Assembly: GCF_022828475.1 (NCBI RefSeq)
Contig: NZ_CP059557.1
Span: 1,116,001 to 1,180,000, forward strand
Reading direction: 5' to 3'
DNA length: 64,000 nt
Origin: Saccharopolyspora gloriosae
GTDB taxonomy: Bacteria; Actinomycetota; Actinomycetes; Mycobacteriales; Pseudonocardiaceae
The position numbers and the translations under genes were made by a program. Positions 1-64,000 of this stretch are shown piece by piece. Below the pieces are notes generated by a model. That model had not been told where the DNA came from. It was given only the letters and a program-made list of their open reading frames with translations, and ran no database searches. The number at the start of each line of letters is the position of its first letter. Position 1 is the first letter of the stretch.

Positions 1-1
1 C

Positions 2-115
2 GGTGCGGCTTGGACGTCTTGGGTGGTGGGGGTGCTGGCGGTCGTCGTCGGTGCCGCCGCGCTGCCCGAGGCGAACGTGGCGCACAGCAGGGGAATGGCC
101 GCCGGGCAGCACTAG
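2..115 (+). CDS. C-terminal end of a membrane protein (partial)
   Basis: Frame 2 is open from the left edge to a TAG at 113-115 and encodes 37 residues. They form one hydrophobic segment (key part WVVGVLAVVVGAAALP) followed by a short polar tail ending MAAGQH. This looks like the last membrane span of a transporter, for example of the MFS type, but the family cannot be decided because the rest lies outside the window. It runs in the same direction as the TetR gene that follows, so it could be the target of that regulator (inference). Confidence 0.5.
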   Translation, partial: GAAWTSWVVGVLAVVVGAAALPEANVAHSRGMAAGQH

Positions 116-140
116 CCGCGGCTGGTCGCCGGCTCCGCGC

Positions 141-164
141 GTGGCAGGAAGGTCCCTTCCGCGC
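141..164. repeat. degenerate family A repeat arm
   Basis: The stretch reads GTGGCAGGAAGGTCCCTTCC, one base short of the family A half-element (GGCAGGAAGGTTCCCTTCC). It lies between the end of the membrane protein and the TetR gene and is the most degraded copy seen. Confidence 0.5.
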
Positions 165-214
165 GCCGGGTCGCCGGGCGCCGACGTGGTGGTGTCGGCC
201 GGAGAGGCACGCCG

Positions 215-966
215 ATGGCACGAGCATCGGGAAGGCGGACGAGTCGGCAGGTCCACGCACCCGCCGGGGAACGCGGTGCGGGCAAGCCCGCAGGACTCCC
301 TGACCGGGCGGATTCCGCCGATCCGACCGGTCGGCGGACCGAAACACGGGTCCTCGAAGCGAATCCGGCGTCGGCGCGGGACCGGATCCTGTCGGCGGCG
401 GGAGAGCTGTTCGCCGAATCGGGATTCGCGGCCACACCCACCTCGCGGATCGCGGAACGGGCGCGGGTGCCCAAAGGACTGATCCACTACTACTTCCGCC
501 GGAAACCGGACTTGCTGGTCGCGCTCGTGGATCGGTTGCCCGCCGATCGAGTCGACGCCGACCGGATCGTGATCCGGGTGACGTGGCGGGAAGCCTCGGC
601 AGGCTGGTCGATGAGCTGGATCGGAAGTTCGAATCCGCGTTGCCGCTCAACCACCTGTTGTGGCGGGAGGCCGATACGCACAGCGCCGTGCGGCGGGCGT
701 TGCGCGAGCGGTTCCGGGCCGTGGTGGAGCAGATCCGCCAGGTCGTCTCAGTCGCCTTGCCGGATCGGCGCGACGGCGACGAGCTCGATACGGCGGCGGT
801 GCTGCTGGCGCGGGTCGTCGATCATCGGCATGCGGTGAGCGGGCGCGTCGAACGCGACGAGGCGACGGACCGCGAGATCGATTTCATCGCTCGCGCGCTG
901 GAACCGCGCGTTCGGCGGCACGGAACGCGGGTGGGGGCCGCCGAACGCGCACGGTGCGACAGGTGA
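215..966 (+). pseudogene. TetR-family regulator, frameshifted
   Basis: The ATG at 215 follows a GGAGAGG ribosome site. Residues about 50-100 form a TetR helix-turn-helix region (ARDRILSAAGELFAESGF, then RVPKGLIHYYFRRKPDLLVA). Near 570-585 the reading frame moves: the original frame turns into low-complexity Arg/Ser sequence, while the -1 frame continues with a normal ligand-domain sequence (GRLVDELDRKFESALPLNHL) to a TGA at 964. Together they would give a normal-length TetR protein of about 250 residues including a long N-terminal extension. Either the gene is broken or there is a one-base sequence error. Its likely target is the adjacent membrane protein gene, but no operator was identified. 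Confidence 0.75.
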
Positions 967-973
967 GGTCCGG

Positions 974-1414
974 TCAGGCCGCGGGTTCGACGAGTTCGAC
1001 CAGCACCCCGCCCGCGTCCTTCGGGTGCACGAAGTTGATGCGGCTGTCCGCCGTGCCGCGGCGCGGGGCGTCGTAGAGCAACCGTAAACCTTTGGCACGC
1101 AGTGCCGCACTGGCGGCTTCGACGTCGGTGACGCGGAACGCGAGCTGCTGCAAGCCCGGGTTGTTGCGTTCGAGGAATTTCGCGATCGCCGAGTCCGGCC
1201 GCAGCGGAGCCAGCAGCTGGATCTGGGTGGCTCCCGCGACGTCCCCCGGCGCCCGCAGCATCGCCTCGTGGACACCTTGGTCTTCGTTGACCTCGCTGTG
1301 GGTGACTTCCAGGCCGAAGGTCGAGCGCTGGAACTCGATCGCAGCGTCGAGGTCGGCGACCGCGATGCCGACGTGATCGACGGCGGTGATCAGTCCGCTC
1401 AATTCGCTGTACAT
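974..1414 (-). CDS. mce: methylmalonyl-CoA epimerase
   Basis: The protein has 146 residues, the usual size for this glyoxalase-fold (VOC) enzyme, which interconverts the (S) and (R) forms of methylmalonyl-CoA in propionate metabolism and polyketide precursor supply. Metal-ligand regions are visible: VDHVGIAVADLDAAIEF near the N-terminus, QIQLLAPL in the middle, LQQLAFRVTDVEAA, and the terminal GGVLVELVEP. The ATG at 1414 is chosen because residues upstream in the open frame do not resemble the family. The gene converges on the TetR pseudogene with a 7-base gap. Epimerase and thiolase genes are commonly neighbours in actinobacteria, and a thiolase lies at 2858. Confidence 0.9.
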   Translation of the reverse strand: MYSELSGLITAVDHVGIAVADLDAAIEFQRSTFGLEVTHSEVNEDQGVHEAMLRAPGDVAGATQIQLLAPLRPDSAIAKFLERNNPGLQQLAFRVTDVEAASAALRAKGLRLLYDAPRRGTADSRINFVHPKDAGGVLVELVEPAA

Positions 1415-1567
1415 GGCGGGCAGCCTAACGCGCCGTGAACCCGGCGAAGGTGTGCGAAATGTGGCAAGAAAAAGGACTTGTGCGGTTCTCGGATTGGGCT
1501 GATCGGCGGAGTCGGGGTTGCAGTGATCGGCGTGAACATGTTGCCGGTTCACGTCGAAAGGCGAGTG

Positions 1568-2578
1568 ATGGTTGCGAAGAAACCGAACCGGCTGAGAGCT
1601 CGGCCGGTCCTGATCGCGGCGGCCGCCGCGGTGGTCACCCTGGGGGTGCCCTCGCTCGCCGCCGCGGCCGGTGACGGCGGGTCCGTCTCCGGCGGCGGCG
1701 GTCCCAATCCCGAAGAGATCCGACTCAAGCACGAACGAGCCCATGTGAACGCCGCCCCGCTGAAGTTCGGGGCCGAATCCTACGAAGCCGTGCGATCCGC
1801 GGCGGCCGCGGCCGCGAAAGACGCCGACTGCTCGGTGAGCGCCGATGCCGCGACCAACCTGACCCTGGCGATGACCTGGCCGGAAGTCGCCGGATCAGGC
1901 GCGGCGCCGTCGCCCATGACCCTGTCCCGGTACGACGACCAGACCGCCCTCGGCGATCCCGAGCAACGCGGTGACGGACTCTTCTTCAACCCCGGCGTCG
2001 GGATGTGGCAGCTCGACTCCGCCGGGCTCGGTGCCGACGAGACCGCCGCCACCGCCATCGACTCGACCGCCGCCGCGTCGAAGGTCGCGCCGTACCTGGT
2101 GGGGAAGTACTGCGACTCGGTGAACGCCGGCGCGTCCAGTTCTTCCGCGCGCGACACCGCCTGGTCGGCCTGGCACGCCTGCGACGAAGGGGCCTGTGAG
2201 GACGTTTATCAGCGGCTCGGGAAAGAAGGAGTCACCAAGGACTCCACCGTCACCCGGCACGGTGGCGCGAAGCCGCGGAATTGCACCTACGAAGGCAAGT
2301 CCTACGAATGCCTCTACGTCGATCCCGATGCGGTCGAAGGCGAAGACTCCTGGACCTCCCCGGACTTCGGACCGGCGCCGGTGCCCGACCCGTTCTACGT
2401 CTTCACCTACACCAGCGGCGGCGCCGAGTACGAGGTGCGCTATTGGCTGCAGGGTGACTCCGGTGCGAAAACCGACGTGTCCGCGTCCCGAAAGCTCGGC
2501 GTCGACGCGCGCAGCGCGCTGAGCTGGGAGGCCGACTCCGGCCTCTGCGACACCACCGCCACCCGCGGCGACTGCTGA
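1568..2578 (+). CDS. secreted cysteine-rich protein of unknown function
   Basis: The ATG at 1568 is preceded by GAAAGGCGAG. The first 34 residues are a typical Sec signal peptide: basic KKPNRLRARP, a long Ala/Val core, then SLAAAA. The mature part of about 300 residues holds several cysteines (for example HACDEGACEDVY, NCTYEGKSYECLYV, SGLCDTTATRGDC), which suggests disulfides outside the cell. The segments LTLAMTWPEVAG and FFNPGVGMWQLDSAG recall the active-site region of lysozyme-like enzymes, with a possible catalytic Glu in WPEV. That link is weak and I do not assign an enzyme. A family A palindrome starts 5 bases after the stop. Confidence 0.75.
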   Translation: MVAKKPNRLRARPVLIAAAAAVVTLGVPSLAAAAGDGGSVSGGGGPNPEEIRLKHERAHVNAAPLKFGAESYEAVRSAAAAAAKDADCSVSADAATNLTLAMTWPEVAGSGAAPSPMTLSRYDDQTALGDPEQRGDGLFFNPGVGMWQLDSAGLGADETAATAIDSTAAASKVAPYLVGKYCDSVNAGASSSSARDTAWSAWHACDEGACEDVYQRLGKEGVTKDSTVTRHGGAKPRNCTYEGKSYECLYVDPDAVEGEDSWTSPDFGPAPVPDPFYVFTYTSGGAEYEVRYWLQGDSGAKTDVSASRKLGVDARSALSWEADSGLCDTTATRGDC

Positions 2579-2583
2579 ACGAC

Positions 2584-2635
2584 GCGAGGAAGGGAACCTT
2601 CCTGTCACCGGTGACAGGAAGGTTCCCTTCCTCGC
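2584..2635. repeat. family A repeat, perfect 52-bp inverted pair
   Basis: Two 26-bp arms are perfect reverse complements. The left arm begins GCGAGGAAGGGAACCTTCC and ends TGTCACC at the centre of symmetry. Each arm holds a smaller palindrome (GGAAGG-GAA-CCTTCC). It begins just after the stop of the secreted-protein gene and could act as a strong 3' hairpin, although no T-run follows. Confidence 0.95.
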
Positions 2636-2857
2636 ATGACTCGGCGCGGGCGCTGAGTTCGTCTCGGGGGAGAGGGTGGTGTCGGGAACGTTCTCTTCCG
2701 GTCGGGGATGGACCTGTGCGAGGGTGCGCAGATGGCACTGCGTGCCACGACGGGTGTGGTCCGGTCCGGGCGAGTCGGGTGGGCGCATCATGAGGGCGGT
2801 GCATGCGCCGGCCCAACGGCGCGCAGCGGTAGTCGATGAGGATGCCGGGAGGCGACT

Positions 2858-4045
2858 GTGAGCACTTCTGTGATCGTTTCGGGGGCACGCACTCCGATGG
2901 GGCGCTTGCTGGGCTCGTTGAAGGACTTCTCGGGCGCGCAGCTCGGCGGGGTGGCCATCAAGGCCGCCTTGGAGCGAGCAGGCGTCGCCCCGGAGCAGGT
3001 GCAGTACACGATCATGGGCCAGGTGCTGACGGCCGGAGCGGGCCAGATCCCGGCCCGGCAGGCGGCGGTCAACGCGGGCATCCCGATGGACGTCCCGGCG
3101 CTGACGATCAACAAGGTCTGCCTCTCCGGCCTCGACGCGATCGCGCTCGCCGACCAGCTGATCCGCGCAGGCGAGTTCGACGTGGTCATCGCGGGCGGGC
3201 AGGAGTCGATGACGCAGGCCCCGCACCTGCTGGCGAACTCCCGCGAGGGAGTGAAGTTCGGCGACGCGCAGCTGGTCGACCACATGGCTTTCGACGGCTT
3301 GACCTGCGCTTTTGATGAGATCGCGATGGGCGCCTCAACGGAGAAGCACAACTCCGCGCACGGGCTGACCAGGCAGGAACAGGACGAGTTCGCGGCCCGG
3401 TCGCACCAGCGTGCCGGGGCCGCGGCCGCACGCGGGGTGTTCGCCGAGGAGATCGCCCCGGTGACGGTGCCGCAGCGCAAGGGCGACCCGATCACCGTCG
3501 ACACCGACGAGGGCGTTCGTCCGGACACGACGGCCGAAGGGCTCGGCAAGCTCCGCCCGGCCTTCGCCCCCGACGGCACGATCACGCCGGGTTCCGCTTC
3601 GCAGATCTCCGATGGTGCCGCCGCGGTCGTGGTGATGAGCAAGTCCAAGGCCGAGGAACTGGGCTTGACCTGGCTGGCCGAGATCGGTGCGCACGGTGTG
3701 GTCTCCGGGCCGGATGCCAGCCTGCACGAACAACCGTCGAACGCGATCAAGGCCGCCTGCGCGAAGGAACGCGTGGACGCCGCCGAGCTCGACCTCGTGG
3801 AGATCAACGAGGCGTTCGCCGCGGTCGGCATCGTGTCCAGCAGGGCGCTGGGCTTCTCCGACGAGATCGTCAACGTCAACGGCGGAGCCATCGCACTGGG
3901 CCACCCGCTCGGCATGTCCGGGGCGCGCCTGGCGCTGCACCTGGCGCTGGAGCTGCGGCGACGCGGCGGCGGGACCGGTGTGGCCGCGCTCTGCGGCGGC
4001 GGCGGACAGGGCGACGCCTTGATCCTGCGCGTTCCCCAGAGCTGA
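2858..4045 (+). CDS. acetyl-CoA C-acetyltransferase (thiolase)
   Basis: The protein has 395 residues, typical for a type II thiolase that makes or cleaves acetoacetyl-CoA. The acyl-accepting Cys is residue 88 in [11 protein letters not shown]. The second half has NEAFAAVG, the His motif [16 protein letters not shown] and the C-terminal CGGGGQGDA with the proton-shuttling Cys. The GTG start at 2858 follows GGGAGGCGAC. In M. tuberculosis a similar thiolase sits next to the epimerase and a YbbN-like thioredoxin, and all three occur here within 7 kb. A chain-length preference cannot be read from the sequence. Confidence 0.93.
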
Positions 4046-4073
4046 CTCGCCGCCGGCGCTGAAGATCAAAGCT

Positions 4074-4121
4074 GGGCGGTATCGGGGAACCCGGAAATCA
4101 CCCTGATGCCGCCCTGGTTTT
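4074..4121 (+). terminator. probable terminator after thiolase
   Basis: GGGCGGTATC (4074-4083) pairs with GATGCCGCCC (4105-4114) with one G-T pair. The run TGGTTTT follows. The hairpin starts 28 bases after the thiolase stop. Confidence 0.6.
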
Positions 4122-4170
4122 CCACCACCGACCGTGATCACTGTGCGTGCCCGCCGCTACCCTGGTGGGC

Positions 4171-4956
4171 ATGAAGTGGCTTCCAGGTGGATGGCAACGC
4201 GCGGACCGCTCGGAACGGGAATGGGCGACCGTGCCCGGTCGCGTCACCGGTAAGGACACTGCCACCGCGCGGTTCGGAGCGGAACGCGGCGGCCCCGGTA
4301 CCCGGGTCTACGACCGGCAGGACGGCCCTGCCGAGCCCGCGGCCCCGATCGGGCTCGGCCCGGAAGCGCAGGATGTCGACGTCTCGGCGAGCAGCTTCCG
4401 GATGCTGTTGATCGGCGGCGGGCTCAGCGGTTTCGGCACCGTGCTGTGCGCCGCGACGCTGGCCAACAGCGGTAGCAGCGTCGGCGTGTGGATCTGGCAG
4501 CTGGTGCTCGGCGTCATCTTCCTCGGATTCGTCCTGTCCTCCCGGGGCATGCTCAACAGCCGCGGTTTCCTGCTGGACCGCAGCGGTTTCTACGCGCGCA
4601 CCCTCGGCGAGGTGTACGGGGTGTCCTGGAACGAGATCTCCGCCATCGGCATCGGCAGCCTGCCGTGGATCGAGCAGAAGCGGCCGGTGCACCCGGAACG
4701 GCGGGTGGCGCTGGAGTTCTACCCGGCCGACCCCGGTTTCGCCGGTCGACACCCGGAGCTGGACCGCTGGCGGGTCGAAGAGCAGCCGTCGCTGCCGGGC
4801 ACACCGTCGGTGCGCTACCGCTTCCACCTGCCGCCGTTCACGCGGATTCCGCGCGCGGTGGAACGTGCGGTGCAGGGCGTCGCTCCGCGCAAATGGGTCG
4901 GCCACTACCGCAGGCACTTGCCCGCGGTGAGCATGCCGGACTCCACCAAGCTCTGA
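4171..4956 (+). CDS. membrane protein of unknown function
   Basis: The protein has 261 residues. A charged N-terminal part of about 80 residues is followed by two membrane spans (MLLIGGGLSGFGTVLCAATLA and WIWQLVLGVIFLGFVLSS). Then comes a soluble region resembling a bacterial PH-like domain (GFYARTLGEVYGVSWNEISAIGIG), ending in a basic tail. The ATG at 4171 is preferred over a GTG 24 bases earlier because TACCCT (4157-4162) stands 8 bases ahead of it, the arrangement of a leaderless actinobacterial promoter. It converges on dinB with a 15-base gap. No specific function is recognised. Confidence 0.8.
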   Translation: MKWLPGGWQRADRSEREWATVPGRVTGKDTATARFGAERGGPGTRVYDRQDGPAEPAAPIGLGPEAQDVDVSASSFRMLLIGGGLSGFGTVLCAATLANSGSSVGVWIWQLVLGVIFLGFVLSSRGMLNSRGFLLDRSGFYARTLGEVYGVSWNEISAIGIGSLPWIEQKRPVHPERRVALEFYPADPGFAGRHPELDRWRVEEQPSLPGTPSVRYRFHLPPFTRIPRAVERAVQGVAPRKWVGHYRRHLPAVSMPDSTKL

Positions 4957-4971
4957 TCCGCGCAGGCGGCC

Positions 4972-6297
4972 TCACCAGCCGAGGCTGTCCAGCGGTTCGG
5001 CGGGCTTGAGCGCCGGATCCTCATCCTGGAAGGTGCGTGCGCGACCACGGCCCGTCGCCGCGGTCTCGAAGCGGACCGTGACCCGGCCGTGCCCGGCGCC
5101 CTGCACCCAGCCGTGCCCGTTCTCCGGGTGGAACACGTCGTCCCCCGCTCGCCACGGCCGCGGTCCGGGCAGCGACGCCGGTGTCGGCGTCGGCGCTTGC
5201 TCATCCGGAGCGGCCGAAGGTTCGGGCTGCTGGGCGGGACTGTCGAACAGTGCTTCCTGCTCGGATGTGGCCAGACCCGAATAGGAGACCCCGACCAGGC
5301 GGATCGGCGTTCCCGGCGGCACCGCCACCGCGACCAGCCGCCGGGCCGCCGCGCTGAGCGGGCCCAGGTCGGAGGTGGCGGTGGCGAAGGTCTCCGCGCG
5401 GCTGATCGTCGTGAAATCCGCGTCGCGGACCTTCACCGTCACCGTCCGCGCGGCCCGGCCGGACGTGACGAGCCTGCGGTGCGCGTGCTCGGCCATGCCG
5501 CCCACCTCGGTGGCCAGCCGCACCGGCTCGGTGATGTCCACGTCGAACGTGGTCTCGGCACTGACCTGCTTGGCCTCCGCGCGTTCCGCGACCGGGTGGT
5601 CGTCGATGCCGTGCGCCAACCGATGCAGTTCGGCACCGTGCGCTTGGCCGAGCAGCGACGTGACATCGCCGGAGTGCAAAGCCGCGAGTTCGCCGATGCT
5701 GTAGACACCGATCCGGTGCAGCTTCGACTCGGTCACGGGGCCGACTCCCCACAACTTGCGGACCGGTAGACCCGTGAGCAGTTCGTGCTCCTGATCGGGC
5801 GGCACCACCAGGGCGCCGTCCGGTTTCGCCAGGCCGGAGGCGATCTTCGCGATCTGCTTACCGGAACCCGCGCCGACCGAGGCGGGCACCCCGACCTCCG
5901 TGCGGACCCGTTCCCGCAGCCGTGCCGCGAACCGCTCCACTTCGTCCGCCGAACCGCCGGTCAGCTCCAGCGGCTCCAGGAACGCCTCGTCGATCGAGAC
6001 CTGCCCGACGACGTCGGAGACCTCTCGGACGATGTCGAAGACTTTGCGGCTCACCGCCTGGTAGACGCGGCCGCGAGGAGGCAGGACCACCGCCACCGGG
6101 CAGCGGCGGCGGGCCTCGGCCATCGGCATCGCGGATCGGGCGCCGTAAACGCGGGCCTGGTAGCTGGCACCGGCCACGGTGCCGCGCGGTCCCAGGCCGC
6201 CGACCAGGACCGCGCGGTCGGCGACGGTGGGACGGGTGAGCTGCTCGACGGACGCGAAGAACGCGTCCATGTCCATGTGCAGCACCCATCTCCGCAT
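4972..6297 (-). CDS. dinB: DNA polymerase IV (Y-family)
   Basis: This error-prone Y-family polymerase copies damaged DNA and extends mismatched ends. The catalytic core shows MDMDAFFASVEQ with metal-binding Asp near the start, YGARSAMPMAEA, and QVSIDEAFLEP with the second acidic pair. KLWGVGPVTESKLHRIG is the helix-hairpin-helix thumb, followed by a little-finger domain. After about residue 350 comes a Pro-rich linker and a C-terminal domain (WRAGDDVFHPENGHGWV) seen in actinobacterial DinB proteins. The ATG at 6297 is chosen, and another in-frame ATG lies at 6303. No LexA box was found upstream. Confidence 0.93.
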   Translation of the reverse strand: MRRWVLHMDMDAFFASVEQLTRPTVADRAVLVGGLGPRGTVAGASYQARVYGARSAMPMAEARRRCPVAVVLPPRGRVYQAVSRKVFDIVREVSDVVGQVSIDEAFLEPLELTGGSADEVERFAARLRERVRTEVGVPASVGAGSGKQIAKIASGLAKPDGALVVPPDQEHELLTGLPVRKLWGVGPVTESKLHRIGVYSIGELAALHSGDVTSLLGQAHGAELHRLAHGIDDHPVAERAEAKQVSAETTFDVDITEPVRLATEVGGMAEHAHRRLVTSGRAARTVTVKVRDADFTTISRAETFATATSDLGPLSAAARRLVAVAVPPGTPIRLVGVSYSGLATSEQEALFDSPAQQPEPSAAPDEQAPTPTPASLPGPRPWRAGDDVFHPENGHGWVQGAGHGRVTVRFETAATGRGRARTFQDEDPALKPAEPLDSLGW

Positions 6298-6450
6298 AGG
6301 CATATTCAACGAGATACCCCGACAACCACCACAGGCCCCGCACCGAGCGGAAGCGGCGCGCGAAGTCGGGGCCGGGAATGGGGATTCCGGCAGTCGGTGC
6401 CGGGCGTGCAACTCGTTCGTGCCGCGCCGGTCGCCGGGTCCGCTCCGGTT

Positions 6451-6633
6451 TCAGTCCTCGTCGGGGTCGTCCGCGGCCGGGGACTCGGCCGGTTCCTGCT
6501 TCGGCGGCGCCAGGAACACCACGCCACGATCAAGATCGAGCGGGCCGCCCGGGTCATGCTCACGTCCAGGTGTGCCCTGATCGCCTTCGTGTCGAAGCTT
6601 GCGCCCCGGGAACAGTTCACCGTAGGAAGCCAT
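6451..6633 (-). CDS. small acidic hypothetical protein
   Basis: Sixty residues, with GGAGG ending one base before the ATG at 6633 and TACGCT 8 bases further up as a possible -10. The sequence runs from MASYGELFPGRKLRHEG through a Pro/Asp-rich middle with LDRGVVFLAPPK to an acidic tail (DDPDED). It is soluble and lacks any known motif. It reads in the same direction as dinB, which starts 153 bases downstream. I believe it is a real gene from its start signals and non-random composition, but its role is unknown. Confidence 0.55.
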   Translation of the reverse strand: MASYGELFPGRKLRHEGDQGTPGREHDPGGPLDLDRGVVFLAPPKQEPAESPAADDPDED

Positions 6634-6689
6634 GCCTCCAGCGTAAGACGCACGCCCCGGCCACCGCGCGCATCAGAAGCACGAACCAG

Positions 6690-6742
6690 GCGAGGAAGGG
6701 AACCTTCCTGCCACCGGTGCGAGGAAGGGAACCTTCCTGTCA
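6690..6742. repeat. family A repeat, direct pair
   Basis: Two copies of the same arm lie in the same orientation (6690-6713 and 6719-6742, each beginning GCGAGGAAGGGAACCTTCC), separated by CCGGT. The normal form is an inverted pair, so here one arm has been flipped or replaced. Confidence 0.9.
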
Positions 6743-6784
6743 TCGACGGGCGCCGTTCGCATGCGGTGCGGGGATGTGGGTGCA

Positions 6785-6823
6785 CGACAAAACCGGCCGT
6801 CACCGGAGGTCGGTGACGGCCGG
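6785..6823 (-). terminator. rho-independent terminator of the thioredoxin gene
   Basis: A perfect 12-bp stem (CCGGCCGTCACC at 6793-6804 with GGTGACGGCCGG at 6812-6823) has a 7-base loop. Read on the minus strand it is followed directly by TTTTGTCG. It lies 14 bases beyond the stop codon at 6838. Confidence 0.85.
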
Positions 6824-6837
6824 GTGGGCGAGAGGGC

Positions 6838-7806
6838 TCAGAACAGGGCGCTGGCCAGTCCCCTGCGGGCGTTGGTGACTCGCGGATCCCCGTCGGGGAA
6901 CAGCTCGAACATGTCGATCAGGTACTGCCGCACGCGGTTGCGCTCGTCGCCGGAGGTGCGCTTGACGGTGCGGATGAGCCGGTCGAAGGCGGCCTCGACC
7001 TGCTGGGTGGCGAGTTCCGCGTCGGCGGCGGCGAGCTGCGCGTCGAGGTCGTCGGGCGCGGCGTCGGCGCGGTCGATGGCAGCCGGGTCGGCGTTCTCGG
7101 CGCGGGCGCTGAACCGGACCTGGGCGAGGGCTGCTTGAGCCTGCTCGTTGTTCGGTTCGGCTTCGAGGATCTGCTGGTAGGCCGCTTCGGCGGCGGTGAA
7201 GTCGCCGTTGTCCAGCGCCTCTTCAGCTGCGGTGAACCGGGGATCCTCGGGTTCCTCTTCGACCTCGGCGGTACCTGCGGCGTCCTGCTCGGCGGCCTGG
7301 ATGCCGGGGAGTTGCTCCCGCAGGGCGTCGAGCAGCGCGGTGATCCACTGCCGGATCTGCGGCTCGGGTTGTGCCCCGGCGAAGGCCTCAACGGGCTGTC
7401 CGCCCGCGATCGCGATCACGGTCGGGATGGACTGCACCTGGAAGAGCTGGGCGATCCGCGGGTTGGCGTCCACGTCGACTTTCGCGAGCACCCAGGTGCC
7501 GCCGCTCTCCTGCGCGAGCCGTTCCAGCACGGGGGAGAGCTGTTTGCACGGGCCGCACCAGTCGGCCCACAAATCGACGACGACGGGGACCTGCATGGAG
7601 CGGTCCACCACTTCGGCCTGGAAGGTCGCTTCGGTGACGTCGATGACCGCGGGCGTACCGCTGGCGGCCGCGGTGTCGTCGGCGGACCCGCCGGTGGCCG
7701 GTGGCTGGGAAGCGTTGTCCGCCTTGTTCTTCAGCGCGGACAGGTCGACTGCGCCCGCCATCGCGGCGGGCATGGCTGCGTTCTGGCGTGGATCGGGCCT
7801 CGTCAC
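6838..7806 (-). CDS. thioredoxin-domain protein with C-terminal TPR (YbbN/CnoX-like)
   Basis: The protein has 322 residues. A thioredoxin domain lies at about residues 55-165 with the redox motif [11 protein letters not shown] (Cys84, Cys87) and the cis-Pro region QSIPTVIAI. It is followed by tetratricopeptide-like helices ([21 protein letters not shown] and onward) and a conserved end [11 protein letters not shown]. This layout matches the YbbN/CnoX chaperone-redoxin family, which protects proteins during oxidative stress. The first 50 residues are a low-complexity extension. The GTG at 7806 has GGATGGAGAA in front. A strong terminator follows the gene. Confidence 0.88.
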
Positions 7807-8108
7807 TTCTCCATCCTGACACGACGCGCCATGCGCACGGTGCGTGGGCAAGGGTTGTTCGGAGGGCGACGGGACAGGCGCAGGGCTGGTAGTGGTGCGC
7901 TTGTTCAGCCGACGACATCTACCTGAACGAGTGTCGATGATCACTCGAAAGCTTGACGTTACGTGTGTACCCCTCAGGTTTTGCCGGGCTGATCGCCGAA
8001 GGAGCCACTGAGTCTGCTCAAGAGCTCGTTCTTGGGCGGCTCGACGGGGAGTTCCGGGAGAGATCCGGGACGAGCCCCTGCCCGCAGTTCTAGGAGAGGT
8101 TCAAGAAA
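7807..8108. other. divergent intergenic region
   Basis: About 300 bases lie between two genes pointing away from each other. The right half carries the probable promoter of the chaplin-like gene and a roughly 120-base untranslated leader rich in purines. No further gene is seen. Confidence 0.6.
7953..7980 (+). promoter_or_regulatory. candidate sigma-70-type promoter of chaplin-like gene
   Basis: TTGACG (7953-7958) and CAGGTT (7975-7980) are separated by 16 bases. Transcription would start near 7987 and leave a leader of about 120 bases before the GTG at 8109. Confidence 0.45.
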
Positions 8109-8369
8109 GTGCGTATTGCAACCCGCGTTGCCGGTGCCGCCGGTATCGCCGCCCTCGGCATGGTGTCCCTCGGTTCGACCGCTTTCGCCGACACGGCCGG
8201 CAACGAAGGCGTCAACCTGCTCGACGACAACAACATCAGCGCGGTGCCGGTCCAGGCGTGCGGCAACAACGTCGGTGCCGTCATCGGCGTCGTTGTGCCG
8301 GTCCTGTCGCCGCAGACGAGCGACTGCACCAACGCGCCGGTCATCGACCACCCCTCTGCCAAGGGCTGA
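8109..8369 (+). CDS. small secreted chaplin-like protein
   Basis: Eighty-six residues. A signal peptide ends at about residue 27 (MRIATRVAGAAGIAALGMVS, then TAFA). The mature chain of about 58 residues is hydrophobic, with a Cys pair (Cys51 in VQACGNNVG, Cys73 in SDCTNAP) around a Val-rich stretch. Chaplins of Streptomyces also pair a CGN motif with a second Cys around a hydrophobic strand and assemble as amyloid coats on aerial hyphae. The resemblance is in pattern rather than full sequence, so chaplin-like is the most I claim. The GTG start follows TAGGAGAGG. A strong hairpin follows the stop. Confidence 0.75.
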   Translation: MRIATRVAGAAGIAALGMVSLGSTAFADTAGNEGVNLLDDNNISAVPVQACGNNVGAVIGVVVPVLSPQTSDCTNAPVIDHPSAKG

Positions 8370-8385
8370 TCGACCACGTGCGACG

Positions 8386-8425
8386 ACGGCCGGCCGGAGA
8401 CGCCTCAGCGCCTCCGGCCGGCCGT
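8386..8425. terminator. bidirectional terminator hairpin
   Basis: ACGGCCGGCCGGAG (8386-8399) pairs perfectly with CTCCGGCCGGCCGT (8412-8425). It sits between two convergent genes. There is no T-run on either side. Confidence 0.7.
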
Positions 8426-8430
8426 GTCAC

Positions 8431-8736
8431 TCACTGGTCCGTCGACAGGTGTTCTTCCACTCGCCGGACCTTCTCGTGCAACTGCCCGGTGTGGCCTGGT
8501 CGGATGTCGGCTTTGAGCACCAGGCTGGTCCGGGGCGAATGCGACGACACCGCTTCCGTCGCTCGCTTCACCACGTCCATGACCTCGTCCCACTCGCCTT
8601 CGACGGTCGTGAACATCGACGTCGTCTCGTGCGGCAGGCCTGACTCGCGCACGACCCGCACCGCTTCCGCGACCGCCGCGCTGACGCCGTCGCCATCATC
8701 GGATCCGGACGGTGCCACGCTGAACGCAACCAACAT
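8431..8736 (-). CDS. thiamine-binding-type protein (MTH1187/YkoF family)
   Basis: The protein has 101 residues, the usual length for this small ferredoxin-like-fold family, some members of which bind thiamine or related compounds in the cytoplasm. Family features are the N-terminal strand LVAFSVAPSG, the helix AVAEAVRVVRESGLPHE, SMFTTVEGEWDEVMDVVKRA, and SLVLKADIRPG followed by a closing helix. The ATG at 8736 has GGAGGAAGAG ahead of it. It stands alone, convergent with the chaplin-like gene, so the context gives no pathway. Ligand and role in this organism are not proven. Confidence 0.82.
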   Translation of the reverse strand: MLVAFSVAPSGSDDGDGVSAAVAEAVRVVRESGLPHETTSMFTTVEGEWDEVMDVVKRATEAVSSHSPRTSLVLKADIRPGHTGQLHEKVRRVEEHLSTDQ

Positions 8737-8868
8737 TCGCTCTTCCTCCTGCTCGCTGCTCGGAACCGACCACGATCATGCGGGCTCTCGGTGGCATCGT
8801 GCTCGTCGGCAGCTCGAGATGTCGAATCGTCATTCGTCGATTCGAAGCCCGCTGCTAGCGTCGGCATC

Positions 8869-9369
8869 ATGAGCGCTCGTAGCCCGCTGCCATTCGATCC
8901 CATCGCACGTGCGGCCGAGCTGTGGTCGGAGCGGATCGGTCCGTCGACGACGATGGCCGCGGTGACCAGCGTCATGCGAGTCCAGCAGATCCTGCAGTCC
9001 GCGGTCGACACGGCACTGCGCCCGCACAACCTCACCTTCGCTCGTTATGAAGCGCTCGTGCTGCTGACGTTCTCCAGTCGCGGAAGTCTGCCGATGCGGG
9101 TCATGGGTGATCGACTCCAGCTGCACCCCACCAGCGTCACCAACATCGTCGACCGGCTCGAACACGACGATCTGGTGCGCCGGGTGCCGCACCCGACGGA
9201 TCGACGCACCACCCTCGTCGAGATCACCGACGACGGGCGGGACCTGATGAAGCGCGCCACCGAATCGGTCAACGAGATCGAGTTCGGGCTGGGCGGCGTG
9301 ACCGAGCGGCAAACCCAGCAACTCACCGAACTGCTCGGCAAAGTCCGCCACGCGGCGGGCGATTTCTGA
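8869..9369 (+). CDS. MarR-family transcriptional regulator
   Basis: The protein has 166 residues. The winged helix-turn-helix is clear at about residues 50-115: NLTFARYEALVLLTFSSRG, then MRVMGDRLQLHPTSVTNIVD as recognition helix, and the wing with RVPHPTDRRTTLVEIT. Flanking helices form the dimer interface. The ATG at 8869 has TAGCGT (8856-8861) 7 bases upstream, so the transcript is probably leaderless. No neighbouring transporter or enzyme is obviously its target, and no palindromic operator could be assigned with confidence. Confidence 0.88.
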   Translation: MSARSPLPFDPIARAAELWSERIGPSTTMAAVTSVMRVQQILQSAVDTALRPHNLTFARYEALVLLTFSSRGSLPMRVMGDRLQLHPTSVTNIVDRLEHDDLVRRVPHPTDRRTTLVEITDDGRDLMKRATESVNEIEFGLGGVTERQTQQLTELLGKVRHAAGDF

Positions 9370-9470
9370 GCCCGGCGTCGCCCCGATCTTTCCCGTTGCA
9401 ACTCCCCGGCCGAGACCGGGTTGAGGCGTTCTCCACCATCCGCTCCGCCCCGGCAGGAGCGCGCGCTGGT

Positions 9471-9522
9471 GCGAGGAAGGGAACCTTCCTGCCACCGGTG
9501 ACAGGAAGATTCCCTTCCTCGC
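9471..9522. repeat. family A repeat, inverted pair
   Basis: 52 bp with two arms in inverted orientation, near-perfect: the left arm has TGCCACC and the right arm has GAAGATTCCC. It lies between convergent genes (MarR and DUF3817). Confidence 0.92.
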
Positions 9523-9544
9523 ATGCGCTGCGCGACGGGCCGGG

Positions 9545-9904
9545 TCAGTTGAGGGTGCGCAGGACGTAGCGGACGTGGCCCCAGAACGTGGGGTCCGCGG
9601 AGTCCTGCCAGGTGAGCAGGCCGCGCCGATTCGCCCAGCGCTCGAAGCCGATGGAGGCCAGCGGCGGCACGGACGCCACGAGCGCCAGCACGAGCACTCC
9701 GAACGACCAGCGCAGCGGGCTGAACACCACGAGGCAGGCGATGACGTAGGCGGTGAACACGAGGCCGTGGATCCAGCCGGCGACGGTGACGCCTTCCGGG
9801 ATGCCGAAGCCGTACTTGAACATCATCGCGATCAGCAGTCCCGCCCAGGAGCACGCCTCGGCGATCGCGACGAGACGGAACCATCCCGCGTAGGTACGGA
9901 ACAC
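9545..9904 (-). CDS. DUF3817 integral membrane protein
   Basis: The protein has 119 residues with three or four membrane spans. The hallmark features of DUF3817 are present: FRLVAIAEACSWAGLLIAMM, the middle VAGWIHGLVFTAYVIACLVV, a third span and a basic end. The GTG at 9904 is preferred over a TTG at 9910 because AAAGGCGG sits at the right distance (7 bases) from the GTG. Members are widespread in actinobacteria and have no established function. Confidence 0.85.
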   Translation of the reverse strand: MFRTYAGWFRLVAIAEACSWAGLLIAMMFKYGFGIPEGVTVAGWIHGLVFTAYVIACLVVFSPLRWSFGVLVLALVASVPPLASIGFERWANRRGLLTWQDSADPTFWGHVRYVLRTLN

Positions 9905-10106
9905 CCTCAAACCGCCTTTCGGACGTAGTGCCGCTCACCGGCACTTGACCCTTGCGAGTGTGCCGGGTGCTCGTGGTCACATCGCCACCGGTGACATCGG
10001 GAGAAGCATCCGTGCGCCTGCCGCGCTCGCGCTCCGCGGGGTCGGGGCACGTGGAGAGGCCCGGTTTCGCACTGAAACGGACTCGTCCGCTCCGAAATCG
10101 ATTTGT

Positions 10107-10118
10107 GACAACCTTGTC
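10107..10118. promoter_or_regulatory. candidate LacI-family operator 1
   Basis: GACAACCTTGTC differs by one base from the perfect palindrome at 10297-10308, which lies 190 bases downstream around the start codon of the regulator gene. Confidence 0.5.
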
Positions 10119-10255
10119 TTGCCGGGGTCGCGCCACAGTTCCGGATCATGTTTCGGAACCGGCGGAACCGATCGCGTGCGAATGATTCGGTGCCGCTGAT
10201 TGAGCCGTTCGGCCGCATTTCTGCGGCCGTCGGTACGCAGGAATCGAATCGAGCA

Positions 10256-10284
10256 TTGACACCGCTGGTCCGGAGCGGTGAAAT
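10256..10284 (+). promoter_or_regulatory. promoter of the LacI-ABC operon
   Basis: TTGACA (10256-10261) and TGAAAT (10279-10284) are separated by 17 bases. Transcription would begin about 4-5 bases before the ATG at 10295, giving an almost leaderless transcript. Confidence 0.6.
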
Positions 10285-10294
10285 CCGCGAGATC

Positions 10295-11311
10295 ATGACA
10301 ACGTTGTCGGATTCCGGGAATGCTCGACGGGCCACCATGAACGATGTGGCCCGTCTCGCCGGTGTGAGCATCAAAACCGTGTCCCGGGTCGTCAACGGTG
10401 AGAGCGGCGTGCATCCGGGAACGGCGAACCGCGTGCACATCGCGATCGACCAACTCGGATTCCGCCGCAACCTCGATGCGCGCAATCTGCGCCGTGGCGC
10501 CGAGACCGGGATCGTCGGGCTCGTTTTGGAGGACGTGGCGAATCCGTTCTACTCGATGCTGACGCGCGCGGTGGAAGAGGTCGCCCGTGCGCAGGGCGGG
10601 CAAGTGCTGACCGGTTCGTCGGGCGAGGACGCGGTCAGGGAACGGGAATTGGCCACCGAGTTCCTCTCCCGGCGCGTCGACGGGCTGCTGGTCGTGCCCG
10701 CGGGCGACCGGCACGGCTACCTGGCGCGGGAGATCGCCGCAGGCACCCCGGTCGTGTTCGTCGACCGGCCGGCGGGCGGCGTCGAGGCGGACACCGTGCT
10801 GGTGGACAACGTGGGCGGCACGGCACTGGCCGCCCGCCACCTCGCCGGGCATGGCCACCGCCGCATCGCTTTCCTCGGTGACTCACCGGGCATCAACACG
10901 GCGGCCGAGCGGTTGCGGGGCTTCCGCGAAGGCTGTGCGCAGGCCGGTGTCCCGTTCGACGCGGGCCTGGTGCGAATGGGGCCGCACACCGCTGACTCGG
11001 TGGCCGCGGCGCTGGCCGGGCCGTTGCGCCCCGCGACCGCCTTGGTCACCGGAAACAACCGGATCACCGTCCACGCGCTACGCGCACTGGCGGGCCGGGC
11101 CGGGCGGCCCGCACTGGTGGGTTTCGACGATTTCGAACTCGCCGATCTGCTGGACCCGCCGATCACGGTGATCACCTACGACGTCCGGGAACTGGGCGCT
11201 TCGGCGGCGCGGACGGTGTACGCGCGCCTCGCCGGGGACACCACGCCGCCGCGACGCCTGGTGCTGCCCACCCGGCTGCTGCTGCGGGGATCCGGGGAGG
11301 TGCCGGCGTGA
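10295..11311 (+). CDS. LacI-family transcriptional regulator
   Basis: The protein has 338 residues. The DNA-binding head is complete: MNDVARLAGVSIKTVSRVVN and the hinge region RRNLDARNLRRG. A periplasmic-binding-like ligand domain follows, with GLVLEDVANPFY, VDGLLVVPA, TPVVFVDRP, HRRIAFLGD and a C-terminal RLLLRGSGE. The ATG at 10295 is set by the promoter spacing and by homology at the head. It is the first gene of a sugar ABC importer operon and probably represses it until the sugar, or its phosphate, is bound. Two operator-like palindromes nearby support autoregulation. Confidence 0.92.
   Translation: MTTLSDSGNARRATMNDVARLAGVSIKTVSRVVNGESGVHPGTANRVHIAIDQLGFRRNLDARNLRRGAETGIVGLVLEDVANPFYSMLTRAVEEVARAQGGQVLTGSSGEDAVRERELATEFLSRRVDGLLVVPAGDRHGYLAREIAAGTPVVFVDRPAGGVEADTVLVDNVGGTALAARHLAGHGHRRIAFLGDSPGINTAAERLRGFREGCAQAGVPFDAGLVRMGPHTADSVAAALAGPLRPATALVTGNNRITVHALRALAGRAGRPALVGFDDFELADLLDPPITVITYDVRELGASAARTVYARLAGDTTPPRRLVLPTRLLLRGSGEVPA
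10297..10308. promoter_or_regulatory. candidate LacI-family operator 2
   Basis: GACAACGTTGTC is a perfect 12-bp palindrome with the central CG typical of LacI/PurR-type operators. It overlaps the start codon and the predicted transcription start, an ideal position for autorepression. Confidence 0.6.
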
Positions 11312-11400
11312 ACACCGCGCACGACGCCCGACCGGTCCCGGTGTCCTGCGCCGCCTCGATCGCACCACCGGAGCACCCGAGCCCACCTGGGAAGGTCTGA
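11308..11400 (+). CDS. 30-residue ORF coupled to both neighbours (tentative)
   Basis: A GTG start at 11308 overlaps the LacI stop (GTGA) and follows GGGGAGG. The stop TGA at 11398-11400 shares its A with the ATG of the ABC ATPase, which has its own GGGAAGG inside this ORF. The peptide is Pro/Ala-rich (VNTAHDARPVPVSCAASIAP) and has no known motif. It may simply carry ribosomes from the repressor gene to the transporter genes, or be coincidental. Confidence 0.35.
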   Translation: MNTAHDARPVPVSCAASIAPPEHPSPPGKV

Positions 11401-12164
11401 TGTCCGAACCGCTGCTGGAAGCACACGAACTCACCAAGAGATACGGCGGGGTGGAGGCATTGCGAGGCGCCTCTTTCACCGTTCATCCAGGCGAAGTGGT
11501 CGCCCTCATCGGGGACAACGGAGCCGGTAAGTCCACTTTGGTCAAATGCCTGTCCGGCGTGGAGCAGCCGGATTCCGGGCGGATCAGCGTGTCCGGGACA
11601 CCGGTGACCCTGGATTCGCCGAGCGCGGCCCGCGCGCACGGCATCGAGACCGCCTATCAAGATTTGGCGGTCGCCCCCGAGCTGGATCCGGCGGCGAACC
11701 TGTACCTGGGCAGGGAAATTCGCCGCGGCGGGCTGCTCGGCAAGCTCGGCATGCTGGACAAGACCGCCATGCGCACCCGCGCCGCCGAGCAGTTCGCGAC
11801 GTTCGGCGTTTCGCTGCCCGACCTGGACGTGCCGATCGGGGCGTTGTCCGGTGGGCAGCGCCAAAGCGTCGCCGTCGCCCGCTCGGTCGCCTGGGCGGAC
11901 CGGTTGGTGTTCCTCGACGAACCGACCGCGGCGCTCGGCGTGGTGCAGCGGGAACGGGTGCTCGACGTGGTGCGCCGCGTGCGGGACACCGGCATTTCGG
12001 TCGTGCTGATCAGCCACAACATGCCTGAAGTGCGTTCCGTCGCCGACCGCGTCGAAGTGCTGCGGCTCGGGCGCCGCGTCGCCCGATTCCGCGCGGCCGA
12101 CGTGAGCCTGGAAGAGCTCGTGGGGGCCATGACCGGGGCACTGGCTCAGGAGGATGAGAACTGA
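11400..12164 (+). CDS. sugar ABC transporter ATP-binding protein (single domain)
   Basis: The protein has 254 residues with one nucleotide-binding domain. Walker A is GDNGAGKST (about residue 38), the Q-loop region is ETAYQDLAVAPEL, the signature is LSGGQRQSV, Walker B is RLVFLDEPTAALG and the switch His is in VVLISHNM. The sequence type is that of the CUT2 class (RbsA/FrcA-like). Classical RbsA has two fused domains, whereas this single-domain form resembles FrcA and would act as a homodimer. It overlaps the permease gene by one base (TGATG). Confidence 0.92.
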   Translation: MSEPLLEAHELTKRYGGVEALRGASFTVHPGEVVALIGDNGAGKSTLVKCLSGVEQPDSGRISVSGTPVTLDSPSAARAHGIETAYQDLAVAPELDPAANLYLGREIRRGGLLGKLGMLDKTAMRTRAAEQFATFGVSLPDLDVPIGALSGGQRQSVAVARSVAWADRLVFLDEPTAALGVVQRERVLDVVRRVRDTGISVVLISHNMPEVRSVADRVEVLRLGRRVARFRAADVSLEELVGAMTGALAQEDEN

Positions 12165-13216
12165 TGTCGGCACCGCAACGATCCGCTGCGGACGGATCCG
12201 TGGCCACCACGGATTCCGCCGCAGCCAAGACTTTCCGCGCCCGGCTGGCCGCCTCGCCGACGCTGTGGACGGGGCTGGTGCTCGTCGTGCTGTGCGTGCT
12301 GTTCAGCGCGGTGCGCCCGGACGCCTTCCCGACGCTGTTCAACCTGCAGACGCTGCTGGTGCAGGCGGCGCCGCTGCTGATGCTCGCGGTCGGGATGACC
12401 TTCGTGATCATCACCTCCGGCATCGACCTGTCCGTGGGTTCCGTCCTGGTGTTCGCCGGTGTCGTGTCCGCGCAGACGATGGAGGCGCTCAGCGGCGGTG
12501 ACGCGACCGGGGCCGGGTGGGGCGTGATCACCGTCGGGCTGATCGTGGCGCTGCTCGGCGGCGCCGCCTGGGGAGTGCTCAACGGTCTGCTCGTCGCCGT
12601 GGCGAAAGTGCCTGCGCTGATCGTCACGCTCGGTTCGTTCGGCGCGGCGCTGGGCGCGGCTCAGCTGCTCACCAATGGCATCGATGTGCGCACCGTGCCC
12701 GCCGCGCTGCGGGAAACGCTCGGCACCGGAACCTCGTTCGGCGTGGTGCCGAACCTGGTGATCCTCGCTGCGATCGTCACCCTGATCGCGGGCTGGGTGC
12801 TGCACACCACGGCGTTCGGCAGGCACACCTACGCCATCGGCTCCAACTCCGAAGCCGCGCGGCGCGCGGGAATCAACGTCAGCAGGCACCTCGTCGCGGT
12901 GTACGCGCTGACCGGAGTGCTGGCCGGATTCGCCGGATTCCTGTCGCTGGCCTACTTCGGCACCACCACGATCAGCGGGCACAGCAACGACAACCTCAAC
13001 GCGATCGCCGCCGTCGTGCTCGGCGGCACCAGCCTGTTCGGCGGGGTGGGCACGATCCTCGGCAGCGTCATCGGCGTGTTCATCCCCGCCGTGCTCGACG
13101 CCGGTTTCGTCATGGCCGGGGTCCGGCCGTTCTGGCAACCGATCGCGGTCGGCGCCGTGCTCGTCGCGGCCGTCTGGCTCGACCAGCGGCGCAGGAGAAA
13201 TCGCAACAGCCGCTGA
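12164..13216 (+). CDS. sugar ABC transporter permease (RbsC/FrcC type)
   Basis: The protein has 350 residues with about nine membrane spans. CUT2 permease signatures are present: MTFVIITSGIDLSVGSVLVF, VPALIVTLGSF, YAIGSNSEAARRAGINV (coupling-helix region) and AVVLGGTSLFGGVGTILGS. The first 40 residues are hydrophilic and Ala-rich. It forms the membrane channel with the ATPase and binding lipoprotein encoded on either side. The end of the gene is 35 bases before the binding-protein start. Confidence 0.92.
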   Translation: MSAPQRSAADGSVATTDSAAAKTFRARLAASPTLWTGLVLVVLCVLFSAVRPDAFPTLFNLQTLLVQAAPLLMLAVGMTFVIITSGIDLSVGSVLVFAGVVSAQTMEALSGGDATGAGWGVITVGLIVALLGGAAWGVLNGLLVAVAKVPALIVTLGSFGAALGAAQLLTNGIDVRTVPAALRETLGTGTSFGVVPNLVILAAIVTLIAGWVLHTTAFGRHTYAIGSNSEAARRAGINVSRHLVAVYALTGVLAGFAGFLSLAYFGTTTISGHSNDNLNAIAAVVLGGTSLFGGVGTILGSVIGVFIPAVLDAGFVMAGVRPFWQPIAVGAVLVAAVWLDQRRRRNRNSR

Positions 13217-13251
13217 CCCGCTTTTCAGCACAACGGCGTGTGGAGGAAAAA

Positions 13252-14232
13252 GTGAGAATCAGATCCCAATTCGTGGTCATGCTGGCGGCGGGAACATTGC
13301 TCGCCGGATGCGGCTCCGGGCAGATCGGGGACACCGGGGGAGCGGCCACCGACCCGAACAACAAGAACCTGGCCTTGCTCACCGGAATGCGCGGGGAGCC
13401 GTTCTACGTCTCCATCGAATGCGCGGCGAAAGAAGCGGCCGCGGCCGCCGGATACCAGCTCAACGCGCAAGCTCCGGAAAAGTTCGAACAAGCCGAGCAG
13501 GCCCAATTGCTCAACGGAGTCGTCAGTTCCCAACCCGGCGCCGTGATCATCGCGCCGACCGATGACAAAGCGCTCGCCACTCCGCTGCGCCAGGCCAAGG
13601 ACAACGGCGTGCAGGTCGTTGAGGTCGACACCGCCCTGGAGGACAAGTCCGTCGCGGTGACCTCGCTGTCCTCCGACAACCACGCAGGCGGGGTGCTCGC
13701 CGCGCAGACCCTCGCCGAGCTCGTCGGGGACCGCCCCGGCGCGGTGCTCGCACTGAACACGAAGGCCGGAACCTCCACCACCGACGAACGCGCGCGCGGC
13801 TTCGAAGAGGAGATCGCCAAGCATCCCAACCTGCGGCTGCTGCCGACGCAGTACACCGAGAACGAGCCCGCCACCGCCGCGCAGATCGTGTCCGCGACCC
13901 TCGCCGCCAACCCCGACCTCGTCGGCGTGTTCGGCACCAACCTCAACACCGGCGAGGGCGCGGGCACCGCGCTGGCCAACGCCGGACGGTCCGGCCAAGT
14001 GCAGCTGGTCGGTTTCGACGCCAGCCCCAAGCAGGTCGACGACCTCCGCAACGGCCGAGTGCAGGCCCTGATCGCGCAGAACCCCGCGGAGATCGGCCGT
14101 GAGGGAGTCACCCGAGCCATCGCCGCCATCAAAGGCGAACCCGTCGAACGCGAAACCAAAACGGACATGATCGCCCTCACCCGCGACTCCATGCAGTCAC
14201 AAGCCCAGTACTTCTACCGCGCCACCTGCTGA
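13252..14232 (+). CDS. sugar ABC transporter substrate-binding lipoprotein
   Basis: The protein has 326 residues. The GTG at 13252 follows GTGGAGGAAAA. The signal peptide ends in the lipobox LLAGC, so Cys is lipidated and the protein sits on the outer face of the membrane. It belongs to the RbsB-like fold, with NLALLTGMRGEPFYVSIECA, VVSSQPGAVIIAPTD, NGVQVVEVDTAL, and hinge and ligand residues in GVFGTNLNTGEGAG and VQLVGFDASP. The sugar cannot be named: no kinase or catabolic enzyme lies in the operon. A perfect family A palindrome follows 10 bases after the stop. Confidence 0.92.
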   Translation: MRIRSQFVVMLAAGTLLAGCGSGQIGDTGGAATDPNNKNLALLTGMRGEPFYVSIECAAKEAAAAAGYQLNAQAPEKFEQAEQAQLLNGVVSSQPGAVIIAPTDDKALATPLRQAKDNGVQVVEVDTALEDKSVAVTSLSSDNHAGGVLAAQTLAELVGDRPGAVLALNTKAGTSTTDERARGFEEEIAKHPNLRLLPTQYTENEPATAAQIVSATLAANPDLVGVFGTNLNTGEGAGTALANAGRSGQVQLVGFDASPKQVDDLRNGRVQALIAQNPAEIGREGVTRAIAAIKGEPVERETKTDMIALTRDSMQSQAQYFYRATC

Positions 14233-14242
14233 GCGCGGCTCT

Positions 14243-14294
14243 GCGAGGAAGGGAACCTTCCTGTCACCGGTGACAGGAAGGTTCCCTTCCTCGC
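14243..14294. repeat. family A repeat, perfect inverted pair
   Basis: 52 bp, identical to the copy at 2584. It closes the sugar ABC operon and may act as its 3' hairpin. Confidence 0.95.
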
Positions 14295-14418
14295 ATCAGG
14301 GCGCGCGTCGGGGCATCACGGTGCGGAGTTGGAGGTGGGCACTGCTGGGTGAGGGTGGTGACCGGCGCGTGGTGGCGGGGAGGGGACGTTCGCGGTTCGC
14401 TCGGCCGGGCTGAGCGGC

Positions 14419-15288
14419 TCAGGATCGGGCGTTGACGAACTCGCGCAGCAGGGCGTTGAACTCGTTGGCCTTCTCCCGGTTCGGCCAGTGCCCGGCGCCG
14501 GGGATCACGTGCAGTTGAGCACCGGAGATCGCCGTCGCGGCTTGCTGGGAGGACGAGACCGGCACCACGTTGTCCTGATCGCCGTGGATGAACATCACCG
14601 GGCAGTTGATCTGGTCCAGGTGCGGGCCGTGGTTGATGCGCATCGCGCGCCGCCCGAGCGAATCGCGCTGCCAGTCGGAGAACACGGACTCGCGCTGGCC
14701 GGCTTCGGCGCTGACCTCCTCGACGATGCTCTCCAGATCCGGCACGGGCCGGTCGCCGGTGAACAGTTGCTTCGCCAGCACTCGCCGGACGAGCCCACGC
14801 CGCCTCGCCAGCAGTTTCGCGCTGGCCGACCCCACGAAGTCGACTCGTGTCGCCAGGTAGCTCAGCAAGTGGTGGTCGAGCCGGGAGACCAGTCCGCCGG
14901 AGCCGACGAGCACCAGTCCCCGCACGCGTCGCGGATGCCGCAAGGTGAAGCCGGTGGCGATGCTGCCGCCCATGGACAGCCCGACGATCATGGTGTCCCG
15001 CACTTGCCAGGCGTCGAGCAACCAGCGCAGCACCTCTTCGAAGGTGCGCTGGTTGGCGCGGCCGTGCCACGGCCTGCTTCCGCCTTGGCCGGGCAGGTCG
15101 GGCACGTAGACGCGGTGGTCCGCGGCGAGCACGGGAATCGTGTGTCGCCAGCTCAACATCGCATTGTCCAGACCGCCGCCGTGCAACAGCACGATCGCGG
15201 GTCCCGAGGACCCCGCGCGGAAGTAGCGGATCTTGCCGGCAGGGAACTCGACGTGGTCGACCTCGACACCCTGGGGCGGGGCGGTCAT
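14419..15288 (-). CDS. alpha/beta-fold hydrolase
   Basis: The protein has 289 residues. The oxyanion-hole strand is IVLLHGGGLDNAMLSW, the nucleophile elbow is IVGLSMGGSIA (Ser), the acid lies in VMFIHGDQDNVVPV and the catalytic His in VIPGAGHWPNREKANEF. The pattern resembles the C-C bond hydrolases of aromatic meta-cleavage pathways (BphD/HsaD-like), but no ring-cleavage gene is nearby, so the substrate is open. It is divergent from the Sua5-like gene, with 250 bases between them. ATG at 15288. Confidence 0.87.
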   Translation of the reverse strand: MTAPPQGVEVDHVEFPAGKIRYFRAGSSGPAIVLLHGGGLDNAMLSWRHTIPVLAADHRVYVPDLPGQGGSRPWHGRANQRTFEEVLRWLLDAWQVRDTMIVGLSMGGSIATGFTLRHPRRVRGLVLVGSGGLVSRLDHHLLSYLATRVDFVGSASAKLLARRRGLVRRVLAKQLFTGDRPVPDLESIVEEVSAEAGQRESVFSDWQRDSLGRRAMRINHGPHLDQINCPVMFIHGDQDNVVPVSSSQQAATAISGAQLHVIPGAGHWPNREKANEFNALLREFVNARS

Positions 15289-15541
15289 CTGTACTCCTTG
15301 TTCGGAACTGGCTTGAGACGGGCTGTCCGGATTGCGGACCTGCCGTTCGTTCGATCAGACGTGCGGCGGGACCGTCACGTTGCCGTAACTGAATGGTGAC
15401 GAGGGCAACGACTCCGCCGGGGACGCGCGCACCTTTTCGATCTTGCGATGGGGCGCCGGTGTTACTGGGGAGGATAGGCCCGCAGCGCAGCAGGCGGGCA
15501 CCACCCGCCAGGCCGCATGCGTGGCGTGCCAGGATCGGAGC

Positions 15542-16192
15542 GTGAGCACCGTGTATGACTGCAACCGCCCGGACGACCGGGAATCCGGTCTCGCCGCTGC
15601 CGCGAACACCGTCCGCGCCGGTGGGCTCGTCGTTCTGCCCACCGACACCGTGTACGGGATCGGCGCCGACGCCTTCGACTCCGACGCGGTGGGGGCGTTG
15701 TTGTCGGCGAAGGGCCGAGGTCGGGACATGCCGGTTCCGGTGCTGGTCGGTTCGTGGTCCACCATCGACGGCTTGGTCCAGTCCGTGTCGCGGCAGGCCC
15801 GGTCGCTGGTGGAGGCGTTCTGGCCGGGCGGGCTGTCGCTCGTGCTGCCACAGGCGCCGTCGCTGGCGTGGGACTTGGGCGATACGCGCGGAACAGTGAA
15901 CCTGCGGATGCCGTTGCATCCGGTCGCTCTCGACTTGCTGCGCGAGGTCGGCCCGATGGCCGTGTCGAGCGCGAACCGGACGGGACACCCACCGGCGTCG
16001 GCGGCGGAGCAGGCGCGGGAGCAGTTGGGCGAGTCGGTCTCGGTGTACCTCGACGGCGGCCCTGCCGGTGACGCGGTCGCCTCGACGATCGTGGATCTCA
16101 CCCAGCCGCAGCCGCGGGTGCTGCGAGAGGGCGCGGTGACCCTCGCCGACCTGTCCGAGGTGCTCGGTTTCGAGGTCGAGACCGCGGCGTGA
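15542..16192 (+). CDS. L-threonylcarbamoyladenylate synthase (Sua5/YrdC/TsaC family)
   Basis: The protein has 216 residues and makes threonylcarbamoyl-AMP from threonine, bicarbonate and ATP for the t6A modification of tRNA. Signature segments are RAGGLVVLPTDTVYGIGADA, LLSAKGRGRDMPVPVLV, FWPGGLSLVL and GPMAVSSANRTGHPPA. The GTG at 15542 is preceded by CAGGAT at 6 bases, possibly leaderless. In mycobacteria the same gene lies immediately before the WecA-like and ATP synthase genes, as here. Family A half-elements fill the gap to wecA. Confidence 0.92.
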   Translation: MSTVYDCNRPDDRESGLAAAANTVRAGGLVVLPTDTVYGIGADAFDSDAVGALLSAKGRGRDMPVPVLVGSWSTIDGLVQSVSRQARSLVEAFWPGGLSLVLPQAPSLAWDLGDTRGTVNLRMPLHPVALDLLREVGPMAVSSANRTGHPPASAAEQAREQLGESVSVYLDGGPAGDAVASTIVDLTQPQPRVLREGAVTLADLSEVLGFEVETAA

Positions 16193-16220
16193 GCCGTCCG
16201 CGGCCTTCGCGGCCGACTAC

Positions 16221-16387
16221 GACAGGAAGGTTCCCTTCCTCGCACCGATCGTCCGGCGAGGCGCGATCCCCGTTCGGCCTGCGGTGACAGGAAGGTTCCC
16301 TTCCTCGCATGACCGGAATTCGCAGGGCAGGGCCGTTGCGAACGTTCGTTGGCCGCGTCGGCGTGACAGGAAGGTTCCCTTCCTCGC
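16221..16387. repeat. three family A half-elements in a row
   Basis: Single right arms (GACAGGAAGGTTCCCTTCC followed by TCGC) lie at 16221-16243, 16284-16308 and 16363-16387, all in the same orientation, about 63 and 79 bases apart. The sequences between them are unrelated. The rest of the gap to 16586 holds no clear gene. Confidence 0.9.
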
Positions 16388-16586
16388 CGTACGACAGGGC
16401 TCGCCGCGCCCCGGACGATCTTCGCTGATCCGGACCGGTGGTCGTGGCGCGGCTGTTGGCCGATAGCGTTAGCCCCAGATGCGCAACGTGGACAGCGATG
16501 AGGAGCGCCGAGCTTGAAGACGCCGTTCTGGGGGCTGAACATCGACCTTCCGCGGGCCGTCGGCCCGCGAGGGTAGAGCCGCCGCC

Positions 16587-17759
16587 ATGGACAACGCACC
16601 CCTGTGGGCTCCGGCGGGCATGCCCGTCCGCGAGTACCTGCTCGTACTGCTCACCGCGGCGGCGGTGACGTTCATGCTGACCGGCCTGGTCCGGCTGCTG
16701 GCCATCCGCCTGGGCGCGGTCGCCTACCCCCGCAAACGAGACGTGCACCTGACGCCGATCCCTCGGATGGGCGGAGTCGCGATGTTCGGCGGGGTGCTGG
16801 CCGCGATGTTCCTGGCGAGCAATCTGCCCGCGTTGTCGCGCGGTTTCGAGTTCTCCAACGACGCGGTGGCCGCGCTCGTGGCGGGCGGCCTGATCGTGCT
16901 GGTCGGCGCGCTGGACGACCGGTTCGAGCTGGATTCGCTGACGAAGCTCGCCGGTCAGGTCACGGCGGCGGGAATCCTCGTGCTGCTCGGCGTGCAGTGG
17001 TTCGGCTTCTGGGTGCCGTGGGGCGGCGATGAGGGCCACATGGGACAGCTCATGGTGCTCAATAGCAATCAGGGGCAGCTGCTGACGGTGCTGCTGGTCG
17101 TCACGATGATCAATGCGATGAACTTCGTGGACGGCCTGGACGGGCTGGCCTCCGGTATCGGGTTGATCGCGGCGAGTGCGACCTGCGCGTTCTGCCTGAG
17201 CCTGCTGCAGCAGCACGGTGGCGATGTGACCGCGTATCCGCCGGCGTTGATCGCGGCGTCGATCGCGGGCGCATGCATGGGTTTCCTGCCGTACAACTTC
17301 CAGCCCGCGCGGATCTTCATGGGCGATTCGGGATCGATGCTGATCGGGCTGATGCTGGCGACGGCGAGCACCTCGGCGTCCGGCAAGGCCGATTACGCGG
17401 GTTTCGGCGGCAAGGATCTGCTGGCGCTGCTCTCGCCGCTGCTGGTGCTGGCGGCCGTGCTGTTCGTGCCGCTGCTGGACTTGATCATGGCGGTGGTGCG
17501 CCGCACCCGCGCCGGCAAGAGCCCGTTCCACGCGGACAAGATGCACCTGCATCACCGGCTGCTGGAAATCGGTCACTCGCAGCGCCGGGCGGTGCTGCTC
17601 ATCTACTCGTGGGCGGCGGTGATCGCCTTCGGCGCGGTTTCGTTGACGCTGTTCAGCGCGGTGCTGGTGGCGTGGGTCATCGTAGTGGGCGTCATCGTGG
17701 CGGCTATTATCTCGGTGATTCCCAGGATGCGGGCCCGAGCCGATCGAGAGACCAGATGA
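16587..17759 (+). CDS. wecA: undecaprenyl-phosphate sugar-phosphate transferase (WecA/MraY family)
   Basis: The protein has 390 residues and about eleven membrane spans. It transfers a sugar-1-phosphate, probably GlcNAc-1-P, to a polyprenyl phosphate to start cell wall polymer synthesis (arabinogalactan linker in mycolic-acid relatives). Catalytic features are VGALDDRFELDSLTKLAGQ with the Asp pair, NAMNFVDGLDGLASGIG, RIFMGDSGSMLIG and the HxH region HADKMHLHHRLLE typical of WecA-like enzymes. It overlaps the AtpI-like gene by 4 bases (ATGA). Position before atpI-atpB matches mycobacteria. Confidence 0.92.
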   Translation: MDNAPLWAPAGMPVREYLLVLLTAAAVTFMLTGLVRLLAIRLGAVAYPRKRDVHLTPIPRMGGVAMFGGVLAAMFLASNLPALSRGFEFSNDAVAALVAGGLIVLVGALDDRFELDSLTKLAGQVTAAGILVLLGVQWFGFWVPWGGDEGHMGQLMVLNSNQGQLLTVLLVVTMINAMNFVDGLDGLASGIGLIAASATCAFCLSLLQQHGGDVTAYPPALIAASIAGACMGFLPYNFQPARIFMGDSGSMLIGLMLATASTSASGKADYAGFGGKDLLALLSPLLVLAAVLFVPLLDLIMAVVRRTRAGKSPFHADKMHLHHRLLEIGHSQRRAVLLIYSWAAVIAFGAVSLTLFSAVLVAWVIVVGVIVAAIISVIPRMRARADRETR

Positions 17760-18229
17760 GCGACGACGCCGACACGCCGGTCGACGACAAGCCGACCGAC
17801 GATGCGCCGGTGAACGAGCACGCCCGGGTGGTGCGCGCCCTCGCCGACGCGATGCTGCGCATGTCCGTGCTCCCGGTCGCGATCACCGTCGTCGTCGCCG
17901 CGATCGCCGGTTACTTCGCCGCCGGAGTGCCGGGCGTGGCCGGGGCGGTCACGGCGGGGATGGTCGCTTCCGGAGCGTCCCTGTTCACGCTGTGGTTAAT
18001 GCATCGCACGGCGGGCATGGCGTCGATGTTCGTGCTGGGCGCCTCGATGGGCGGCTTCCTCATCAAGATGTTCGCGCTGTTGGTCACCATGATGGCGTTG
18101 CGCGGAGTAGAAGCCGTCGACGCCATGACGTTGGCGCTCACCTTCATCGCGATGGTGCTCGTTTGGGCGACATCGGAGGCCGTGGCGTTTCGCCGGACGA
18201 AGGTCCCGACGATCGTGCCAGGTCGATGA
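17756..18229 (+). CDS. AtpI-like membrane protein
   Basis: The protein has 157 residues: an acidic 30-residue head (SDDADTPVDDKPTDD) and four membrane spans, beginning LPVAITVVVAAIAGYFAAGV and including FVLGASMGGFLIKMFALLVT. In many bacteria a gene of this kind (atpI/UncI) precedes the ATP synthase genes, where it may assist assembly of the c ring or take up magnesium. Its start overlaps the wecA stop, so the two are co-translated. A gap of 245 bases separates it from atpB. Confidence 0.82.
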   Translation: MSDDADTPVDDKPTDDAPVNEHARVVRALADAMLRMSVLPVAITVVVAAIAGYFAAGVPGVAGAVTAGMVASGASLFTLWLMHRTAGMASMFVLGASMGGFLIKMFALLVTMMALRGVEAVDAMTLALTFIAMVLVWATSEAVAFRRTKVPTIVPGR

Positions 18230-18474
18230 ACTAGTGTTCGGGCATCCGTCGTAGCCCGACCGGCGGTGCGAAGGGCTAGATTACTCGCTGGTATCTTGCT
18301 CGCGTGCGGCTGATCCGCGCACCGCGAGCAGGCTCGATGCGGCTCCCCGAGTGGGAGCCCTGAGCCTGGATGAGGCCCCTCCGCAGTCGGATCGGGTATC
18401 AGGTACGTTAAGTGCAAATCGTGACGATTCCCCCGATTGAGCGACCTCGATCGGGAGAACCGGAAGGAGCCCAG
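18230..18474. promoter_or_regulatory. region upstream of atpB
   Basis: The 245 bases hold an imperfect hairpin (GCTCGCGTGCGG near 18298 with CCGCGCACCGCGAGC) and possible -10 boxes TATCTT (18291-18296) and TACGTT. A separate promoter for the ATP synthase genes is plausible, but I cannot point to a clear -35/-10 pair. Confidence 0.35.
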
Positions 18475-19254
18475 TTGGGCACGCTGGTGATGGCCGAGGG
18501 CGGGAAGTTCGTACCGCCAGGTGCCGATAGTTTTGTCCTCCCGCCGATCGTAGGCGGAATCACCAAGCCGATGGTGCTTGTCGCGCTCGCCGCCGTGCTG
18601 GTTGCCGTGTACTTCGTGGTCGCCACCCGCAGCCTCAAGGTGGTTCCCTCCAAGGGCCAGTTCGTGGCGGAGTACATCTACAGCTTCAGCCGGAACACGA
18701 TCGCCCGGCAGCAGATCGGCGCCAAAGATTTCCGCCCGTTCGTGCCGCTGATCTTCGCGTTGTTCACCTTCGTACTGGTGAACAACATCTTCGGCATCGT
18801 TCCGTTCCTCCAGTTCCCCACGATGGCCCGAATCGGTTTCCCCGTCGCGCTGCTGATCGTGGTGTACGTGACCTACCACGGTGTCGGGATCAAGCGTCAC
18901 GGACTGGGTGGCTACTTCAAGCACGTGATGTTCCCGCCGGGCGTGCCGAAGCCGATCTACCTGATCTTGTCCCCGATCGAGTTCCTGCAGAAGTTCATCG
19001 CTCAGCCCGCCGCGCTCGCGGTCCGGGTGTTCGCGGCGATGTTCGCAGGTCACCTCATGCTTCTGGTGTTCATCCTGGGTGGCGAGTTCTTGCTGCTCGA
19101 GGCGAGCGGCGGGTTCAAGCCGGTTTCGATCTTCGCTTTCGCCTTCGCGATTGCCTTGACTTTCGTCGAGGCCTTGATCCAGGTACTCCAGGCCTACATC
19201 TTCGCGCTGCTGACCGCCAACTTCATCGGTGCGGCGCTGGCCGAGGGCCACTGA
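18475..19254 (+). CDS. atpB: F1Fo-ATP synthase subunit a
   Basis: The protein has 259 residues with about six membrane spans and forms the proton half-channels beside the c ring. The essential Arg lies in ALAVRVFAAMFAGHLMLL, and the last spans contain EALIQVLQAYIFALLTANFIG. The TTG at 18475 is chosen because GGAAGGAG stands 5 bases before it. An in-frame GTG at 18487 and ATG at 18490 are alternatives without a better ribosome site. First of eight ATP synthase genes in the order a-c-b-delta-alpha-gamma-beta-epsilon. Confidence 0.94.
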   Translation: MGTLVMAEGGKFVPPGADSFVLPPIVGGITKPMVLVALAAVLVAVYFVVATRSLKVVPSKGQFVAEYIYSFSRNTIARQQIGAKDFRPFVPLIFALFTFVLVNNIFGIVPFLQFPTMARIGFPVALLIVVYVTYHGVGIKRHGLGGYFKHVMFPPGVPKPIYLILSPIEFLQKFIAQPAALAVRVFAAMFAGHLMLLVFILGGEFLLLEASGGFKPVSIFAFAFAIALTFVEALIQVLQAYIFALLTANFIGAALAEGH

Positions 19255-19312
19255 AAAAGACCAAGACCTCCGATCCGCAAGTACCTGCGGACCGAGTTGA
19301 AAGGTAGTGAAA

Positions 19313-19567
19313 GTGAGCAACATCGTTCTTGCGCAGGCCGCTGAAGCCGCGAACATCAATGCAGGCCTGGCCGCGATCGGCTATGGGCTGGGCGCCATCG
19401 GCGCTGCCATCGGTGTCGGCCTGATCTGGGCCGCTGTCATCAACGGCACCGCCCGGCAGCCGGAAGCCCAGGGGCAGCTCCAGGGCATCGCCTGGATTTC
19501 CTTCGTGCTCGTCGAGGTGCTGGCGCTGATCGGCCTGGTCGTCTACTTCATCGCGTCCGGAGCCTGA
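19313..19567 (+). CDS. atpE: F1Fo-ATP synthase subunit c
   Basis: The protein has 84 residues and two membrane spans. The Gly-rich first helix (YGLGAIGAAIGVGLIW) and the loop ARQPE are standard. The proton-carrying carboxylate is Glu68 in SFVLVEVLALIGLV. The GTG at 19313 is preferred over one at 19307 because AAAGG lies 8 bases before it. The subunit forms the rotating ring. The gene stands 58 bases after atpB and 28 before atpF. Confidence 0.95.
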   Translation: MSNIVLAQAAEAANINAGLAAIGYGLGAIGAAIGVGLIWAAVINGTARQPEAQGQLQGIAWISFVLVEVLALIGLVVYFIASGA

Positions 19568-19595
19568 GTCCCCGACCCTGTTTTAGGGAGACGTT

Positions 19596-20153
19596 GTGGT
19601 GAAGACAGAGATTCTGGCGGCGGCAGGCGAGCACAACCCGATCCTGCCGGAGACGTCGGAAATCATCGTCGGCCTGATCGCGTTCCTCCTGCTGCTGTTC
19701 GTGCTCCAGAAGTACGCTGTTCCGCGCTTCGAGAAGGTGTTCTCCGAGCGCAGCGAACAGATCGAGGGTGGTATCGCCAGAGCCGAAGCGGCCCAGGCGG
19801 AGGCTCACCGGACGCTGGAGCAGTACAAGTCGCAGCTGGCCGAGGCGCGCGCCGAGGCGGCGCGGATCCGGGACGACGCGCGGGCCGAAGGCCAGCAGAT
19901 CGTCGCGGAGATGCGTGCGCAGGCGCAGACCGAGTCGGAGCGGATCGTCACGCAAGGCCAGAACCAACTGGCGGCGCAGCGCTCGCAGATCATCGCGGAG
20001 CTGCGCGGCGACCTCGGCCGGCAGGCCGTGGATCTGGCCGGTCGTATCGTCGGGGAGTCCCTTGAGGACGAAGCCCGTCGTCGCGGCACCGTGGACCGGT
20101 TCCTCGAGGAACTGGATTCCACGTCGGCACCGTCCGGGTCCAGCAGGTCCTGA
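19596..20153 (+). CDS. atpF: F1Fo-ATP synthase subunit b
   Basis: The protein has 185 residues. One N-terminal membrane span ([20 protein letters not shown]) is followed by a long charged coiled coil ([20 protein letters not shown] and onward) that forms the peripheral stalk. The end is Ser/Pro-rich. GTG at 19596, with another GTG next to it; AGGGAGA is upstream. Mycobacteria carry a fused b-delta gene next to a short b', whereas this organism has separate b and delta genes. Confidence 0.94.
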
Positions 20154-20225
20154 CGGCGCCGGTGCGATGGACACGCACATGATGTGGTCCCCGAAGGTTT
20201 CCCCAGAACGAAAGGCCCTGGAGAG

Positions 20226-21056
20226 TTGAGCACCCTCGTGAACGCCGCGAGCCGCGATGCGCTGGCAGCCACCGAGCTGCAGCTGTTGCAGGCCACCGAC
20301 GGGGCCGGGGCCGCGGAGATCACCGGCCTCGCCGACGAACTGTTCGGCGTGGCCGCCCTGTTGGGTCGTGAGTCGGCCCTGCGCCGGGCGCTGGCGGACA
20401 CCTCCACCGAACCCCGTTCGCGGGAGGAGCTGGCCAAGCAGCTGCTGGCCGGCAAGCTCGGCGCCCGGGCGCTGCCCGTGGTCGTCGAAGCCGTCCGCTC
20501 CCGCTGGTCGAGCGCGAAGGACCTGGTCGGAGGTCTGGAACGGCTGGCTCGGGTCGCCCTGCTGGTGCAGGCGGAACGGGCCGGGCGGTTGGACGCGGTC
20601 GAGGACGAGCTGTTCCGGCTCGGCCGCATCATCAGCGCCGAACTGGAGCTGGAGCGGCTGTTGGCCGACCCGGCGGCCGCCGCCGACGGCAAGGCCGCTC
20701 TGGTCGACGAGCTGCTCGGCGGCAAGGTGGAGCCGGTCACTCAGGCCCTGGTGCGCCAGCTCGTGGCGCATCCGCGTGGCGGACACGTCAGCGAAGGGCT
20801 GGAGGAGCTCGCGGAGCTCTCGGCGAAGCGCCGGGAGCGCTCGGTGGCGCACGTGCGGTCCGCCATCGAACTCACCGAGCAGCAGCAGCAGCGGCTCGCG
20901 GCGACGTTGCAGCGGATCTATTCGCGGCCCATCGCGGTCCACCTGGAAGTGGATCCGACGGTCGGCGGCGGCCTGCTGATCAAGGTCGGTGACGAGATCA
21001 TCGACGGGACGACCACGGGGCGCCTGCAGTCCCTCCGGCGCGATCTCGCCGACTGA
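20226..21056 (+). CDS. atpH: F1Fo-ATP synthase subunit delta
   Basis: The protein has 276 residues, the long actinobacterial form of delta, which joins the stator stalk to the top of F1. Conserved parts are [40 protein letters not shown], and the C-terminal [24 protein letters not shown] at 20226 (AAAGG 10 bases upstream) is annotated. A GTG at 20238 giving [11 protein letters not shown] is equally possible, since Streptomyces homologues start that way. Confidence 0.92.
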
Positions 21057-21118
21057 CGGCGAGCGCGCGGCCCGGACACGAACTTCCTTCCAGAACGAAC
21101 CGAGAGCAGGAACGAGAC

Positions 21119-22762
21119 ATGGCGGAGCTGACGATCTCGTCGGACGAGATCCGCAGTGCGATCGAGAAGTACGTCTCCAGCTACTCCCCGGAGGTCAGCC
21201 GCGAGGAGGTCGGCGTCGTCACCGATACCGGTGACGGCATCGCCCATGTCGAGGGCCTGCCTTCGGTGATGACCGAAGAGCTGCTGGAGTTCCCCGGCGG
21301 CGTCTACGGCGTGGCGATGAACCTGGAGGCTCAGGAGATCGGCGCGGTCATCCTGGGCGAGTCGGCGGGCATCGAAGAGGGCCAGGAGGTCAAGCGGACC
21401 GGCAAGGTGCTCTCCATGCCGGTCGGCGACGCCTTCCTCGGCCGCGTGGTGGACCCGCTGGGCGGGGCCATCGACGGCCTCGGCGAGGTCAAGGCGGAGG
21501 CGCAGCGCGCCCTCGAGCTGCAGGCCGCCACGGTCGTGCAGCGCCAGGGCGTCGCCGAGCCGATGCAGACCGGTATCAAGGCCATCGACTCGATGACCCC
21601 CATCGGCCGCGGCCAGCGCCAGCTGCTGATCGGTGACCGCAAGACCGGTAAGACCACGGTCGCGGTCGACACGATCATCAACCAGAAGAGCAACTGGGAC
21701 AGCGGTGACCCTGCCAAGCAGGTGCACTGCATCTACGTCGCGATCGGCCAGAAGGGCTCCACGATCGCCGGCGTGAAGAAGTCCCTCGAGGACGCCGGCG
21801 CGATGGAGTACACCACCATCGTCGCCGCCCCCGCCTCGGACTCGCCGGGTCTGAAGTGGCTGGCGCCGTACGCGGGTTCCGCGCTGGGTCAGCACTGGAT
21901 GTACGAGGGCAAGCACGTCCTGATCGTGTTCGACGACCTCACCAAGCAGGCCGAGGCCTACCGCGCGATCTCGCTGCTGCTGCGTCGTCCGCCGGGCCGC
22001 GAGGCCTACCCGGGTGACGTCTTCTACCTGCACTCCCGTCTGCTGGAGCGTTGCGCGAAGCTGTCGGACGAGATGGGCGCCGGTTCGATGACCGGGCTGC
22101 CGATCATCGAGACGAAGGCCAACGACGTGTCGGCCTACATCCCGACGAACGTCATCTCCATCACCGACGGCCAGTGCTTCCTGCAGTCGGACCTGTTCAA
22201 CGCCGGGCAGCGCCCCGCCATCGACGTCGGCATCTCGGTGTCCCGTGTCGGTGGTTCCGCGCAGATCAAGGCGATGAAGTCGGTCACCGGTTCGCTGAAG
22301 ATCGACCTGGCGCAGTTCCGCGAGCTGGAGGCGTTCTCCGCCTTCGCCTCGGACCTCGACGCCGCGTCGAAGGCGCAGCTGGACCGCGGTGCCCGCCTGA
22401 TGGAGCTGCTCAAGCAGGGCGCGGGCGACCCGCTGCCGGTCGAGGAAGAGGTCGTTTCGCTGTTCCTCGGCACGAAGGGCCACGTCGACACCGTTCCGGT
22501 CGCCGACGTGCGGCGCTTCGAGTCGGAGTTCCTCGCCTACCTGCGCCGTACCCACGAGTCGCTGCTCCAGGACATCGTCGAGAGCAAGAAGCTCTCCGAC
22601 GACGGCCAGAAGCTGATCGTGGACTCGGTGGAGGAGTACAAGAAGCAGTTCACGACCTCCGACGGCTCCTCGCTCACGAAGGAAGCCGACGCCGAGGCGA
22701 TGGACGCGGGTGCGGTGGGCCAGGAAACCGTCCAGGTCAACAAGCCCGCCCCGAAGAAGTGA
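21119..22762 (+). CDS. atpA: F1Fo-ATP synthase subunit alpha
   Basis: The protein has 547 residues. The nucleotide-binding loop is [15 protein letters not shown] at about residue 174. Other standard parts are [34 protein letters not shown], the visiting-Arg region [20 protein letters not shown] and a C-terminal helical domain with an acidic tail. As the non-catalytic subunit it alternates with beta in the F1 head. ATG at 21119 follows GAGCAGGAACGAG. Ten bases separate it from atpG. Confidence 0.96.
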
Positions 22763-22772
22763 CCGGGTAGCC

Positions 22773-25131
<2,359 letters not shown>

Positions 25132-25136
25132 GCCCC

Positions 25137-25173
25137 GGTCTTCGCCGCGGTGCTTTCCGCCGCGGCGAAGACC
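25137..25173 (+). terminator. hairpin directly after atpD
   Basis: A perfect 14-bp stem (GGTCTTCGCCGCGG with CCGCGGCGAAGACC) has a 9-base loop and begins 6 bases after the atpD stop. No T-run follows, so it may protect the mRNA end or work together with the next hairpin. Confidence 0.6.
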
Positions 25174-25187
25174 TACCGGCAGCGGGT

Positions 25188-25218
25188 CGGGGTCCATCAC
25201 GGACCCCGGCCTCTTTTT
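25188..25218 (+). terminator. rho-independent terminator between atpD and atpC
   Basis: CGGGGTCC (25188-25195) pairs with GGACCCCG (25201-25208) over a 5-base loop, followed by GCCTCTTTTTT. This is the strongest classical terminator seen on the plus strand here apart from that at 26225, yet it lies inside the ATP synthase gene set. Confidence 0.85.
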
Positions 25219-25228
25219 TCGCCTTTCC

Positions 25229-25280
25229 GCGAGGAAGGGAACCTTCCTGCCACCCGTGACAGGAAGGTTCCCTTCCTCGC
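25229..25280. repeat. family A repeat, inverted pair
   Basis: 52 bp with near-perfect symmetry (centre TGCCACCCGTGACA). It lies between the atpD terminator and the atpC promoter region. Confidence 0.93.
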
Positions 25281-25380
25281 CACCCCCCTCCGGATGTGAC
25301 GAGGCCCTGCTCGGCCCGTCATCAGAGCCCGCCTGGCGTTGGCTAGACTGCGGGCTGTACACCCGACAAAGGAGACGCGC

Positions 25381-25746
25381 GTGGCCAACATGTCCGTCCA
25401 GCTGGTCGCTGTTGAGCGCCGCCTGTGGTCTGGTGAGGCGACCACCGTCGTGGCCCAGACGACCGAAGGCGAGATCGGCATTCTGCCGGGGCACGAGCCG
25501 CTGCTCGGCCAGCTCGTCGAGGGTGGCGTCGTGAAGATCACGACCGTCGACAACGACACCGTGACCGCTGCCGTGCAGGGCGGTTTCCTGTCCGTCACCG
25601 CCGACGGCGTCAGCGTGCTCGCCGAGTTGGCCGAACTCGCTCAGGAAATCGACGTCGCGCAGGCGCGTGCGGACGCCACGAGCGACGACGAGGAAGCCCG
25701 CACGAGGGCGCTGAGTCGACTTCGGGCGGCCGGGCAGTCCGTCTGA
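25381..25746 (+). CDS. atpC: F1Fo-ATP synthase subunit epsilon
   Basis: The protein has 121 residues. The N-terminal beta sandwich shows [37 protein letters not shown] and a C-terminal helical hairpin ([20 protein letters not shown]), the part that can inhibit ATP hydrolysis. The GTG at 25381 follows AAAGGAG at 6 bases. It is separated from atpD by 249 bases with a terminator and a repeat, so it probably has its own promoter (TAGACT at 25344-25349 is a candidate -10). It is close to the DUF2550 gene (12 bases). Confidence 0.95.
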
Positions 25747-25758
25747 CGGGCCGCGCAC

Positions 25759-26211
25759 ATGGGCTCCGCGGGCGTGTGGTCGATCATCGGTGCCGGGCTG
25801 GTGCTTGTCCTGGCCGGCGCGGCTCTGAGCGTGGTGCTGGCCGCCCGCCGGCGGCTGCGACAGCTGCGCGCCGGCGGTATCGATGTGGCGTTGCGCCTGC
25901 GCAACGACGCTCGCGGTCGCGGCTGGCACCTCGGCGTTGCCCACTACCGCGGCGAGGAATTCACCTGGTACCGGGTGCTGAGCCTGCGCTCCGGCCCGAA
26001 CTGGGTGGTGAACCGGCGGGACGTGGAGATCGCGACCCGGCGGGAACCGTCGATGTCCGAGGTGTACGCGTTACCGCAGGCCGCGACGGTGCTGCACCTG
26101 ACCGGGCATGAAGCGCACATCGAGGTCGCGATGGGCGCGGACGCGTTGACCGGCTTCCTGTCCTGGCTGGAATCGGCCCCACCGGGCCGTTCCGTGCCCT
26201 GGGCGTCCTGA
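25759..26211 (+). CDS. DUF2550 membrane-anchored protein
   Basis: The protein has 150 residues: one N-terminal membrane span (VWSIIGAGLVLVLAGAALSV), then a cytoplasmic domain with HLGVAHYRGEEFTWYRVLSL, NWVVNRRDVEIATRREPS and FLSWLESAPP. The family follows atpC in mycobacteria and many relatives. Its function is unknown. The gene runs 12 bases after atpC and ends at a strong terminator, so it probably shares the atpC transcript. Confidence 0.88.
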   Translation: MGSAGVWSIIGAGLVLVLAGAALSVVLAARRRLRQLRAGGIDVALRLRNDARGRGWHLGVAHYRGEEFTWYRVLSLRSGPNWVVNRRDVEIATRREPSMSEVYALPQAATVLHLTGHEAHIEVAMGADALTGFLSWLESAPPGRSVPWAS

Positions 26212-26224
26212 CCCCACAGCAGTA

Positions 26225-26256
26225 CGCGCCCCCTCCCGAGGGGGCGCGTTTTTTTT
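26225..26256 (+). terminator. rho-independent terminator
   Basis: CGCGCCCCCT (26225-26234) pairs perfectly with AGGGGGCGCG (26239-26248) over the loop CCCG, followed by eight T. It ends the atpC-DUF2550 unit. Confidence 0.92.
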
Positions 26257-26266
26257 GTGCCCGGGT

Positions 26267-26318
26267 GCGAGGAAGGGAACCTTCCTGTCACAGGTGGCAG
26301 AAAGGTTCCCTTCCTCGC
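26267..26318. repeat. family A repeat, inverted pair with changes
   Basis: 52 bp. The left arm matches the consensus, while the right arm has GGCAGAAAGGTTCCC. It directly follows the terminator at 26225. Confidence 0.92.
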
Positions 26319-26410
26319 GGTGTGCGTGGGCGCTCGGCGGTGGTGGCGCCTCCGATCCGCGGAAGTTCGGGGGTTGGCGGTGCGGGGTTTCGGTCGGAAA
26401 GACTGGGCGC

Positions 26411-26902
26411 ATGATGGACGCGTCCCCTGACCGCAGGCAGTTCACGATCGTTCCCGAGCCGATCGATGGCGCTGATGCTCGAGCCGCGCTGGAGCAGTAC
26501 ATCGCCGAGCTGGCGCAGTTGTTCCCGGCTGGTTTTGATCCCGGCCGGGCGGCGCCGCCGGAGCCCGGCGATTTCACTCCGCCGCGGGGCTACTTCCTGT
26601 TGGTGCGCGATGCGCGCGGCGAGGTCCGCGGCTGCGGTGCGGTGCGGGTCGCGGAAGGTGGTCATGCGGAGATCCGACGCATGTGGATCTCACCGGCGCT
26701 GCGGGGGCAGGGCGCGGGCAGAGCGCTGCTGGCGGATCTTGAGCTGCACGCGGTCAAGCTGGGCTGCGACGTGGTCCGCCTGGACACCGCGGCCGAACTG
26801 GGCGCCGCTCGGTCCCTGTACGTCTCGGCCGGTTACGCGGAGATCCCGGCGTACAACGACAACGAATACGCCCGGCACTGGTTCGAGAAGTCGCTGATCT
26901 GA
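26411..26902 (+). CDS. GNAT-family N-acetyltransferase
   Basis: The protein has 163 residues. The acetyl-CoA site is RRMWISPALRGQGAGRALLA (motif A with the RGQGAG loop). Motif B continues in LGCDVVRLDTAAELGAARSL followed by YVSAGYAEIPAYNDNEYARH. The substrate is unknown. ATG at 26411, with another ATG next to it. It is followed after 20 bases by a second GNAT gene of the same subtype, so the pair may come from an old duplication. Confidence 0.88.
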   Translation: MMDASPDRRQFTIVPEPIDGADARAALEQYIAELAQLFPAGFDPGRAAPPEPGDFTPPRGYFLLVRDARGEVRGCGAVRVAEGGHAEIRRMWISPALRGQGAGRALLADLELHAVKLGCDVVRLDTAAELGAARSLYVSAGYAEIPAYNDNEYARHWFEKSLI

Positions 26903-26922
26903 CGGCTCGTAGGCTGGCCTCC

Positions 26923-27393
26923 GTGCACATCGAGATCACCGAGTTCGACCATCCCACCGTGCAACGGTTGATCGCGGAGGTTCAGCAGGAGTACGTGGCC
27001 CGCTACGGGCGCCAGGACGAGACGCCGATCGACTCCGAGCAGTTCAACGCCCCGCGCGGGATGTTCTTGCTCGGGCATGTCGCGGGTGAGCCGGTCGCCA
27101 TCGGCGGGTGGCGCGCGTACGACCCGGCGGAACCGGAGTTCGAGGACGGTGACGTCGAGGTGAAGCGGATGTACGTGGCACCGCAGGCGCGCGGCCGTGG
27201 CTTCGCCCGGCGAATGCTCACCGAGCTGGAGGAGCGGGCCGTGGCGGCGGGCTACAAACGCGTCCTGCTGGAGACCGGTGATCGGCAGCCGGAAGCGATC
27301 GGTCTCTACCGCGCGGCCGGGTACACCGACATTCCCGCGTTCGGTCCGTACCGCGACGACCCCGCCTCGGTGTGCTTCATGAAGAAGCTGTGA
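26923..27393 (+). CDS. GNAT-family N-acetyltransferase
   Basis: The protein has 156 residues. Motif A is KRMYVAPQARGRGFARRMLT, then KRVLLETGDRQPEAIGLYRA and AGYTDIPAFGPYRDDPASVC. It shares the pattern of the preceding gene (R-x-M-[YW]-[VI]-[AS]-P, AGY-x-[ED]-IPA). The GTG at 26923 has TAGGCT a few bases upstream and no ribosome site, so it may be leaderless or coupled to the gene before it. The substrate is unknown. Confidence 0.88.
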   Translation: MHIEITEFDHPTVQRLIAEVQQEYVARYGRQDETPIDSEQFNAPRGMFLLGHVAGEPVAIGGWRAYDPAEPEFEDGDVEVKRMYVAPQARGRGFARRMLTELEERAVAAGYKRVLLETGDRQPEAIGLYRAAGYTDIPAFGPYRDDPASVCFMKKL

Positions 27394-27406
27394 CCGTCCC
27401 GGGGTG

Positions 27407-27979
27407 CTAGGCGTTGCCGCCGGGGCGCCACAGCACGTCCCCGTCGGGGTTGGCGACGCGGGCGAGGATGAACAGCAGGTCGGACAGCCGGTTGAGGTAT
27501 TTCGCGGCCAGCGCGTTGCTGCGGTCGGCGTCGGCCTCCAGCAGTCCCCACGCGGCGCGCTCCGCTCGTCTCGCCACGCAGCGTGCCTGGTGCAGCAGCG
27601 CGCCACCGGGAGTGCCGCCGGGCAGGATGAACGAGTTCAGCTTCGGCACCCGCGCGTTGTACTCATCGCACCAGGTCTCCAGCCGATCGATGTATGCCTG
27701 GGTGACGCGCAGCGGCGGGAACTCCGGGTCGTCCACGACAGGTGTGGACAGGTCGGCGCCCACGTCGAACAGGTCGTTCTGCACGGCCCGGAGCACGTCG
27801 CCGATCGCGGGATCGAAGGTCGCGGTGGCCAGCGCCACGCCGAGCACCGAGTTCGTCTCGTCCACGTCGGCGTAGGCGACCAGACGCGGGTCGGTCTTGC
27901 TGATCTCCGAATTGTCCGAGAGCCGCGTGGTGCCGCCGTCGCCGGTCCGCGTGTAGATCTTCGTCAGGTGTACGGCCAT
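27407..27979 (-). CDS. cob(I)alamin adenosyltransferase (PduO type)
   Basis: The protein has 190 residues and converts cob(I)alamin plus ATP to adenosylcobalamin, the cofactor of methylmalonyl-CoA mutase, which links it to the epimerase at 974. The family signature is HLTKIYTRTGDGGTTRLSD (ATP site), followed by DETNSVLGVALA, FILPGGTPGGALLHQARCVA with RRAERAAW, and LNRLSDLLFILARVAN. The gene sits between the ATP synthase genes and murA, as in mycobacteria. ATG at 27979. Confidence 0.93.
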   Translation of the reverse strand: MAVHLTKIYTRTGDGGTTRLSDNSEISKTDPRLVAYADVDETNSVLGVALATATFDPAIGDVLRAVQNDLFDVGADLSTPVVDDPEFPPLRVTQAYIDRLETWCDEYNARVPKLNSFILPGGTPGGALLHQARCVARRAERAAWGLLEADADRSNALAAKYLNRLSDLLFILARVANPDGDVLWRPGGNA

Positions 27980-28016
27980 GGCCCCAGCTTAGGCGGTGCG
28001 CCGGTTCGGTGATCCT

Positions 28017-28068
28017 GCGAGCAAGGTCGCCTTTCCGTCACCGGTGACAGGAAGGTTCCCTTCCTCGG
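28017..28068. repeat. family A repeat with a degraded left arm
   Basis: The right arm (GGTGACAGGAAGGTTCCC) is intact to CCTCGG. The left arm is altered (GCGAGCAAGGTCGCCTTTCC). It lies between the adenosyltransferase start and murA. Confidence 0.85.
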
Positions 28069-28192
28069 TTCGCAGTGAGCGCTGTGTGGGTCGCCGGTTG
28101 CGGGTGCGCAGGCCTCTCCGGCGGGGAGGTTCCCCTCCGGCGTAGCGCACCCGCCACGGACGGGGCCGTGCCCGGCCCGTAACCTGCTGGTC

Positions 28193-29449
28193 GTGAGTGA
28201 GCACTTCCGCGTGCACGGCGGAGCGCGGCTCGTCGGCGAAGTCGACGTGGTCGGCGCGAAGAACAGCGTGCTGAAGCTGATGGCGGCCGCGTTGCTGGCC
28301 GAGGGCACGACGACGATCACGAACTGCCCGGAGATCCTGGACGTCCCGCTGATGGGGGACGTGCTGCGCAGCCTGGGGTGCGAGGTCGTCATCGAGGGCC
28401 GCGCCGCGTACATCACGACGCCCGCGGAGATCAGCCACGAGGCGGTCTCGCCGTCGATGGGCAAGCTGCGGGCCTCGGTGTGCGTGCTGGGGCCGCTGGT
28501 GGCGCGTTGCCGCAAGGCGGTGGTGACGTTGCCGGGCGGCGATGCGATCGGCTCGCGCCCGCTGGACATGCACCAGAGCGGGCTGCGTCAGCTCGGCGCG
28601 ACGAGCCACATCGAGCACGGCGCGGTCGTGGCCGAGGCGGAGAACCTGCACGGCGCCCAGATCTGGCTGGACTTCCCGAGCGTGGGTGCCACGGAGAACA
28701 TCCTGATGGCCTCAGTGCTCGCGGCGGGCACCACGGTGATCGACAACGCGGCACGGGAGCCGGAGATCGTCGATCTGTGCGTGATGTTGCAGCAGATGGG
28801 CGCGAAGATCGAGGGCGCGGGCACCTCCACGCTCACGGTGCACGGTGTGTCCTCGTTGAAGGCGGTCGAGCACCGCGTCATCGGCGACCGGATCGTCGGC
28901 GCGACGTGGGCGTTCGCCGCAGTGGCCACGCAGGGCGACATCAAGGTGCGCGGGGTGGATCCGCAGCACGTGAACCTGGTGCTGGAGAAGCTGCGCAGCG
29001 CGGGCGCCGAGGTCGTCGTGGGCGACGAGGAGTTCCGCGTGGTCGCGGACCGGCGTCCGCTGGCGGTGGATTACGTGACGTTGCCGTACCCCGGTTTCGC
29101 GACGGACCTGCAGCCGATGGCGCTGGCCCTGTCCGCGGTCGCCGACGGCACGTCGATGATCACGGAGAACCTGTTCGAGTCCCGGTTCCGGTTCATCGAA
29201 GAACTGGTCCGGATGGGTGCGGACGCGCGCACCGACGGGCACCACGCGGTGGTGCGCGGCCTGGAACGGCTCTCCAGCGCGCCGGTGTGGGCGTCGGACA
29301 TCCGTGCCGGCGTGGGCCTGGTGCTGGCCGGGCTGTGCGCGGACGGGACCACCGAGGTGTGGGACGTGTTCCACATCGACCGCGGCTACCCGAACTTCGT
29401 GGAGAACCTGCGGGGCTTGGGCGCGTACATCGAGCGCGTCACGGACTGA
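28193..29449 (+). CDS. murA: UDP-N-acetylglucosamine 1-carboxyvinyltransferase
   Basis: The protein has 418 residues and catalyses the first committed step of peptidoglycan synthesis, adding enolpyruvate from PEP to UDP-GlcNAc. Standard parts are [20 protein letters not shown] (Lys22-Asn23), [34 protein letters not shown] and [13 protein letters not shown]. The active-site loop reads [15 protein letters not shown], so residue 117 is Asp instead of the Cys that fosfomycin alkylates, as in mycobacterial MurA. The GTG at 28193 has TAACCT 7 bases upstream and is probably leaderless. Confidence 0.96.
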
Positions 29450-29482
29450 GGCTCTGCGCGGCTGCGCAGGATGGGAACCTGC

Positions 29483-30124
29483 TCAGCCGCTCTCGAACGC
29501 CACCCGGAGTCCGAGCCCGATCATGACGGTGCCGGTGACCCGTTCCAGTGCGAGCTTGACGCGCTTGCGCTTGAGCAATCCGCGCAGGCCGCCGACCAGC
29601 CAGGACGCGACTCGCCAATACACGAGGGCGACGCCGAGGAACGCCAGGGTGAGGATCATCGAGGTGGCCGTGCGCGGCTCACCGGGCGAGATGAACTGCG
29701 GCAGCAGCGTCAGGAACAACAAGATGATCTTCGGGTTGAGGATGTTGCTCACCAGGCCCTGCTGGAACGCGGCACGTCGAGTCAGCACGGCTGGGTCCGA
29801 GGTGGCGCCCGGCAGATCCGCGGCCGATTCGTTGCGGTCCCGGATGCTCTTCCACAGCGTCGTCACGCCGAGCCACACCAGGTAGGCCGCGCCCGCGATC
29901 TTGAGCGCCGTGTAAGCGACGGCGGAGGCCGCCAGCAGCGCCGACAACCCGGCCACCGAGATCGCCGCGTGCACCAGCAGCCCGGCGCAGCAGCCGAGCC
30001 CCGTCCACCACATCCCGGCCGTTCCGCCACGGATGCTGTTGCGCAGGCCCAACGCGGTGTCGGGGCCGGGCGCGATGGTCACCACGATCACGAACAGCAC
30101 GAAGGGAACGAGTTGAGCGGGCAC
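29483..30124 (-). CDS. LysE/RhtB-family exporter
   Basis: The protein has 213 residues and about six membrane spans. The N-terminal signature is FVIVVTIAPGPDTALGLRNS, and the second half has GLVSNILNPKIILLFLTLLP, both diagnostic for amino-acid efflux proteins of the LysE superfamily. The GTG at 30124 has TATTCT 6 bases upstream, consistent with a leaderless transcript. The exported compound is unknown. The gene converges on murA with a 33-base gap. Confidence 0.9.
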   Translation of the reverse strand: MPAQLVPFVLFVIVVTIAPGPDTALGLRNSIRGGTAGMWWTGLGCCAGLLVHAAISVAGLSALLAASAVAYTALKIAGAAYLVWLGVTTLWKSIRDRNESAADLPGATSDPAVLTRRAAFQQGLVSNILNPKIILLFLTLLPQFISPGEPRTATSMILTLAFLGVALVYWRVASWLVGGLRGLLKRKRVKLALERVTGTVMIGLGLRVAFESG

Positions 30125-30225
30125 TCGCGAAGAATAAGGACGCGGCCCCGGCGGCGTCACGTGATTTCCGCGCACAGCGACGCCCGCCACAGTTCATCGC
30201 GGTAGCGGGACGCCTGCCTGTGCGT

Positions 30226-31032
30226 TCAGGGCCGTCGGCACACGGCCGCGTAGCTCGCCGCGCGTTCCGGATCCGGCCCGACGTCCTCTTCTGATTCCGG
30301 GCGCCACAGCGGGGTGAACACCACGCCGGGGTCCAGCAGGTCGAATCCGCCCAGCATCTCGGTGATCTGCTCCGCGGTGCGCAGCGTCGCAGGCGTCGAT
30401 GTGTCCCGGTACAGCTCGCCTGCGGCGTTGAGCTCCGGCAGCTGGTCGGCGGTGACGTGCGACAGCGCCAGGTAGCTGCCCGGAGCCAGCAGTTCGAGGT
30501 AGCGGTCCAGCAGTGCCGCGGGGTCTTCCCGGTCGGGGATGAAGTGCAGCATCGCGAGCATCAGCACTCCGATCGGCCGTTGCACGTCGAGCATCTCGGT
30601 CAGCTCCGGAACGCGCAGCAGCTGCTCCGGGTCCCGCATATCGCCTTGCACGATCGTGGCGTTCTCGTTGTGCTGCAGCACGAGTTGGCTGTGCGCGATG
30701 GCGACGGCCTCGTTGTCCACGTAGACCACCGCGGACTCGGGTTCGAGGCGTTGCGCGATCTCGTGCACGGCGCCCGCGGTCGGGATGCCGGAGCCGATGT
30801 CGAGGAACTGCCGGACGCCCTGGTCCAGGTAGAAGCGCACGACGCGTTGCAGGAACAGCCGGTTGAGCCGGGCGTACTCCCTGGCGCCGGGGAAGATCTC
30901 CAGAGCGCGGTGCGCGAACTCGCGGTCCACGGCGAAGTTGGCGGAACCGCCGAGGAAGTAGTTGTAGACGCGAGCGGCGCTGGGCTTGGTCAAGTCCGCC
31001 CGGACCGGCTTCCAACTAGGTCTGTTGCGCAC
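30226..31032 (-). CDS. DUF574-type SAM-dependent methyltransferase
   Basis: The protein has 268 residues. The family start is PSAARVYNYFLGGSANFAVD, the SAM-binding loop is FLDIGSGIPTAGAVHEIA, and VVYVDNEAVAIAHSQ, RPIGVLMLAMLHFIPD and SYLALSHVT follow. Proteins of this kind are very numerous in Streptomyces and relatives. One structure-based proposal is a methyltransferase of unknown substrate. GTG at 31032. It lies just before the LysE gene on the same strand, 101 bases apart. Confidence 0.9.
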   Translation of the reverse strand: MRNRPSWKPVRADLTKPSAARVYNYFLGGSANFAVDREFAHRALEIFPGAREYARLNRLFLQRVVRFYLDQGVRQFLDIGSGIPTAGAVHEIAQRLEPESAVVYVDNEAVAIAHSQLVLQHNENATIVQGDMRDPEQLLRVPELTEMLDVQRPIGVLMLAMLHFIPDREDPAALLDRYLELLAPGSYLALSHVTADQLPELNAAGELYRDTSTPATLRTAEQITEMLGGFDLLDPGVVFTPLWRPESEEDVGPDPERAASYAAVCRRP

Positions 31033-31120
31033 CCGGTGGCACCTCGCTGATCATGGCCGAGCCGACAGTGGTCCGATCGTGGACCAATGATCAACTTTTG
31101 CCAAGTGGGGTGCGAACACG

Positions 31121-31654
31121 TCACGTGTTTCGTTCGTGGAGGCACAACAGCAGGTAGCCGGCGATGGACTGAGCGTCGGTCACCTCGCCGTCCCTGATCA
31201 TGCGCTCGAACTCGGCGCGTTCGAACCACGCCGCCCGCATGTCCTGCTCCTCGTGCTCCCGCTCGTGCTCCCCGGCGGTGAGACCGGTCGCCAGGAACAC
31301 CTTGCCGCGCTGGCTGGACATGCCCGGCGCGACGTCAAGTCGTCCCAAGTCGGTGAGTTGCGCCGCGCGCAACCCCGTCTCCTCCCGGAGTTCGCGGGCG
31401 GCGAGTTCGGAGGTCTCCACCTCCGCGCGATCCGGCGCGGTGCCCTGGGGGAACTCCCAGCGGCGCATGCCCAGCGGGTAGCGGAACTGCTCGACCAGGT
31501 GCAGCCGGTCCCCGTCCAACGGGATGATCAGCGCGTAGGCCGGTTTGTCCACCACGCCGTAGATCCCGTCGGAACCGTCCGGGCGCCGGATGCCGTCCTC
31601 CCGGACCGTCATCCACGGATTGCCGTACACCTCGCGACTGCTCGTCGTGTGCAT
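31121..31654 (-). CDS. NUDIX hydrolase (ADP-ribose pyrophosphatase-like)
   Basis: The protein has 177 residues. The Nudix box is GTAPDRAEVETSELAARELR followed by EETGL, with all conserved Glu residues. A Pro about 16 residues after the box (RLDVAPGMSSQR) is typical of ADP-ribose pyrophosphatases, and the substrate strand is LHLVEQFRYPLGMRRWEFPQ. A role in clearing nucleotide sugars is likely but not proven. ATG at 31654. The gene is followed on the same strand, 88 bases later, by the DUF574 gene. Confidence 0.88.
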   Translation of the reverse strand: MHTTSSREVYGNPWMTVREDGIRRPDGSDGIYGVVDKPAYALIIPLDGDRLHLVEQFRYPLGMRRWEFPQGTAPDRAEVETSELAARELREETGLRAAQLTDLGRLDVAPGMSSQRGKVFLATGLTAGEHEREHEEQDMRAAWFERAEFERMIRDGEVTDAQSIAGYLLLCLHERNT

Positions 31655-31702
31655 GAGCCCATCGTCCTACGCCGTGCCGCGGGCCGATCACGCGCCACAC
31701 GA

Positions 31703-31751
31703 GCTAGGGAACCTTTCTGTCACCGGTGCGAGGAAGGGAACCTTCCTGTCA
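31703..31751. repeat. family A repeat, direct pair with a truncated first arm
   Basis: The second arm (31728-31751) is intact. The first arm (31703-31722) is shortened and changed (GCTAGGGAACCTTTCTGTCA) but lies in the same orientation, as in the copy at 6690. Confidence 0.85.
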
Positions 31752-31784
31752 TGTGAGGTGCGAGCCGGCGGCGGGAACTCCCCG

Positions 31785-33185
31785 TCAGGCGCTCGGCCGG
31801 TTCAGCTTCGAGCGGCGTATGCCGTAGCCGAGGTACACGGCGAGGCCGACCGTCGTCCAGATCCCGAAGACCAGCCAGGTGACCCAGTCGAGCCCGAGAA
31901 TGAGGTACGCGCACAGCGCCACGCCGAGCAGCGGAACGAACGGCATCAGCGGCGTGCGGAAGGAGCGGTCCAGGTCGGGCTTGCGCCGCCGCAGCACGAT
32001 CACGCCGATGTTGACGATCCCGAACGCCACCAGGGTTCCGATGCTCGTCGCGTCGGCGAGGCTGCTCAGCGGGACCACGGACGCGAGGATCGCCACCAGC
32101 ACGCCCACGATCATGGTGTTGTGCGCGGGCACGGCGCGGCGGTTGACCGCGGACAGCTTCGCGGGCATCAGTCCGTCCCGGGACATCGACACCAGGATCC
32201 GGGTCTGCCCGTACAGGACGGTCAACACCACGGAGGCGATGGCGACCACGGCGCCGAACGCGAGCAGCACGGCGGGCCAGCCTTGTCCGGTGACGAGCTC
32301 CAGTGCGGTCGCGAGGGAGGCGTCGGAACCGCCGAGCACCTCGGTCCCGACGGCACCGACGGCGGCGAACGCCACCACCACGTAGACGAGGGTGACGATG
32401 GCCAGCGAGAGCATGATCGCCCGCGGCAGGTCCCGCTTCGGGTTCCGCGCCTCTTCACCGGCGGTGGAGGCGGCGTCGAATCCGATGAACGAGAAGAACA
32501 CCGCGGACGCGCCCGCCGAGATGCCCGCGACTCCGAGCGGGGCGAACGGCGTGAGGTTCTCCGAGCGGAACGCGGTGAGCGCCACGCAGACGAAGAACAC
32601 CAGCACGGCGATCTTGAGCAGGGTGGTGAAGGTGGTGACGGCTGCGCTCTCCCGCACGCCCATCATCAGCACGGCCGTGGCGAGCAGTACGACGATGACG
32701 GCGGGCACGTTCACGACTCCGCCTTCGCCCGGCGGCGCGGACAGCGCATCGGGGATGGTCACGCCGAGGGTGCCGCGCAGGAATTCGTTGAGGTAGCCGC
32801 CCCAGCCGACGGCGACCGCGGCCACGGACACGCCGTATTCCAGCAGCAGGCACCAGCCGCAGATCCAGGCGACCAGCTCGCCGAGGGTCGCGTAGGCGTA
32901 GGAGTAGGCCGAGCCGGACACCGGAACGCTGCCCGCGAGTTCGGCGTAGGACAGCGCCGAGCACAACGCGGCGAGGCCCGCGAGCACGAACGACACGATG
33001 ACGGCCGGTCCAGCGGCGGGCGCGGCTTCGGCCAGCACCACGAAGATTCCGGTACCCAACGTCGCGCCGACCGAGAGCGCGACCAGCGGTAGTAGCCCGA
33101 GAGTGCGGTTCAGTGCGGTGTGGGAGCCCTCGTCGGTGAGGCGCTCGACCGGTTTGACGCGGGAGAACAGCTGGGCGTACGACAC
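31785..33185 (-). CDS. APC-family amino acid permease
   Basis: The protein has 466 residues and about twelve membrane spans. The first span carries [20 protein letters not shown], the Gly-rich substrate-backbone site of APC transporters. Further on are [20 protein letters not shown] and [13 protein letters not shown]. The sequence resembles cationic amino acid transporters (CAT type) more than GABA permeases. The GTG at 33185 has TACCGT 8 bases upstream. It is divergent from nucS with about 107 bases between the starts. Confidence 0.9.
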
Positions 33186-33292
33186 GAGAACGCACGGTAG
33201 ACCTGCCGGTACTAGTGATCTTCGTGAGGTTTGCCAGGGTGCTACCGGCATGGGTGCTCGACATCGTGATCGGCGCCCGTACCCTGTGTCGG

Positions 33293-33952
33293 GTGCGTCT
33301 TGTCATCGCTCGCTGCAAGGTCGATTACGTCGGCCGTCTCACCGCGCACCTGCCCGTCGCCCAGCGTCTGCTGCTGGTGAAGTCCGACGGGTCGGTCTCG
33401 GTGCACTCCGACGACCGCGCCTACAAGCCGTTGAACTGGATGAGCCCGCCGTGCTGGCTGATCGAGGACCCCGGCGTGTGGACGGTGCAGAACAAGGCCG
33501 GCGAAAAGCTGGTGATCAGTCTCGAAGAGGTGCTGCACGACTCCAAGCACGAGCTGGGGCCGGAACCGGGCCTGGTGAAAGACGGTGTCGAGTCGCACCT
33601 GCAGGAGCTGCTCGCCGAGCACGTCACGACCTTGGGCGACGGGTGGTCGCTGGTGCGTCGCGAGTTCCCGACGGCGATCGGCCCGGTGGACTTGATGTGC
33701 CGGGATTCCGGTGGCGCCAGCGTCGCGGTCGAGATCAAGCGCCGGGGCGAGATCGACGGTGTGGAGCAGCTGACCCGGTACCTGGAGCTGCTGAACCGGG
33801 ATCCGCTGCTGTCCCCGGTCAGCGGGGTGTTCGCTGCTCAGCAGATCAAGCCGCAGGCTCGGACGCTGGCGGAGGACCGCGGCATCCGGTGCGTGACGTT
33901 GGACTACGACCAGCTGCGCGGGATCGAGCCGGACGAGTTCCGGCTGTTCTGA
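33293..33952 (+). CDS. nucS: mismatch-specific endonuclease NucS/EndoMS
   Basis: The protein has 219 residues. It cuts both strands at mismatches and provides mismatch repair in actinobacteria, which lack MutS-MutL. The N-terminal DNA-binding part begins [20 protein letters not shown]. The C-terminal nuclease core is [19 protein letters not shown] with [20 protein letters not shown] (PD-x-EXK type, Asp-Glu-x-Lys). The last residues DEFRLF may bind the sliding clamp. The GTG at 33293 has TACCCT (33280-33285) 7 bases upstream, a leaderless start. Confidence 0.95.
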
Positions 33953-34546
33953 GCTGCTTTCGCGGGGCTGAGCTCAACAGCCGCCCTGGATCTCGAACAC
34001 TTGTTCACCCTGCTGAGTGATGATTTTCGCGGCAGGGCGCGGAACACTGGAGACATGATCAGTCTTTCGGTGTTCTTCGACGTGTCCGCATCCGCTCCTC
34101 TCGCCGGTCGGGCGCGACCATTGCGGCCGTTCGCCGCTCGTGTGCTTCCCGGGGAGGTGCGCATCGCCGGGCGAATTCTCGCCGGTGCACGGTGGTCCGT
34201 CGCGGCGGCCGGACGTCGTGTGCGCGATCCCGTCGGGCGTGAGTGCTTCTTCGGCGACTCGGGTTGATTTTCGTTTTCTGCTGTGGACTGCGTTGTGGCC
34301 GCGTGGTGGATTCCGTGTCCTGGTTCTGTCCGCGGTGCGCCGTGTGGCTTTCTGTTGGGCCGGAACGGCGTCTGACTGACCGTGACGTTTCCGCTGCTCG
34401 GAGGAGTAATGGTTCCTCCGAAAGATGACACCCAACGAATTGGTATCGGTCCAGTGTGAGCGGTCCCACTGTGCGGTAGTGTCCGTCTGCCGCCGATCGG
34501 GTGGTGATTATCGTTGGACTTTGTTGGGTCTGGAGGTGGGGTAGCC
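33953..34546 (+). other. long intergenic region before the symporter
   Basis: About 590 bases. An ORF at 34055-34267 has GGAGAC in front of its ATG but its 70-residue product is basic and random-looking. Base composition from 34260 to 34510 is visibly richer in T than the rest. I see no RNA fold or repeat that I can name; it may hold the control region of the symporter operon. Confidence 0.4.
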
Positions 34547-36229
34547 GTGGACGTGCTAGCCCAAGAAGAGTTGCGGCTCGATGCCGGCGCGGTCGACTAC
34601 GTGCTGCTCGCGCTGTACTTCGTGTTCGTGCTCGGCATCGGCTATCTCGCACGGCGTTCGGTCTCCACGAGCCTGGACTTCTTCTTGTCCGGGCGCGCGC
34701 TGCCGGCGTGGGTGACGGGGTTGGCCTTCATCGCGGCCAACCTGGGCGCGATCGAGATCATCGGCATGTCGGCCAACGGTGCCGAGTACGGCATGCCGAC
34801 CATGCATTACTTCTGGGTCGGTGCGGTTCCGGCGATGCTGTTCCTCGGCATCGTGATGATGCCGTTCTACTACGGCTCGAAGGTCCGCAGCGTTCCCGAG
34901 TTCATGCTGCGGCGCTTCGGCAAACCGGCGCACCTGGTGAACGGGATCAGCTTCGCCGTCGCGCAGGTGCTCATCGCCGGCGTCAACCTGTACCTGCTGG
35001 CCAGCATCGTGAACGTGCTGCTCGGCTGGCCGCTGTGGGTGTCGGTGATCGTCGCCGCCGTCATCGTGCTCACCTACACCGCGCTCGGCGGGCTGTCCGC
35101 GGCGATCTACAACGAGGTGCTGCAGTTCTTCGTGATCGTCGCCGCGCTGCTGCCGCTGACCCTGGTCGGGCTGCACAAGGTCGGTGGCTGGGAGGGCCTG
35201 GTCGGCAAGGTCAGCGCCAGCCCCGGCGGGGCCGAGCAGCTTTCGGCGTGGCCGGGCAACGAGCTCACCGGTTTCACCAACAGCTTCCTGAGCGTGCTGG
35301 GCATCGTGTTCGGCCTCGGTTTCGTGCTGGCCTTCGGCTACTGGACGACGAACTTCGTCGAGGTGCAGCGAGCCATGGCCTCCAAGAGCATGTCCGCGGC
35401 TCAGCGCACCCCGATCATCGGTGCGTTCCCGAAGCTGCTGATCCCGTTCATCGTCATCGTCCCCGGCATGATCGCCGGTGTCGCGGTGCAGGAACTGGTC
35501 GTGTTCAAGGCGACCTCGACGGGCAACGTCGATTACAACGACGCGATCCTGCTGTTGATGCGGGACTTGCTGCCCAACGGCATCCTCGGCGTGGCGCTGG
35601 CAGGCCTGCTCGCCTCGTTCATGGCCGGTATGGCGGCGAACCTGAGTTCGTTCAACACGGTGTTCACCTATGACATCTGGCAGGCCTACATCGCGAAGGA
35701 CAAGCCGGACCAGTACTACCTGAGCATGGGTCGCTGGGTGACCGTGGGCGCCACCGTCGTCGCGATCGGCACGGCGTTCATCGCGTCCGGCTACGAGAAC
35801 CTGATGGACTACCTGCAGCAGCTGTTCTCGTTCTTCAACGCGCCGCTGTTCGCCACGTTCATCCTCGGTATGTTCTGGAAGCGGATGACCCCGACCGCGG
35901 GCTGGCTCGGCCTGGTGCTCGGTACGGCGTCCGCGGTCACGGTGTTCGCGCTCGCCGAGGTCGGCGTGCTGGACCTGCCGGGGCAGGGCGCGAGCTTCGT
36001 CGGCGCCGGTGCGGCGTTCGTGGTGGACATCGTGGTCAGCGTGCTGGTCAGCCTCGTGACCCGGCCGAAACCGGATGCGGAGCTGGTCGGCCTGGTGTAC
36101 TCGCTGACACCGCGGACGAAGCTGAAGGCATCCGCCTCCGGTGAGGACGCGGGCTGGTACCGCAAGCCCGGCTTGATGGCGGGCATCGTCCTGGTGATCA
36201 CCATCGTGCTCAACATCGTCTTCGGCTGA
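34547..36229 (+). CDS. sodium:solute symporter (SSS family)
   Basis: The protein has 560 residues and about thirteen to fourteen membrane spans. Core features are DYVLLALYFVFVLGIGYLAR, SLDFFLSGRALPAWVTGLAF, ANLGAIEIIGMSANGAEYGM, TYTALGGLSAAIYNEVLQFF and ALAGLLASFMAGMAANLSSF with the sodium-site Ser residues. The substrate is unknown: sugars, myo-inositol or carboxylates are possible. The GTG at 34547 follows GGAGG by 10 bases. It is co-transcribed with a small membrane protein 12 bases downstream, an arrangement I recall from other actinobacteria. Confidence 0.92.
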   Translation: MDVLAQEELRLDAGAVDYVLLALYFVFVLGIGYLARRSVSTSLDFFLSGRALPAWVTGLAFIAANLGAIEIIGMSANGAEYGMPTMHYFWVGAVPAMLFLGIVMMPFYYGSKVRSVPEFMLRRFGKPAHLVNGISFAVAQVLIAGVNLYLLASIVNVLLGWPLWVSVIVAAVIVLTYTALGGLSAAIYNEVLQFFVIVAALLPLTLVGLHKVGGWEGLVGKVSASPGGAEQLSAWPGNELTGFTNSFLSVLGIVFGLGFVLAFGYWTTNFVEVQRAMASKSMSAAQRTPIIGAFPKLLIPFIVIVPGMIAGVAVQELVVFKATSTGNVDYNDAILLLMRDLLPNGILGVALAGLLASFMAGMAANLSSFNTVFTYDIWQAYIAKDKPDQYYLSMGRWVTVGATVVAIGTAFIASGYENLMDYLQQLFSFFNAPLFATFILGMFWKRMTPTAGWLGLVLGTASAVTVFALAEVGVLDLPGQGASFVGAGAAFVVDIVVSVLVSLVTRPKPDAELVGLVYSLTPRTKLKASASGEDAGWYRKPGLMAGIVLVITIVLNIVFG

Positions 36230-36241
36230 CCGGAGGAACCC

Positions 36242-36508
36242 ATGGCTACTGAGACACCCAAGCGCACTGCGGGCGCCTTCGACATCCGGTTGATCATCGC
36301 TGTGCTGTTCTTCCTGTACGGCCTGGTGCTCACCGTCCTCGGTGCCACCGCGAGTGCCGAAGACGTGGCGAAGGCGGCCGGACTGAACATCAACCTGTGG
36401 AGCGGGCTCGGCATGCTCTTGTTCGCCGTCCTGTTCGCTCTGTGGGTCAAGTTGAGGCCCCTCGTGGTTCCCGATGGCGTTGGCGAGGACAGCGCTACCG
36501 AGCACTGA
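36242..36508 (+). CDS. small membrane partner of the symporter
   Basis: The protein has 88 residues and two membrane spans (IRLIIAVLFFLYGLVLTVLG and LWSGLGMLLFAVLFALWVKL) joined by a short loop with AAGLNINLW. Its ATG follows CCGGAGGAACCC. Streptomyces encode a similar protein beside a homologous symporter, so it is probably a subunit or assembly factor (inference from position). No enzymatic motif is present. Confidence 0.8.
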   Translation: MATETPKRTAGAFDIRLIIAVLFFLYGLVLTVLGATASAEDVAKAAGLNINLWSGLGMLLFAVLFALWVKLRPLVVPDGVGEDSATEH

Positions 36509-36626
36509 CCCCGGCTGTTCCGGCCCCGCCTGGGACCGGGCGACCACAACACCCCGTGCGCGGCGTCGTTGATCGTGGCTTCGGCCCGATCGGCGGCGCC
36601 GCGTCCGGGTGTCCGGGGGCGGATTC

Positions 36627-36658
36627 GCCGGTCGGAGAATGACCGATTCTCGACCGGC
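36627..36658 (+). terminator. possible hairpin after the symporter operon
   Basis: GCCGGTCGGAGAAT (36627-36640) pairs with ATTCTCGACCGGC (36646-36658) with one bulged base. There is no T-run, so termination is only a suggestion. Confidence 0.4.
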
Positions 36659-36700
36659 CGGGACTGGTTCGCTGGCTACTGTGATCGCGCGTCCAGACTC

Positions 36701-37630
36701 GTGACCTTGACCGCGACCCTGCTCGCTCTGCTCGTCGCCGCAGGTTGTGCCGCGGGCATGGGGAAGGAGACGTCGCAGCGGGAGACCGTTCCGGTCGCCG
36801 AGTTCACCGTGGACGCGGACGCGGTCTTCGAGGACGCGTTCGCGCCGAACCGGCTCCGCGCGGTCGATCCGTGCGCGGCGCTGCGCTCCGCGGGGCTGGA
36901 TCAGTACGGCGAACCGGCCTCCGACACCCCGGGCGACCTGGGGTCCTGCTCGAACTTCATGAAGGACCACGCGGCGAGCAGTTCAACGCATCGCTGTACC
37001 TGGACAACGAGGTCTACAACGTCAACACCCATCGCATCGGCGGTCTGCCGGGCCAGGTGACGCCCGAGGACCGTCCGCGCGGCCTACCAAGGCTCCGGCG
37101 AGGCGCTGGGCACGAAGCACGGCCTGCAGATCCAGTTGCTCAGCGAGGGCACGGCTGACCCGTGCTCGGCCGCCGTGCAGATCATGACCAGGGTCGCCGA
37201 CACCATCCGCACCGATCCGCCGATCGGGGATGCCGCGGGATCGCTCGCCTCCTACGACCCGTGCGCCGTGCTCACCCCGGTCGAGGCCCGCGACGCGCTG
37301 GCCGGTGCCACCGCGCCCGCCGTGGCCCGCGGCCTGTTCCGGTGCGGCTGGTCGCCGGAGAACGAGGTGTCCGCGATGGTCCGATTCGAGTCCGGCCGGG
37401 TGGAGGCCGGGACGCTTCCGCCGGTCGACCTCGGCGGCCAGTTCGCCGCGGTGCTGCCGGGCGCTAAGCCGGGAACGTGCCGAGTGCAGTGGGAGAACCG
37501 GGGCGCCCCCTCCGGGGATGCCGAGTTCGCCGAGGTGTCCATCAGCAACGTCGGACCGCTCCCGCTGGATCCGTGCGCCAACGCCATCGGAGCGGCCCGA
37601 GCCGTGCGCGCGAAGCTTCCCCAGGGCTGA
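36701..37630 (+). pseudogene. lipoprotein gene with two compensating frameshifts
   Basis: The GTG at 36701 starts a lipoprotein signal (TATLLALLVAAGC). The frame is good to about 36970 (CSNFMKDHA). The next 90 bases make sense only one frame over (GEQFNASLYLDNEVYNVNTH, then RIGGLPGQVTPED). From about 37066 the first frame resumes (TVRAAYQGSGEALGTKHGLQ through LLSEGTADPC) to the stop at 37630. Read straight, the first frame stops at 37060. The repaired protein of about 310 residues has two repeats with a [VS]DPCAxL motif and resembles the intact lipoprotein at 42778. Either a recent pseudogene or two sequence errors. Confidence 0.75.
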
Positions 37631-37685
37631 TTCTGTGATCTTGCCGGCTCCGGAAGCCCGTGGTGCGGTTGGTGAACTTCGCGCC

Positions 37686-37699
37686 GTTCACATGTGAAC
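37686..37699. promoter_or_regulatory. 14-bp perfect palindrome, candidate operator
   Basis: GTTCACATGTGAAC lies 92 bases before the aldehyde dehydrogenase start. Its size and symmetry suit a TetR- or GntR-type binding site, but no regulator gene is adjacent. Confidence 0.45.
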
Positions 37700-37790
37700 G
37701 TCCGCTTTCGGCCCGAGTACCTGCCGCCGCGCGCGGTATTTCCGTAGGCTGCCGGATTACAACGACGAGTGAAACGGTGGGAGGCAGCCC

Positions 37791-39305
37791 ATGACCCGGA
37801 CCGCCAACGGCGACGCCGACACGATTGCCGGAGCGGGCTCAGCGCAGTCGTCGTTCGACTCGCTCGACCCGCGGACCGGTGAGGTCGTGGGACGGTATCC
37901 GCTGCACGACGCCACCGAGGTCAACGAGATCGTGGAATCCGCCCGCGTAGCCGGGCGATGGTGGGCGGAGCTCGGCTTCGCGGAACGGAAGAAGCGCCTC
38001 GACCAGTGGCGTGCCCGGCTGGTGCGCGGGCTCGACGAACTCGCCGGGGTGATCTGTTCGGAGACCGGCAAACCGCTCGACGACGCCCGGCTGGAACTCG
38101 TCCTCGTCATCGATCACCTGCACTGGGCCGCGAGCAAAGCGGAGAAGGTGCTGCGCCGCCGCAAAGTCGGCTCCGGCGTGCTGATGGCGAACCAGGTGGC
38201 GACGGTCGAGTACTTGCCGTTCGGCGTGGTCGGCGTGATCGGCCCGTGGAACTACCCGGCATTCACACCGATGGGCTCGATCGCCTACGCGCTCGCGGCG
38301 GGTAACGCCGTGGTGTTCAAACCCAGCGAGCTCACCCCCGGCGTCGGCCGCTGGCTGGTGGACAGCTTCGCCGAGGTCGTGCCCGAGCATCCGGTGCTGG
38401 CGCTGACCACCGGTTTCGGCGAGACGGGGGCCGCGCTGTGCGAGTCGGGCGTGGACAAGGTGGCGTTCACCGGGTCCACCGAGACAGGTAAGCGCGTGAT
38501 GACCTCCTGCGCGCAGACCTTGACCCCGGTGCTCGTGGAGTGCGGCGGCAAGGACGCGTTGATCGTTGATGCCGACGCCGACCTGCGGGCCGCGGCGGAG
38601 GCGGCGGTGTGGGGAGGCATGTCCAACGCGGGTCAGACCTGCATCGGCGTCGAGCGGGTGTTCGTCGTCGAAGCCGTCGCGGACCGATTCCTCGAACTCG
38701 TCGCCGAACGCGCCAAGAAGCTCCGGCCCGGTGGTGAACCCGGCGCCGACCTGGGGCCGATCACGATGCCCTCGCAGGTCGAGGTGATCCGCAGGCACGT
38801 TGATGCGGCATTGGACGCCGGCGGACGCGCGGTGATCGGCGGCAAGGACTCGGTGCGCCCGCCGTTCGTGGAACCCGTCGTGCTGGTCGACGTCCCCGCC
38901 GACTCGGAGGCGGCCGTGGAGGAAACGTTCGGCCCGACGATCGTCGTCGAACGCGTCCACGACGCGGAGGAGGGCGTCGTGCGCGCCAACCAGGGCCGCT
39001 ACGGGCTCGGCGGCACCGTCTTCTCCCGTTCGCGGGGCGCCGAACTCGCGCGGAAGCTGCGGGCAGGCATGGTCGCCGTCAACTCGGTGATCTCGTTCGC
39101 GGCGGTTCCGGCGCTGCCCTTCGGCGGGGTCGGTGACTCCGGGTTCGGCCGCATCCACGGTGAGGACGGGTTGCGCGAGTTCACCCGCCCGCAGTCGATG
39201 ACCCGCACCAAGTTCCGCATTCCGCTGAACCCGATGACCTTCGCCCGTTCGAAGGGCACGGTGGGCGCGATCGTGCGGTTGATCCGCCTCACCCGCGGCC
39301 GCTGA
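37791..39305 (+). CDS. aldehyde dehydrogenase (NAD(P)-dependent)
   Basis: The protein has 504 residues, the standard size. The nucleotide-binding region shows VIGPWNYPAFTPMGSIAYAL and VAFTGSTETGKRVM. The general-base Glu is in PVLVECGGKDALIVDADADL and the catalytic Cys in NAGQTCIGVERVFVV. The C-terminal part has FGGVGDSGFGRIHGEDGLRE. The sequence looks like the ALDH group acting on fatty or aromatic aldehydes, but the substrate is not decided. ATG at 37791 with GGGAGG 6 bases upstream. Confidence 0.93.
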   Translation: MTRTANGDADTIAGAGSAQSSFDSLDPRTGEVVGRYPLHDATEVNEIVESARVAGRWWAELGFAERKKRLDQWRARLVRGLDELAGVICSETGKPLDDARLELVLVIDHLHWAASKAEKVLRRRKVGSGVLMANQVATVEYLPFGVVGVIGPWNYPAFTPMGSIAYALAAGNAVVFKPSELTPGVGRWLVDSFAEVVPEHPVLALTTGFGETGAALCESGVDKVAFTGSTETGKRVMTSCAQTLTPVLVECGGKDALIVDADADLRAAAEAAVWGGMSNAGQTCIGVERVFVVEAVADRFLELVAERAKKLRPGGEPGADLGPITMPSQVEVIRRHVDAALDAGGRAVIGGKDSVRPPFVEPVVLVDVPADSEAAVEETFGPTIVVERVHDAEEGVVRANQGRYGLGGTVFSRSRGAELARKLRAGMVAVNSVISFAAVPALPFGGVGDSGFGRIHGEDGLREFTRPQSMTRTKFRIPLNPMTFARSKGTVGAIVRLIRLTRGR

Positions 39306-39311
39306 CCCCAC

Positions 39312-39366
39312 CGAGAAGGGAACCTTCCTGTCCTGCCGTCCGGTGCAGGAAGGTTCCCTTCTTCGC
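39312..39366. repeat. family A repeat, inverted pair, variant
   Basis: CCGAGAAGGGAACCTTCC and its counterpart GGAAGGTTCCCTTCTTCGC flank a changed centre (TGTCCTGCCGTCCGGTGCA). It begins 6 bases after the aldehyde dehydrogenase stop. Confidence 0.88.
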
Positions 39367-39400
39367 GCGGAGGCGCCGGGTTGAGGCGTCGCGTTCGCCG

Positions 39401-39854
39401 GGCGTGGCAGAAGGGCGACCTTCTTCGCTTCGGTGGCAGGAAGGTTCCCTTCCTCGCGGGGTGGTCGTGTCCGTGGGTGCGGTGCCGGTGACGGGTGGTG
39501 CCCTTTTCGAACCGTGCTTCGGCCGGGCCGGGCGTGGCAGAAGGGCGACCTTCTTCGCTTCGGTGGCAGGAAGGTTCCCTTCCTCGCGGGGTGGTCGTGT
39601 CCGTGGGTGCGGTGCCGGTGACGGGTGGTGCCCTTTTCGAACCGTGCTTCGGCCGGGCCGGGCGTGGCAGAAGGGCGACCTTCTTCGCTTCGGTGGCAGG
39701 AAGGTTCCCTTCCTCGCGGGGTGGTCGTGTCCGTGGGTGCGGTGCCGGTGACGGGTGGTGCCCTTTTCGAACCGTGCTTCGGCCGGGCCGGGCGTGGCAG
39801 AAGGGCGACCTTCTTCGCTTCGGTGGCAGGAAGGTTCCCTTCCTCGCGGGGTGG
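39401..39854. repeat. 130-bp tandem repeat array containing family A arms
   Basis: Three complete and identical 130-bp units start at 39401, 39531 and 39661, followed by a partial fourth (39791-39854). Each unit holds a variant left arm (GTGGCAGAAGGGCGACCTTC), a normal right arm (GTGGCAGGAAGGTTCCC to CCTCGC), and about 75 bases of unique spacer. Perfect identity implies recent amplification. Copy number may vary between strains and may be misassembled. Confidence 0.95.
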
Positions 39855-40130
39855 GGCCGTCGCGGCAGGTGCCACGAGTAGGTCACGACCCGCGTGGGGC
39901 GTGACCGCAACGGCGCCCGGTCCGCGTAATCTCCGCGCTCGGAGTGATCGAATGTGCGCCTTCCGGGCTGGGCGGAACGAGCGGGAGGTTCCGTCCGATC
40001 CGGATCGAGGTGAGGATGCGGTGAGACGGCCCTTCCGTGCACATTCGGTCGGGGAGTCCGTACGTTCCTGCGAGCCCGGTCGCCGAGCAGGTGGTGCCGC
40101 GGTCGCGAACCGGCGGCAAGGAGGCCAACG
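39855..40130 (+). promoter_or_regulatory. region upstream of dhaK
   Basis: 276 bases without a gene. A 9-bp inverted repeat (CGAATGTGC at 39949 and GCACATTCG at 40039) is spaced by 81 bases, and GGCGGAAC-GTTCCGTCC lies near 39975. Either could be a regulator site, but neither is compelling. Confidence 0.35.
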
Positions 40131-41126
<996 letters not shown>

Positions 41127-41144
41127 CTAGGACGGGTGGACTAG

Positions 41145-41777
41145 ATGGGTTGCACGGCAACGGACATGATCGGCGCGCTGCACGCGGGCGCGGCGACGGT
41201 CTCCGCGCATCGGGATGAGCTGATCCAGCTGGACCGGGTGATCGGCGACGCCGACCACGGCGAGAACATGGATCGTGGTTTCCGCGCGGTCGTGGCGAAG
41301 TTGGACACGGCGGTGCCGGAGACGCCGGGTGCGGTGCTCAAGCAGGTCGCGACCACGTTGATCTCGACGGTCGGCGGCGCGTCCGGCCCGCTTTACGGCA
41401 CGGCGTTCCTGCGTGCGGCGGCCGCGGTGGGCGATGCGCTGGAGCTGGACGGTCCGGCGGTGGCGGCCGCGCTGCAGGCCGGGCTGGAAGGAGTCGTCGC
41501 CCGCGGCAAGGCCGTGGCCGGGGACAAGACGATGGTGGACGCGCTCATTCCGGCGGTGGACGCGGCGAAGGCGGCGGCCGCGGACGGTGCCGCACCGGCG
41601 CGGGTGCTGGCGCTGGCGGCGGAGGCCGCGCATGCCGGCGCGGAAGCCACCGAACCGCTCGTGGCTCGCAAGGGCCGAGCTTCCTACTTGGGAGATCGCA
41701 GCGCCGGTCACGTTGACCCGGGTGCGCGGTCGACCGCGTTGCTGTTGTCCGCGTTCGCCGAATCGAGGTCCGTGTGA
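41145..41777 (+). CDS. dhaL: dihydroxyacetone kinase ADP-binding subunit DhaL
   Basis: The protein has 210 residues, an all-helical barrel holding ADP as permanent cofactor. The Mg-nucleotide site is RVIGDADHGENMDRGF, then ISTVGGASGPLYGTAFLRAA and AVAGDKTMVDALIPAVDAA. ADP is re-phosphorylated by DhaM and then passes phosphate to dihydroxyacetone on DhaK. ATG at 41145. Its stop overlaps the dhaM start by one base (TGATG). Confidence 0.95.
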   Translation: MGCTATDMIGALHAGAATVSAHRDELIQLDRVIGDADHGENMDRGFRAVVAKLDTAVPETPGAVLKQVATTLISTVGGASGPLYGTAFLRAAAAVGDALELDGPAVAAALQAGLEGVVARGKAVAGDKTMVDALIPAVDAAKAAAADGAAPARVLALAAEAAHAGAEATEPLVARKGRASYLGDRSAGHVDPGARSTALLLSAFAESRSV

Positions 41778-42454
41778 TGAGTGTCGGCCTGGTCATCGTC
41801 TCGCACAGCGAGCGGCTCGCCGCCGGAGTGGCCGAGCTCGCCGTACAGATGGCGCCGGACGTCAAGGTCGTTCCCGCGGGCGGTTTGCCGGGGGGTGAGG
41901 TCGGTACCGACTTCGACAAGGTCTCGGCCGCGCTGTCCGACGCCGACACGGGTTCCGGTGTTGTGCTGCTCTACGACCTGGGCAGCGCGCAGATGACCGC
42001 GGAGCTCGCCGTGGAGTCGCTGGGCGATCCGACGAGTGCGGTCGTGGCGGACGCGCCGCTGGTCGAGGGCGCGGTCGCCGCCGCGGTCGAGGCGCAGGGC
42101 GGCAAGGACCGGGAAGCGGTGGCGCGGGCGGCGGTCGGAGCCGGAGTCGGTTCGGACGTCGAGCAGCAACCGGTCGCCGCGACCGGGGAGTCGATCATCG
42201 AAGAGATCGAGCTGCGCAACGAGGTGGGTTTGCACGCCCGCCCGGCCGCGTTGCTGGCTCGCAGCCTCGCCGGTCTGCAGGCGGACGTCCGGGTGCGGGC
42301 GGGCGACGCGGAGGCGGACGCGGCGAGCGTGCTCGGCTTGATGGGCCTCGGCGCCCGCAAGGGCGACCGCATCACCTTGGTGGCCACCGGTACCGACGCG
42401 GGCACGGCCGTGCAGCGCGTCCTCGACTTGGTGGACCAGAACTTCGGCGAATGA
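41777..42454 (+). CDS. dhaM: DhaM phosphotransferase subunit with fused HPr domain
   Basis: The protein has 225 residues. The EIIA-Man-like domain begins VGLVIVSHSERLAAGVAELA with the phospho-His at residue 10. A linker of about 20 residues follows residue 120. Then comes an HPr domain with His153 in LRNEVGLHARPAALLARSLA. E. coli DhaM has a further EI-like part that is missing here, so phosphate must come from a separate enzyme I encoded elsewhere. This two-domain form is common in actinobacteria. Confidence 0.94.
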   Translation: MSVGLVIVSHSERLAAGVAELAVQMAPDVKVVPAGGLPGGEVGTDFDKVSAALSDADTGSGVVLLYDLGSAQMTAELAVESLGDPTSAVVADAPLVEGAVAAAVEAQGGKDREAVARAAVGAGVGSDVEQQPVAATGESIIEEIELRNEVGLHARPAALLARSLAGLQADVRVRAGDAEADAASVLGLMGLGARKGDRITLVATGTDAGTAVQRVLDLVDQNFGE

Positions 42455-42491
42455 GTTGAGGGGTTCGCGGGCTCGTTCTGCTTTGGCGCCG

Positions 42492-42589
42492 GGGTAGCGG
42501 AACCTCAGTTGCTTCCTCGCTGCGGGATCTTTTCCGGAGTGGCTCCGCCACGAGGCCGTTCTCGCGAGGAAGCAACTGGGAGCCCGCCG
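42492..42589. repeat. family B repeat, copy 1 (reverse, degenerate)
   Basis: The stem arms CAGTTGCTTCCTCGC (42506-42520) and GCGAGGAAGCAACTG (42564-42578) pair fully. The inner part is shortened (CTTTTCCGGAGTGGC) compared with other copies, and the flanking small hairpin is absent. It lies 38 bases after dhaM. The rest of the gap to 42777 shows only a -10-like TAAAGT before the next gene. Confidence 0.88.
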
Positions 42590-42777
42590 GGGTGCCGGTT
42601 GCTGAGGTGGTCGCTGCTCATCGGCTTCGCCGCTGACAGGACACTGATCAAAAGATCATTCCGGAGCTGAGTCCGAAATGGACACTCGTGGATCCGATGG
42701 TTCGTTCACGGGCGTTTCCGTTGTCGGCTCCACTACGCAGATCACGCTGATGCGTTCCGCCGAGTTAAAGTGGGCCG

Positions 42778-43755
42778 ATGCCGCTGCGTCCGTGCTTTCG
42801 AGGCTTGCCGGTGGTGCTGATGTCGTTGCTGCTGCTGGCCGTCGGCTGCAGCGGTGCGGCGCAGCCGCGTCCGGAGCCGACGCCGGACCGCGAGTCGGCG
42901 ACGATGGCCGCGTCCCTCGGTGATCCGCGCACGGTCGATCCCTGTTCGCTGATCGATCCGGCATCGCTGACCGAGTTCGGCGAAGCGCGCAACGCGGGCA
43001 CCGTGTCGTTGGACTACTGCCTGTTCCGGATGCGGATGGCCGATGGTGCGCTGGCGCAGCTGAAGGTCGGTGAACTGGCGCGGGAGGTTCCGGGGCAGGC
43101 CGATCCGGTGGTCGGCGAGGGTCCGTTGCGGATCGCGCAGGAGGCGCCGTTGCCGGGCCACTGCACGCGGCGAGTTCTGTTCGGAGACGGCAATTCCCTG
43201 CTGGTCAGCGCAGATCAGCTCGATGGCAGCCCCGGCGCCGCACTGTGCGGGATGGCCGAGGCGGGAGCGCGCGACGTCGTCGCCGCGATCGGCAGGCAGC
43301 AGGTGGCGCACCGCCCGTATCCGGCGAACTCGCTGGCGTTGAGCGATCCGTGCCGGGTGCTCGGCACCGAGGTCGTGCGGCAGGTGCCCGGTCTGGAGCA
43401 GGCGGAACCGGTGGCGTCCCCGGCGGGCCACCAGTGCCAGTGGGGCGCGGCCGACGCCGCGTCGCCGCGGGTACGGCTGGTGCACACCGCCGGTGCTCCA
43501 CCTGCCGTGCTGCACGGATCGGCGGTGCAGGAGCGGATCGCGGGCCGCCGCACGGTGACCAGCGTCGTCGGCGGCGACCCGAGCACCCCGCTGTGCTCCG
43601 CGGAGACCGGGCACATCCCGTTCGGCGAACCGGGCGGCGGTCAGGTCGAGGTGGCGATGCTCGTTGTGGCCTATCCCGACGGCACCGGCCTGGACGCCTG
43701 CGAGTTCGCCAGAGGACTCGCGGAACGGGCTTGGCAGGAACTCCCGCGGTCCTAG
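42778..43755 (+). CDS. lipoprotein of unknown function with duplicated domain
   Basis: The protein has 325 residues. The signal peptide ends in LLLLAVGC, so the protein is lipid-anchored. Two similar halves each have a DPC motif followed by conserved Cys: RTVDPCSLIDPASLTEFGEA with LDYCLFRM, and LALSDPCRVLGTEVVRQVPG with HQCQWG. This resembles DUF3558-like actinobacterial lipoproteins. ATG at 42778 with TAAAGT (42766-42771) 6 bases upstream, a leaderless start. The broken gene at 36701 encodes a relative. Confidence 0.8.
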   Translation: MPLRPCFRGLPVVLMSLLLLAVGCSGAAQPRPEPTPDRESATMAASLGDPRTVDPCSLIDPASLTEFGEARNAGTVSLDYCLFRMRMADGALAQLKVGELAREVPGQADPVVGEGPLRIAQEAPLPGHCTRRVLFGDGNSLLVSADQLDGSPGAALCGMAEAGARDVVAAIGRQQVAHRPYPANSLALSDPCRVLGTEVVRQVPGLEQAEPVASPAGHQCQWGAADAASPRVRLVHTAGAPPAVLHGSAVQERIAGRRTVTSVVGGDPSTPLCSAETGHIPFGEPGGGQVEVAMLVVAYPDGTGLDACEFARGLAERAWQELPRS

Positions 43756-43807
43756 TTCCGCTACCCGCACCGCTACGGGAACCGGCCAGGGTCGTTACCG
43801 TGGGGGC

Positions 43808-44122
43808 GTGCCGCGTCGTAATCGTTCGCAACGCCCGTCCGGGGACTCGCCGGGGCAGGGCGCTCGGCCGTTGGGTTCCGGTTTCGGCTGGTCCAGGGTC
43901 GAGGAAGGACCGGACGGTGAGTGGATCGTGCGGACCGTTCCGGCCGCGCAGGCCACGAAGACCTACCGCTGCCCGGGCTGCGATCACGAGGTGCGGCCCG
44001 GTGTCGGGCACGTGGTGGCGTGGCCCGCCGACGAGCAGGGCGACGTCGCCGATCGGCGGCATTGGCACAGCGGATGCTGGCGGGCTCGCGGCCGCCGCGG
44101 TCCCACTCGGCGCTGGTCCTGA
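43808..44122 (+). CDS. small zinc-ribbon-like protein
   Basis: The protein has 104 residues. A basic Pro/Arg-rich head and GSGFGWSRVEEGPDGEWIVR are followed by a probable zinc site: CPGCDHEVRPGVGHVVAW and, later, HWHSGCWRARGRRGP. Cys, Cys, His and Cys could bind one metal. The GTG at 43808 has TACCGT 6 bases upstream, leaderless. Actinobacteria commonly carry such proteins without known function. The following hydrolase starts 49 bases later. Confidence 0.8.
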   Translation: MPRRNRSQRPSGDSPGQGARPLGSGFGWSRVEEGPDGEWIVRTVPAAQATKTYRCPGCDHEVRPGVGHVVAWPADEQGDVADRRHWHSGCWRARGRRGPTRRWS

Positions 44123-44171
44123 CGGGCATCTCACACCGGTGTGACCGGGTCGGCGTGGGAGGATCGACCCG

Positions 44172-44921
44172 ATGAGCACCGAAATCCGCGCCAACACCGT
44201 GCTTCCGGCCGAGCGGGAGCAGATCACCCTGCACACCGCCGATGAGCTGCAGTTGATCGGTGAGTTGTCGTTGCCTGCGAACGGTGCTCCGCGGGCCACG
44301 CTGGTGTGCCTGCACCCGCTGCCCACGCACGGCGGGATGATGGATTCGCACCTCTACCGCAAGGCCGCGTTCCGGCTGCCCGCGCTGGCCGATCTCGCGG
44401 TGCTGCGGTTCAACACTCGCGGCACCGTCAGCGAAGCGGGGCGCAGCGAGGGTTCGTTCGACAACGGCGACTCCGAACGGTTCGACGTGGCCGCGGCGCT
44501 GGAGTACGCCGAGTTCCACGACCTGCCGAACGTGTGGCTCGTCGGCTGGTCGTTCGGCACCGACCTCACCCTCGTGCACGGGCTGGACCCGTTGGTGCAA
44601 GGCGCGATCCTGATCTCACCGCCGCTGCGCTGGAGCACCGAGGAGAACCTGCGCGCGTGGGGCGAGTCGGGGAAACCGGTGCACGCCCTGGTGCCGGAGT
44701 TCGACGACTACCTCCGCCCGGAGGAGGCCCGCCGCCGGTTCTCGACGATCCCGCAGGCGCAGGTCACCGGGTTCGACGACACGAAGCACCTGTGGGTCGG
44801 CAAGGCGGAGTCCGCGCTGGACGCCATCGTGGACATCGTCGCCCCCGACGTAGCCACCCCGCTGCCCCGCACCTGGGAAGGCCCGTCCGAGACGCGCCAG
44901 GTCACCATCATCGGCCAGTGA
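44172..44921 (+). CDS. alpha/beta hydrolase (KANL3/dienelactone-like)
   Basis: The protein has 249 residues. The early strand TLVCLHPLPTHGGMMDS is followed by LRFNTRGTVSEAGRSEGSFD, the nucleophile elbow VWLVGWSFGTDLTLV (Ser) and the late His in DDTKHLWVGKAESALD. Members are conserved in actinobacteria, act on unknown esters, and may be located in the cytoplasm since no signal peptide is seen. ATG at 44172. It converges on the methyltransferase gene at 45097. Confidence 0.85.
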   Translation: MSTEIRANTVLPAEREQITLHTADELQLIGELSLPANGAPRATLVCLHPLPTHGGMMDSHLYRKAAFRLPALADLAVLRFNTRGTVSEAGRSEGSFDNGDSERFDVAAALEYAEFHDLPNVWLVGWSFGTDLTLVHGLDPLVQGAILISPPLRWSTEENLRAWGESGKPVHALVPEFDDYLRPEEARRRFSTIPQAQVTGFDDTKHLWVGKAESALDAIVDIVAPDVATPLPRTWEGPSETRQVTIIGQ

Positions 44922-44979
44922 GCGCCTCGGCCTTCCGGCAACGTCCGTGCCCCCGGAGTCGGCTGAGGTGAATGCCTCA

Positions 44980-45000
44980 TTCGCCCGCTCATCGGGCGAA
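44980..45000. terminator. hairpin between convergent genes
   Basis: TTCGCCCG pairs with CGGGCGAA over the loop CTCAT. It lies between the convergent hydrolase and methyltransferase genes. There is no clear T-run. Confidence 0.4.
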
Positions 45001-45096
45001 AAGGGACATCGACCGCACCGGTGGTCGCGGGTGAATGTCTCCTTCTGCGGTGGTATTGGGCCGTTCACCTGGATCGGGGTTTCGCGACCGGGGGCG

Positions 45097-46275
45097 TCAG
45101 GTGCGTTCCGCGCGGCAGAGGTAGGCGTGGGGGGTGCTGCCGACTCGGGTGAGGATGGCGGTGGCCTCGGTGGCGCCGCGTGGTTTGAGCTTGCGGCGCA
45201 GCGCGTCGGGGTCCACGTCGACGCCGCGGGTCATGATCTCCAGGCGTCCCACGTCGTGTTCGCGCAGCAGCGCCCGCAGTGCCTTTTCCGCGTACTTGCC
45301 GTGGTCGATCACCCGGAACGCCCGGATTCCGGGTGGTGGCGCGTCACCGGTGAGGTAGGCGATGCGCGGGTCGAGTTGGCCGAGGCCGTGCCGGGCGGCG
45401 TAGTGGCGCACCAGCCCGGCGCGCACCACCGCTCCGTCGGGGTCGACGATCCACTGGCCGATGTCGAGCACGGGGCAGTCGTCGGGTGCTCGGTCGGTGA
45501 GTTCGTCGCGGGAGCCGTCGGTGCGCAGCACGGTGGCGCGTCGCCGCACCCCGGGCTCGGCGAGTCCGCCGAGCCACACCGCGGCCTCCCGCACCTGCCC
45601 GGCGAGCGAGACGATTTCCACTTCGGCGTGTTCGGGAATGGCGTCGAAGTCGAGGCCGGGCGCGCATTTCACGACCATGTCGCGTCCCGCGTGGACATCG
45701 AGCAGTTCGTCCAGCGGCGGCACCAGGTCGGCCGGGTTCCAGCGGCGGCGGCCGGTGCCGTCGCGGCGGGCGGGGTCGGCGACGATCGTGGTTCCGGTGC
45801 TGACAGGGCGCAGCGCGTCCGCGCGCACGAGCCCGGCGGGGCTGCCGTCGGCGGTGAGGTTGTGCCGGGCCATCGCGAGCCGGACCTCGTCGAGGTCGGA
45901 GCCGAGGCACCGGTCGGCGACCAGCGCGACCTCTCGGAGGTCCGCGCCGATCGAGCAGGTCACGTCGTGCACCACGTGACCGGTGAGCCGCCGCGCCCGG
46001 TGCCTGGCGACGGCGGCGGTCGTGGCCTGCTGCAACGCGTCCTCGGTGAACAGCCACCGCCCTGCACCGTCCAGTTTGGACTCGGCTCGGCCGCGCAGTA
46101 CCGCGGTTTCCAGCGCTGCGGCGGCGAACCGCGGCCCGGCGACGGCCCGAGCCGCGGCGACGTCGGCGAACCGCGATGCGGAAGTCAGCGGCCGTTGCGC
46201 CACCGCCGCGACGGCCTCGGCCCCGGCGGCGGACCGCAGGAAGGCCACATCATCGAGGTCGAAGGCGTACCCCAC
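45097..46275 (-). CDS. class I SAM methyltransferase with THUMP-like C-terminal domain
   Basis: The protein has 392 residues. After an Ala-rich helical head (FLRSAAGAEAVAAVAQRPLT) comes the SAM fold: HDVTCSIGADLREVALVA (loop), GSDLDEVRLAMARHNL (acidic end of the second strand) and TIVADPARRDGTGRRRW (catalytic-loop region). The C-terminal part GVDVDPDALRRKLKPRGATE is the THUMP-like domain. The order matches a conserved actinobacterial family likely acting on RNA. GTG at 46275 is chosen; a GTG at 46305 is possible. Confidence 0.85.
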   Translation of the reverse strand: MGYAFDLDDVAFLRSAAGAEAVAAVAQRPLTSASRFADVAAARAVAGPRFAAAALETAVLRGRAESKLDGAGRWLFTEDALQQATTAAVARHRARRLTGHVVHDVTCSIGADLREVALVADRCLGSDLDEVRLAMARHNLTADGSPAGLVRADALRPVSTGTTIVADPARRDGTGRRRWNPADLVPPLDELLDVHAGRDMVVKCAPGLDFDAIPEHAEVEIVSLAGQVREAAVWLGGLAEPGVRRRATVLRTDGSRDELTDRAPDDCPVLDIGQWIVDPDGAVVRAGLVRHYAARHGLGQLDPRIAYLTGDAPPPGIRAFRVIDHGKYAEKALRALLREHDVGRLEIMTRGVDVDPDALRRKLKPRGATEATAILTRVGSTPHAYLCRAERT

Positions 46276-46494
46276 CCGAATTCCACCACCGCACAAGAGC
46301 TCCACCAGGACCGCAGCACTCTAGCCCTCGACACCCCGAACCCTGGAACAAGGTCCGACCCCCAGCGCCCGGTGGACGCACCCAATTCGGCCACGTACGC
46401 CAGCAACGCCAACGCCTCAAAAACCGAAAACCCATTTCTTTGCGGCGAAGCCGTGCCTTTGGCGGCGAAGTCCGCGAAGGGCGGGCGAAGCCAC

Positions 46495-46672
46495 GCCTGC
46501 CTTGCGGCCGAAGGCCGTGCCTGTATGTGCGAAGCACATAGCCCACGTCAAGAAGCCGACCACCGGCGGGTTCTCAGTGAGCCTCTCGCGAGGACAGCTT
46601 TTTCCCTCGTGGCGGAGCCACTTGGGAAAAAGATCCCGCAGCGAGAGGCTCACTGAGGTTCCGCTACCCGAC
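46495..46672. repeat. family B repeat, copy 2 (forward)
   Basis: The small hairpin TATGTGC-GAA-GCACATA (46524-46540) precedes the main hairpin. Main stem arms are CAGTGAGCCTCTCGC (46575-46589) and GCGAGAGGCTCACTG (46641-46655). The inner stem is CTTTTTCCC with GGGAAAAAG. It fills the gap before the methyltransferase start and after the enoyl-CoA hydratase stop (both minus strand). The remaining bases 46276-46494 are GC-rich fragments of the same repeat. Confidence 0.93.
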
Positions 46673-46707
46673 CACCAAACCAAAAAGACCGGGTCAGCAC
46701 CTCGACT

Positions 46708-47490
46708 TCACTTACCGGTGAACTCGGCTTTGCCCGGGCCGTTTTCGATGAACGAGCGCATCCCGATCTTCTGGTCCTCGGTGGCGAAGAGCCCGGCGAA
46801 GATCTGCGTTTCCAGGCGGAGTCCGTTGTCGAGGTCCATGTCGAGCCCACCGTCGATCGCGGCCTTCGCCGCCGCCAGCGCACGCGCCGGGCCGTTGGCG
46901 AACTGTTCGGCCCACTTGCGGGCCGCCGCGTACACCTCGTCGGGGGCCACGACTTCGTCGACGAGGCCCATGTCCAGTGCTTCGGGGGCTTTGACGAACC
47001 GGCCGGAGAAGATGATGTCCTTCGCCTTGCTCGGTCCGACGAGCCTGGCGAGCCGCTGGGTGCCGCCGGCACCGGGGATCACGCCGAGCAGGATTTCCGG
47101 CTGACCGACCTTCGTGTTCTCGCCGACGATGCGGCGGTCGCAGCTCAGGGCCAATTCGAATCCGCCGCCGAGCGCGTAGCCGGTGATCGCGGCGACCGTC
47201 GGTTTCGGGATGGCGGCGACGGCGCTCATCGCGGCGGTGAGGCCGTTCTCCTCCTTGGCGGCCATGTCGGAGTACGACATGTCGGCCATTTCTTTGATGT
47301 CGGCGCCGGCCGCGAGCACCTTCTCGCCGCCGTAGACGATCACCGCGCGCACGTCGGGGCGTTCGGCCGCCTCCGCCGCCACGGTTTTCAGTTCCTGCTC
47401 GATCTGCCGGTTCAGCGCGTTCATCGGCGGCCGCTCCAGCCTGATCGTGCCGATGGCGCCTTCCACGTCGAGCCTGACGAACTCACCCAC
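46708..47490 (-). CDS. enoyl-CoA hydratase/isomerase family protein
   Basis: The protein has 260 residues and the crotonase fold. GTIRLERPPMNALNRQIEQE begins the core. The oxyanion hole is formed by VIVYGGEKVLAAGADIKEMA and ITGYALGGGFELALSCDRRI. The two hydratase Glu positions are in PEILLGVIPGAGGTQRLARL. The end is KIGMRSFIENGPGKAEFTG. Beta-oxidation is the likely pathway. GTG at 47490 with GAGGAGG upstream. Residues suggest a true hydratase. Confidence 0.92.
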   Translation of the reverse strand: MGEFVRLDVEGAIGTIRLERPPMNALNRQIEQELKTVAAEAAERPDVRAVIVYGGEKVLAAGADIKEMADMSYSDMAAKEENGLTAAMSAVAAIPKPTVAAITGYALGGGFELALSCDRRIVGENTKVGQPEILLGVIPGAGGTQRLARLVGPSKAKDIIFSGRFVKAPEALDMGLVDEVVAPDEVYAAARKWAEQFANGPARALAAAKAAIDGGLDMDLDNGLRLETQIFAGLFATEDQKIGMRSFIENGPGKAEFTGK

Positions 47491-47606
47491 GCCGCAACCT
47501 CCTCGTCGAACTGCCGCTTGCCGGGAGGCTATCCCGCGTTCCCGCCGACCGTCAGTGTCGACGATCTCAGTAGTGGTGTCACATGTCCTCTTGCGCGGCT
47601 GTGTAA

Positions 47607-47638
47607 CCGGCCCTCGCTCAGCTGGGAACGAGGGCCGG
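47607..47638 (-). terminator. terminator after the ABC ATPase gene
   Basis: CCGGCCCTCG (47607-47616) pairs perfectly with CGAGGGCCGG (47629-47638). On the minus strand it follows the stop at 47657 by 18 bases and is followed by TTACACAG, a weak T-run. Confidence 0.6.
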
Positions 47639-47656
47639 TCGGACGTGCGGGGTCGG

Positions 47657-48445
47657 TCAGGCCCGCCTGCGGGCGAAGTAGCGGTCGCCGCTGCGCTGGA
47701 GTTCGAGGTCCTGGTCGAAGGTCTTCGACAGGTTGTCCTCGGTGAGCACGTCCGCCAGCAGGCCTTGCGCGACGGTGGCGCCCTCGCGCAGCAGCAGGGC
47801 GTGGGTGAATCCCGGCGGGATCTCCTCCACGTGGTGGGTGACGAGCACGGAGGCGGGTGCCTCCGGGTCGAGGGCCAGCGCGGACAGCCGCGCCACCAGG
47901 TCCTCGCGGCCGCCCAGGTCCAGGCCTGCCGCGGGCTCGTCGAGCAGCAGCAGCTCCGGGTCGGTCATCAGTGCGCGGGAGATCAGGGTGCGCTTGCGTT
48001 CGCCTTCGGACAGCGTCCCGAAGGCCCGGTCGGCGAGGTGCGCCATCCCGAGCAGGCCGAGCAGTTCGGTGGCCCGGTCGGTGTCCATCTCGTCGTACTC
48101 TTCGCGCCACCGGCCGAGGACCGAGTAGCCGGCGCTGACGACGACGTCGCGGACCAGCTCGTCGCCGGGCACGCGGGCGCCTAGTGCCGCCGAGGACAGG
48201 CCGATTCGCGGGCGCAGCTCGAACACGTTGGTGCGGCCCATGCGTTCGCCGAGCACGTCGACGGTGCCGTCCGACGGGTGCAGTTCGGCGCCCGCGAGCT
48301 TGAGCAGCGTCGTCTTGCCCGCGCCGTTCGGCCCCAGCACCACCCAGCGCTCGTCGAGTTCCACCGACCAGTTCACGTCGGACACCAGCGCGTTTCCACC
48401 CCGCCGGACTCCGACTCCGTCCATCCGGATGACCAGGTCGTCCAC
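47657..48445 (-). CDS. ABC transporter ATP-binding protein, stand-alone
   Basis: The protein has 262 residues. Walker A is VVLGPNGAGKTTLLKLAGAE, the signature is GTLSEGERKRTLISRALM, Walker B is ELLLLDEPAAGLDLGG and the switch His is in SVLVTHHVEEIPPGF. The last features, and the lack of any permease nearby, resemble the ModF-like or YlmA-type ATPases conserved in actinobacteria. GTG at 48445 with GGGAGG 7 bases upstream. The transported substrate, if any, is unknown. Confidence 0.9.
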   Translation of the reverse strand: MDDLVIRMDGVGVRRGGNALVSDVNWSVELDERWVVLGPNGAGKTTLLKLAGAELHPSDGTVDVLGERMGRTNVFELRPRIGLSSAALGARVPGDELVRDVVVSAGYSVLGRWREEYDEMDTDRATELLGLLGMAHLADRAFGTLSEGERKRTLISRALMTDPELLLLDEPAAGLDLGGREDLVARLSALALDPEAPASVLVTHHVEEIPPGFTHALLLREGATVAQGLLADVLTEDNLSKTFDQDLELQRSGDRYFARRRA

Positions 48446-48779
48446 GTCCACCTCCCAGCCGTTTCCGGCCGCTCTGCGCACGGTTCCGGCGCCGTTCGGA
48501 CCGCCTGGCGATCACCGGCCGGTCCCCTCCAGCACACATTCTTCCGGTCCCGCACCACGTGCTTGCGCCCGGGCTCGACCGAGCGCGCACGAACCTCCGC
48601 GAACCCCGCCGGTTCACCCGCACGAACGAGGACGCCGCCCAACGGACGACGCCCTCGCCACTGGTGTTGAACAGAGCCTGTGAAACCTGCCCGAGTGGCC
48701 GCAGCCCCCTCAACGCCGAAGCCCGTGCCTAGTGGCGAAGCCGTGCAGTCGGCGGCGAAGCCCGCGAAGGGCGGGCGAA
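48446..48779 (-). other. intergenic region upstream of the ABC ATPase gene
   Basis: About 330 bases between the ATPase start and family B copy 3. It reads through as several ORFs of Arg/Pro-rich composition but none has a plausible start or motif. I see nothing else in it. Confidence 0.4.
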
Positions 48780-48962
48780 GCCCCGCTTGCCTCGCGGCCG
48801 AAGGCCGTGCCTGTATGCGCGTCAGCGCATAGCCCACGTCGAAAAGCCGCTCACCGGCGGGTTCTCAGTTGGTCTCTCGCGAGGACAGCTTTTTCCCTCG
48901 TGGCGGAGCCACTTGGGAAAAAGATCCCGCAGCGAGAGACCAACTGAGGTTCCGCTACCCGA
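48780..48962. repeat. family B repeat, copy 3 (forward)
   Basis: The small hairpin is TATGCGC-GTCA-GCGCATA (48814-48831). Main stem arms are CAGTTGGTCTCTCGC (48866-48880) and GCGAGAGACCAACTG (48932-48946). It lies 31 bases beyond the stop of the rhodanese gene (minus strand). Confidence 0.94.
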
Positions 48963-48993
48963 CTCGCTAAGCAGACCGTTACTCAAAAGGGCC

Positions 48994-49440
48994 TCAACCG
49001 ACGGCAGCGTGGCCGCCTTCGATGACGGGGAGCCCCGCCGCACGCCAGGCGCGGAATCCGCCGATCAGGTCCGTGGCCCGGCCGAGGCCGAGTTCGCGGG
49101 CCTGCGCGGCGGCGAGGCTCGACGCGTAGCCCTCGTTGCAGACCAGGATCACGGGCTGGTCGACTCGCAGGCCGTCGAGCCGGTGCGGACTGGACGGGTC
49201 CAGCCGCCATTCGAGGACGATGCGTTCCACGGTCAGCGCGCCGGGGATCTCGCCTTCGGTGAGTCGGTTGGACTGCGGGCGGATGTCGATCAGCAGAGCC
49301 CCGTTGCGCTGGAGCTCCGCGGCCGTGCGCGGATCGACGCGGTCCAGTTCGCCGCGCGCGTCGGACAGCAGGTGGTCGATGCCGTACGGGCCGAAACCGG
49401 GGGCCTCGTCGGAGTGGGGGCGTTGGGTCGGCACGGTCAT
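48994..49440 (-). CDS. rhodanese-like sulfurtransferase
   Basis: The protein has 148 residues. It is a single rhodanese domain with DRVDPRTAAELQRNGALLID, IRPQSNRLTEGEIPGALTVE, the active-site Cys in VILVCNEGYASSLAAAQARE and the closing LIGGFRAWRAAGLPV. Its ATG overlaps the cysteine dioxygenase stop (TGATG), so the two are translated together. A role in handling sulfur released from cysteine breakdown is likely. Confidence 0.9.
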   Translation of the reverse strand: MTVPTQRPHSDEAPGFGPYGIDHLLSDARGELDRVDPRTAAELQRNGALLIDIRPQSNRLTEGEIPGALTVERIVLEWRLDPSSPHRLDGLRVDQPVILVCNEGYASSLAAAQARELGLGRATDLIGGFRAWRAAGLPVIEGGHAAVG

Positions 49441-50027
49441 CAGATGCTCCTGCGGACGGGGCCGGCGGGCTGCGGCGCGACGGGCGGCACGTCGGAGAGG
49501 TCCTTGTAGTGGCGGACCGGCAGCAGCGGCGGCGAGTAGGCGTGCACGCTGGCCGCGTTCACCGAGCTGGTGTTGCGGACTTGGTGCGCGCGGCCCGCGC
49601 CGAATCCGATCGACGAGCCCGTGCTGTGGCGCGCGTTGCGGATGGGTCCTGCCGGGTAGCGGTAGTCCTCCCTGACCTCGCCGAACAGCACCGCGAACGA
49701 ACCGGAGGCGCCGCCGTGGTCGTGCGGCTGGGTGCCTTGGCCGGGCGCCCAGGACAGCAGCCACAGCTCGACGCCCGCGGTGAGGCCGAGGCGTGCCCAC
49801 CAGCGCTCCTCGTCGTGGACTTCGACGAGGTCCAGCAGTGATCCGGTGAGTTCGGTGATGGCCAGCGTGGTGAGGTCGCGCAGTTCCTTCGGCGTCCACA
49901 GGTCGTGGTCCGGGTGGATCGAGTCGCGCAGCAGCGGCGAGTCGATGCCGGGGTGCAGTTCGAAGGCGCCGAGCTCGGGGATCTCTTCGGTCGGGGTGTA
50001 CTGGGAGACGTGCGTCGGTGCGGACAT
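49440..50027 (-). CDS. cysteine dioxygenase family protein
   Basis: The protein has 195 residues with the cupin fold. It probably oxidises cysteine to cysteine sulfinate using Fe(II) and O2. Metal ligands are His102 and His104 in GTQPHDHGGASGSFAVLFGE and His148 in GFGAGRAHQVRNTSSV. SVHAYSPPLLPVRHY is the conserved end. ATG at 50027 with GGAACGGAAG upstream. The transcript probably starts upstream of a 23-residue leader peptide ending in Cys-His (50187-50258), which suggests control by cysteine supply. Confidence 0.9.
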   Translation of the reverse strand: MSAPTHVSQYTPTEEIPELGAFELHPGIDSPLLRDSIHPDHDLWTPKELRDLTTLAITELTGSLLDLVEVHDEERWWARLGLTAGVELWLLSWAPGQGTQPHDHGGASGSFAVLFGEVREDYRYPAGPIRNARHSTGSSIGFGAGRAHQVRNTSSVNAASVHAYSPPLLPVRHYKDLSDVPPVAPQPAGPVRRSI

Positions 50028-50186
50028 GAAGTGGCTTCCGTTCCTTGGTTCGTGAACTGAATCGGAACCGGGCCGATCGACGGCGTCCCGGCGCTGAACC
50101 GCGCGGCGTGCCGCAGGGCAGGCGGGGAGGTGCGGAATCGCGAAATGCCATGCCGTCGACCCGGTCAGGGTCACGGGGAATTGCGT

Positions 50187-50258
50187 TCAGTGACAGGCCG
50201 AAGTGACGACCAGGAACAGGTCGATCACGCGATCACGAGTCAGCAACGAATCCGGCAC
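50187..50258 (-). CDS. probable Cys-type leader peptide
   Basis: A 23-residue ORF has a GTG at 50258, with CAGGAT 7 bases upstream (leaderless start). Its sequence is MPDSLLTRDRVIDLFLVVTS followed by ACH and a stop. This follows the pattern of actinobacterial 'putative leader peptides' (R-x-V-D-L-x-x-V-x-S-x-x-C near the end) found before sulfur-assimilation and cysteine genes. It lies 160 bases before the dioxygenase start. Stalling at the terminal Cys codon could control downstream expression (inference). Confidence 0.6.
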   Translation of the reverse strand: MPDSLLTRDRVIDLFLVVTSACH

Positions 50259-50620
50259 GGATCGGATCCTGGCATGCCCGGCGGGTTCACGGCCAGTGTT
50301 CGACCGCCGCGTCCCGCGATGTGGGCGACGGTGGGGCTGATGTGGCGGAAGGGTTCCTCGTTCGCGCAGTGGCGGCGGAAAACGAGCTGCTCACCGGCGC
50401 GGATCACTGTGTCGGGTGGCGTCCTGGGGAGTCGCGGCGCTGGTCGAGGTGGCCGGTGGCAGGAAGGTTCCCTTGCTCGCCGGACCACGGTGCAAGATCG
50501 GATCGAACTCCGCGAGGAACGTTCCTCGATCATGGTGAGCGGCGATGCCGGGCCGGCCCCAGGCTCCGAACGGTGCGCGATGTTCCGCTGTTCACCGACG
50601 AATCCGATCACGGAACGTGA
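50259..50620. other. divergent-side intergenic region with a family A half-element
   Basis: About 360 bases upstream of the leader peptide and downstream of the metallopeptidase stop. It holds one family A single arm (50455-50480, GTGGCAGGAAGGTTCCC then TTGCTCGC). Nothing else is recognised. Confidence 0.5.
50455..50480. repeat. family A half-element
   Basis: A single right arm with one change (CCTTGCTCGC for CCTTCCTCGC). Confidence 0.85.
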
Positions 50621-51904
50621 TCATCCGCAGTGGTCGGGTCCCTGCAGCAGTCCGGTGCGGAACGCGGCGACCCGCTCCCCGCCGGTGATGGTCCGGCCGC
50701 CGTCGGCGTCGCGGGAAACGCTGTCGCTGACCAGCAGGGATTCGATCGCTTCGTCCAGGTCGCCAGCCGAGAGATCGGGTTCCGTGGCGGTGTAGGCCCC
50801 GGTGCGGCAGCTGATCTCCGCACCCGCCGCGGCGCCGGTGACGGGCCGCCCGAGCGCGGTGAGCGCGGCGAGCGCGTGCCGGGCGGCGAGCAGGGTCGCC
50901 GTCGCCTGATCGCCGACATCGCGGTGCAGCTCCTCGAGCCGCACCGGATCGAAGCCGATCAGGTCGCGCTCGGCGCAGTACCCGACGGGATCGGCGGGGC
51001 ACTCGCGCGCGGCGCGCACCGCAGGCGGTGTCCAGGAGCGGCCGGCGGCGGTGACCTGCTCGCCGAAGAACTCCGCCGCGGCGGCGCCGGTCCGCGTGAT
51101 CGTCTCCTGCAGCGGTTCGTTGCCGCCGTCGGGTGCGCCGCTGGTGGGGGCACGTTCGGCGGGCAGGTCACCGCACCGCCCCGGCCCGTCTCGGTAGCCG
51201 TCCTGGAACGCGGTGATCCGGTCGAAGGAGGTGCCGTGCGCGTCGCCCGAGGACGCGTCGGTGCCGATGGGGTCGCGGAACACGATCAGCGCGTGCAGCG
51301 CCCCGTCGAGCTGGTCCGGGGAGACGCGCAGGTGTTCGGTGCGTCCGTCGGCGGCGGCGCGCAAGAAGGAACCCGCGTAGCAGTCGGCGCCCGCTTCGAT
51401 GCGCGCCGCGTCGGTGCCGCCGCCGACGTCCACTCCGGACCGCTGCTGCACCGCGTGGCCGATCTCGTGGGCGAGCACGACGGCGACCGCCGCGTCGCCG
51501 TAGTGCTCCCGGAGCACGGGAAGCAGCGCCGCGCGGTCCCATGCGACGGCGTCGACGGCGGCGCAGTAGTAGGCATTGCCCTCCAGGTTCGCGACGCCGC
51601 CCGAACACGGCGGTGGCCGCCCGGTGCCCGCGGTGGTGTCCACGGAGAAGAAGCCGCCGTCGAGGTCGTGCCACGGCCTTCCGGCCACGGCGGGCAACGT
51701 CGCCGCCCAGTACGCCTGCACGTCGCTGACGACGGTCGCGGCCAGCCGGTCGATGCCGCCCCCGTCGGTGCCGTGCACGAATCCCGGATCGACCGTCGCG
51801 GGATCGGGGCGGGGCGGGGCCGGCGCAGGTTGCGAGCAGCCCGCGACCCCGAGAACGAGGGCCAGCAGGGCAGCGGAGAGGATCCTGATCCGCCGGGTGC
51901 GCAC
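50621..51904 (-). CDS. zinc metallopeptidase-like lipoprotein (neutral zinc metallopeptidase family)
   Basis: The protein has 427 residues. The signal peptide ends in LVLGVAGC (Cys23, lipid anchor). The zinc site is HEIGH at residues 146-150 in VVLAHEIGHAVQQRSGVD, and a third ligand is likely in RIEAGADCYAGSFLRA. It belongs to the YpfJ-like putative neutral zinc metallopeptidases. Second-half Cys residues suggest disulfides. GTG at 51904. A related gene lies at 56567 beyond glgP. The substrate is unknown. Confidence 0.87.
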   Translation of the reverse strand: MRTRRIRILSAALLALVLGVAGCSQPAPAPPRPDPATVDPGFVHGTDGGGIDRLAATVVSDVQAYWAATLPAVAGRPWHDLDGGFFSVDTTAGTGRPPPCSGGVANLEGNAYYCAAVDAVAWDRAALLPVLREHYGDAAVAVVLAHEIGHAVQQRSGVDVGGGTDAARIEAGADCYAGSFLRAAADGRTEHLRVSPDQLDGALHALIVFRDPIGTDASSGDAHGTSFDRITAFQDGYRDGPGRCGDLPAERAPTSGAPDGGNEPLQETITRTGAAAAEFFGEQVTAAGRSWTPPAVRAARECPADPVGYCAERDLIGFDPVRLEELHRDVGDQATATLLAARHALAALTALGRPVTGAAAGAEISCRTGAYTATEPDLSAGDLDEAIESLLVSDSVSRDADGGRTITGGERVAAFRTGLLQGPDHCG

Positions 51905-52186
51905 CCGGTCAGCTTCGCATCATCCGAACCCGTCTTCGAACACGGCCGGACACTTCCGCGGAACGAGTTCGAAGTCGGACTCGTTAGTTGATCACCTGGC
52001 TACGGATTCGTCATGCGGCTGCGAGACTGTCGGATACGCCTCGTCGGCCACGAGCCGCCGAACCCGCCGGGTCCGGTCGGCCGATCGCCGAGGACCGCGG
52101 CTGCTCACGTGAGACGCCGCACGGGTTCGCAGCCGGACATTCTGAATCAGAACATCAACATCGACCGCGAGATAGGGTCAGCCGCC

Positions 52187-54736
52187 GTGAGAGCCGTCCA
52201 CCGATTCACCGTTCGAGCACATCTGCCGGAGCCGTTGGCGGCGTTGGGAACGCTGGCGACGAACCTGCGCTGGACGTGGCACCCACCGACGCAGGACCTG
52301 TTCGCGGCGGTGGACCCGAAGGTGTGGTCGCGGGTGGGCGGCGACCCGTTGCGGCTGCTGGAAGAGGTGCCGGCGGAGCGGCTGCGCGGGCTCGCCCAGG
52401 ACGACGAGTTCCTGGCCCGCACGCGCGCCGTCGACGACGACCTGCGGCACTACCTGTCGGTGCCCCGCTGGTATCAACAGCGACAGGCGGAGGGCACGGC
52501 GCTGCCGTCCTCGGTGGCGTACTTCTCGATGGAGTTCGGGGTCAGCGAGGCGCTGCCGAACTACTCGGGAGGGCTGGGCGTGCTGGCCGGGGATCACCTG
52601 AAGTCGGCATCGGACCTGGGCGTGCCGCTGATCGGGGTGGGCCTGTTCTACCGCTCCGGCTACTTCCGGCAGGCGTTGTCCGAACAGGGCTGGCAGCAGG
52701 AGCACTACCCGGTGCAGGACCCGAAGGGGCTGCCGCTGGAGACGCTGACCGAACCCTCGGGCGAGCCGATCCTGGTGCGGGTGGCGATGCCCGGGGATCG
52801 CGTGCTGCGCGCGCGGATCTGGAAGGCGCAGGTGGGCCGAGTTCCGCTGCTGCTGCTGGACACGGACCTGCCGGACAACGACGACGACTTGCGCGGCACC
52901 ACCGATCGGCTCTACGGCGGCGATTCGGACCACCGGATCCGGCAGGAGATCCTCGCGGGCGTGGGCGGCGTGCGGGCGGTGCGCGCCTACTGCGAACTCA
53001 CCGGCCACCCGGCGCCGGAGGTGTTCCACACCAACGAGGGGCATGCCGGTTTCCTCGGCCTGGAACGGGTCAGGGAACTGCACGGGGCGCCCGGCTTGAA
53101 CTTCGACGAGGCGGTCGCCGCGGTGCGCGCGGGAACGGTGTTCACCACGCACACGCCCGTTCCGGCGGGCATCGACCGGTTCCCGGTGGACTTGGTGCGG
53201 CACTACTTCGGCGACGGTTCCTCGCAGGCGCTGCTGCCCGGGGTGCCGACGGAGCGGGTGCTGGCGTTGGGCGCCGAGAGCAACGCGGGCATGTTCAACA
53301 TGGCGCACATGGGGTTGCGGCTGGCGCAGCGGGCGAACGGGGTGTCCGCGCTGCACGGCGGCGTGCTGCGCACCATGTTCCGCGGGCTGTGGCCCGGATT
53401 CGGGGTGGAGGAGGTGCCGATCGGTTCGGTCACCAACGGGGTGCACGGACCGACGTGGTCGGCGCGGGAACTCGGCAAGCTGCTCGGCGAGTCCGAAATG
53501 GACAGTGGTGCCGGGTTGCGCGGCATGGAACCGGTGAGCGACCCGTTGCTCTGGGAGCTGCGCAGTTCGCTGCGGCAACGGCTGGTCGACGAAGTGCGCC
53601 GCAGGCTCCGGCAGGCGTGGTTGCAACGCGGTGCCTCCGACCTGGAACTCGGTTGGTGCGATTCGGTTTTCGACCCGGACGTGCTCACCATCGGTTTCGC
53701 CCGCAGGGTGCCGACGTACAAGCGCCTCACGTTGATGCTGCGCGACACCGAACGGCTGCGGCGGCTGTTGCTGGACCCGGAACGGCCGGTGCAGCTGGTG
53801 GTGGCGGGCAAATCGCACCCGGCCGATGAGGGCGGCAAGGCGATGATCCAGCAGATCGCGCGGTTCGCCGATGACCCGGAAGTCCGCCACCGCATCGTCT
53901 TCCTGCCGGATTACGACATGTCCTTGGCGCGGTACCTCGTATCGGGCTGCGACGTGTGGCTGAACACTCCGGTTCGCCCGTTGGAGGCCTGCGGCACCTC
54001 GGGGATGAAGGCCGCGCTCAACGGCGCGCTGAACCTGTCGGTGCGCGACGGCTGGTGGGACGAGCTGTTCGACGGCGAGAACGGCTGGGCGATCCCGAAC
54101 GCCGACGGCGTCACCGACCAGAACCGCCGCGACGACCTGGAGGCCGCCGCGCTCTACGAGCTCATCTCCACCAGCGTCGCGCCCACGTTCTACGAGCGCA
54201 GCACCGACGGAGTGCCCGGCAAGTGGATGTCGATGGTGCGCCACACGCTGGCCACGCTGGGGCCGCGAGTGCAGTCCTCCCGCATGGTCCGCGAATACGT
54301 GGACCGCTACTACGGTCCGGCGGCGCGGTCCGTGAACGCCATGTCGGAGCACGACTTCCAGGGCGCGAAGGAGATCGCCGAGTACGGGGCGCGGCTCAGC
54401 GCGGCCTGGTCGTGGGTGCGGGTCGGCTCCACCCGGATGTCCGTGGACGACGGCGCGACGCCGCTGCTGGGCGGGCGGATCACGGTCAGCGCGGAAGTGG
54501 ACCTGGCGGGCCTCGAACCGTCCGATGTGGACGTGGAGGTGGTGGTGGGCCGTGTCGACGATGCCGACAAGCTGCATGAGTTCACGACCGAATCCATGCG
54601 TCCCGGCGAAGACGGCCACTACGAGGCGACGGTGACCCTGCCGCACGCCGGGCCGACCGGGTACACCGTCCGGGTGTTGCCGAAGCACCCCCTCCTATCC
54701 GGGCCGGCCGAACTAGGCAGAGTCGTTCTGGCTTGA
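52187..54736 (+). CDS. glgP: alpha-glucan (glycogen) phosphorylase
   Basis: The protein has 849 residues, the length of the actinobacterial GlgP type. It removes glucose-1-phosphate from glycogen or related glucans with pyridoxal phosphate. Clear features are SSVAYFSMEFGVSEALPNYS, GGLGVLAGDHLKSASDLGVP, EVFHTNEGHAGFLGLERV, TVFTTHTPVPAGIDRFP, RRVPTYKRLTLML and the PLP-Lys region LEACGTSGMKAALNGALNLS. The GTG at 52187 has TAGGGT 8 bases upstream. Mycobacterial neighbours glgB and glgE are not in this window. Confidence 0.95.
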   Translation: MRAVHRFTVRAHLPEPLAALGTLATNLRWTWHPPTQDLFAAVDPKVWSRVGGDPLRLLEEVPAERLRGLAQDDEFLARTRAVDDDLRHYLSVPRWYQQRQAEGTALPSSVAYFSMEFGVSEALPNYSGGLGVLAGDHLKSASDLGVPLIGVGLFYRSGYFRQALSEQGWQQEHYPVQDPKGLPLETLTEPSGEPILVRVAMPGDRVLRARIWKAQVGRVPLLLLDTDLPDNDDDLRGTTDRLYGGDSDHRIRQEILAGVGGVRAVRAYCELTGHPAPEVFHTNEGHAGFLGLERVRELHGAPGLNFDEAVAAVRAGTVFTTHTPVPAGIDRFPVDLVRHYFGDGSSQALLPGVPTERVLALGAESNAGMFNMAHMGLRLAQRANGVSALHGGVLRTMFRGLWPGFGVEEVPIGSVTNGVHGPTWSARELGKLLGESEMDSGAGLRGMEPVSDPLLWELRSSLRQRLVDEVRRRLRQAWLQRGASDLELGWCDSVFDPDVLTIGFARRVPTYKRLTLMLRDTERLRRLLLDPERPVQLVVAGKSHPADEGGKAMIQQIARFADDPEVRHRIVFLPDYDMSLARYLVSGCDVWLNTPVRPLEACGTSGMKAALNGALNLSVRDGWWDELFDGENGWAIPNADGVTDQNRRDDLEAAALYELISTSVAPTFYERSTDGVPGKWMSMVRHTLATLGPRVQSSRMVREYVDRYYGPAARSVNAMSEHDFQGAKEIAEYGARLSAAWSWVRVGSTRMSVDDGATPLLGGRITVSAEVDLAGLEPSDVDVEVVVGRVDDADKLHEFTTESMRPGEDGHYEATVTLPHAGPTGYTVRVLPKHPLLSGPAELGRVVLA

Positions 54737-54757
54737 GCGGGTCTTTTTGCTTGGGGG

Positions 54758-54965
54758 GTCGGGTGGCGGAACCTCAGTGAGCCTCTCGCTGCGGGATCTT
54801 TTTCCCAAGTGGCTCCGCCACGAGGGAAAAAGCTGTCCTCGCGAGAGACCAACTGAGAACCCGCGGGTGGTCGGCTTCTTGACGTGGGCTATGTGCTTCG
54901 CACATACAGGCACGGCCTTCGGCCGCGAGGCAGGCGTGGCTTCGCCCGCCCTTCGCGGGCTTGGC
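54758..54965. repeat. family B repeat, copy 4 (reverse, mismatched arms)
   Basis: The left arm is CAGTGAGCCTCTCGC (54775-54789) and the right arm is GCGAGAGACCAACTG (54841-54855). The arms belong to different subtypes and pair with three mismatches. The inner stem CTTTTTCCC-GGGAAAAAG and the small hairpin TATGTGC-TTC-GCACATA (54890-54906) are intact. It lies between convergent genes. The remainder to 55137 holds no gene. Confidence 0.92.
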
Positions 54966-55137
54966 CGCTAACTGCACGGCTTCGCCGTCTGTGCGGATTC
55001 GTTGGGGGCATGGCCTTTGGGCGTAAGGCAGGGGGTTCGGGAGGGCGGATTTTCCGGGGGGCACGGCAAGCATGCGGCGAAATCGGGAAGGTGTTGAAGC
55101 CCGGTGCTACGCGTCGAGCTGACGGGGGGCTGTGGGG

Positions 55138-56295
55138 TCATGCGACGGAGAGGCGTTCGCGGGTGTCGCGGACTCGGGGCCACCAGGGGGCTAGTTCTTC
55201 TGCTTTGGCCAGTGCTTCGCGGGCGGAGGCGTTGTCGTGGCGGGCCATGTGGGCTCGGGCGAGGGTGGCGTAGTCGTCGGCTTTGGACAGCGGGGAGGTG
55301 TTGTGGTCGGCGCCGATCGCGGCCAGGCGGGTCGCTTCGTCCGGGTCGTCCTCCAGTAGCGCCAGCAAGGCTTTGGTGCCGCTGAGCTGGTAGGCGGGGT
55401 AGCCGAGATTGACCGCGTCCTCCAGGGCCTTCCGCGCGATCGGCAGCACGTCCGCGGCGGGCAGTTGTCCCGCTTCGGCTGCGGAGAAACCCAAGCTGGC
55501 CAGTCCGGCGAGCGTGTAGGACATGTCGCGCTGGGCGAGGTCGGCGGCCGAGATGTGCCCGACGAGGGTCAGCACGGCTTGGGCGTATTCACCGCGCGCT
55601 TCGAGCATCGTGACCTTGCAGTTCATCGTGGCGTTCAGTTCGGGGTGCGCGGCGATGAGCCGGTCCGTCGCGGCTTGCGCCCGGTCCACGTCACCGGCGA
55701 GCAGCGCCTCGTGGGCTCGGGCGGCCAGCGGACCCGCGCGGAATTCGCTGCGCTGCGGTTCCCGCATCCGGGGGAGGCCGAACAGCAGCCAGCCCGTCGA
55801 GGTGCTCAGCGGGATCCGCCGCGGCCACAGCTTGTAGAGCATCAGCGGTGTCACGGCGAGCAGCACTCCGCGGCCGAACGGGCCTTCGGCGAGCCACCAG
55901 CTCGCCGCCACCGCCGCGATGCCCGCCAGCGCGGAGACGAGGCCCGCGAGCCAGCAGCGCAGGATCACGGGACTGCGCCACGGGCCGATTTCGGCGGCCA
56001 GTTCGAGCGGCAGCATCCGGATGGTGATGGTGGTGCGGCCGATCCGCCAGGACGCGATGCCGCGCAGCGACCCGAACACGATCTGCCGGATCCGCAATCC
56101 GAACATCGCCGCTCCGGCCAGCAAGCCCAACTTGGTGATCATCGGAAGCAGGATCACGCCGGCCAGCGCGCCCAGAGCTCCGAGCCGGAATCCGCCGAGC
56201 CCGTCGCCCGCGACGCCTTCGAAGGTGCCGATGGCAGCCAAGCCGACGATCGTCACCACGACCCACGGCCGCAGCCACTGACGCAATTTCCCCAT
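55138..56295 (-). CDS. membrane protein with C-terminal tetratricopeptide-like repeats
   Basis: The protein has 385 residues. Several membrane spans occupy residues 1-175 (WVVVTIVGLAAIGTFEGVAG; LGALGALAGVILLPMITKLG; WLAGLVSALAGIAAVAASWW). Then comes a soluble helical region with repeated A-x-x-A patterns (AHEALLAGDVDRAQAATDRL, ARAHMARHDNASAREALAKA) like TPR. ATG at 56295 with TAAGTT 8 bases upstream, leaderless. Function is unknown. TPR suggests that it scaffolds another protein. Confidence 0.82.
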   Translation of the reverse strand: MGKLRQWLRPWVVVTIVGLAAIGTFEGVAGDGLGGFRLGALGALAGVILLPMITKLGLLAGAAMFGLRIRQIVFGSLRGIASWRIGRTTITIRMLPLELAAEIGPWRSPVILRCWLAGLVSALAGIAAVAASWWLAEGPFGRGVLLAVTPLMLYKLWPRRIPLSTSTGWLLFGLPRMREPQRSEFRAGPLAARAHEALLAGDVDRAQAATDRLIAAHPELNATMNCKVTMLEARGEYAQAVLTLVGHISAADLAQRDMSYTLAGLASLGFSAAEAGQLPAADVLPIARKALEDAVNLGYPAYQLSGTKALLALLEDDPDEATRLAAIGADHNTSPLSKADDYATLARAHMARHDNASAREALAKAEELAPWWPRVRDTRERLSVA

Positions 56296-56566
56296 GATCA
56301 GGGAACTTACGTGAAAGCCCGTCGCCGCCACGGCACTTTGCGCTCTCGTCGAGAGCGCGATCACGGACGGGCCGGTCGCCGAACGCCCGCGGGATTCGCT
56401 GCGCGGCTTGAAAAAACCTGGTCAACGAGGCTGTGCGGCCCCCGCCCCGACGCGCGGAAAGCGAAGTGGCCCACCCGATAGGCTGACCCGCAGCGGTCGG
56501 CGGAGCGAGCTCGGGGGACCGGATCCGCCGCCCGGCCATCGGACTTCAGAACAGGACGGGAACTCT

Positions 56567-58033
56567 GTGGCACCGGTTTCGGCAAGGCGCGGCCAACGGG
56601 CCTTCGGCGTGATCTTCGCGCTGCTCACGTGCATCGTGCTGATCGGCGGGTGCTCGCGGGTGATCAGCGGTACCCCATCGGTGGCGGGTGGTCCCGCCAC
56701 CGACGACGTGGCCGGACTGCCCGTCGGCAACGGCCCCACCGGCGCCCGCACCGGGGTGGCCGACGCGGACCTGCCCGTCGAAGGCACCGACAACGGCGAG
56801 GTGGACGGGCTGGCCCGCAACGCCGTCGCCGACATCACGAAGTACTGGAAGGACGAGTTCCCCGAGTCCTTCGACGGCAAGCGGTTCGACGACGTGGAGC
56901 GGCTCGTCTCCTACGACTCGACGGCCCCCGGCGGCACCCTCTGCGGTGAGCGGACCCAGGGGCTGTCCAACGCCTTCTACTGCGGCAAGGAGAACCTCCT
57001 CGCCTGGGACCGCGCGGACCTGCTGCCGAAGCTGAACAACAGCTTCGGGGAGATCGCCGTGGTCACCGTCCTCGCCCACGAGATGGGCCACGCCGTGGAG
57101 CACCGCGCGGGCACCACCGGCACCGACGACCCGACGCTGGTGCTGGAGCAGCAGGCGGACTGCTTCACCGGATCGTTCTTCCGGCACGTCGCCGAAGGCG
57201 ACTCCGAGCACTTCCAGGTCTCCACCGGAGACGGCCTGAACAAGGTGATGGGCGTGCTCAACTACATCCGCGACACCCCCGGCGACACCGACTTCCAGGG
57301 CGCCGACGCGCACGGCAGCGCATTCGACCGCGTGACCGCCTTCCAGTACGGCTTCAGCGAAGGGCCGAAGCGCTGCGCCGCGATGGACGCCGCCGACGTG
57401 CAGCAGCGCACCACCCAGTTCCAGTTCTGGAAGAAGGCGCAGGAAACGGACCTGCCGGTGGACGAGAAGAACCTGCGAGCAGTGCGGGACAGCCTGCAGG
57501 AGGTCTTCCGCGACACCGGGGCGCTGCCACCGGAGCTCAGCACCGAGCCGCTGGCCTGCGACGGTGTTCGGGGCACCGCCCCGGCCGCCTACTGCCCGGC
57601 GAGCAACACGATCTCGTTGAGCATGGACGACCTGCAGCAGATCGCGAACCCGCCCGCGAAGGACGGCCCGGACTCCGGCTACGGGGATTTCGCCGCCTAC
57701 GCGCAGATCGCCTCCCGCTACGCGCTCTCCGTGCAGCAGGCGGCGGGCCTGCCGTTGACGGGGCAGAACGCTGGGCTGCGCACCGCCTGCATGGTGGGCT
57801 CCTGGAGCGGGTTGCTCGTCGAAGACCCCATCGGGCAGCGCAATCCCGTCGGGCAACTGCGGATGGCGCCCGGCGACATCGACGAAGGAGTGGCGGCACT
57901 GCTCGGCGACGACAGCCTCATCGCCGCCGACGTCAACGGCGACCAGGTGCCCGCCGGTTTCGCCCGCCTCGACGCGTTCCGCACCGGATTCCAGGACGGC
58001 TTCGGCCCTTGCAGCACCAAGTACGGGGCCTGA
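56567..58033 (+). CDS. zinc metallopeptidase-like lipoprotein (neutral zinc metallopeptidase family)
   Basis: The protein has 488 residues. The signal peptide ends in CIVLIGGC (Cys29). The zinc site is HEMGH at residues 171-175 in TVLAHEMGHAVEHRAG, and EQQADCFTGSFFRHVAEGD follows with a likely third ligand. The segment NAFYCGKENLLAWDRADLLP matches AYYCAAVDAVAWDRAALLP in the paralogue at 50621. GTG at 56567 with AGGACGGGA upstream. Its role outside the cell is unknown. Confidence 0.87.
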   Translation: MAPVSARRGQRAFGVIFALLTCIVLIGGCSRVISGTPSVAGGPATDDVAGLPVGNGPTGARTGVADADLPVEGTDNGEVDGLARNAVADITKYWKDEFPESFDGKRFDDVERLVSYDSTAPGGTLCGERTQGLSNAFYCGKENLLAWDRADLLPKLNNSFGEIAVVTVLAHEMGHAVEHRAGTTGTDDPTLVLEQQADCFTGSFFRHVAEGDSEHFQVSTGDGLNKVMGVLNYIRDTPGDTDFQGADAHGSAFDRVTAFQYGFSEGPKRCAAMDAADVQQRTTQFQFWKKAQETDLPVDEKNLRAVRDSLQEVFRDTGALPPELSTEPLACDGVRGTAPAAYCPASNTISLSMDDLQQIANPPAKDGPDSGYGDFAAYAQIASRYALSVQQAAGLPLTGQNAGLRTACMVGSWSGLLVEDPIGQRNPVGQLRMAPGDIDEGVAALLGDDSLIAADVNGDQVPAGFARLDAFRTGFQDGFGPCSTKYGA

Positions 58034-58069
58034 CTTCACGGCAACGCGGATCGCCCCGGAAGGGGCCGG

Positions 58070-58837
58070 TCAGCCGAACAAGAACGGCGTGTCGACGGAG
58101 CGGTCCGGCAGGGCCGGGCGGGTACGGCTCAGCATCCGATCGCGCAGCGCCTCGACGTCCGCGTCGGCCAGGCCCGCCGCACGCAGGTGCGCGGTGAGGT
58201 CGCGGTCGCCGATGATCGAGTGGACGATGCTCGCGGTGCTGGTGCCGTGCGCGCTGAGCAGGCGGCGGATCTCCGGCGCGTCGTCGGCCCGGCCCTCGGC
58301 GGCGGCCAGGACCCGCAGCGGCTCGTGGCTCAGAGCGTGGTCGGCCGCGATGACCTCGGCGCTCGCGCCCAGCAGGCCGAGCAGCACGAGCACGATCAGC
58401 CCGGTGCGGTCGCGGCCGCTGCCGCAGTGCACCAGCACCCCGCCCGGTTCGGCCCGCGCGATCGCCCCGACGACCTCGGCGATCCGCGGTGCGAAGCGGT
58501 CCACGAACGACGGGTAGTACAGCGGCGTGCACGACAGCGCACCGCCCCAGCGTTCCTGGAACTCGGTGTCGGAATGGTCGTCCAACGGGAAGCGCAGCGT
58601 GGTGAGCCCGGCGGGCCGCAGCGCCCGATCCGCCCCGTCCTCAGCTCCGTCGGTGAGGTCCACGACGGTGCGCACTCCGTGTTCCCACAACGCCGCCCAC
58701 CCGTCGACGCTCAAGAACACCGGATTCCCGGAGCGGACCACGGCTCCCCAGCGCACGTGCCCGCCACCCACCGGCAGCCCCCCGAGCTCCCGGCCGTTGA
58801 GCAACCCGTCCCAAGTCAGTACCCGAGATCCACCCAT
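58070..58837 (-). CDS. tyrosine/serine phosphatase (PTP superfamily)
   Basis: The protein has 255 residues. The phosphate loop is VLVHCGSGRDRTGLI (Cys138, Arg144), preceded by TVVDLTDGAEDGADRAL and the N-terminal NGRELGGLP. This is the pattern of MPtpB-like phosphatases (DUF of tyrosine phosphatase family 3). ATG at 58837, with a GTG at 58852 as an alternative. No secretion signal is seen, so the enzyme is expected in the cytoplasm unless exported by another route. Confidence 0.88.
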   Translation of the reverse strand: MGGSRVLTWDGLLNGRELGGLPVGGGHVRWGAVVRSGNPVFLSVDGWAALWEHGVRTVVDLTDGAEDGADRALRPAGLTTLRFPLDDHSDTEFQERWGGALSCTPLYYPSFVDRFAPRIAEVVGAIARAEPGGVLVHCGSGRDRTGLIVLVLLGLLGASAEVIAADHALSHEPLRVLAAAEGRADDAPEIRRLLSAHGTSTASIVHSIIGDRDLTAHLRAAGLADADVEALRDRMLSRTRPALPDRSVDTPFLFG

Positions 58838-59002
58838 CCCCGGAAGACGCACGAGCCCGCCCGCAGTTGTACACCGGACGGCGGAATCAACCCCCCCACA
58901 ACGTCCCGCCCCGCGGCGAGGCCGGTGCTTCGCGGCGCAACCGTGCAGTTGGCGGACGCAGCCCGCGAAGGACGGCAAAGCAGCCCACCTCACGGCCGAA
59001 GG

Positions 59003-59108
59003 CCCTGCTTTGCGGCGTAGCCGTGTTCTGCGGCCGGAGGCCGTGCTTGGCGGCGTAGCCGTGTTCTGCGGCCGGAGGCCGTGCTTGGCGGCGTAGCCGT
59101 GCTTGTAT
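59003..59108. repeat. 38-bp tandem repeat
   Basis: Units begin at 59003, 59041 and 59079 with a period of exactly 38 (start CCGTGCTTGGCGGCGTAGCC, the first unit with two changes). The third is partial and leads into the small hairpin of family B copy 5. Units are GC-rich and resemble the flank of the other B copies. Confidence 0.88.
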
Positions 59109-59254
59109 GCGCGTCAGCGCATAGCCCACGTCGAGAAGCCGCTCACCGGCGGGTTCTCAGTTGCTTCCTCGCGAGGACAGCTTTTTCCCTCGTGGCGGAG
59201 CCACTTGGGAAAAAGATCCCGCAGCGAGGAAGCAACTGAGGTTCCGCTACCCGA
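59104..59254. repeat. family B repeat, copy 5 (forward)
   Basis: The small hairpin is TATGCGC-GTCA-GCGCATA (59105-59122). Main stem arms are CAGTTGCTTCCTCGC (59158-59172) and GCGAGGAAGCAACTG (59224-59238). It ends about 100 bases before hrpA and lies between the divergent phosphatase and helicase genes. Confidence 0.94.
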
Positions 59255-59351
59255 CACCAGAGCAAAACGACCGGGGGAGAGAGGACTCCGACAGGAGTCA
59301 CACCTGACCGGCGTAAAACCGGTGGCGCGGTTCTCTATCCTGGAACGAAGT

Positions 59352-62300
59352 ATGGGTACGTCACCTGTGAGCTCCCCGCTGGCCGACCTGCGCGGCCGCC
59401 TGCCCGAGCTGATGTTCAACGACCAGCGCAGGCTCCGCCGCCGCATCGAGGGCGCCCGCAAGATCCGGGACGCCGCGAAGCTGGAGTCCGCCACCGGCGA
59501 GATCGCCGCCGAGGTGGCGGCCGCCGAGCAGCGCGTCGAGCGGCGTCGCGGCGCGGTCCCGGCCATCGGCTACCCCGAGCAGCTCCCCGTCAGCGCGCGC
59601 CGCGAGGACCTGCTGGCGGCGATCCGGGACAACCAGGTGGTGATCGTCGCGGGTGAGACCGGCTCCGGCAAGACCACCCAGATCCCGAAGATGTGCCTGG
59701 AGCTGGGTCGTGGTGTGCAGGGCGTCATCGGGCACACCCAGCCGCGCAGGCTCGCGGCCCGCACCGTCGCCGAACGGGTCGCCGAGGAGCTCGGCACCGA
59801 ACTCGGGGAGGCCGTCGGCTACCAGGTGCGGTTCACCGAGCGGGCCGGTGAGTCGACGCTGGTGAAGTTGATGACCGACGGGATCCTGCTCGCCGAGATC
59901 CAGCGGGACCGGCTGCTGCGCCGCTACGACACGCTGATCATCGACGAGGCGCACGAGCGCAGCTTGAACATCGACTTCATCCTCGGCTACCTCAAGCAGC
60001 TGCTGCCGCGCCGACCCGACCTCAAAGTGATCATCACGTCGGCGACGATCGACCCGGACCGGTTCTCCCGGCACTTCGGCGACGCCCCCATCGTGGAGGT
60101 CTCCGGCCGCACCTTTCCGGTCGAGGTGCGCTACCGGCCGTTGGTGGAGGAATCGCCGGACCCGGATCTGCCCGTCAACGAGCGGGATCAGACGCAGGCC
60201 ATCTGCGACGCCGTCGACGAGCTCGGCGCGGAGGGCACCGGCGACGTCCTGGTGTTCCTCAGCGGTGAACGGGAGATCCGGGACACCGCGGACGCGTTGA
60301 ACCAGCAGAAGCTGCGCAACACCGAGGTGCTGCCGTTGTACGCGCGCCTGTCGGCCGCCGAGCAGCACCGCGCGTTCCAGCCGCACACCGGCAGGCGCAT
60401 CGTGCTGGCCACCAACGTCGCCGAGACCTCGCTGACGGTGCCCGGCATCAAGTACGTCATCGACCCCGGCACCGCGCGCATCTCCCGCTACAGCTTCCGC
60501 ACGAAGGTGCAGCGGCTGCCGATCGAACCCGTTTCGCAGGCGTCGGCGAACCAGCGCAAGGGCCGCTGCGGGCGAGTGTCCGAAGGCATCTGCATCCGCC
60601 TGTACTCGGAGCAGGACTTCGATTCCCGCCCCAAATTCACCGATCCGGAGATCCTGCGCACCAACCTCGCCTCGGTGATCCTGCAGATGACCTCGCTGGG
60701 ACTGGGCGATGTGGCGTCGTTCCCGTTCCTGGAACCACCGGATCGCCGCCAGATCACCGACGGCGTCAACCTGCTGCACGAGCTCGGCGCGCTGGACGAG
60801 ACCGGCGAGGACGACGGCCGCAAGCTCACCTCGATCGGCCGCACCCTGGCGCAACTGCCCATCGATCCGCGGCTGGCGCGGATGGTGATCGCCGCCGAAC
60901 GCAACGGCTGCCTGCATGAAACCCTCGTCATCGCCTCCGGACTGTCCATTCAGGACCCGCGGGAGCGGCCCGCGGAACACCAGCAGGCGGCGGGGGAGAA
61001 GCACGCCCGGTTCAGCGACAAGGAATCGGACTTCCTGGCGTTGGTGAACCTGTGGAACCACCTGCGCGAGCAGCAGCGCGAACTGTCCTCGAACCAGTTC
61101 CGCAAGCAGTGCAAGGCGGACTTCCTGAACTACCTGCGGGTGCGCGAGTGGCAGGACCTCTACTCGCAGCTGCGGCAGATGGCGAAGTCGCTCGACATGT
61201 CGCTCAACGACGAGCCCGCCGATTCCGAGCGGGTGCACCGGTCGCTGCTGGCCGGGCTGCTCTCGCACATCGGGCTCAAGGACACCGACAAGAAGACGGA
61301 GAAGGCGGGTCCGCGGCAGCGCGGCGCCACCGAATACCTCGGTGCCCGCAACGCGAAGTTCGCGATCTTCCCCGGCTCCGCGTTGTTCAAGAAGCCGCCG
61401 CGGTTCGTGATGTCCGCCGAACTGGTGGAGACCTCCCGGTTGTGGGGCCGGGTCAACGCCCGCATCGAACCCGAATGGGTCGAGGACCTCGCCCAGCACC
61501 TGGTGAAGCGCAGCTACAGCGAACCGCACTGGGAGAAGAACCGCGCCGCCGTGATGGCGAGCGAGAAGGTCACCCTGTTCGGCGTGCCGCTGGTCGCCGG
61601 GCGCAAGGTCAACTACGGCCGCGTCGAACCGGAACTGTGCCGGGAACTGTTCATCAGGCACGCCCTCGTCGAAGGCGACTGGGACACGAACCACCGGTTC
61701 TTCCACGACAACCGCGCGCTGCTCGCCGAAGTGGAGGACCTGGAGGAACGCGCTCGCCGCAGGGACATCCTCGTGGACGACGAAACGCTGTTCGAGTTCT
61801 ACGACCAGCGGGTCGGTGCCGAAGTCGTCTCCGGCAGGCACTTCGACACCTGGTGGAAGAAGACCCGCCGCGAGCAGCCGGACCTGCTCAACTTCGAGAA
61901 GTCCATGCTCATCAACCAGGAGTCGGCGCGGGTCACCGACCACGACTACCCGGACACCTGGCAGCAGGGCGGGCACCGGCTGGAGTTGACCTACCAGTTC
62001 GAGCCGGGCTCCGACGCCGACGGCGTCACCGTGCACCTCCCGCTGGCGGTGCTCAACCAGATCGAACCCGCCGGGTTCGACTGGCAGATCCCCGGGCTGC
62101 GCGAAGAACTCGTCATCGCGTTGCTGAAGTCGCTGCCGAAGACGTTGCGGCGCAACTTCGTTCCGGTGCCCGACCACGCCCGCGCCGCGCTGTCCCGGAT
62201 GCCGGTGATGCGCGGCGACCTCGTCGGTGCGCTGAGCGAGCAGCTGCGCGCCATGACCGGGGTGACCGTGCCACCGGACGCGTTCGACGTGGACGCGTTG

Positions 62301-63305
62301 CCGGAACACCTGAAGATGTCGTTCCGCGTGATCGACGGGGACGGCAAGAAGCTCGCCGAGTCCAAGGATCTCGACGCGCTCAAGCAGCGGCTGCGCCCGA
62401 AGCTGCGCGCCGAGATCTCCGCGGCCGCCGACACCGTCGAACGCACCGGGCTGAGCTCGTGGAGCTTCGGTGAGCTGCCGCGCACCTTCGAGAAGGAACG
62501 TGGCGGCAACTCGGTCAAGGCCTACCCGTCCCTTGTGGACGAGGGCGACTCGGTCGCGGTCCGCATGTTCGACACCGAAGCCGAACAGCGCCGCGCGTTG
62601 TGGCACGGCACCCGGCGGCTGTTGCTGCTGAACCTGCCGTCACCGGTGAAGTCCTTGCAACGAGGCATGAACGCGCGCACCCGCGTCGTACTCGGCACCG
62701 GCCCGCACGGCGACATCACGCGCCTGCTCGAGGACTGCGTGACCTGCGCCGTGGACAAGCTCGTCGCAGACGCGGGCGGACCGGTGTGGAGCCAGGACGG
62801 ATTCGCCGCGCTGAAGGCGAAGGTGCGGGCCGGTCTCGGCCCCGTCACCGCCGATACCGCCGCCAAGGTGGAGAAGGTGCTCAACGCGGCGCAGCAAGCC
62901 CGATCGGCACTGGCGGACCGGGAACGCACCATGCCCGCGGACTCGCTGGCCGACGTCAAGGAACAGCTCGAAGGGCTGCTCCACCCCGGATTCGTCGCCG
63001 GAACCGGATGGGACCGGCTGCCGGACCTGGAGCGGTACCTGCGCGCCATCGAGCACCGGCTGGACAAGGTGCAGCACCATCCGCAGCGCGACCGGCAGTG
63101 GATGGCGCAGATCGACGAGGTGCGGGACCGCTACCTGGATCTGCTCGACGCCGTCCCCGACGGTCGCGCGCCCGGTGCGGAACTGCGCAAGGTCGGCTGG
63201 ATGATCGAGGAGTTCCGCGTTTCGCTGTTCGCGCAGGCGTTGGGGACCCCGCACGCCGTCTCCGCCAAGCGCATTCACCGGGCTTTGGATAAGGCTGCTC
63301 GGTGA
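59352..63305 (+). CDS. hrpA: ATP-dependent RNA helicase HrpA
   Basis: The protein has 1317 residues, the full length of bacterial HrpA, a DEAH-box helicase that rescues stalled ribosomes and remodels RNA. Motif I is GETGSGKTTQIPK (residues 101 onward), motif Ia TQPRRLAARTVAERVAEELG, motif II DEAH at 198-201 and motif III SAT. Motif VI is QRKGRCGRVSEGICIRLYS. A helicase-associated domain and the long DUF3418 C-terminal region follow. The ATG at 59352 is chosen because upstream codons belong to the repeat. TATCCT lies 10 bases upstream. Confidence 0.94.
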   Translation: MGTSPVSSPLADLRGRLPELMFNDQRRLRRRIEGARKIRDAAKLESATGEIAAEVAAAEQRVERRRGAVPAIGYPEQLPVSARREDLLAAIRDNQVVIVAGETGSGKTTQIPKMCLELGRGVQGVIGHTQPRRLAARTVAERVAEELGTELGEAVGYQVRFTERAGESTLVKLMTDGILLAEIQRDRLLRRYDTLIIDEAHERSLNIDFILGYLKQLLPRRPDLKVIITSATIDPDRFSRHFGDAPIVEVSGRTFPVEVRYRPLVEESPDPDLPVNERDQTQAICDAVDELGAEGTGDVLVFLSGEREIRDTADALNQQKLRNTEVLPLYARLSAAEQHRAFQPHTGRRIVLATNVAETSLTVPGIKYVIDPGTARISRYSFRTKVQRLPIEPVSQASANQRKGRCGRVSEGICIRLYSEQDFDSRPKFTDPEILRTNLASVILQMTSLGLGDVASFPFLEPPDRRQITDGVNLLHELGALDETGEDDGRKLTSIGRTLAQLPIDPRLARMVIAAERNGCLHETLVIASGLSIQDPRERPAEHQQAAGEKHARFSDKESDFLALVNLWNHLREQQRELSSNQFRKQCKADFLNYLRVREWQDLYSQLRQMAKSLDMSLNDEPADSERVHRSLLAGLLSHIGLKDTDKKTEKAGPRQRGATEYLGARNAKFAIFPGSALFKKPPRFVMSAELVETSRLWGRVNARIEPEWVEDLAQHLVKRSYSEPHWEKNRAAVMASEKVTLFGVPLVAGRKVNYGRVEPELCRELFIRHALVEGDWDTNHRFFHDNRALLAEVEDLEERARRRDILVDDETLFEFYDQRVGAEVVSGRHFDTWWKKTRREQPDLLNFEKSMLINQESARVTDHDYPDTWQQGGHRLELTYQFEPGSDADGVTVHLPLAVLNQIEPAGFDWQIPGLREELVIALLKSLPKTLRRNFVPVPDHARAALSRMPVMRGDLVGALSEQLRAMTGVTVPPDAFDVDALPEHLKMSFRVIDGDGKKLAESKDLDALKQRLRPKLRAEISAAADTVERTGLSSWSFGELPRTFEKERGGNSVKAYPSLVDEGDSVAVRMFDTEAEQRRALWHGTRRLLLLNLPSPVKSLQRGMNARTRVVLGTGPHGDITRLLEDCVTCAVDKLVADAGGPVWSQDGFAALKAKVRAGLGPVTADTAAKVEKVLNAAQQARSALADRERTMPADSLADVKEQLEGLLHPGFVAGTGWDRLPDLERYLRAIEHRLDKVQHHPQRDRQWMAQIDEVRDRYLDLLDAVPDGRAPGAELRKVGWMIEEFRVSLFAQALGTPHAVSAKRIHRALDKAAR

Positions 63306-63318
63306 AGGCTGCTTGGGG

Positions 63319-63540
63319 GGTCGGGTGGCGGAACCTCAGTTGGTCTCTCGCTGCGGGATCTTTTTCCCTAGTGGCTCCGCCACGAGGGAAAAAGCTGTCC
63401 TCGCGAGAGACCAACTGAGAACCCGCCGGTGGTCGGCTTTTCGACGTGGGCTATGCGCTTCGCGCATACAGGCACGGCTTCGCCGCAAGGCAGGCTTGCT
63501 TCGCGGCCCAACTGCACGGCTTCGCCGCAAGGCAGGCCGT
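63319..63540. repeat. family B repeat, copy 6 (reverse)
   Basis: Stem arms are CAGTTGGTCTCTCGC (63337-63351) and GCGAGAGACCAACTG (63403-63417). The inner stem is CTTTTTCCC-like with one change (TTTTTCCCTAGTGGC). The small hairpin is TATGCGC-TTC-GCGCATA (63452-63468). It lies between convergent hrpA and DegV genes. Confidence 0.93.
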
Positions 63541-63602
63541 TGGCCGTGAGGCAGGCGGGGCTTCCGCTCAGAGGTTCGGACTTCGGGGCGTGAGGGGTGG
63601 GG

Positions 63603-64000
63603 TCAGACTGCTGGGGAGACTGTTAAGCCCAAGGCTCCGGGGCCGGCGTGGGCGCCGATGATCGCGCTGGTTTCGGCGATGACGACGCGGCGGACCTGGG
63701 GGAGTTGGGCCTTCAACTGCTCGGCCACCTCGTTGGCGCGCTCGGCGTACTGGAAGTGCTCGATGCCGATGTCGACCTGGCCGTCACCGGCACGGCTCAC
63801 GGCCTGGCGCACGGCCTTCTTCAACGCGCGATCCGGTCCACGGCCTTTCACCAGCGGCTCCAGGATCCCTTCGCGCAGCACCAGCACGGGCTTGATGGAC
63901 AGCGCCTGGCCGAGCATCGCCTGAGCGCGGCCCACCCGGCCGCTGCGGCGCAGGTACTCCAAGGTGTCCACGTAGATCATCTGCGTGGTGCTGCGCAGCC
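63603..64000 (-). CDS. DegV family protein (C-terminal part)
   Basis: The open frame runs beyond the right edge, and 132 residues are present. MIYVDTLEYLRRSGRVGRAQ with AMLGQALSIKPVLVLREGIL is the DegV-family signature before the C-terminal fatty-acid-binding lobe. The end has IIGAHAGPGALGLTVSPAV, with the His-Gly-Gly-type loop that closes over the ligand. DegV proteins bind fatty acids and hand them to fatty acid kinase in some Gram-positives. The start lies outside the window. Confidence 0.9.
   Translation of the reverse strand, partial: LRSTTQMIYVDTLEYLRRSGRVGRAQAMLGQALSIKPVLVLREGILEPLVKGRGPDRALKKAVRQAVSRAGDGQVDIGIEHFQYAERANEVAEQLKAQLPQVRRVVIAETSAIIGAHAGPGALGLTVSPAV

What the first reader, a model, noticed from the sequence alone, without database searches (positions are those of the whole stretch)
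42492..63540. Family B: six long hairpins whose stems change in a paired way
All copies share a frame (GGCGGGTTCTCAG ... CTGAGGTTCCGCTACCCGAC), an inner stem CTTTTTCCC/GGGAAAAAG and a stem CAGTNNNNNNCTCGC. The variable part of the stem exists in three versions: TGAGCCTCTCGC, TTGGTCTCTCGC and TTGCTTCCTCGC. In five of six copies the opposite arm carries the matching version. The small flanking hairpin also varies in pairs (TATGTGC/GCACATA against TATGCGC/GCGCATA). Paired change is the mark of selection for structure, in RNA or as a DNA cruciform, or of arm-to-arm gene conversion. I know no described family with this structure.
Basis: partly seen in the sequence, partly recalled or inferred. Interest (0 to 1): 0.8.

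Follow-up and report, generated by a model that had tools for sequence, protein, structure and literature searches.

The report
Spreading hairpin repeat behind gene ends
A roughly 100-letter hairpin, found once in some and over a hundred times in other bacteria related to Saccharopolyspora, sits at a nearly fixed distance behind the ends of genes and keeps its shape, though not its letters, through evolution; it matters because the strand that must fold appears to be the one opposite to the gene, which ordinary repeat families do not explain.

Summary
Six copies lie where stated; five are full-length and five have matching arms. The window is from a Saccharopolyspora chromosome with at least 135 copies. 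A covariance model hits 53 of 200 family genomes (13 of 46 genera) and 19 of 298 order genomes, all in this family. Covariation is strong (16 doubly changed pairs, 0 of 500 shuffles). It also holds at one orthologous site, behind gatB in five genomes, so copying between repeats does not explain it all. New facts: (1) the hairpin starts a median 38 nt behind a stop codon; the gene there runs in the sense direction in 252 of 308 copies. (2) Imperfect pairs are more often G.T than A.C on the strand opposite to that gene (114:44 over 176 arm pairs; 75:12 outside the high-copy genomes; not significant within them, 39:32). (3) Sites are gained and lost between species. (4) No Y1 transposase in the window's genome. 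(5) No U-tract on the folded strand. Best reading: a mobile boundary element acting in antisense or convergent transcripts. Mechanism unproven; single-stranded-DNA mobility is a serious rival.

The parts
42498..42586 (-). hairpin copy C1, degenerate (inner CTTTTTCCC stem lost); behind dhaM-HPr gene 41774-42454(+)
46567..46663 (+). hairpin copy C2, stem version TGAGCCT; behind enoyl-CoA hydratase gene 46708-47490(-)
48858..48954 (+). hairpin copy C3, stem version TTGGTCT; behind rhodanese gene 48994-49440(-); absent at the same site in three relatives (G003, G004, G005)
54767..54863 (-). hairpin copy C4, mismatched arms (TTGGTCT with partner of TGAGCCT): recombinant of two subfamilies; behind alpha-glucan phosphorylase gene 52235-54736(+)
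59150..59246 (+). hairpin copy C5, stem version TTGCTTC; the exception: in a divergent gap before hrpA
63329..63425 (-). hairpin copy C6, stem version TTGGTCT; behind hrpA gene 59367-63305(+)
46524..46540 (+). mini-hairpin TATGTGC-GAA-GCACATA beside C2
48814..48831 (+). mini-hairpin TATGCGC..GCGCATA beside C3
54890..54906 (-). mini-hairpin TATGTGC-GAA-GCACATA beside C4
59106..59123 (+). mini-hairpin TATGCGC..GCGCATA beside C5
63452..63468 (-). mini-hairpin TATGCGC-GAA-GCGCATA beside C6

Best explanation
It is a family of dispersed, still-spreading intergenic repeats of Pseudonocardiaceae. The core is a ~100-nt hairpin with nearly invariant internal-loop letters and freely changing but paired stems. 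SHOWN by sequence: selection for folding; a position a median 38 nt behind a stop codon; gain and loss of copies between species. SHOWN outside the high-copy genomes, not significant within them: the folded strand is the one complementary to the upstream gene. INFERRED: the folding molecule is RNA made by polymerase travelling against the upstream gene (from a convergent gene or a stray promoter). The hairpin, with its A/C-rich flank, would stop, pause or cut that transcript just before it enters the coding region, so the element works as an insulator of gene 3' ends. Hosts would keep copies behind useful genes while the element itself spreads by an unknown route.
For: Covariation and the orthologous gatB set. 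Reader-strand G.T against A.C: 125:44 over 203 genome-labelled arm pairs; counting identical arm pairs once, 114:44 over 176, and 75:12 over the 75 outside G000/G003/G004/G005. In loci gathered without any strand-specific model it is 61:35, and 22:3 outside the high-copy genomes (17 arm pairs, mostly one clade). A model of the opposite strand found no larger set of copies in 12 genomes and hit all 40 loci given. Reader-strand RNA folds better in 154 of 203 copies (my sum). 45 of 45 elements in 880 kb are intergenic. Tandem gaps 119 same:41 opposite. In G000 27 of 65 copies are in convergent gaps against 10.8 expected, and 6 in divergent gaps against 16 (expectation from gaps over 100 bp in 460 kb). 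In S. erythraea antisense transcription is reported as enriched at gene 3' ends (PMC3610266, passages read).
Against: No transcript was seen. No U-tract follows the hairpin in the antisense direction (0 of 200), so it is not a canonical terminator. The distance is fixed to the gene whose transcript would not carry the folded strand, and is variable to the other gene; a sense 3'-UTR role would explain that more simply. Between two tandem genes the source of an antisense transcript is unknown.
Confidence: 0.38

Rival explanations
1. A mobile hairpin moving as single-stranded DNA (REP-, MITE- or HUH-like), with no host function. The strand complementary to the upstream gene folds as ssDNA, and the structure is kept because movement needs it; the position behind stop codons reflects target choice or tolerance.
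For: Gains and losses at syntenic sites; near-identical young copies. Strand follows the direction of replication in G017 (24 of 25 listed copies; genes 57%) and G018 (59 of 70 listed; genes 66%), weakly in G004 (22 of 30; genes 58%, p 0.06) (terminus assumed opposite dnaA). G.T is also stabler than A.C in DNA hairpins (recalled).
Against: No Y1 transposase (PF01797) in 4 of 6 genus genomes, the window's included; other transposase families were not searched. No general terminal inverted repeat and no clear target duplication. No replication bias in G000 (33 of 68). Old single copies keep folding at orthologous sites, which mobility alone does not need.
Confidence: 0.3
2. A sense-strand 3'-UTR element: terminator or stability hairpin of the upstream gene's mRNA.
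For: Median 38-nt distance and sense orientation behind the stop in 252 of 308 copies; sites behind gatB, metK, recA, murC, map, rpsQ and benB (names checked); very stable hairpin.
Against: Imperfect pairs are mostly A.C on the sense strand outside the high-copy genomes; there the sense strand folds 4-17 kcal/mol worse on average in all 18 groups; T4 within 15 nt downstream in only 11 of 200.
Confidence: 0.18
3. Paired changes arise without selection, by template switching or arm-to-arm conversion in a quasi-palindrome, plus copying of whole subfamilies.
For: Subfamilies share exact stems; a recombinant copy exists (C4), and a copy with fully symmetric arms (L083); stems are replaced wholesale at shared sites.
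Against: Conversion predicts no G.T over A.C bias, and would also symmetrise the internal loops, which stay asymmetric in nearly all copies.
Confidence: 0.1

Closest known systems
REP/BIME (RAYT-associated) elements
   Same: short intergenic palindromes in many copies, mostly near gene 3' ends; many copies have GTRG at the foot of the stem on the sense strand
   Different: hairpin about 100 nt with asymmetric, nearly invariant loops; no Y1 transposase in G000, G003, G004, G005; GTRG not universal; folded strand apparently opposite to the GTRG strand
ERIC/IRU and other MITE-like small repeats (features recalled; PMC2229807 and PMC2759123 seen in the listing only)
   Same: 100-250 bp, intergenic, palindromic, gained and lost between species
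   Different: no clear terminal inverted repeat or target duplication found; near-fixed spacing to stop codons; strand-biased wobble
Intrinsic transcription terminators
   Same: stable hairpin tens of nt behind stop codons
Structured RNAs of Rfam
   Same: covarying stems with nearly invariant internal loops
   Different: no family at gathering threshold in the window; at E<=1 only implausible miRNA-hairpin matches, plus a weak CRISPR-repeat match in the flank

Membership tests
REP/RAYT | Y1 (RAYT) transposase gene in the genome | tested here: not met
   PF01797: 0 in G000, G003, G004, G005; 1 in G001, 2 in G002; 5 of 14 controls ring
REP/RAYT | GTRG tetranucleotide at the 5' foot of the stem | tested here: inconclusive
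   GTAG/GTGG on the sense strand in many copies, GCTCA and others in the rest; not counted
MITE | terminal inverted repeats | tested here: inconclusive
   G001/G002: own-pair scores >=20 in 30% of 20 copies vs 7% of cross pairs; no signal in the main tail type, 126 copies
MITE | target-site duplication at empty sites | tested here: inconclusive
   flanks too diverged between species
MITE / mobile repeat | presence/absence at orthologous sites | tested here: met
   Of 21 G000 copies 3 had no syntenic gap in G003; of 18, 6 share a copy in the same orientation, 2 gaps hold one in the opposite orientation, 10 have no full copy (at least one of these gaps holds a degenerate copy)
Intrinsic terminator | U-tract behind the hairpin | tested here: not met
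   T4 within 15 nt: 0 of 200 reader strand, 11 of 200 sense
Rfam structured RNA | match above a curated cut-off | tested here: not met
   0 matches in the 64-kb window
Structured RNA (any) | is transcribed | not testable with these tools
   no RNA-seq data; supplementary tables could not be opened (limit 0)
Integron attC | R boxes and an integrase | not tested
   considered only; copies are dispersed, not in an array

The most novel reading that the evidence does not exclude
A new class of self-spreading element that settles a set distance behind stop codons and carries a structured RNA on the antisense strand, shielding the 3' ends of genes from antisense or head-on transcription. A bolder variant: the antisense-strand hairpin exists as single-stranded DNA and is pasted into the new lagging strand, which would fit both the folded strand and the replication-following orientation in G017 (probably S. 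erythraea) and in G018.
Probability: 0.3. Interest if true: 0.78.

Novelty: new variant of a known kind. Interest (0 to 1): 0.62.

Why it matters
Over a hundred near-identical hairpins at gene ends could shape RNA ends and antisense transcription across a family of antibiotic producers, S. erythraea probably among them. Asking on which strand imperfect pairs are G.T tells which strand of a palindromic repeat is under selection, a question usually left open for REP/ERIC-like repeats, and it makes RNA and ssDNA models directly testable.

Tried and rejected
RAYT as mobiliser: absent from G000, G003, G004 and G005. A general basal stem or TIR between leader and tail: no excess over cross-pairs in the main tail type; weak in G001/G002. 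Phage or plasmid origin: one 221-base query, no match in either collection. Known RNA: none. My first idea that copies are always in sense orientation was too strong: 56 of 308 are not. My first script for empty sites failed for lack of gene anchors and was replaced. The S. erythraea sRNA paper PMC3827479 (outline and passages) lists 647 predicted sRNAs, but the tables are in supplements I could not open, so no coordinate match was tried. The mean fold energies printed for G005 are an artefact and are not used; its 31 of 47 count is in my sum. 'Matches' can count both strands of one place, so 44 (G017) and 116 (G018) are upper limits; I used the 25 and 70 distinct listed places. The groups hold one genome twice (Halo and g36 share a sequence); one search counts identical arm pairs once. 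One search left out loci labelled provisionally; one search includes them.
Full report
WHAT IS THERE. The window is G000:C1:1116001-1180000 of a 6.88 Mb single-contig genome. The six hairpins are real. Genome-wide, 135 copies fit the pattern with at most 3 mismatches in 40 fixed letters; the reversed pattern gives 0. All six genus genomes have matches.

STRUCTURE. Reader strand: CGG-GTT-CTCAG-N7-CTCGC-GAGGACAGC-inner stem-loop-GATCCCGCA-GCGAG-N7'-CTGAG-GTT-CCG. In 258 collected copies N7 pairs perfectly in 185; 33 of 92 distinct N7/N7' combinations are perfect (25 of the 258 carry a provisional label and some may repeat G005/G001 copies). On 77 distinct sequences 94.8% of cells pair, 16 pairs have changes on both sides, and 244 cells are doubly changed against 63.9 in shuffles and 22-64 in slid controls. 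Inner stems differ between species but mostly pair; the loop letters GAGGAC[A/G]GC and GATCCCGCA hardly change. No Rfam family matches at its threshold (at E<=1).

IS IT JUST CONVERSION? In the young copies whole subfamilies are copied: at all six sites shared by G000 and G003 in the same orientation the N7 stem differs, and 10 of the 12 stems pair perfectly. Copy C4 and the symmetric copy L083 show recombination. But in few-copy genomes the element sits behind the same gene in five of seven genomes of one genus; it is gatB (two of the five proteins scanned). Its outer 20 pairs show 7 with double changes, 97% of cells paired, 4 of 500 shuffles reaching 7 pairs and 0 of 500 reaching the number of cells. 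The sites behind map (G018, G185) and behind a 100-aa membrane protein (G018, G017) are shared between genera, with stems changed yet paired and loops constant.

WHICH STRAND FOLDS. A G.U pair on one strand is A.C on the other. With identical arm pairs counted once it is 114:44 over 176 (p 2e-8), and 75:12 over the 75 outside the high-copy genomes G000, G003, G004, G005. As distinct events by genus, position and context it is 77:34. Against it: within the high-copy genomes, where the window lies, it is 39:32 (p 0.48), and the p-values ignore kinship. Ascertainment: most copies from other genera were found with a reader-strand model. In loci gathered without it the ratio is 61:35, and 22:3 outside the high-copy genomes (17 arm pairs, mostly the G001/G002 clade). 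I also built the opposite-strand model: in 12 genomes it gave equal or lower counts at E<=1e-6, and it hit all 40 loci given. Reader-strand RNA folds better in 154 of 203 copies, and in 81 of the 87 outside the four high-copy genomes (my sums); in G004 in only 10 of 23. In the 18 other groups the mean gap is 4-17 kcal/mol.

WHERE IT SITS. By my own codon-usage gene caller, 45 of 45 elements (40 with both halves or a 5' half, 5 with a 3' half only) in 880 kb are intergenic, where 18-19% of bases are intergenic. Over 311 copies after removal of 2 duplicates, the gene at the foot of the hairpin runs in the sense direction in 252 of 308 with a known neighbour; in 225 of those 252 the hairpin starts within 60 nt of the stop, median 38 nt; tandem gaps are 119 same:41 opposite. 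In the window five of six copies obey; C5 does not. The family-wide reader-strand frame is often a small hairpin, then ..CGCAACCGGCACCGCCG, the long hairpin, CYACCCGCACCGCYACGCAA, and the stop codon of the opposed gene (the high-copy type differs). Neighbours in the window are dhaM-HPr, enoyl-CoA hydratase, rhodanese, glucan phosphorylase and hrpA.

SPREAD. The covariance model hits 53 of 200 sampled family genomes (13 of 46 genera) and 19 of 298 order genomes, all in this family; both used strict filters and scored at most 20 and 13 candidates a genome, so weak copies may be missed. Copy numbers run from one (for example G071, G098, G118) to at least 135 (G000). Of 18 G000 copies with a syntenic gap in G003, 10 gaps lack a full copy; C3 is absent from three relatives, and in G000 it lies between the stop codon and an older terminator-like hairpin. 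In G017 and G018 the strand follows the replichore beyond gene bias (24/25, 59/70; p 2e-5 and 5e-4), in G004 weakly (22/30, p 0.06), in G000 not (33/68); these are the listed, best-scoring copies, with the terminus assumed opposite dnaA. G017 has 8,212,805 bases, which I recall as the S. erythraea NRRL 2338 chromosome. Old copies behind housekeeping, usually co-directional genes may explain part of this bias.

HOW IT MAY WORK. The facts to reconcile are: folding apparently selected on the strand opposite to the gene; a near-fixed distance to that gene's stop; intergenic only; spreading; no U-tract. An antisense-facing boundary element fits the folded strand and the enrichment in convergent gaps, but not obviously the fixed distance. 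A sense 3'-UTR hairpin fits the distance but not the strand. An ssDNA mobile element fits spreading and replication polarity, but no enzyme was found. I put 0.38, 0.18 and 0.30 on these and 0.10 on unselected conversion.

LITERATURE. The listings of six library searches show no description (open-licence papers only). PMC3610266 (outline and passages) reports antisense transcription enriched at gene 3' ends in S. erythraea and mentions no such repeat in the passages seen.

Noticed in passing
gaps at A407644, B216161, B224773, B311144, B391130 (G000 1.0-1.46 Mb, G003 5.04-5.46 Mb): Another hairpin repeat (GGTGAATGTCCC...GGGACATTCACC-like, with variants) often occupies the syntenic gap where this element is missing; in A407644 it lies behind a copy of this element.
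   Followed up: no
window 58993-59106, 46440-46531, 63457-63527: Arrays of GCGAAGC-type mini-hairpins (GGCGAAGCC, GGCCGAAGGCC; a 38-bp tandem unit at 58993) form the tail of the main subfamily; the GAA mini-loop is reminiscent of the very stable DNA mini-hairpin d(GCGAAGC) (recalled).
   Followed up: partly
L107 end, L055, L125, L127, L129, L162, L164, L177, L179, L181: Contigs of Saccharopolyspora sp. NFXS83 often begin or end inside this repeat, so short-read assemblies undercount it.
   Followed up: no
L058, L042, L053 (G001) and L048, L057 (G002): Some older copies have an inverted repeat of up to ~30 bp (imperfect) between leader and tail end, possibly a basal stem or a TIR.
   Followed up: partly
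L064, L065, L066: Y1 transposase genes in G001 (1) and G002 (2) only; their neighbours were not examined.
   Followed up: no
reader-strand flanks of the hairpin in most genera: Two short words (CGCAA and GGCACCGC-like) flank the hairpin as direct repeats in mirrored order on the two sides, as if bound by the same partner.
   Followed up: no
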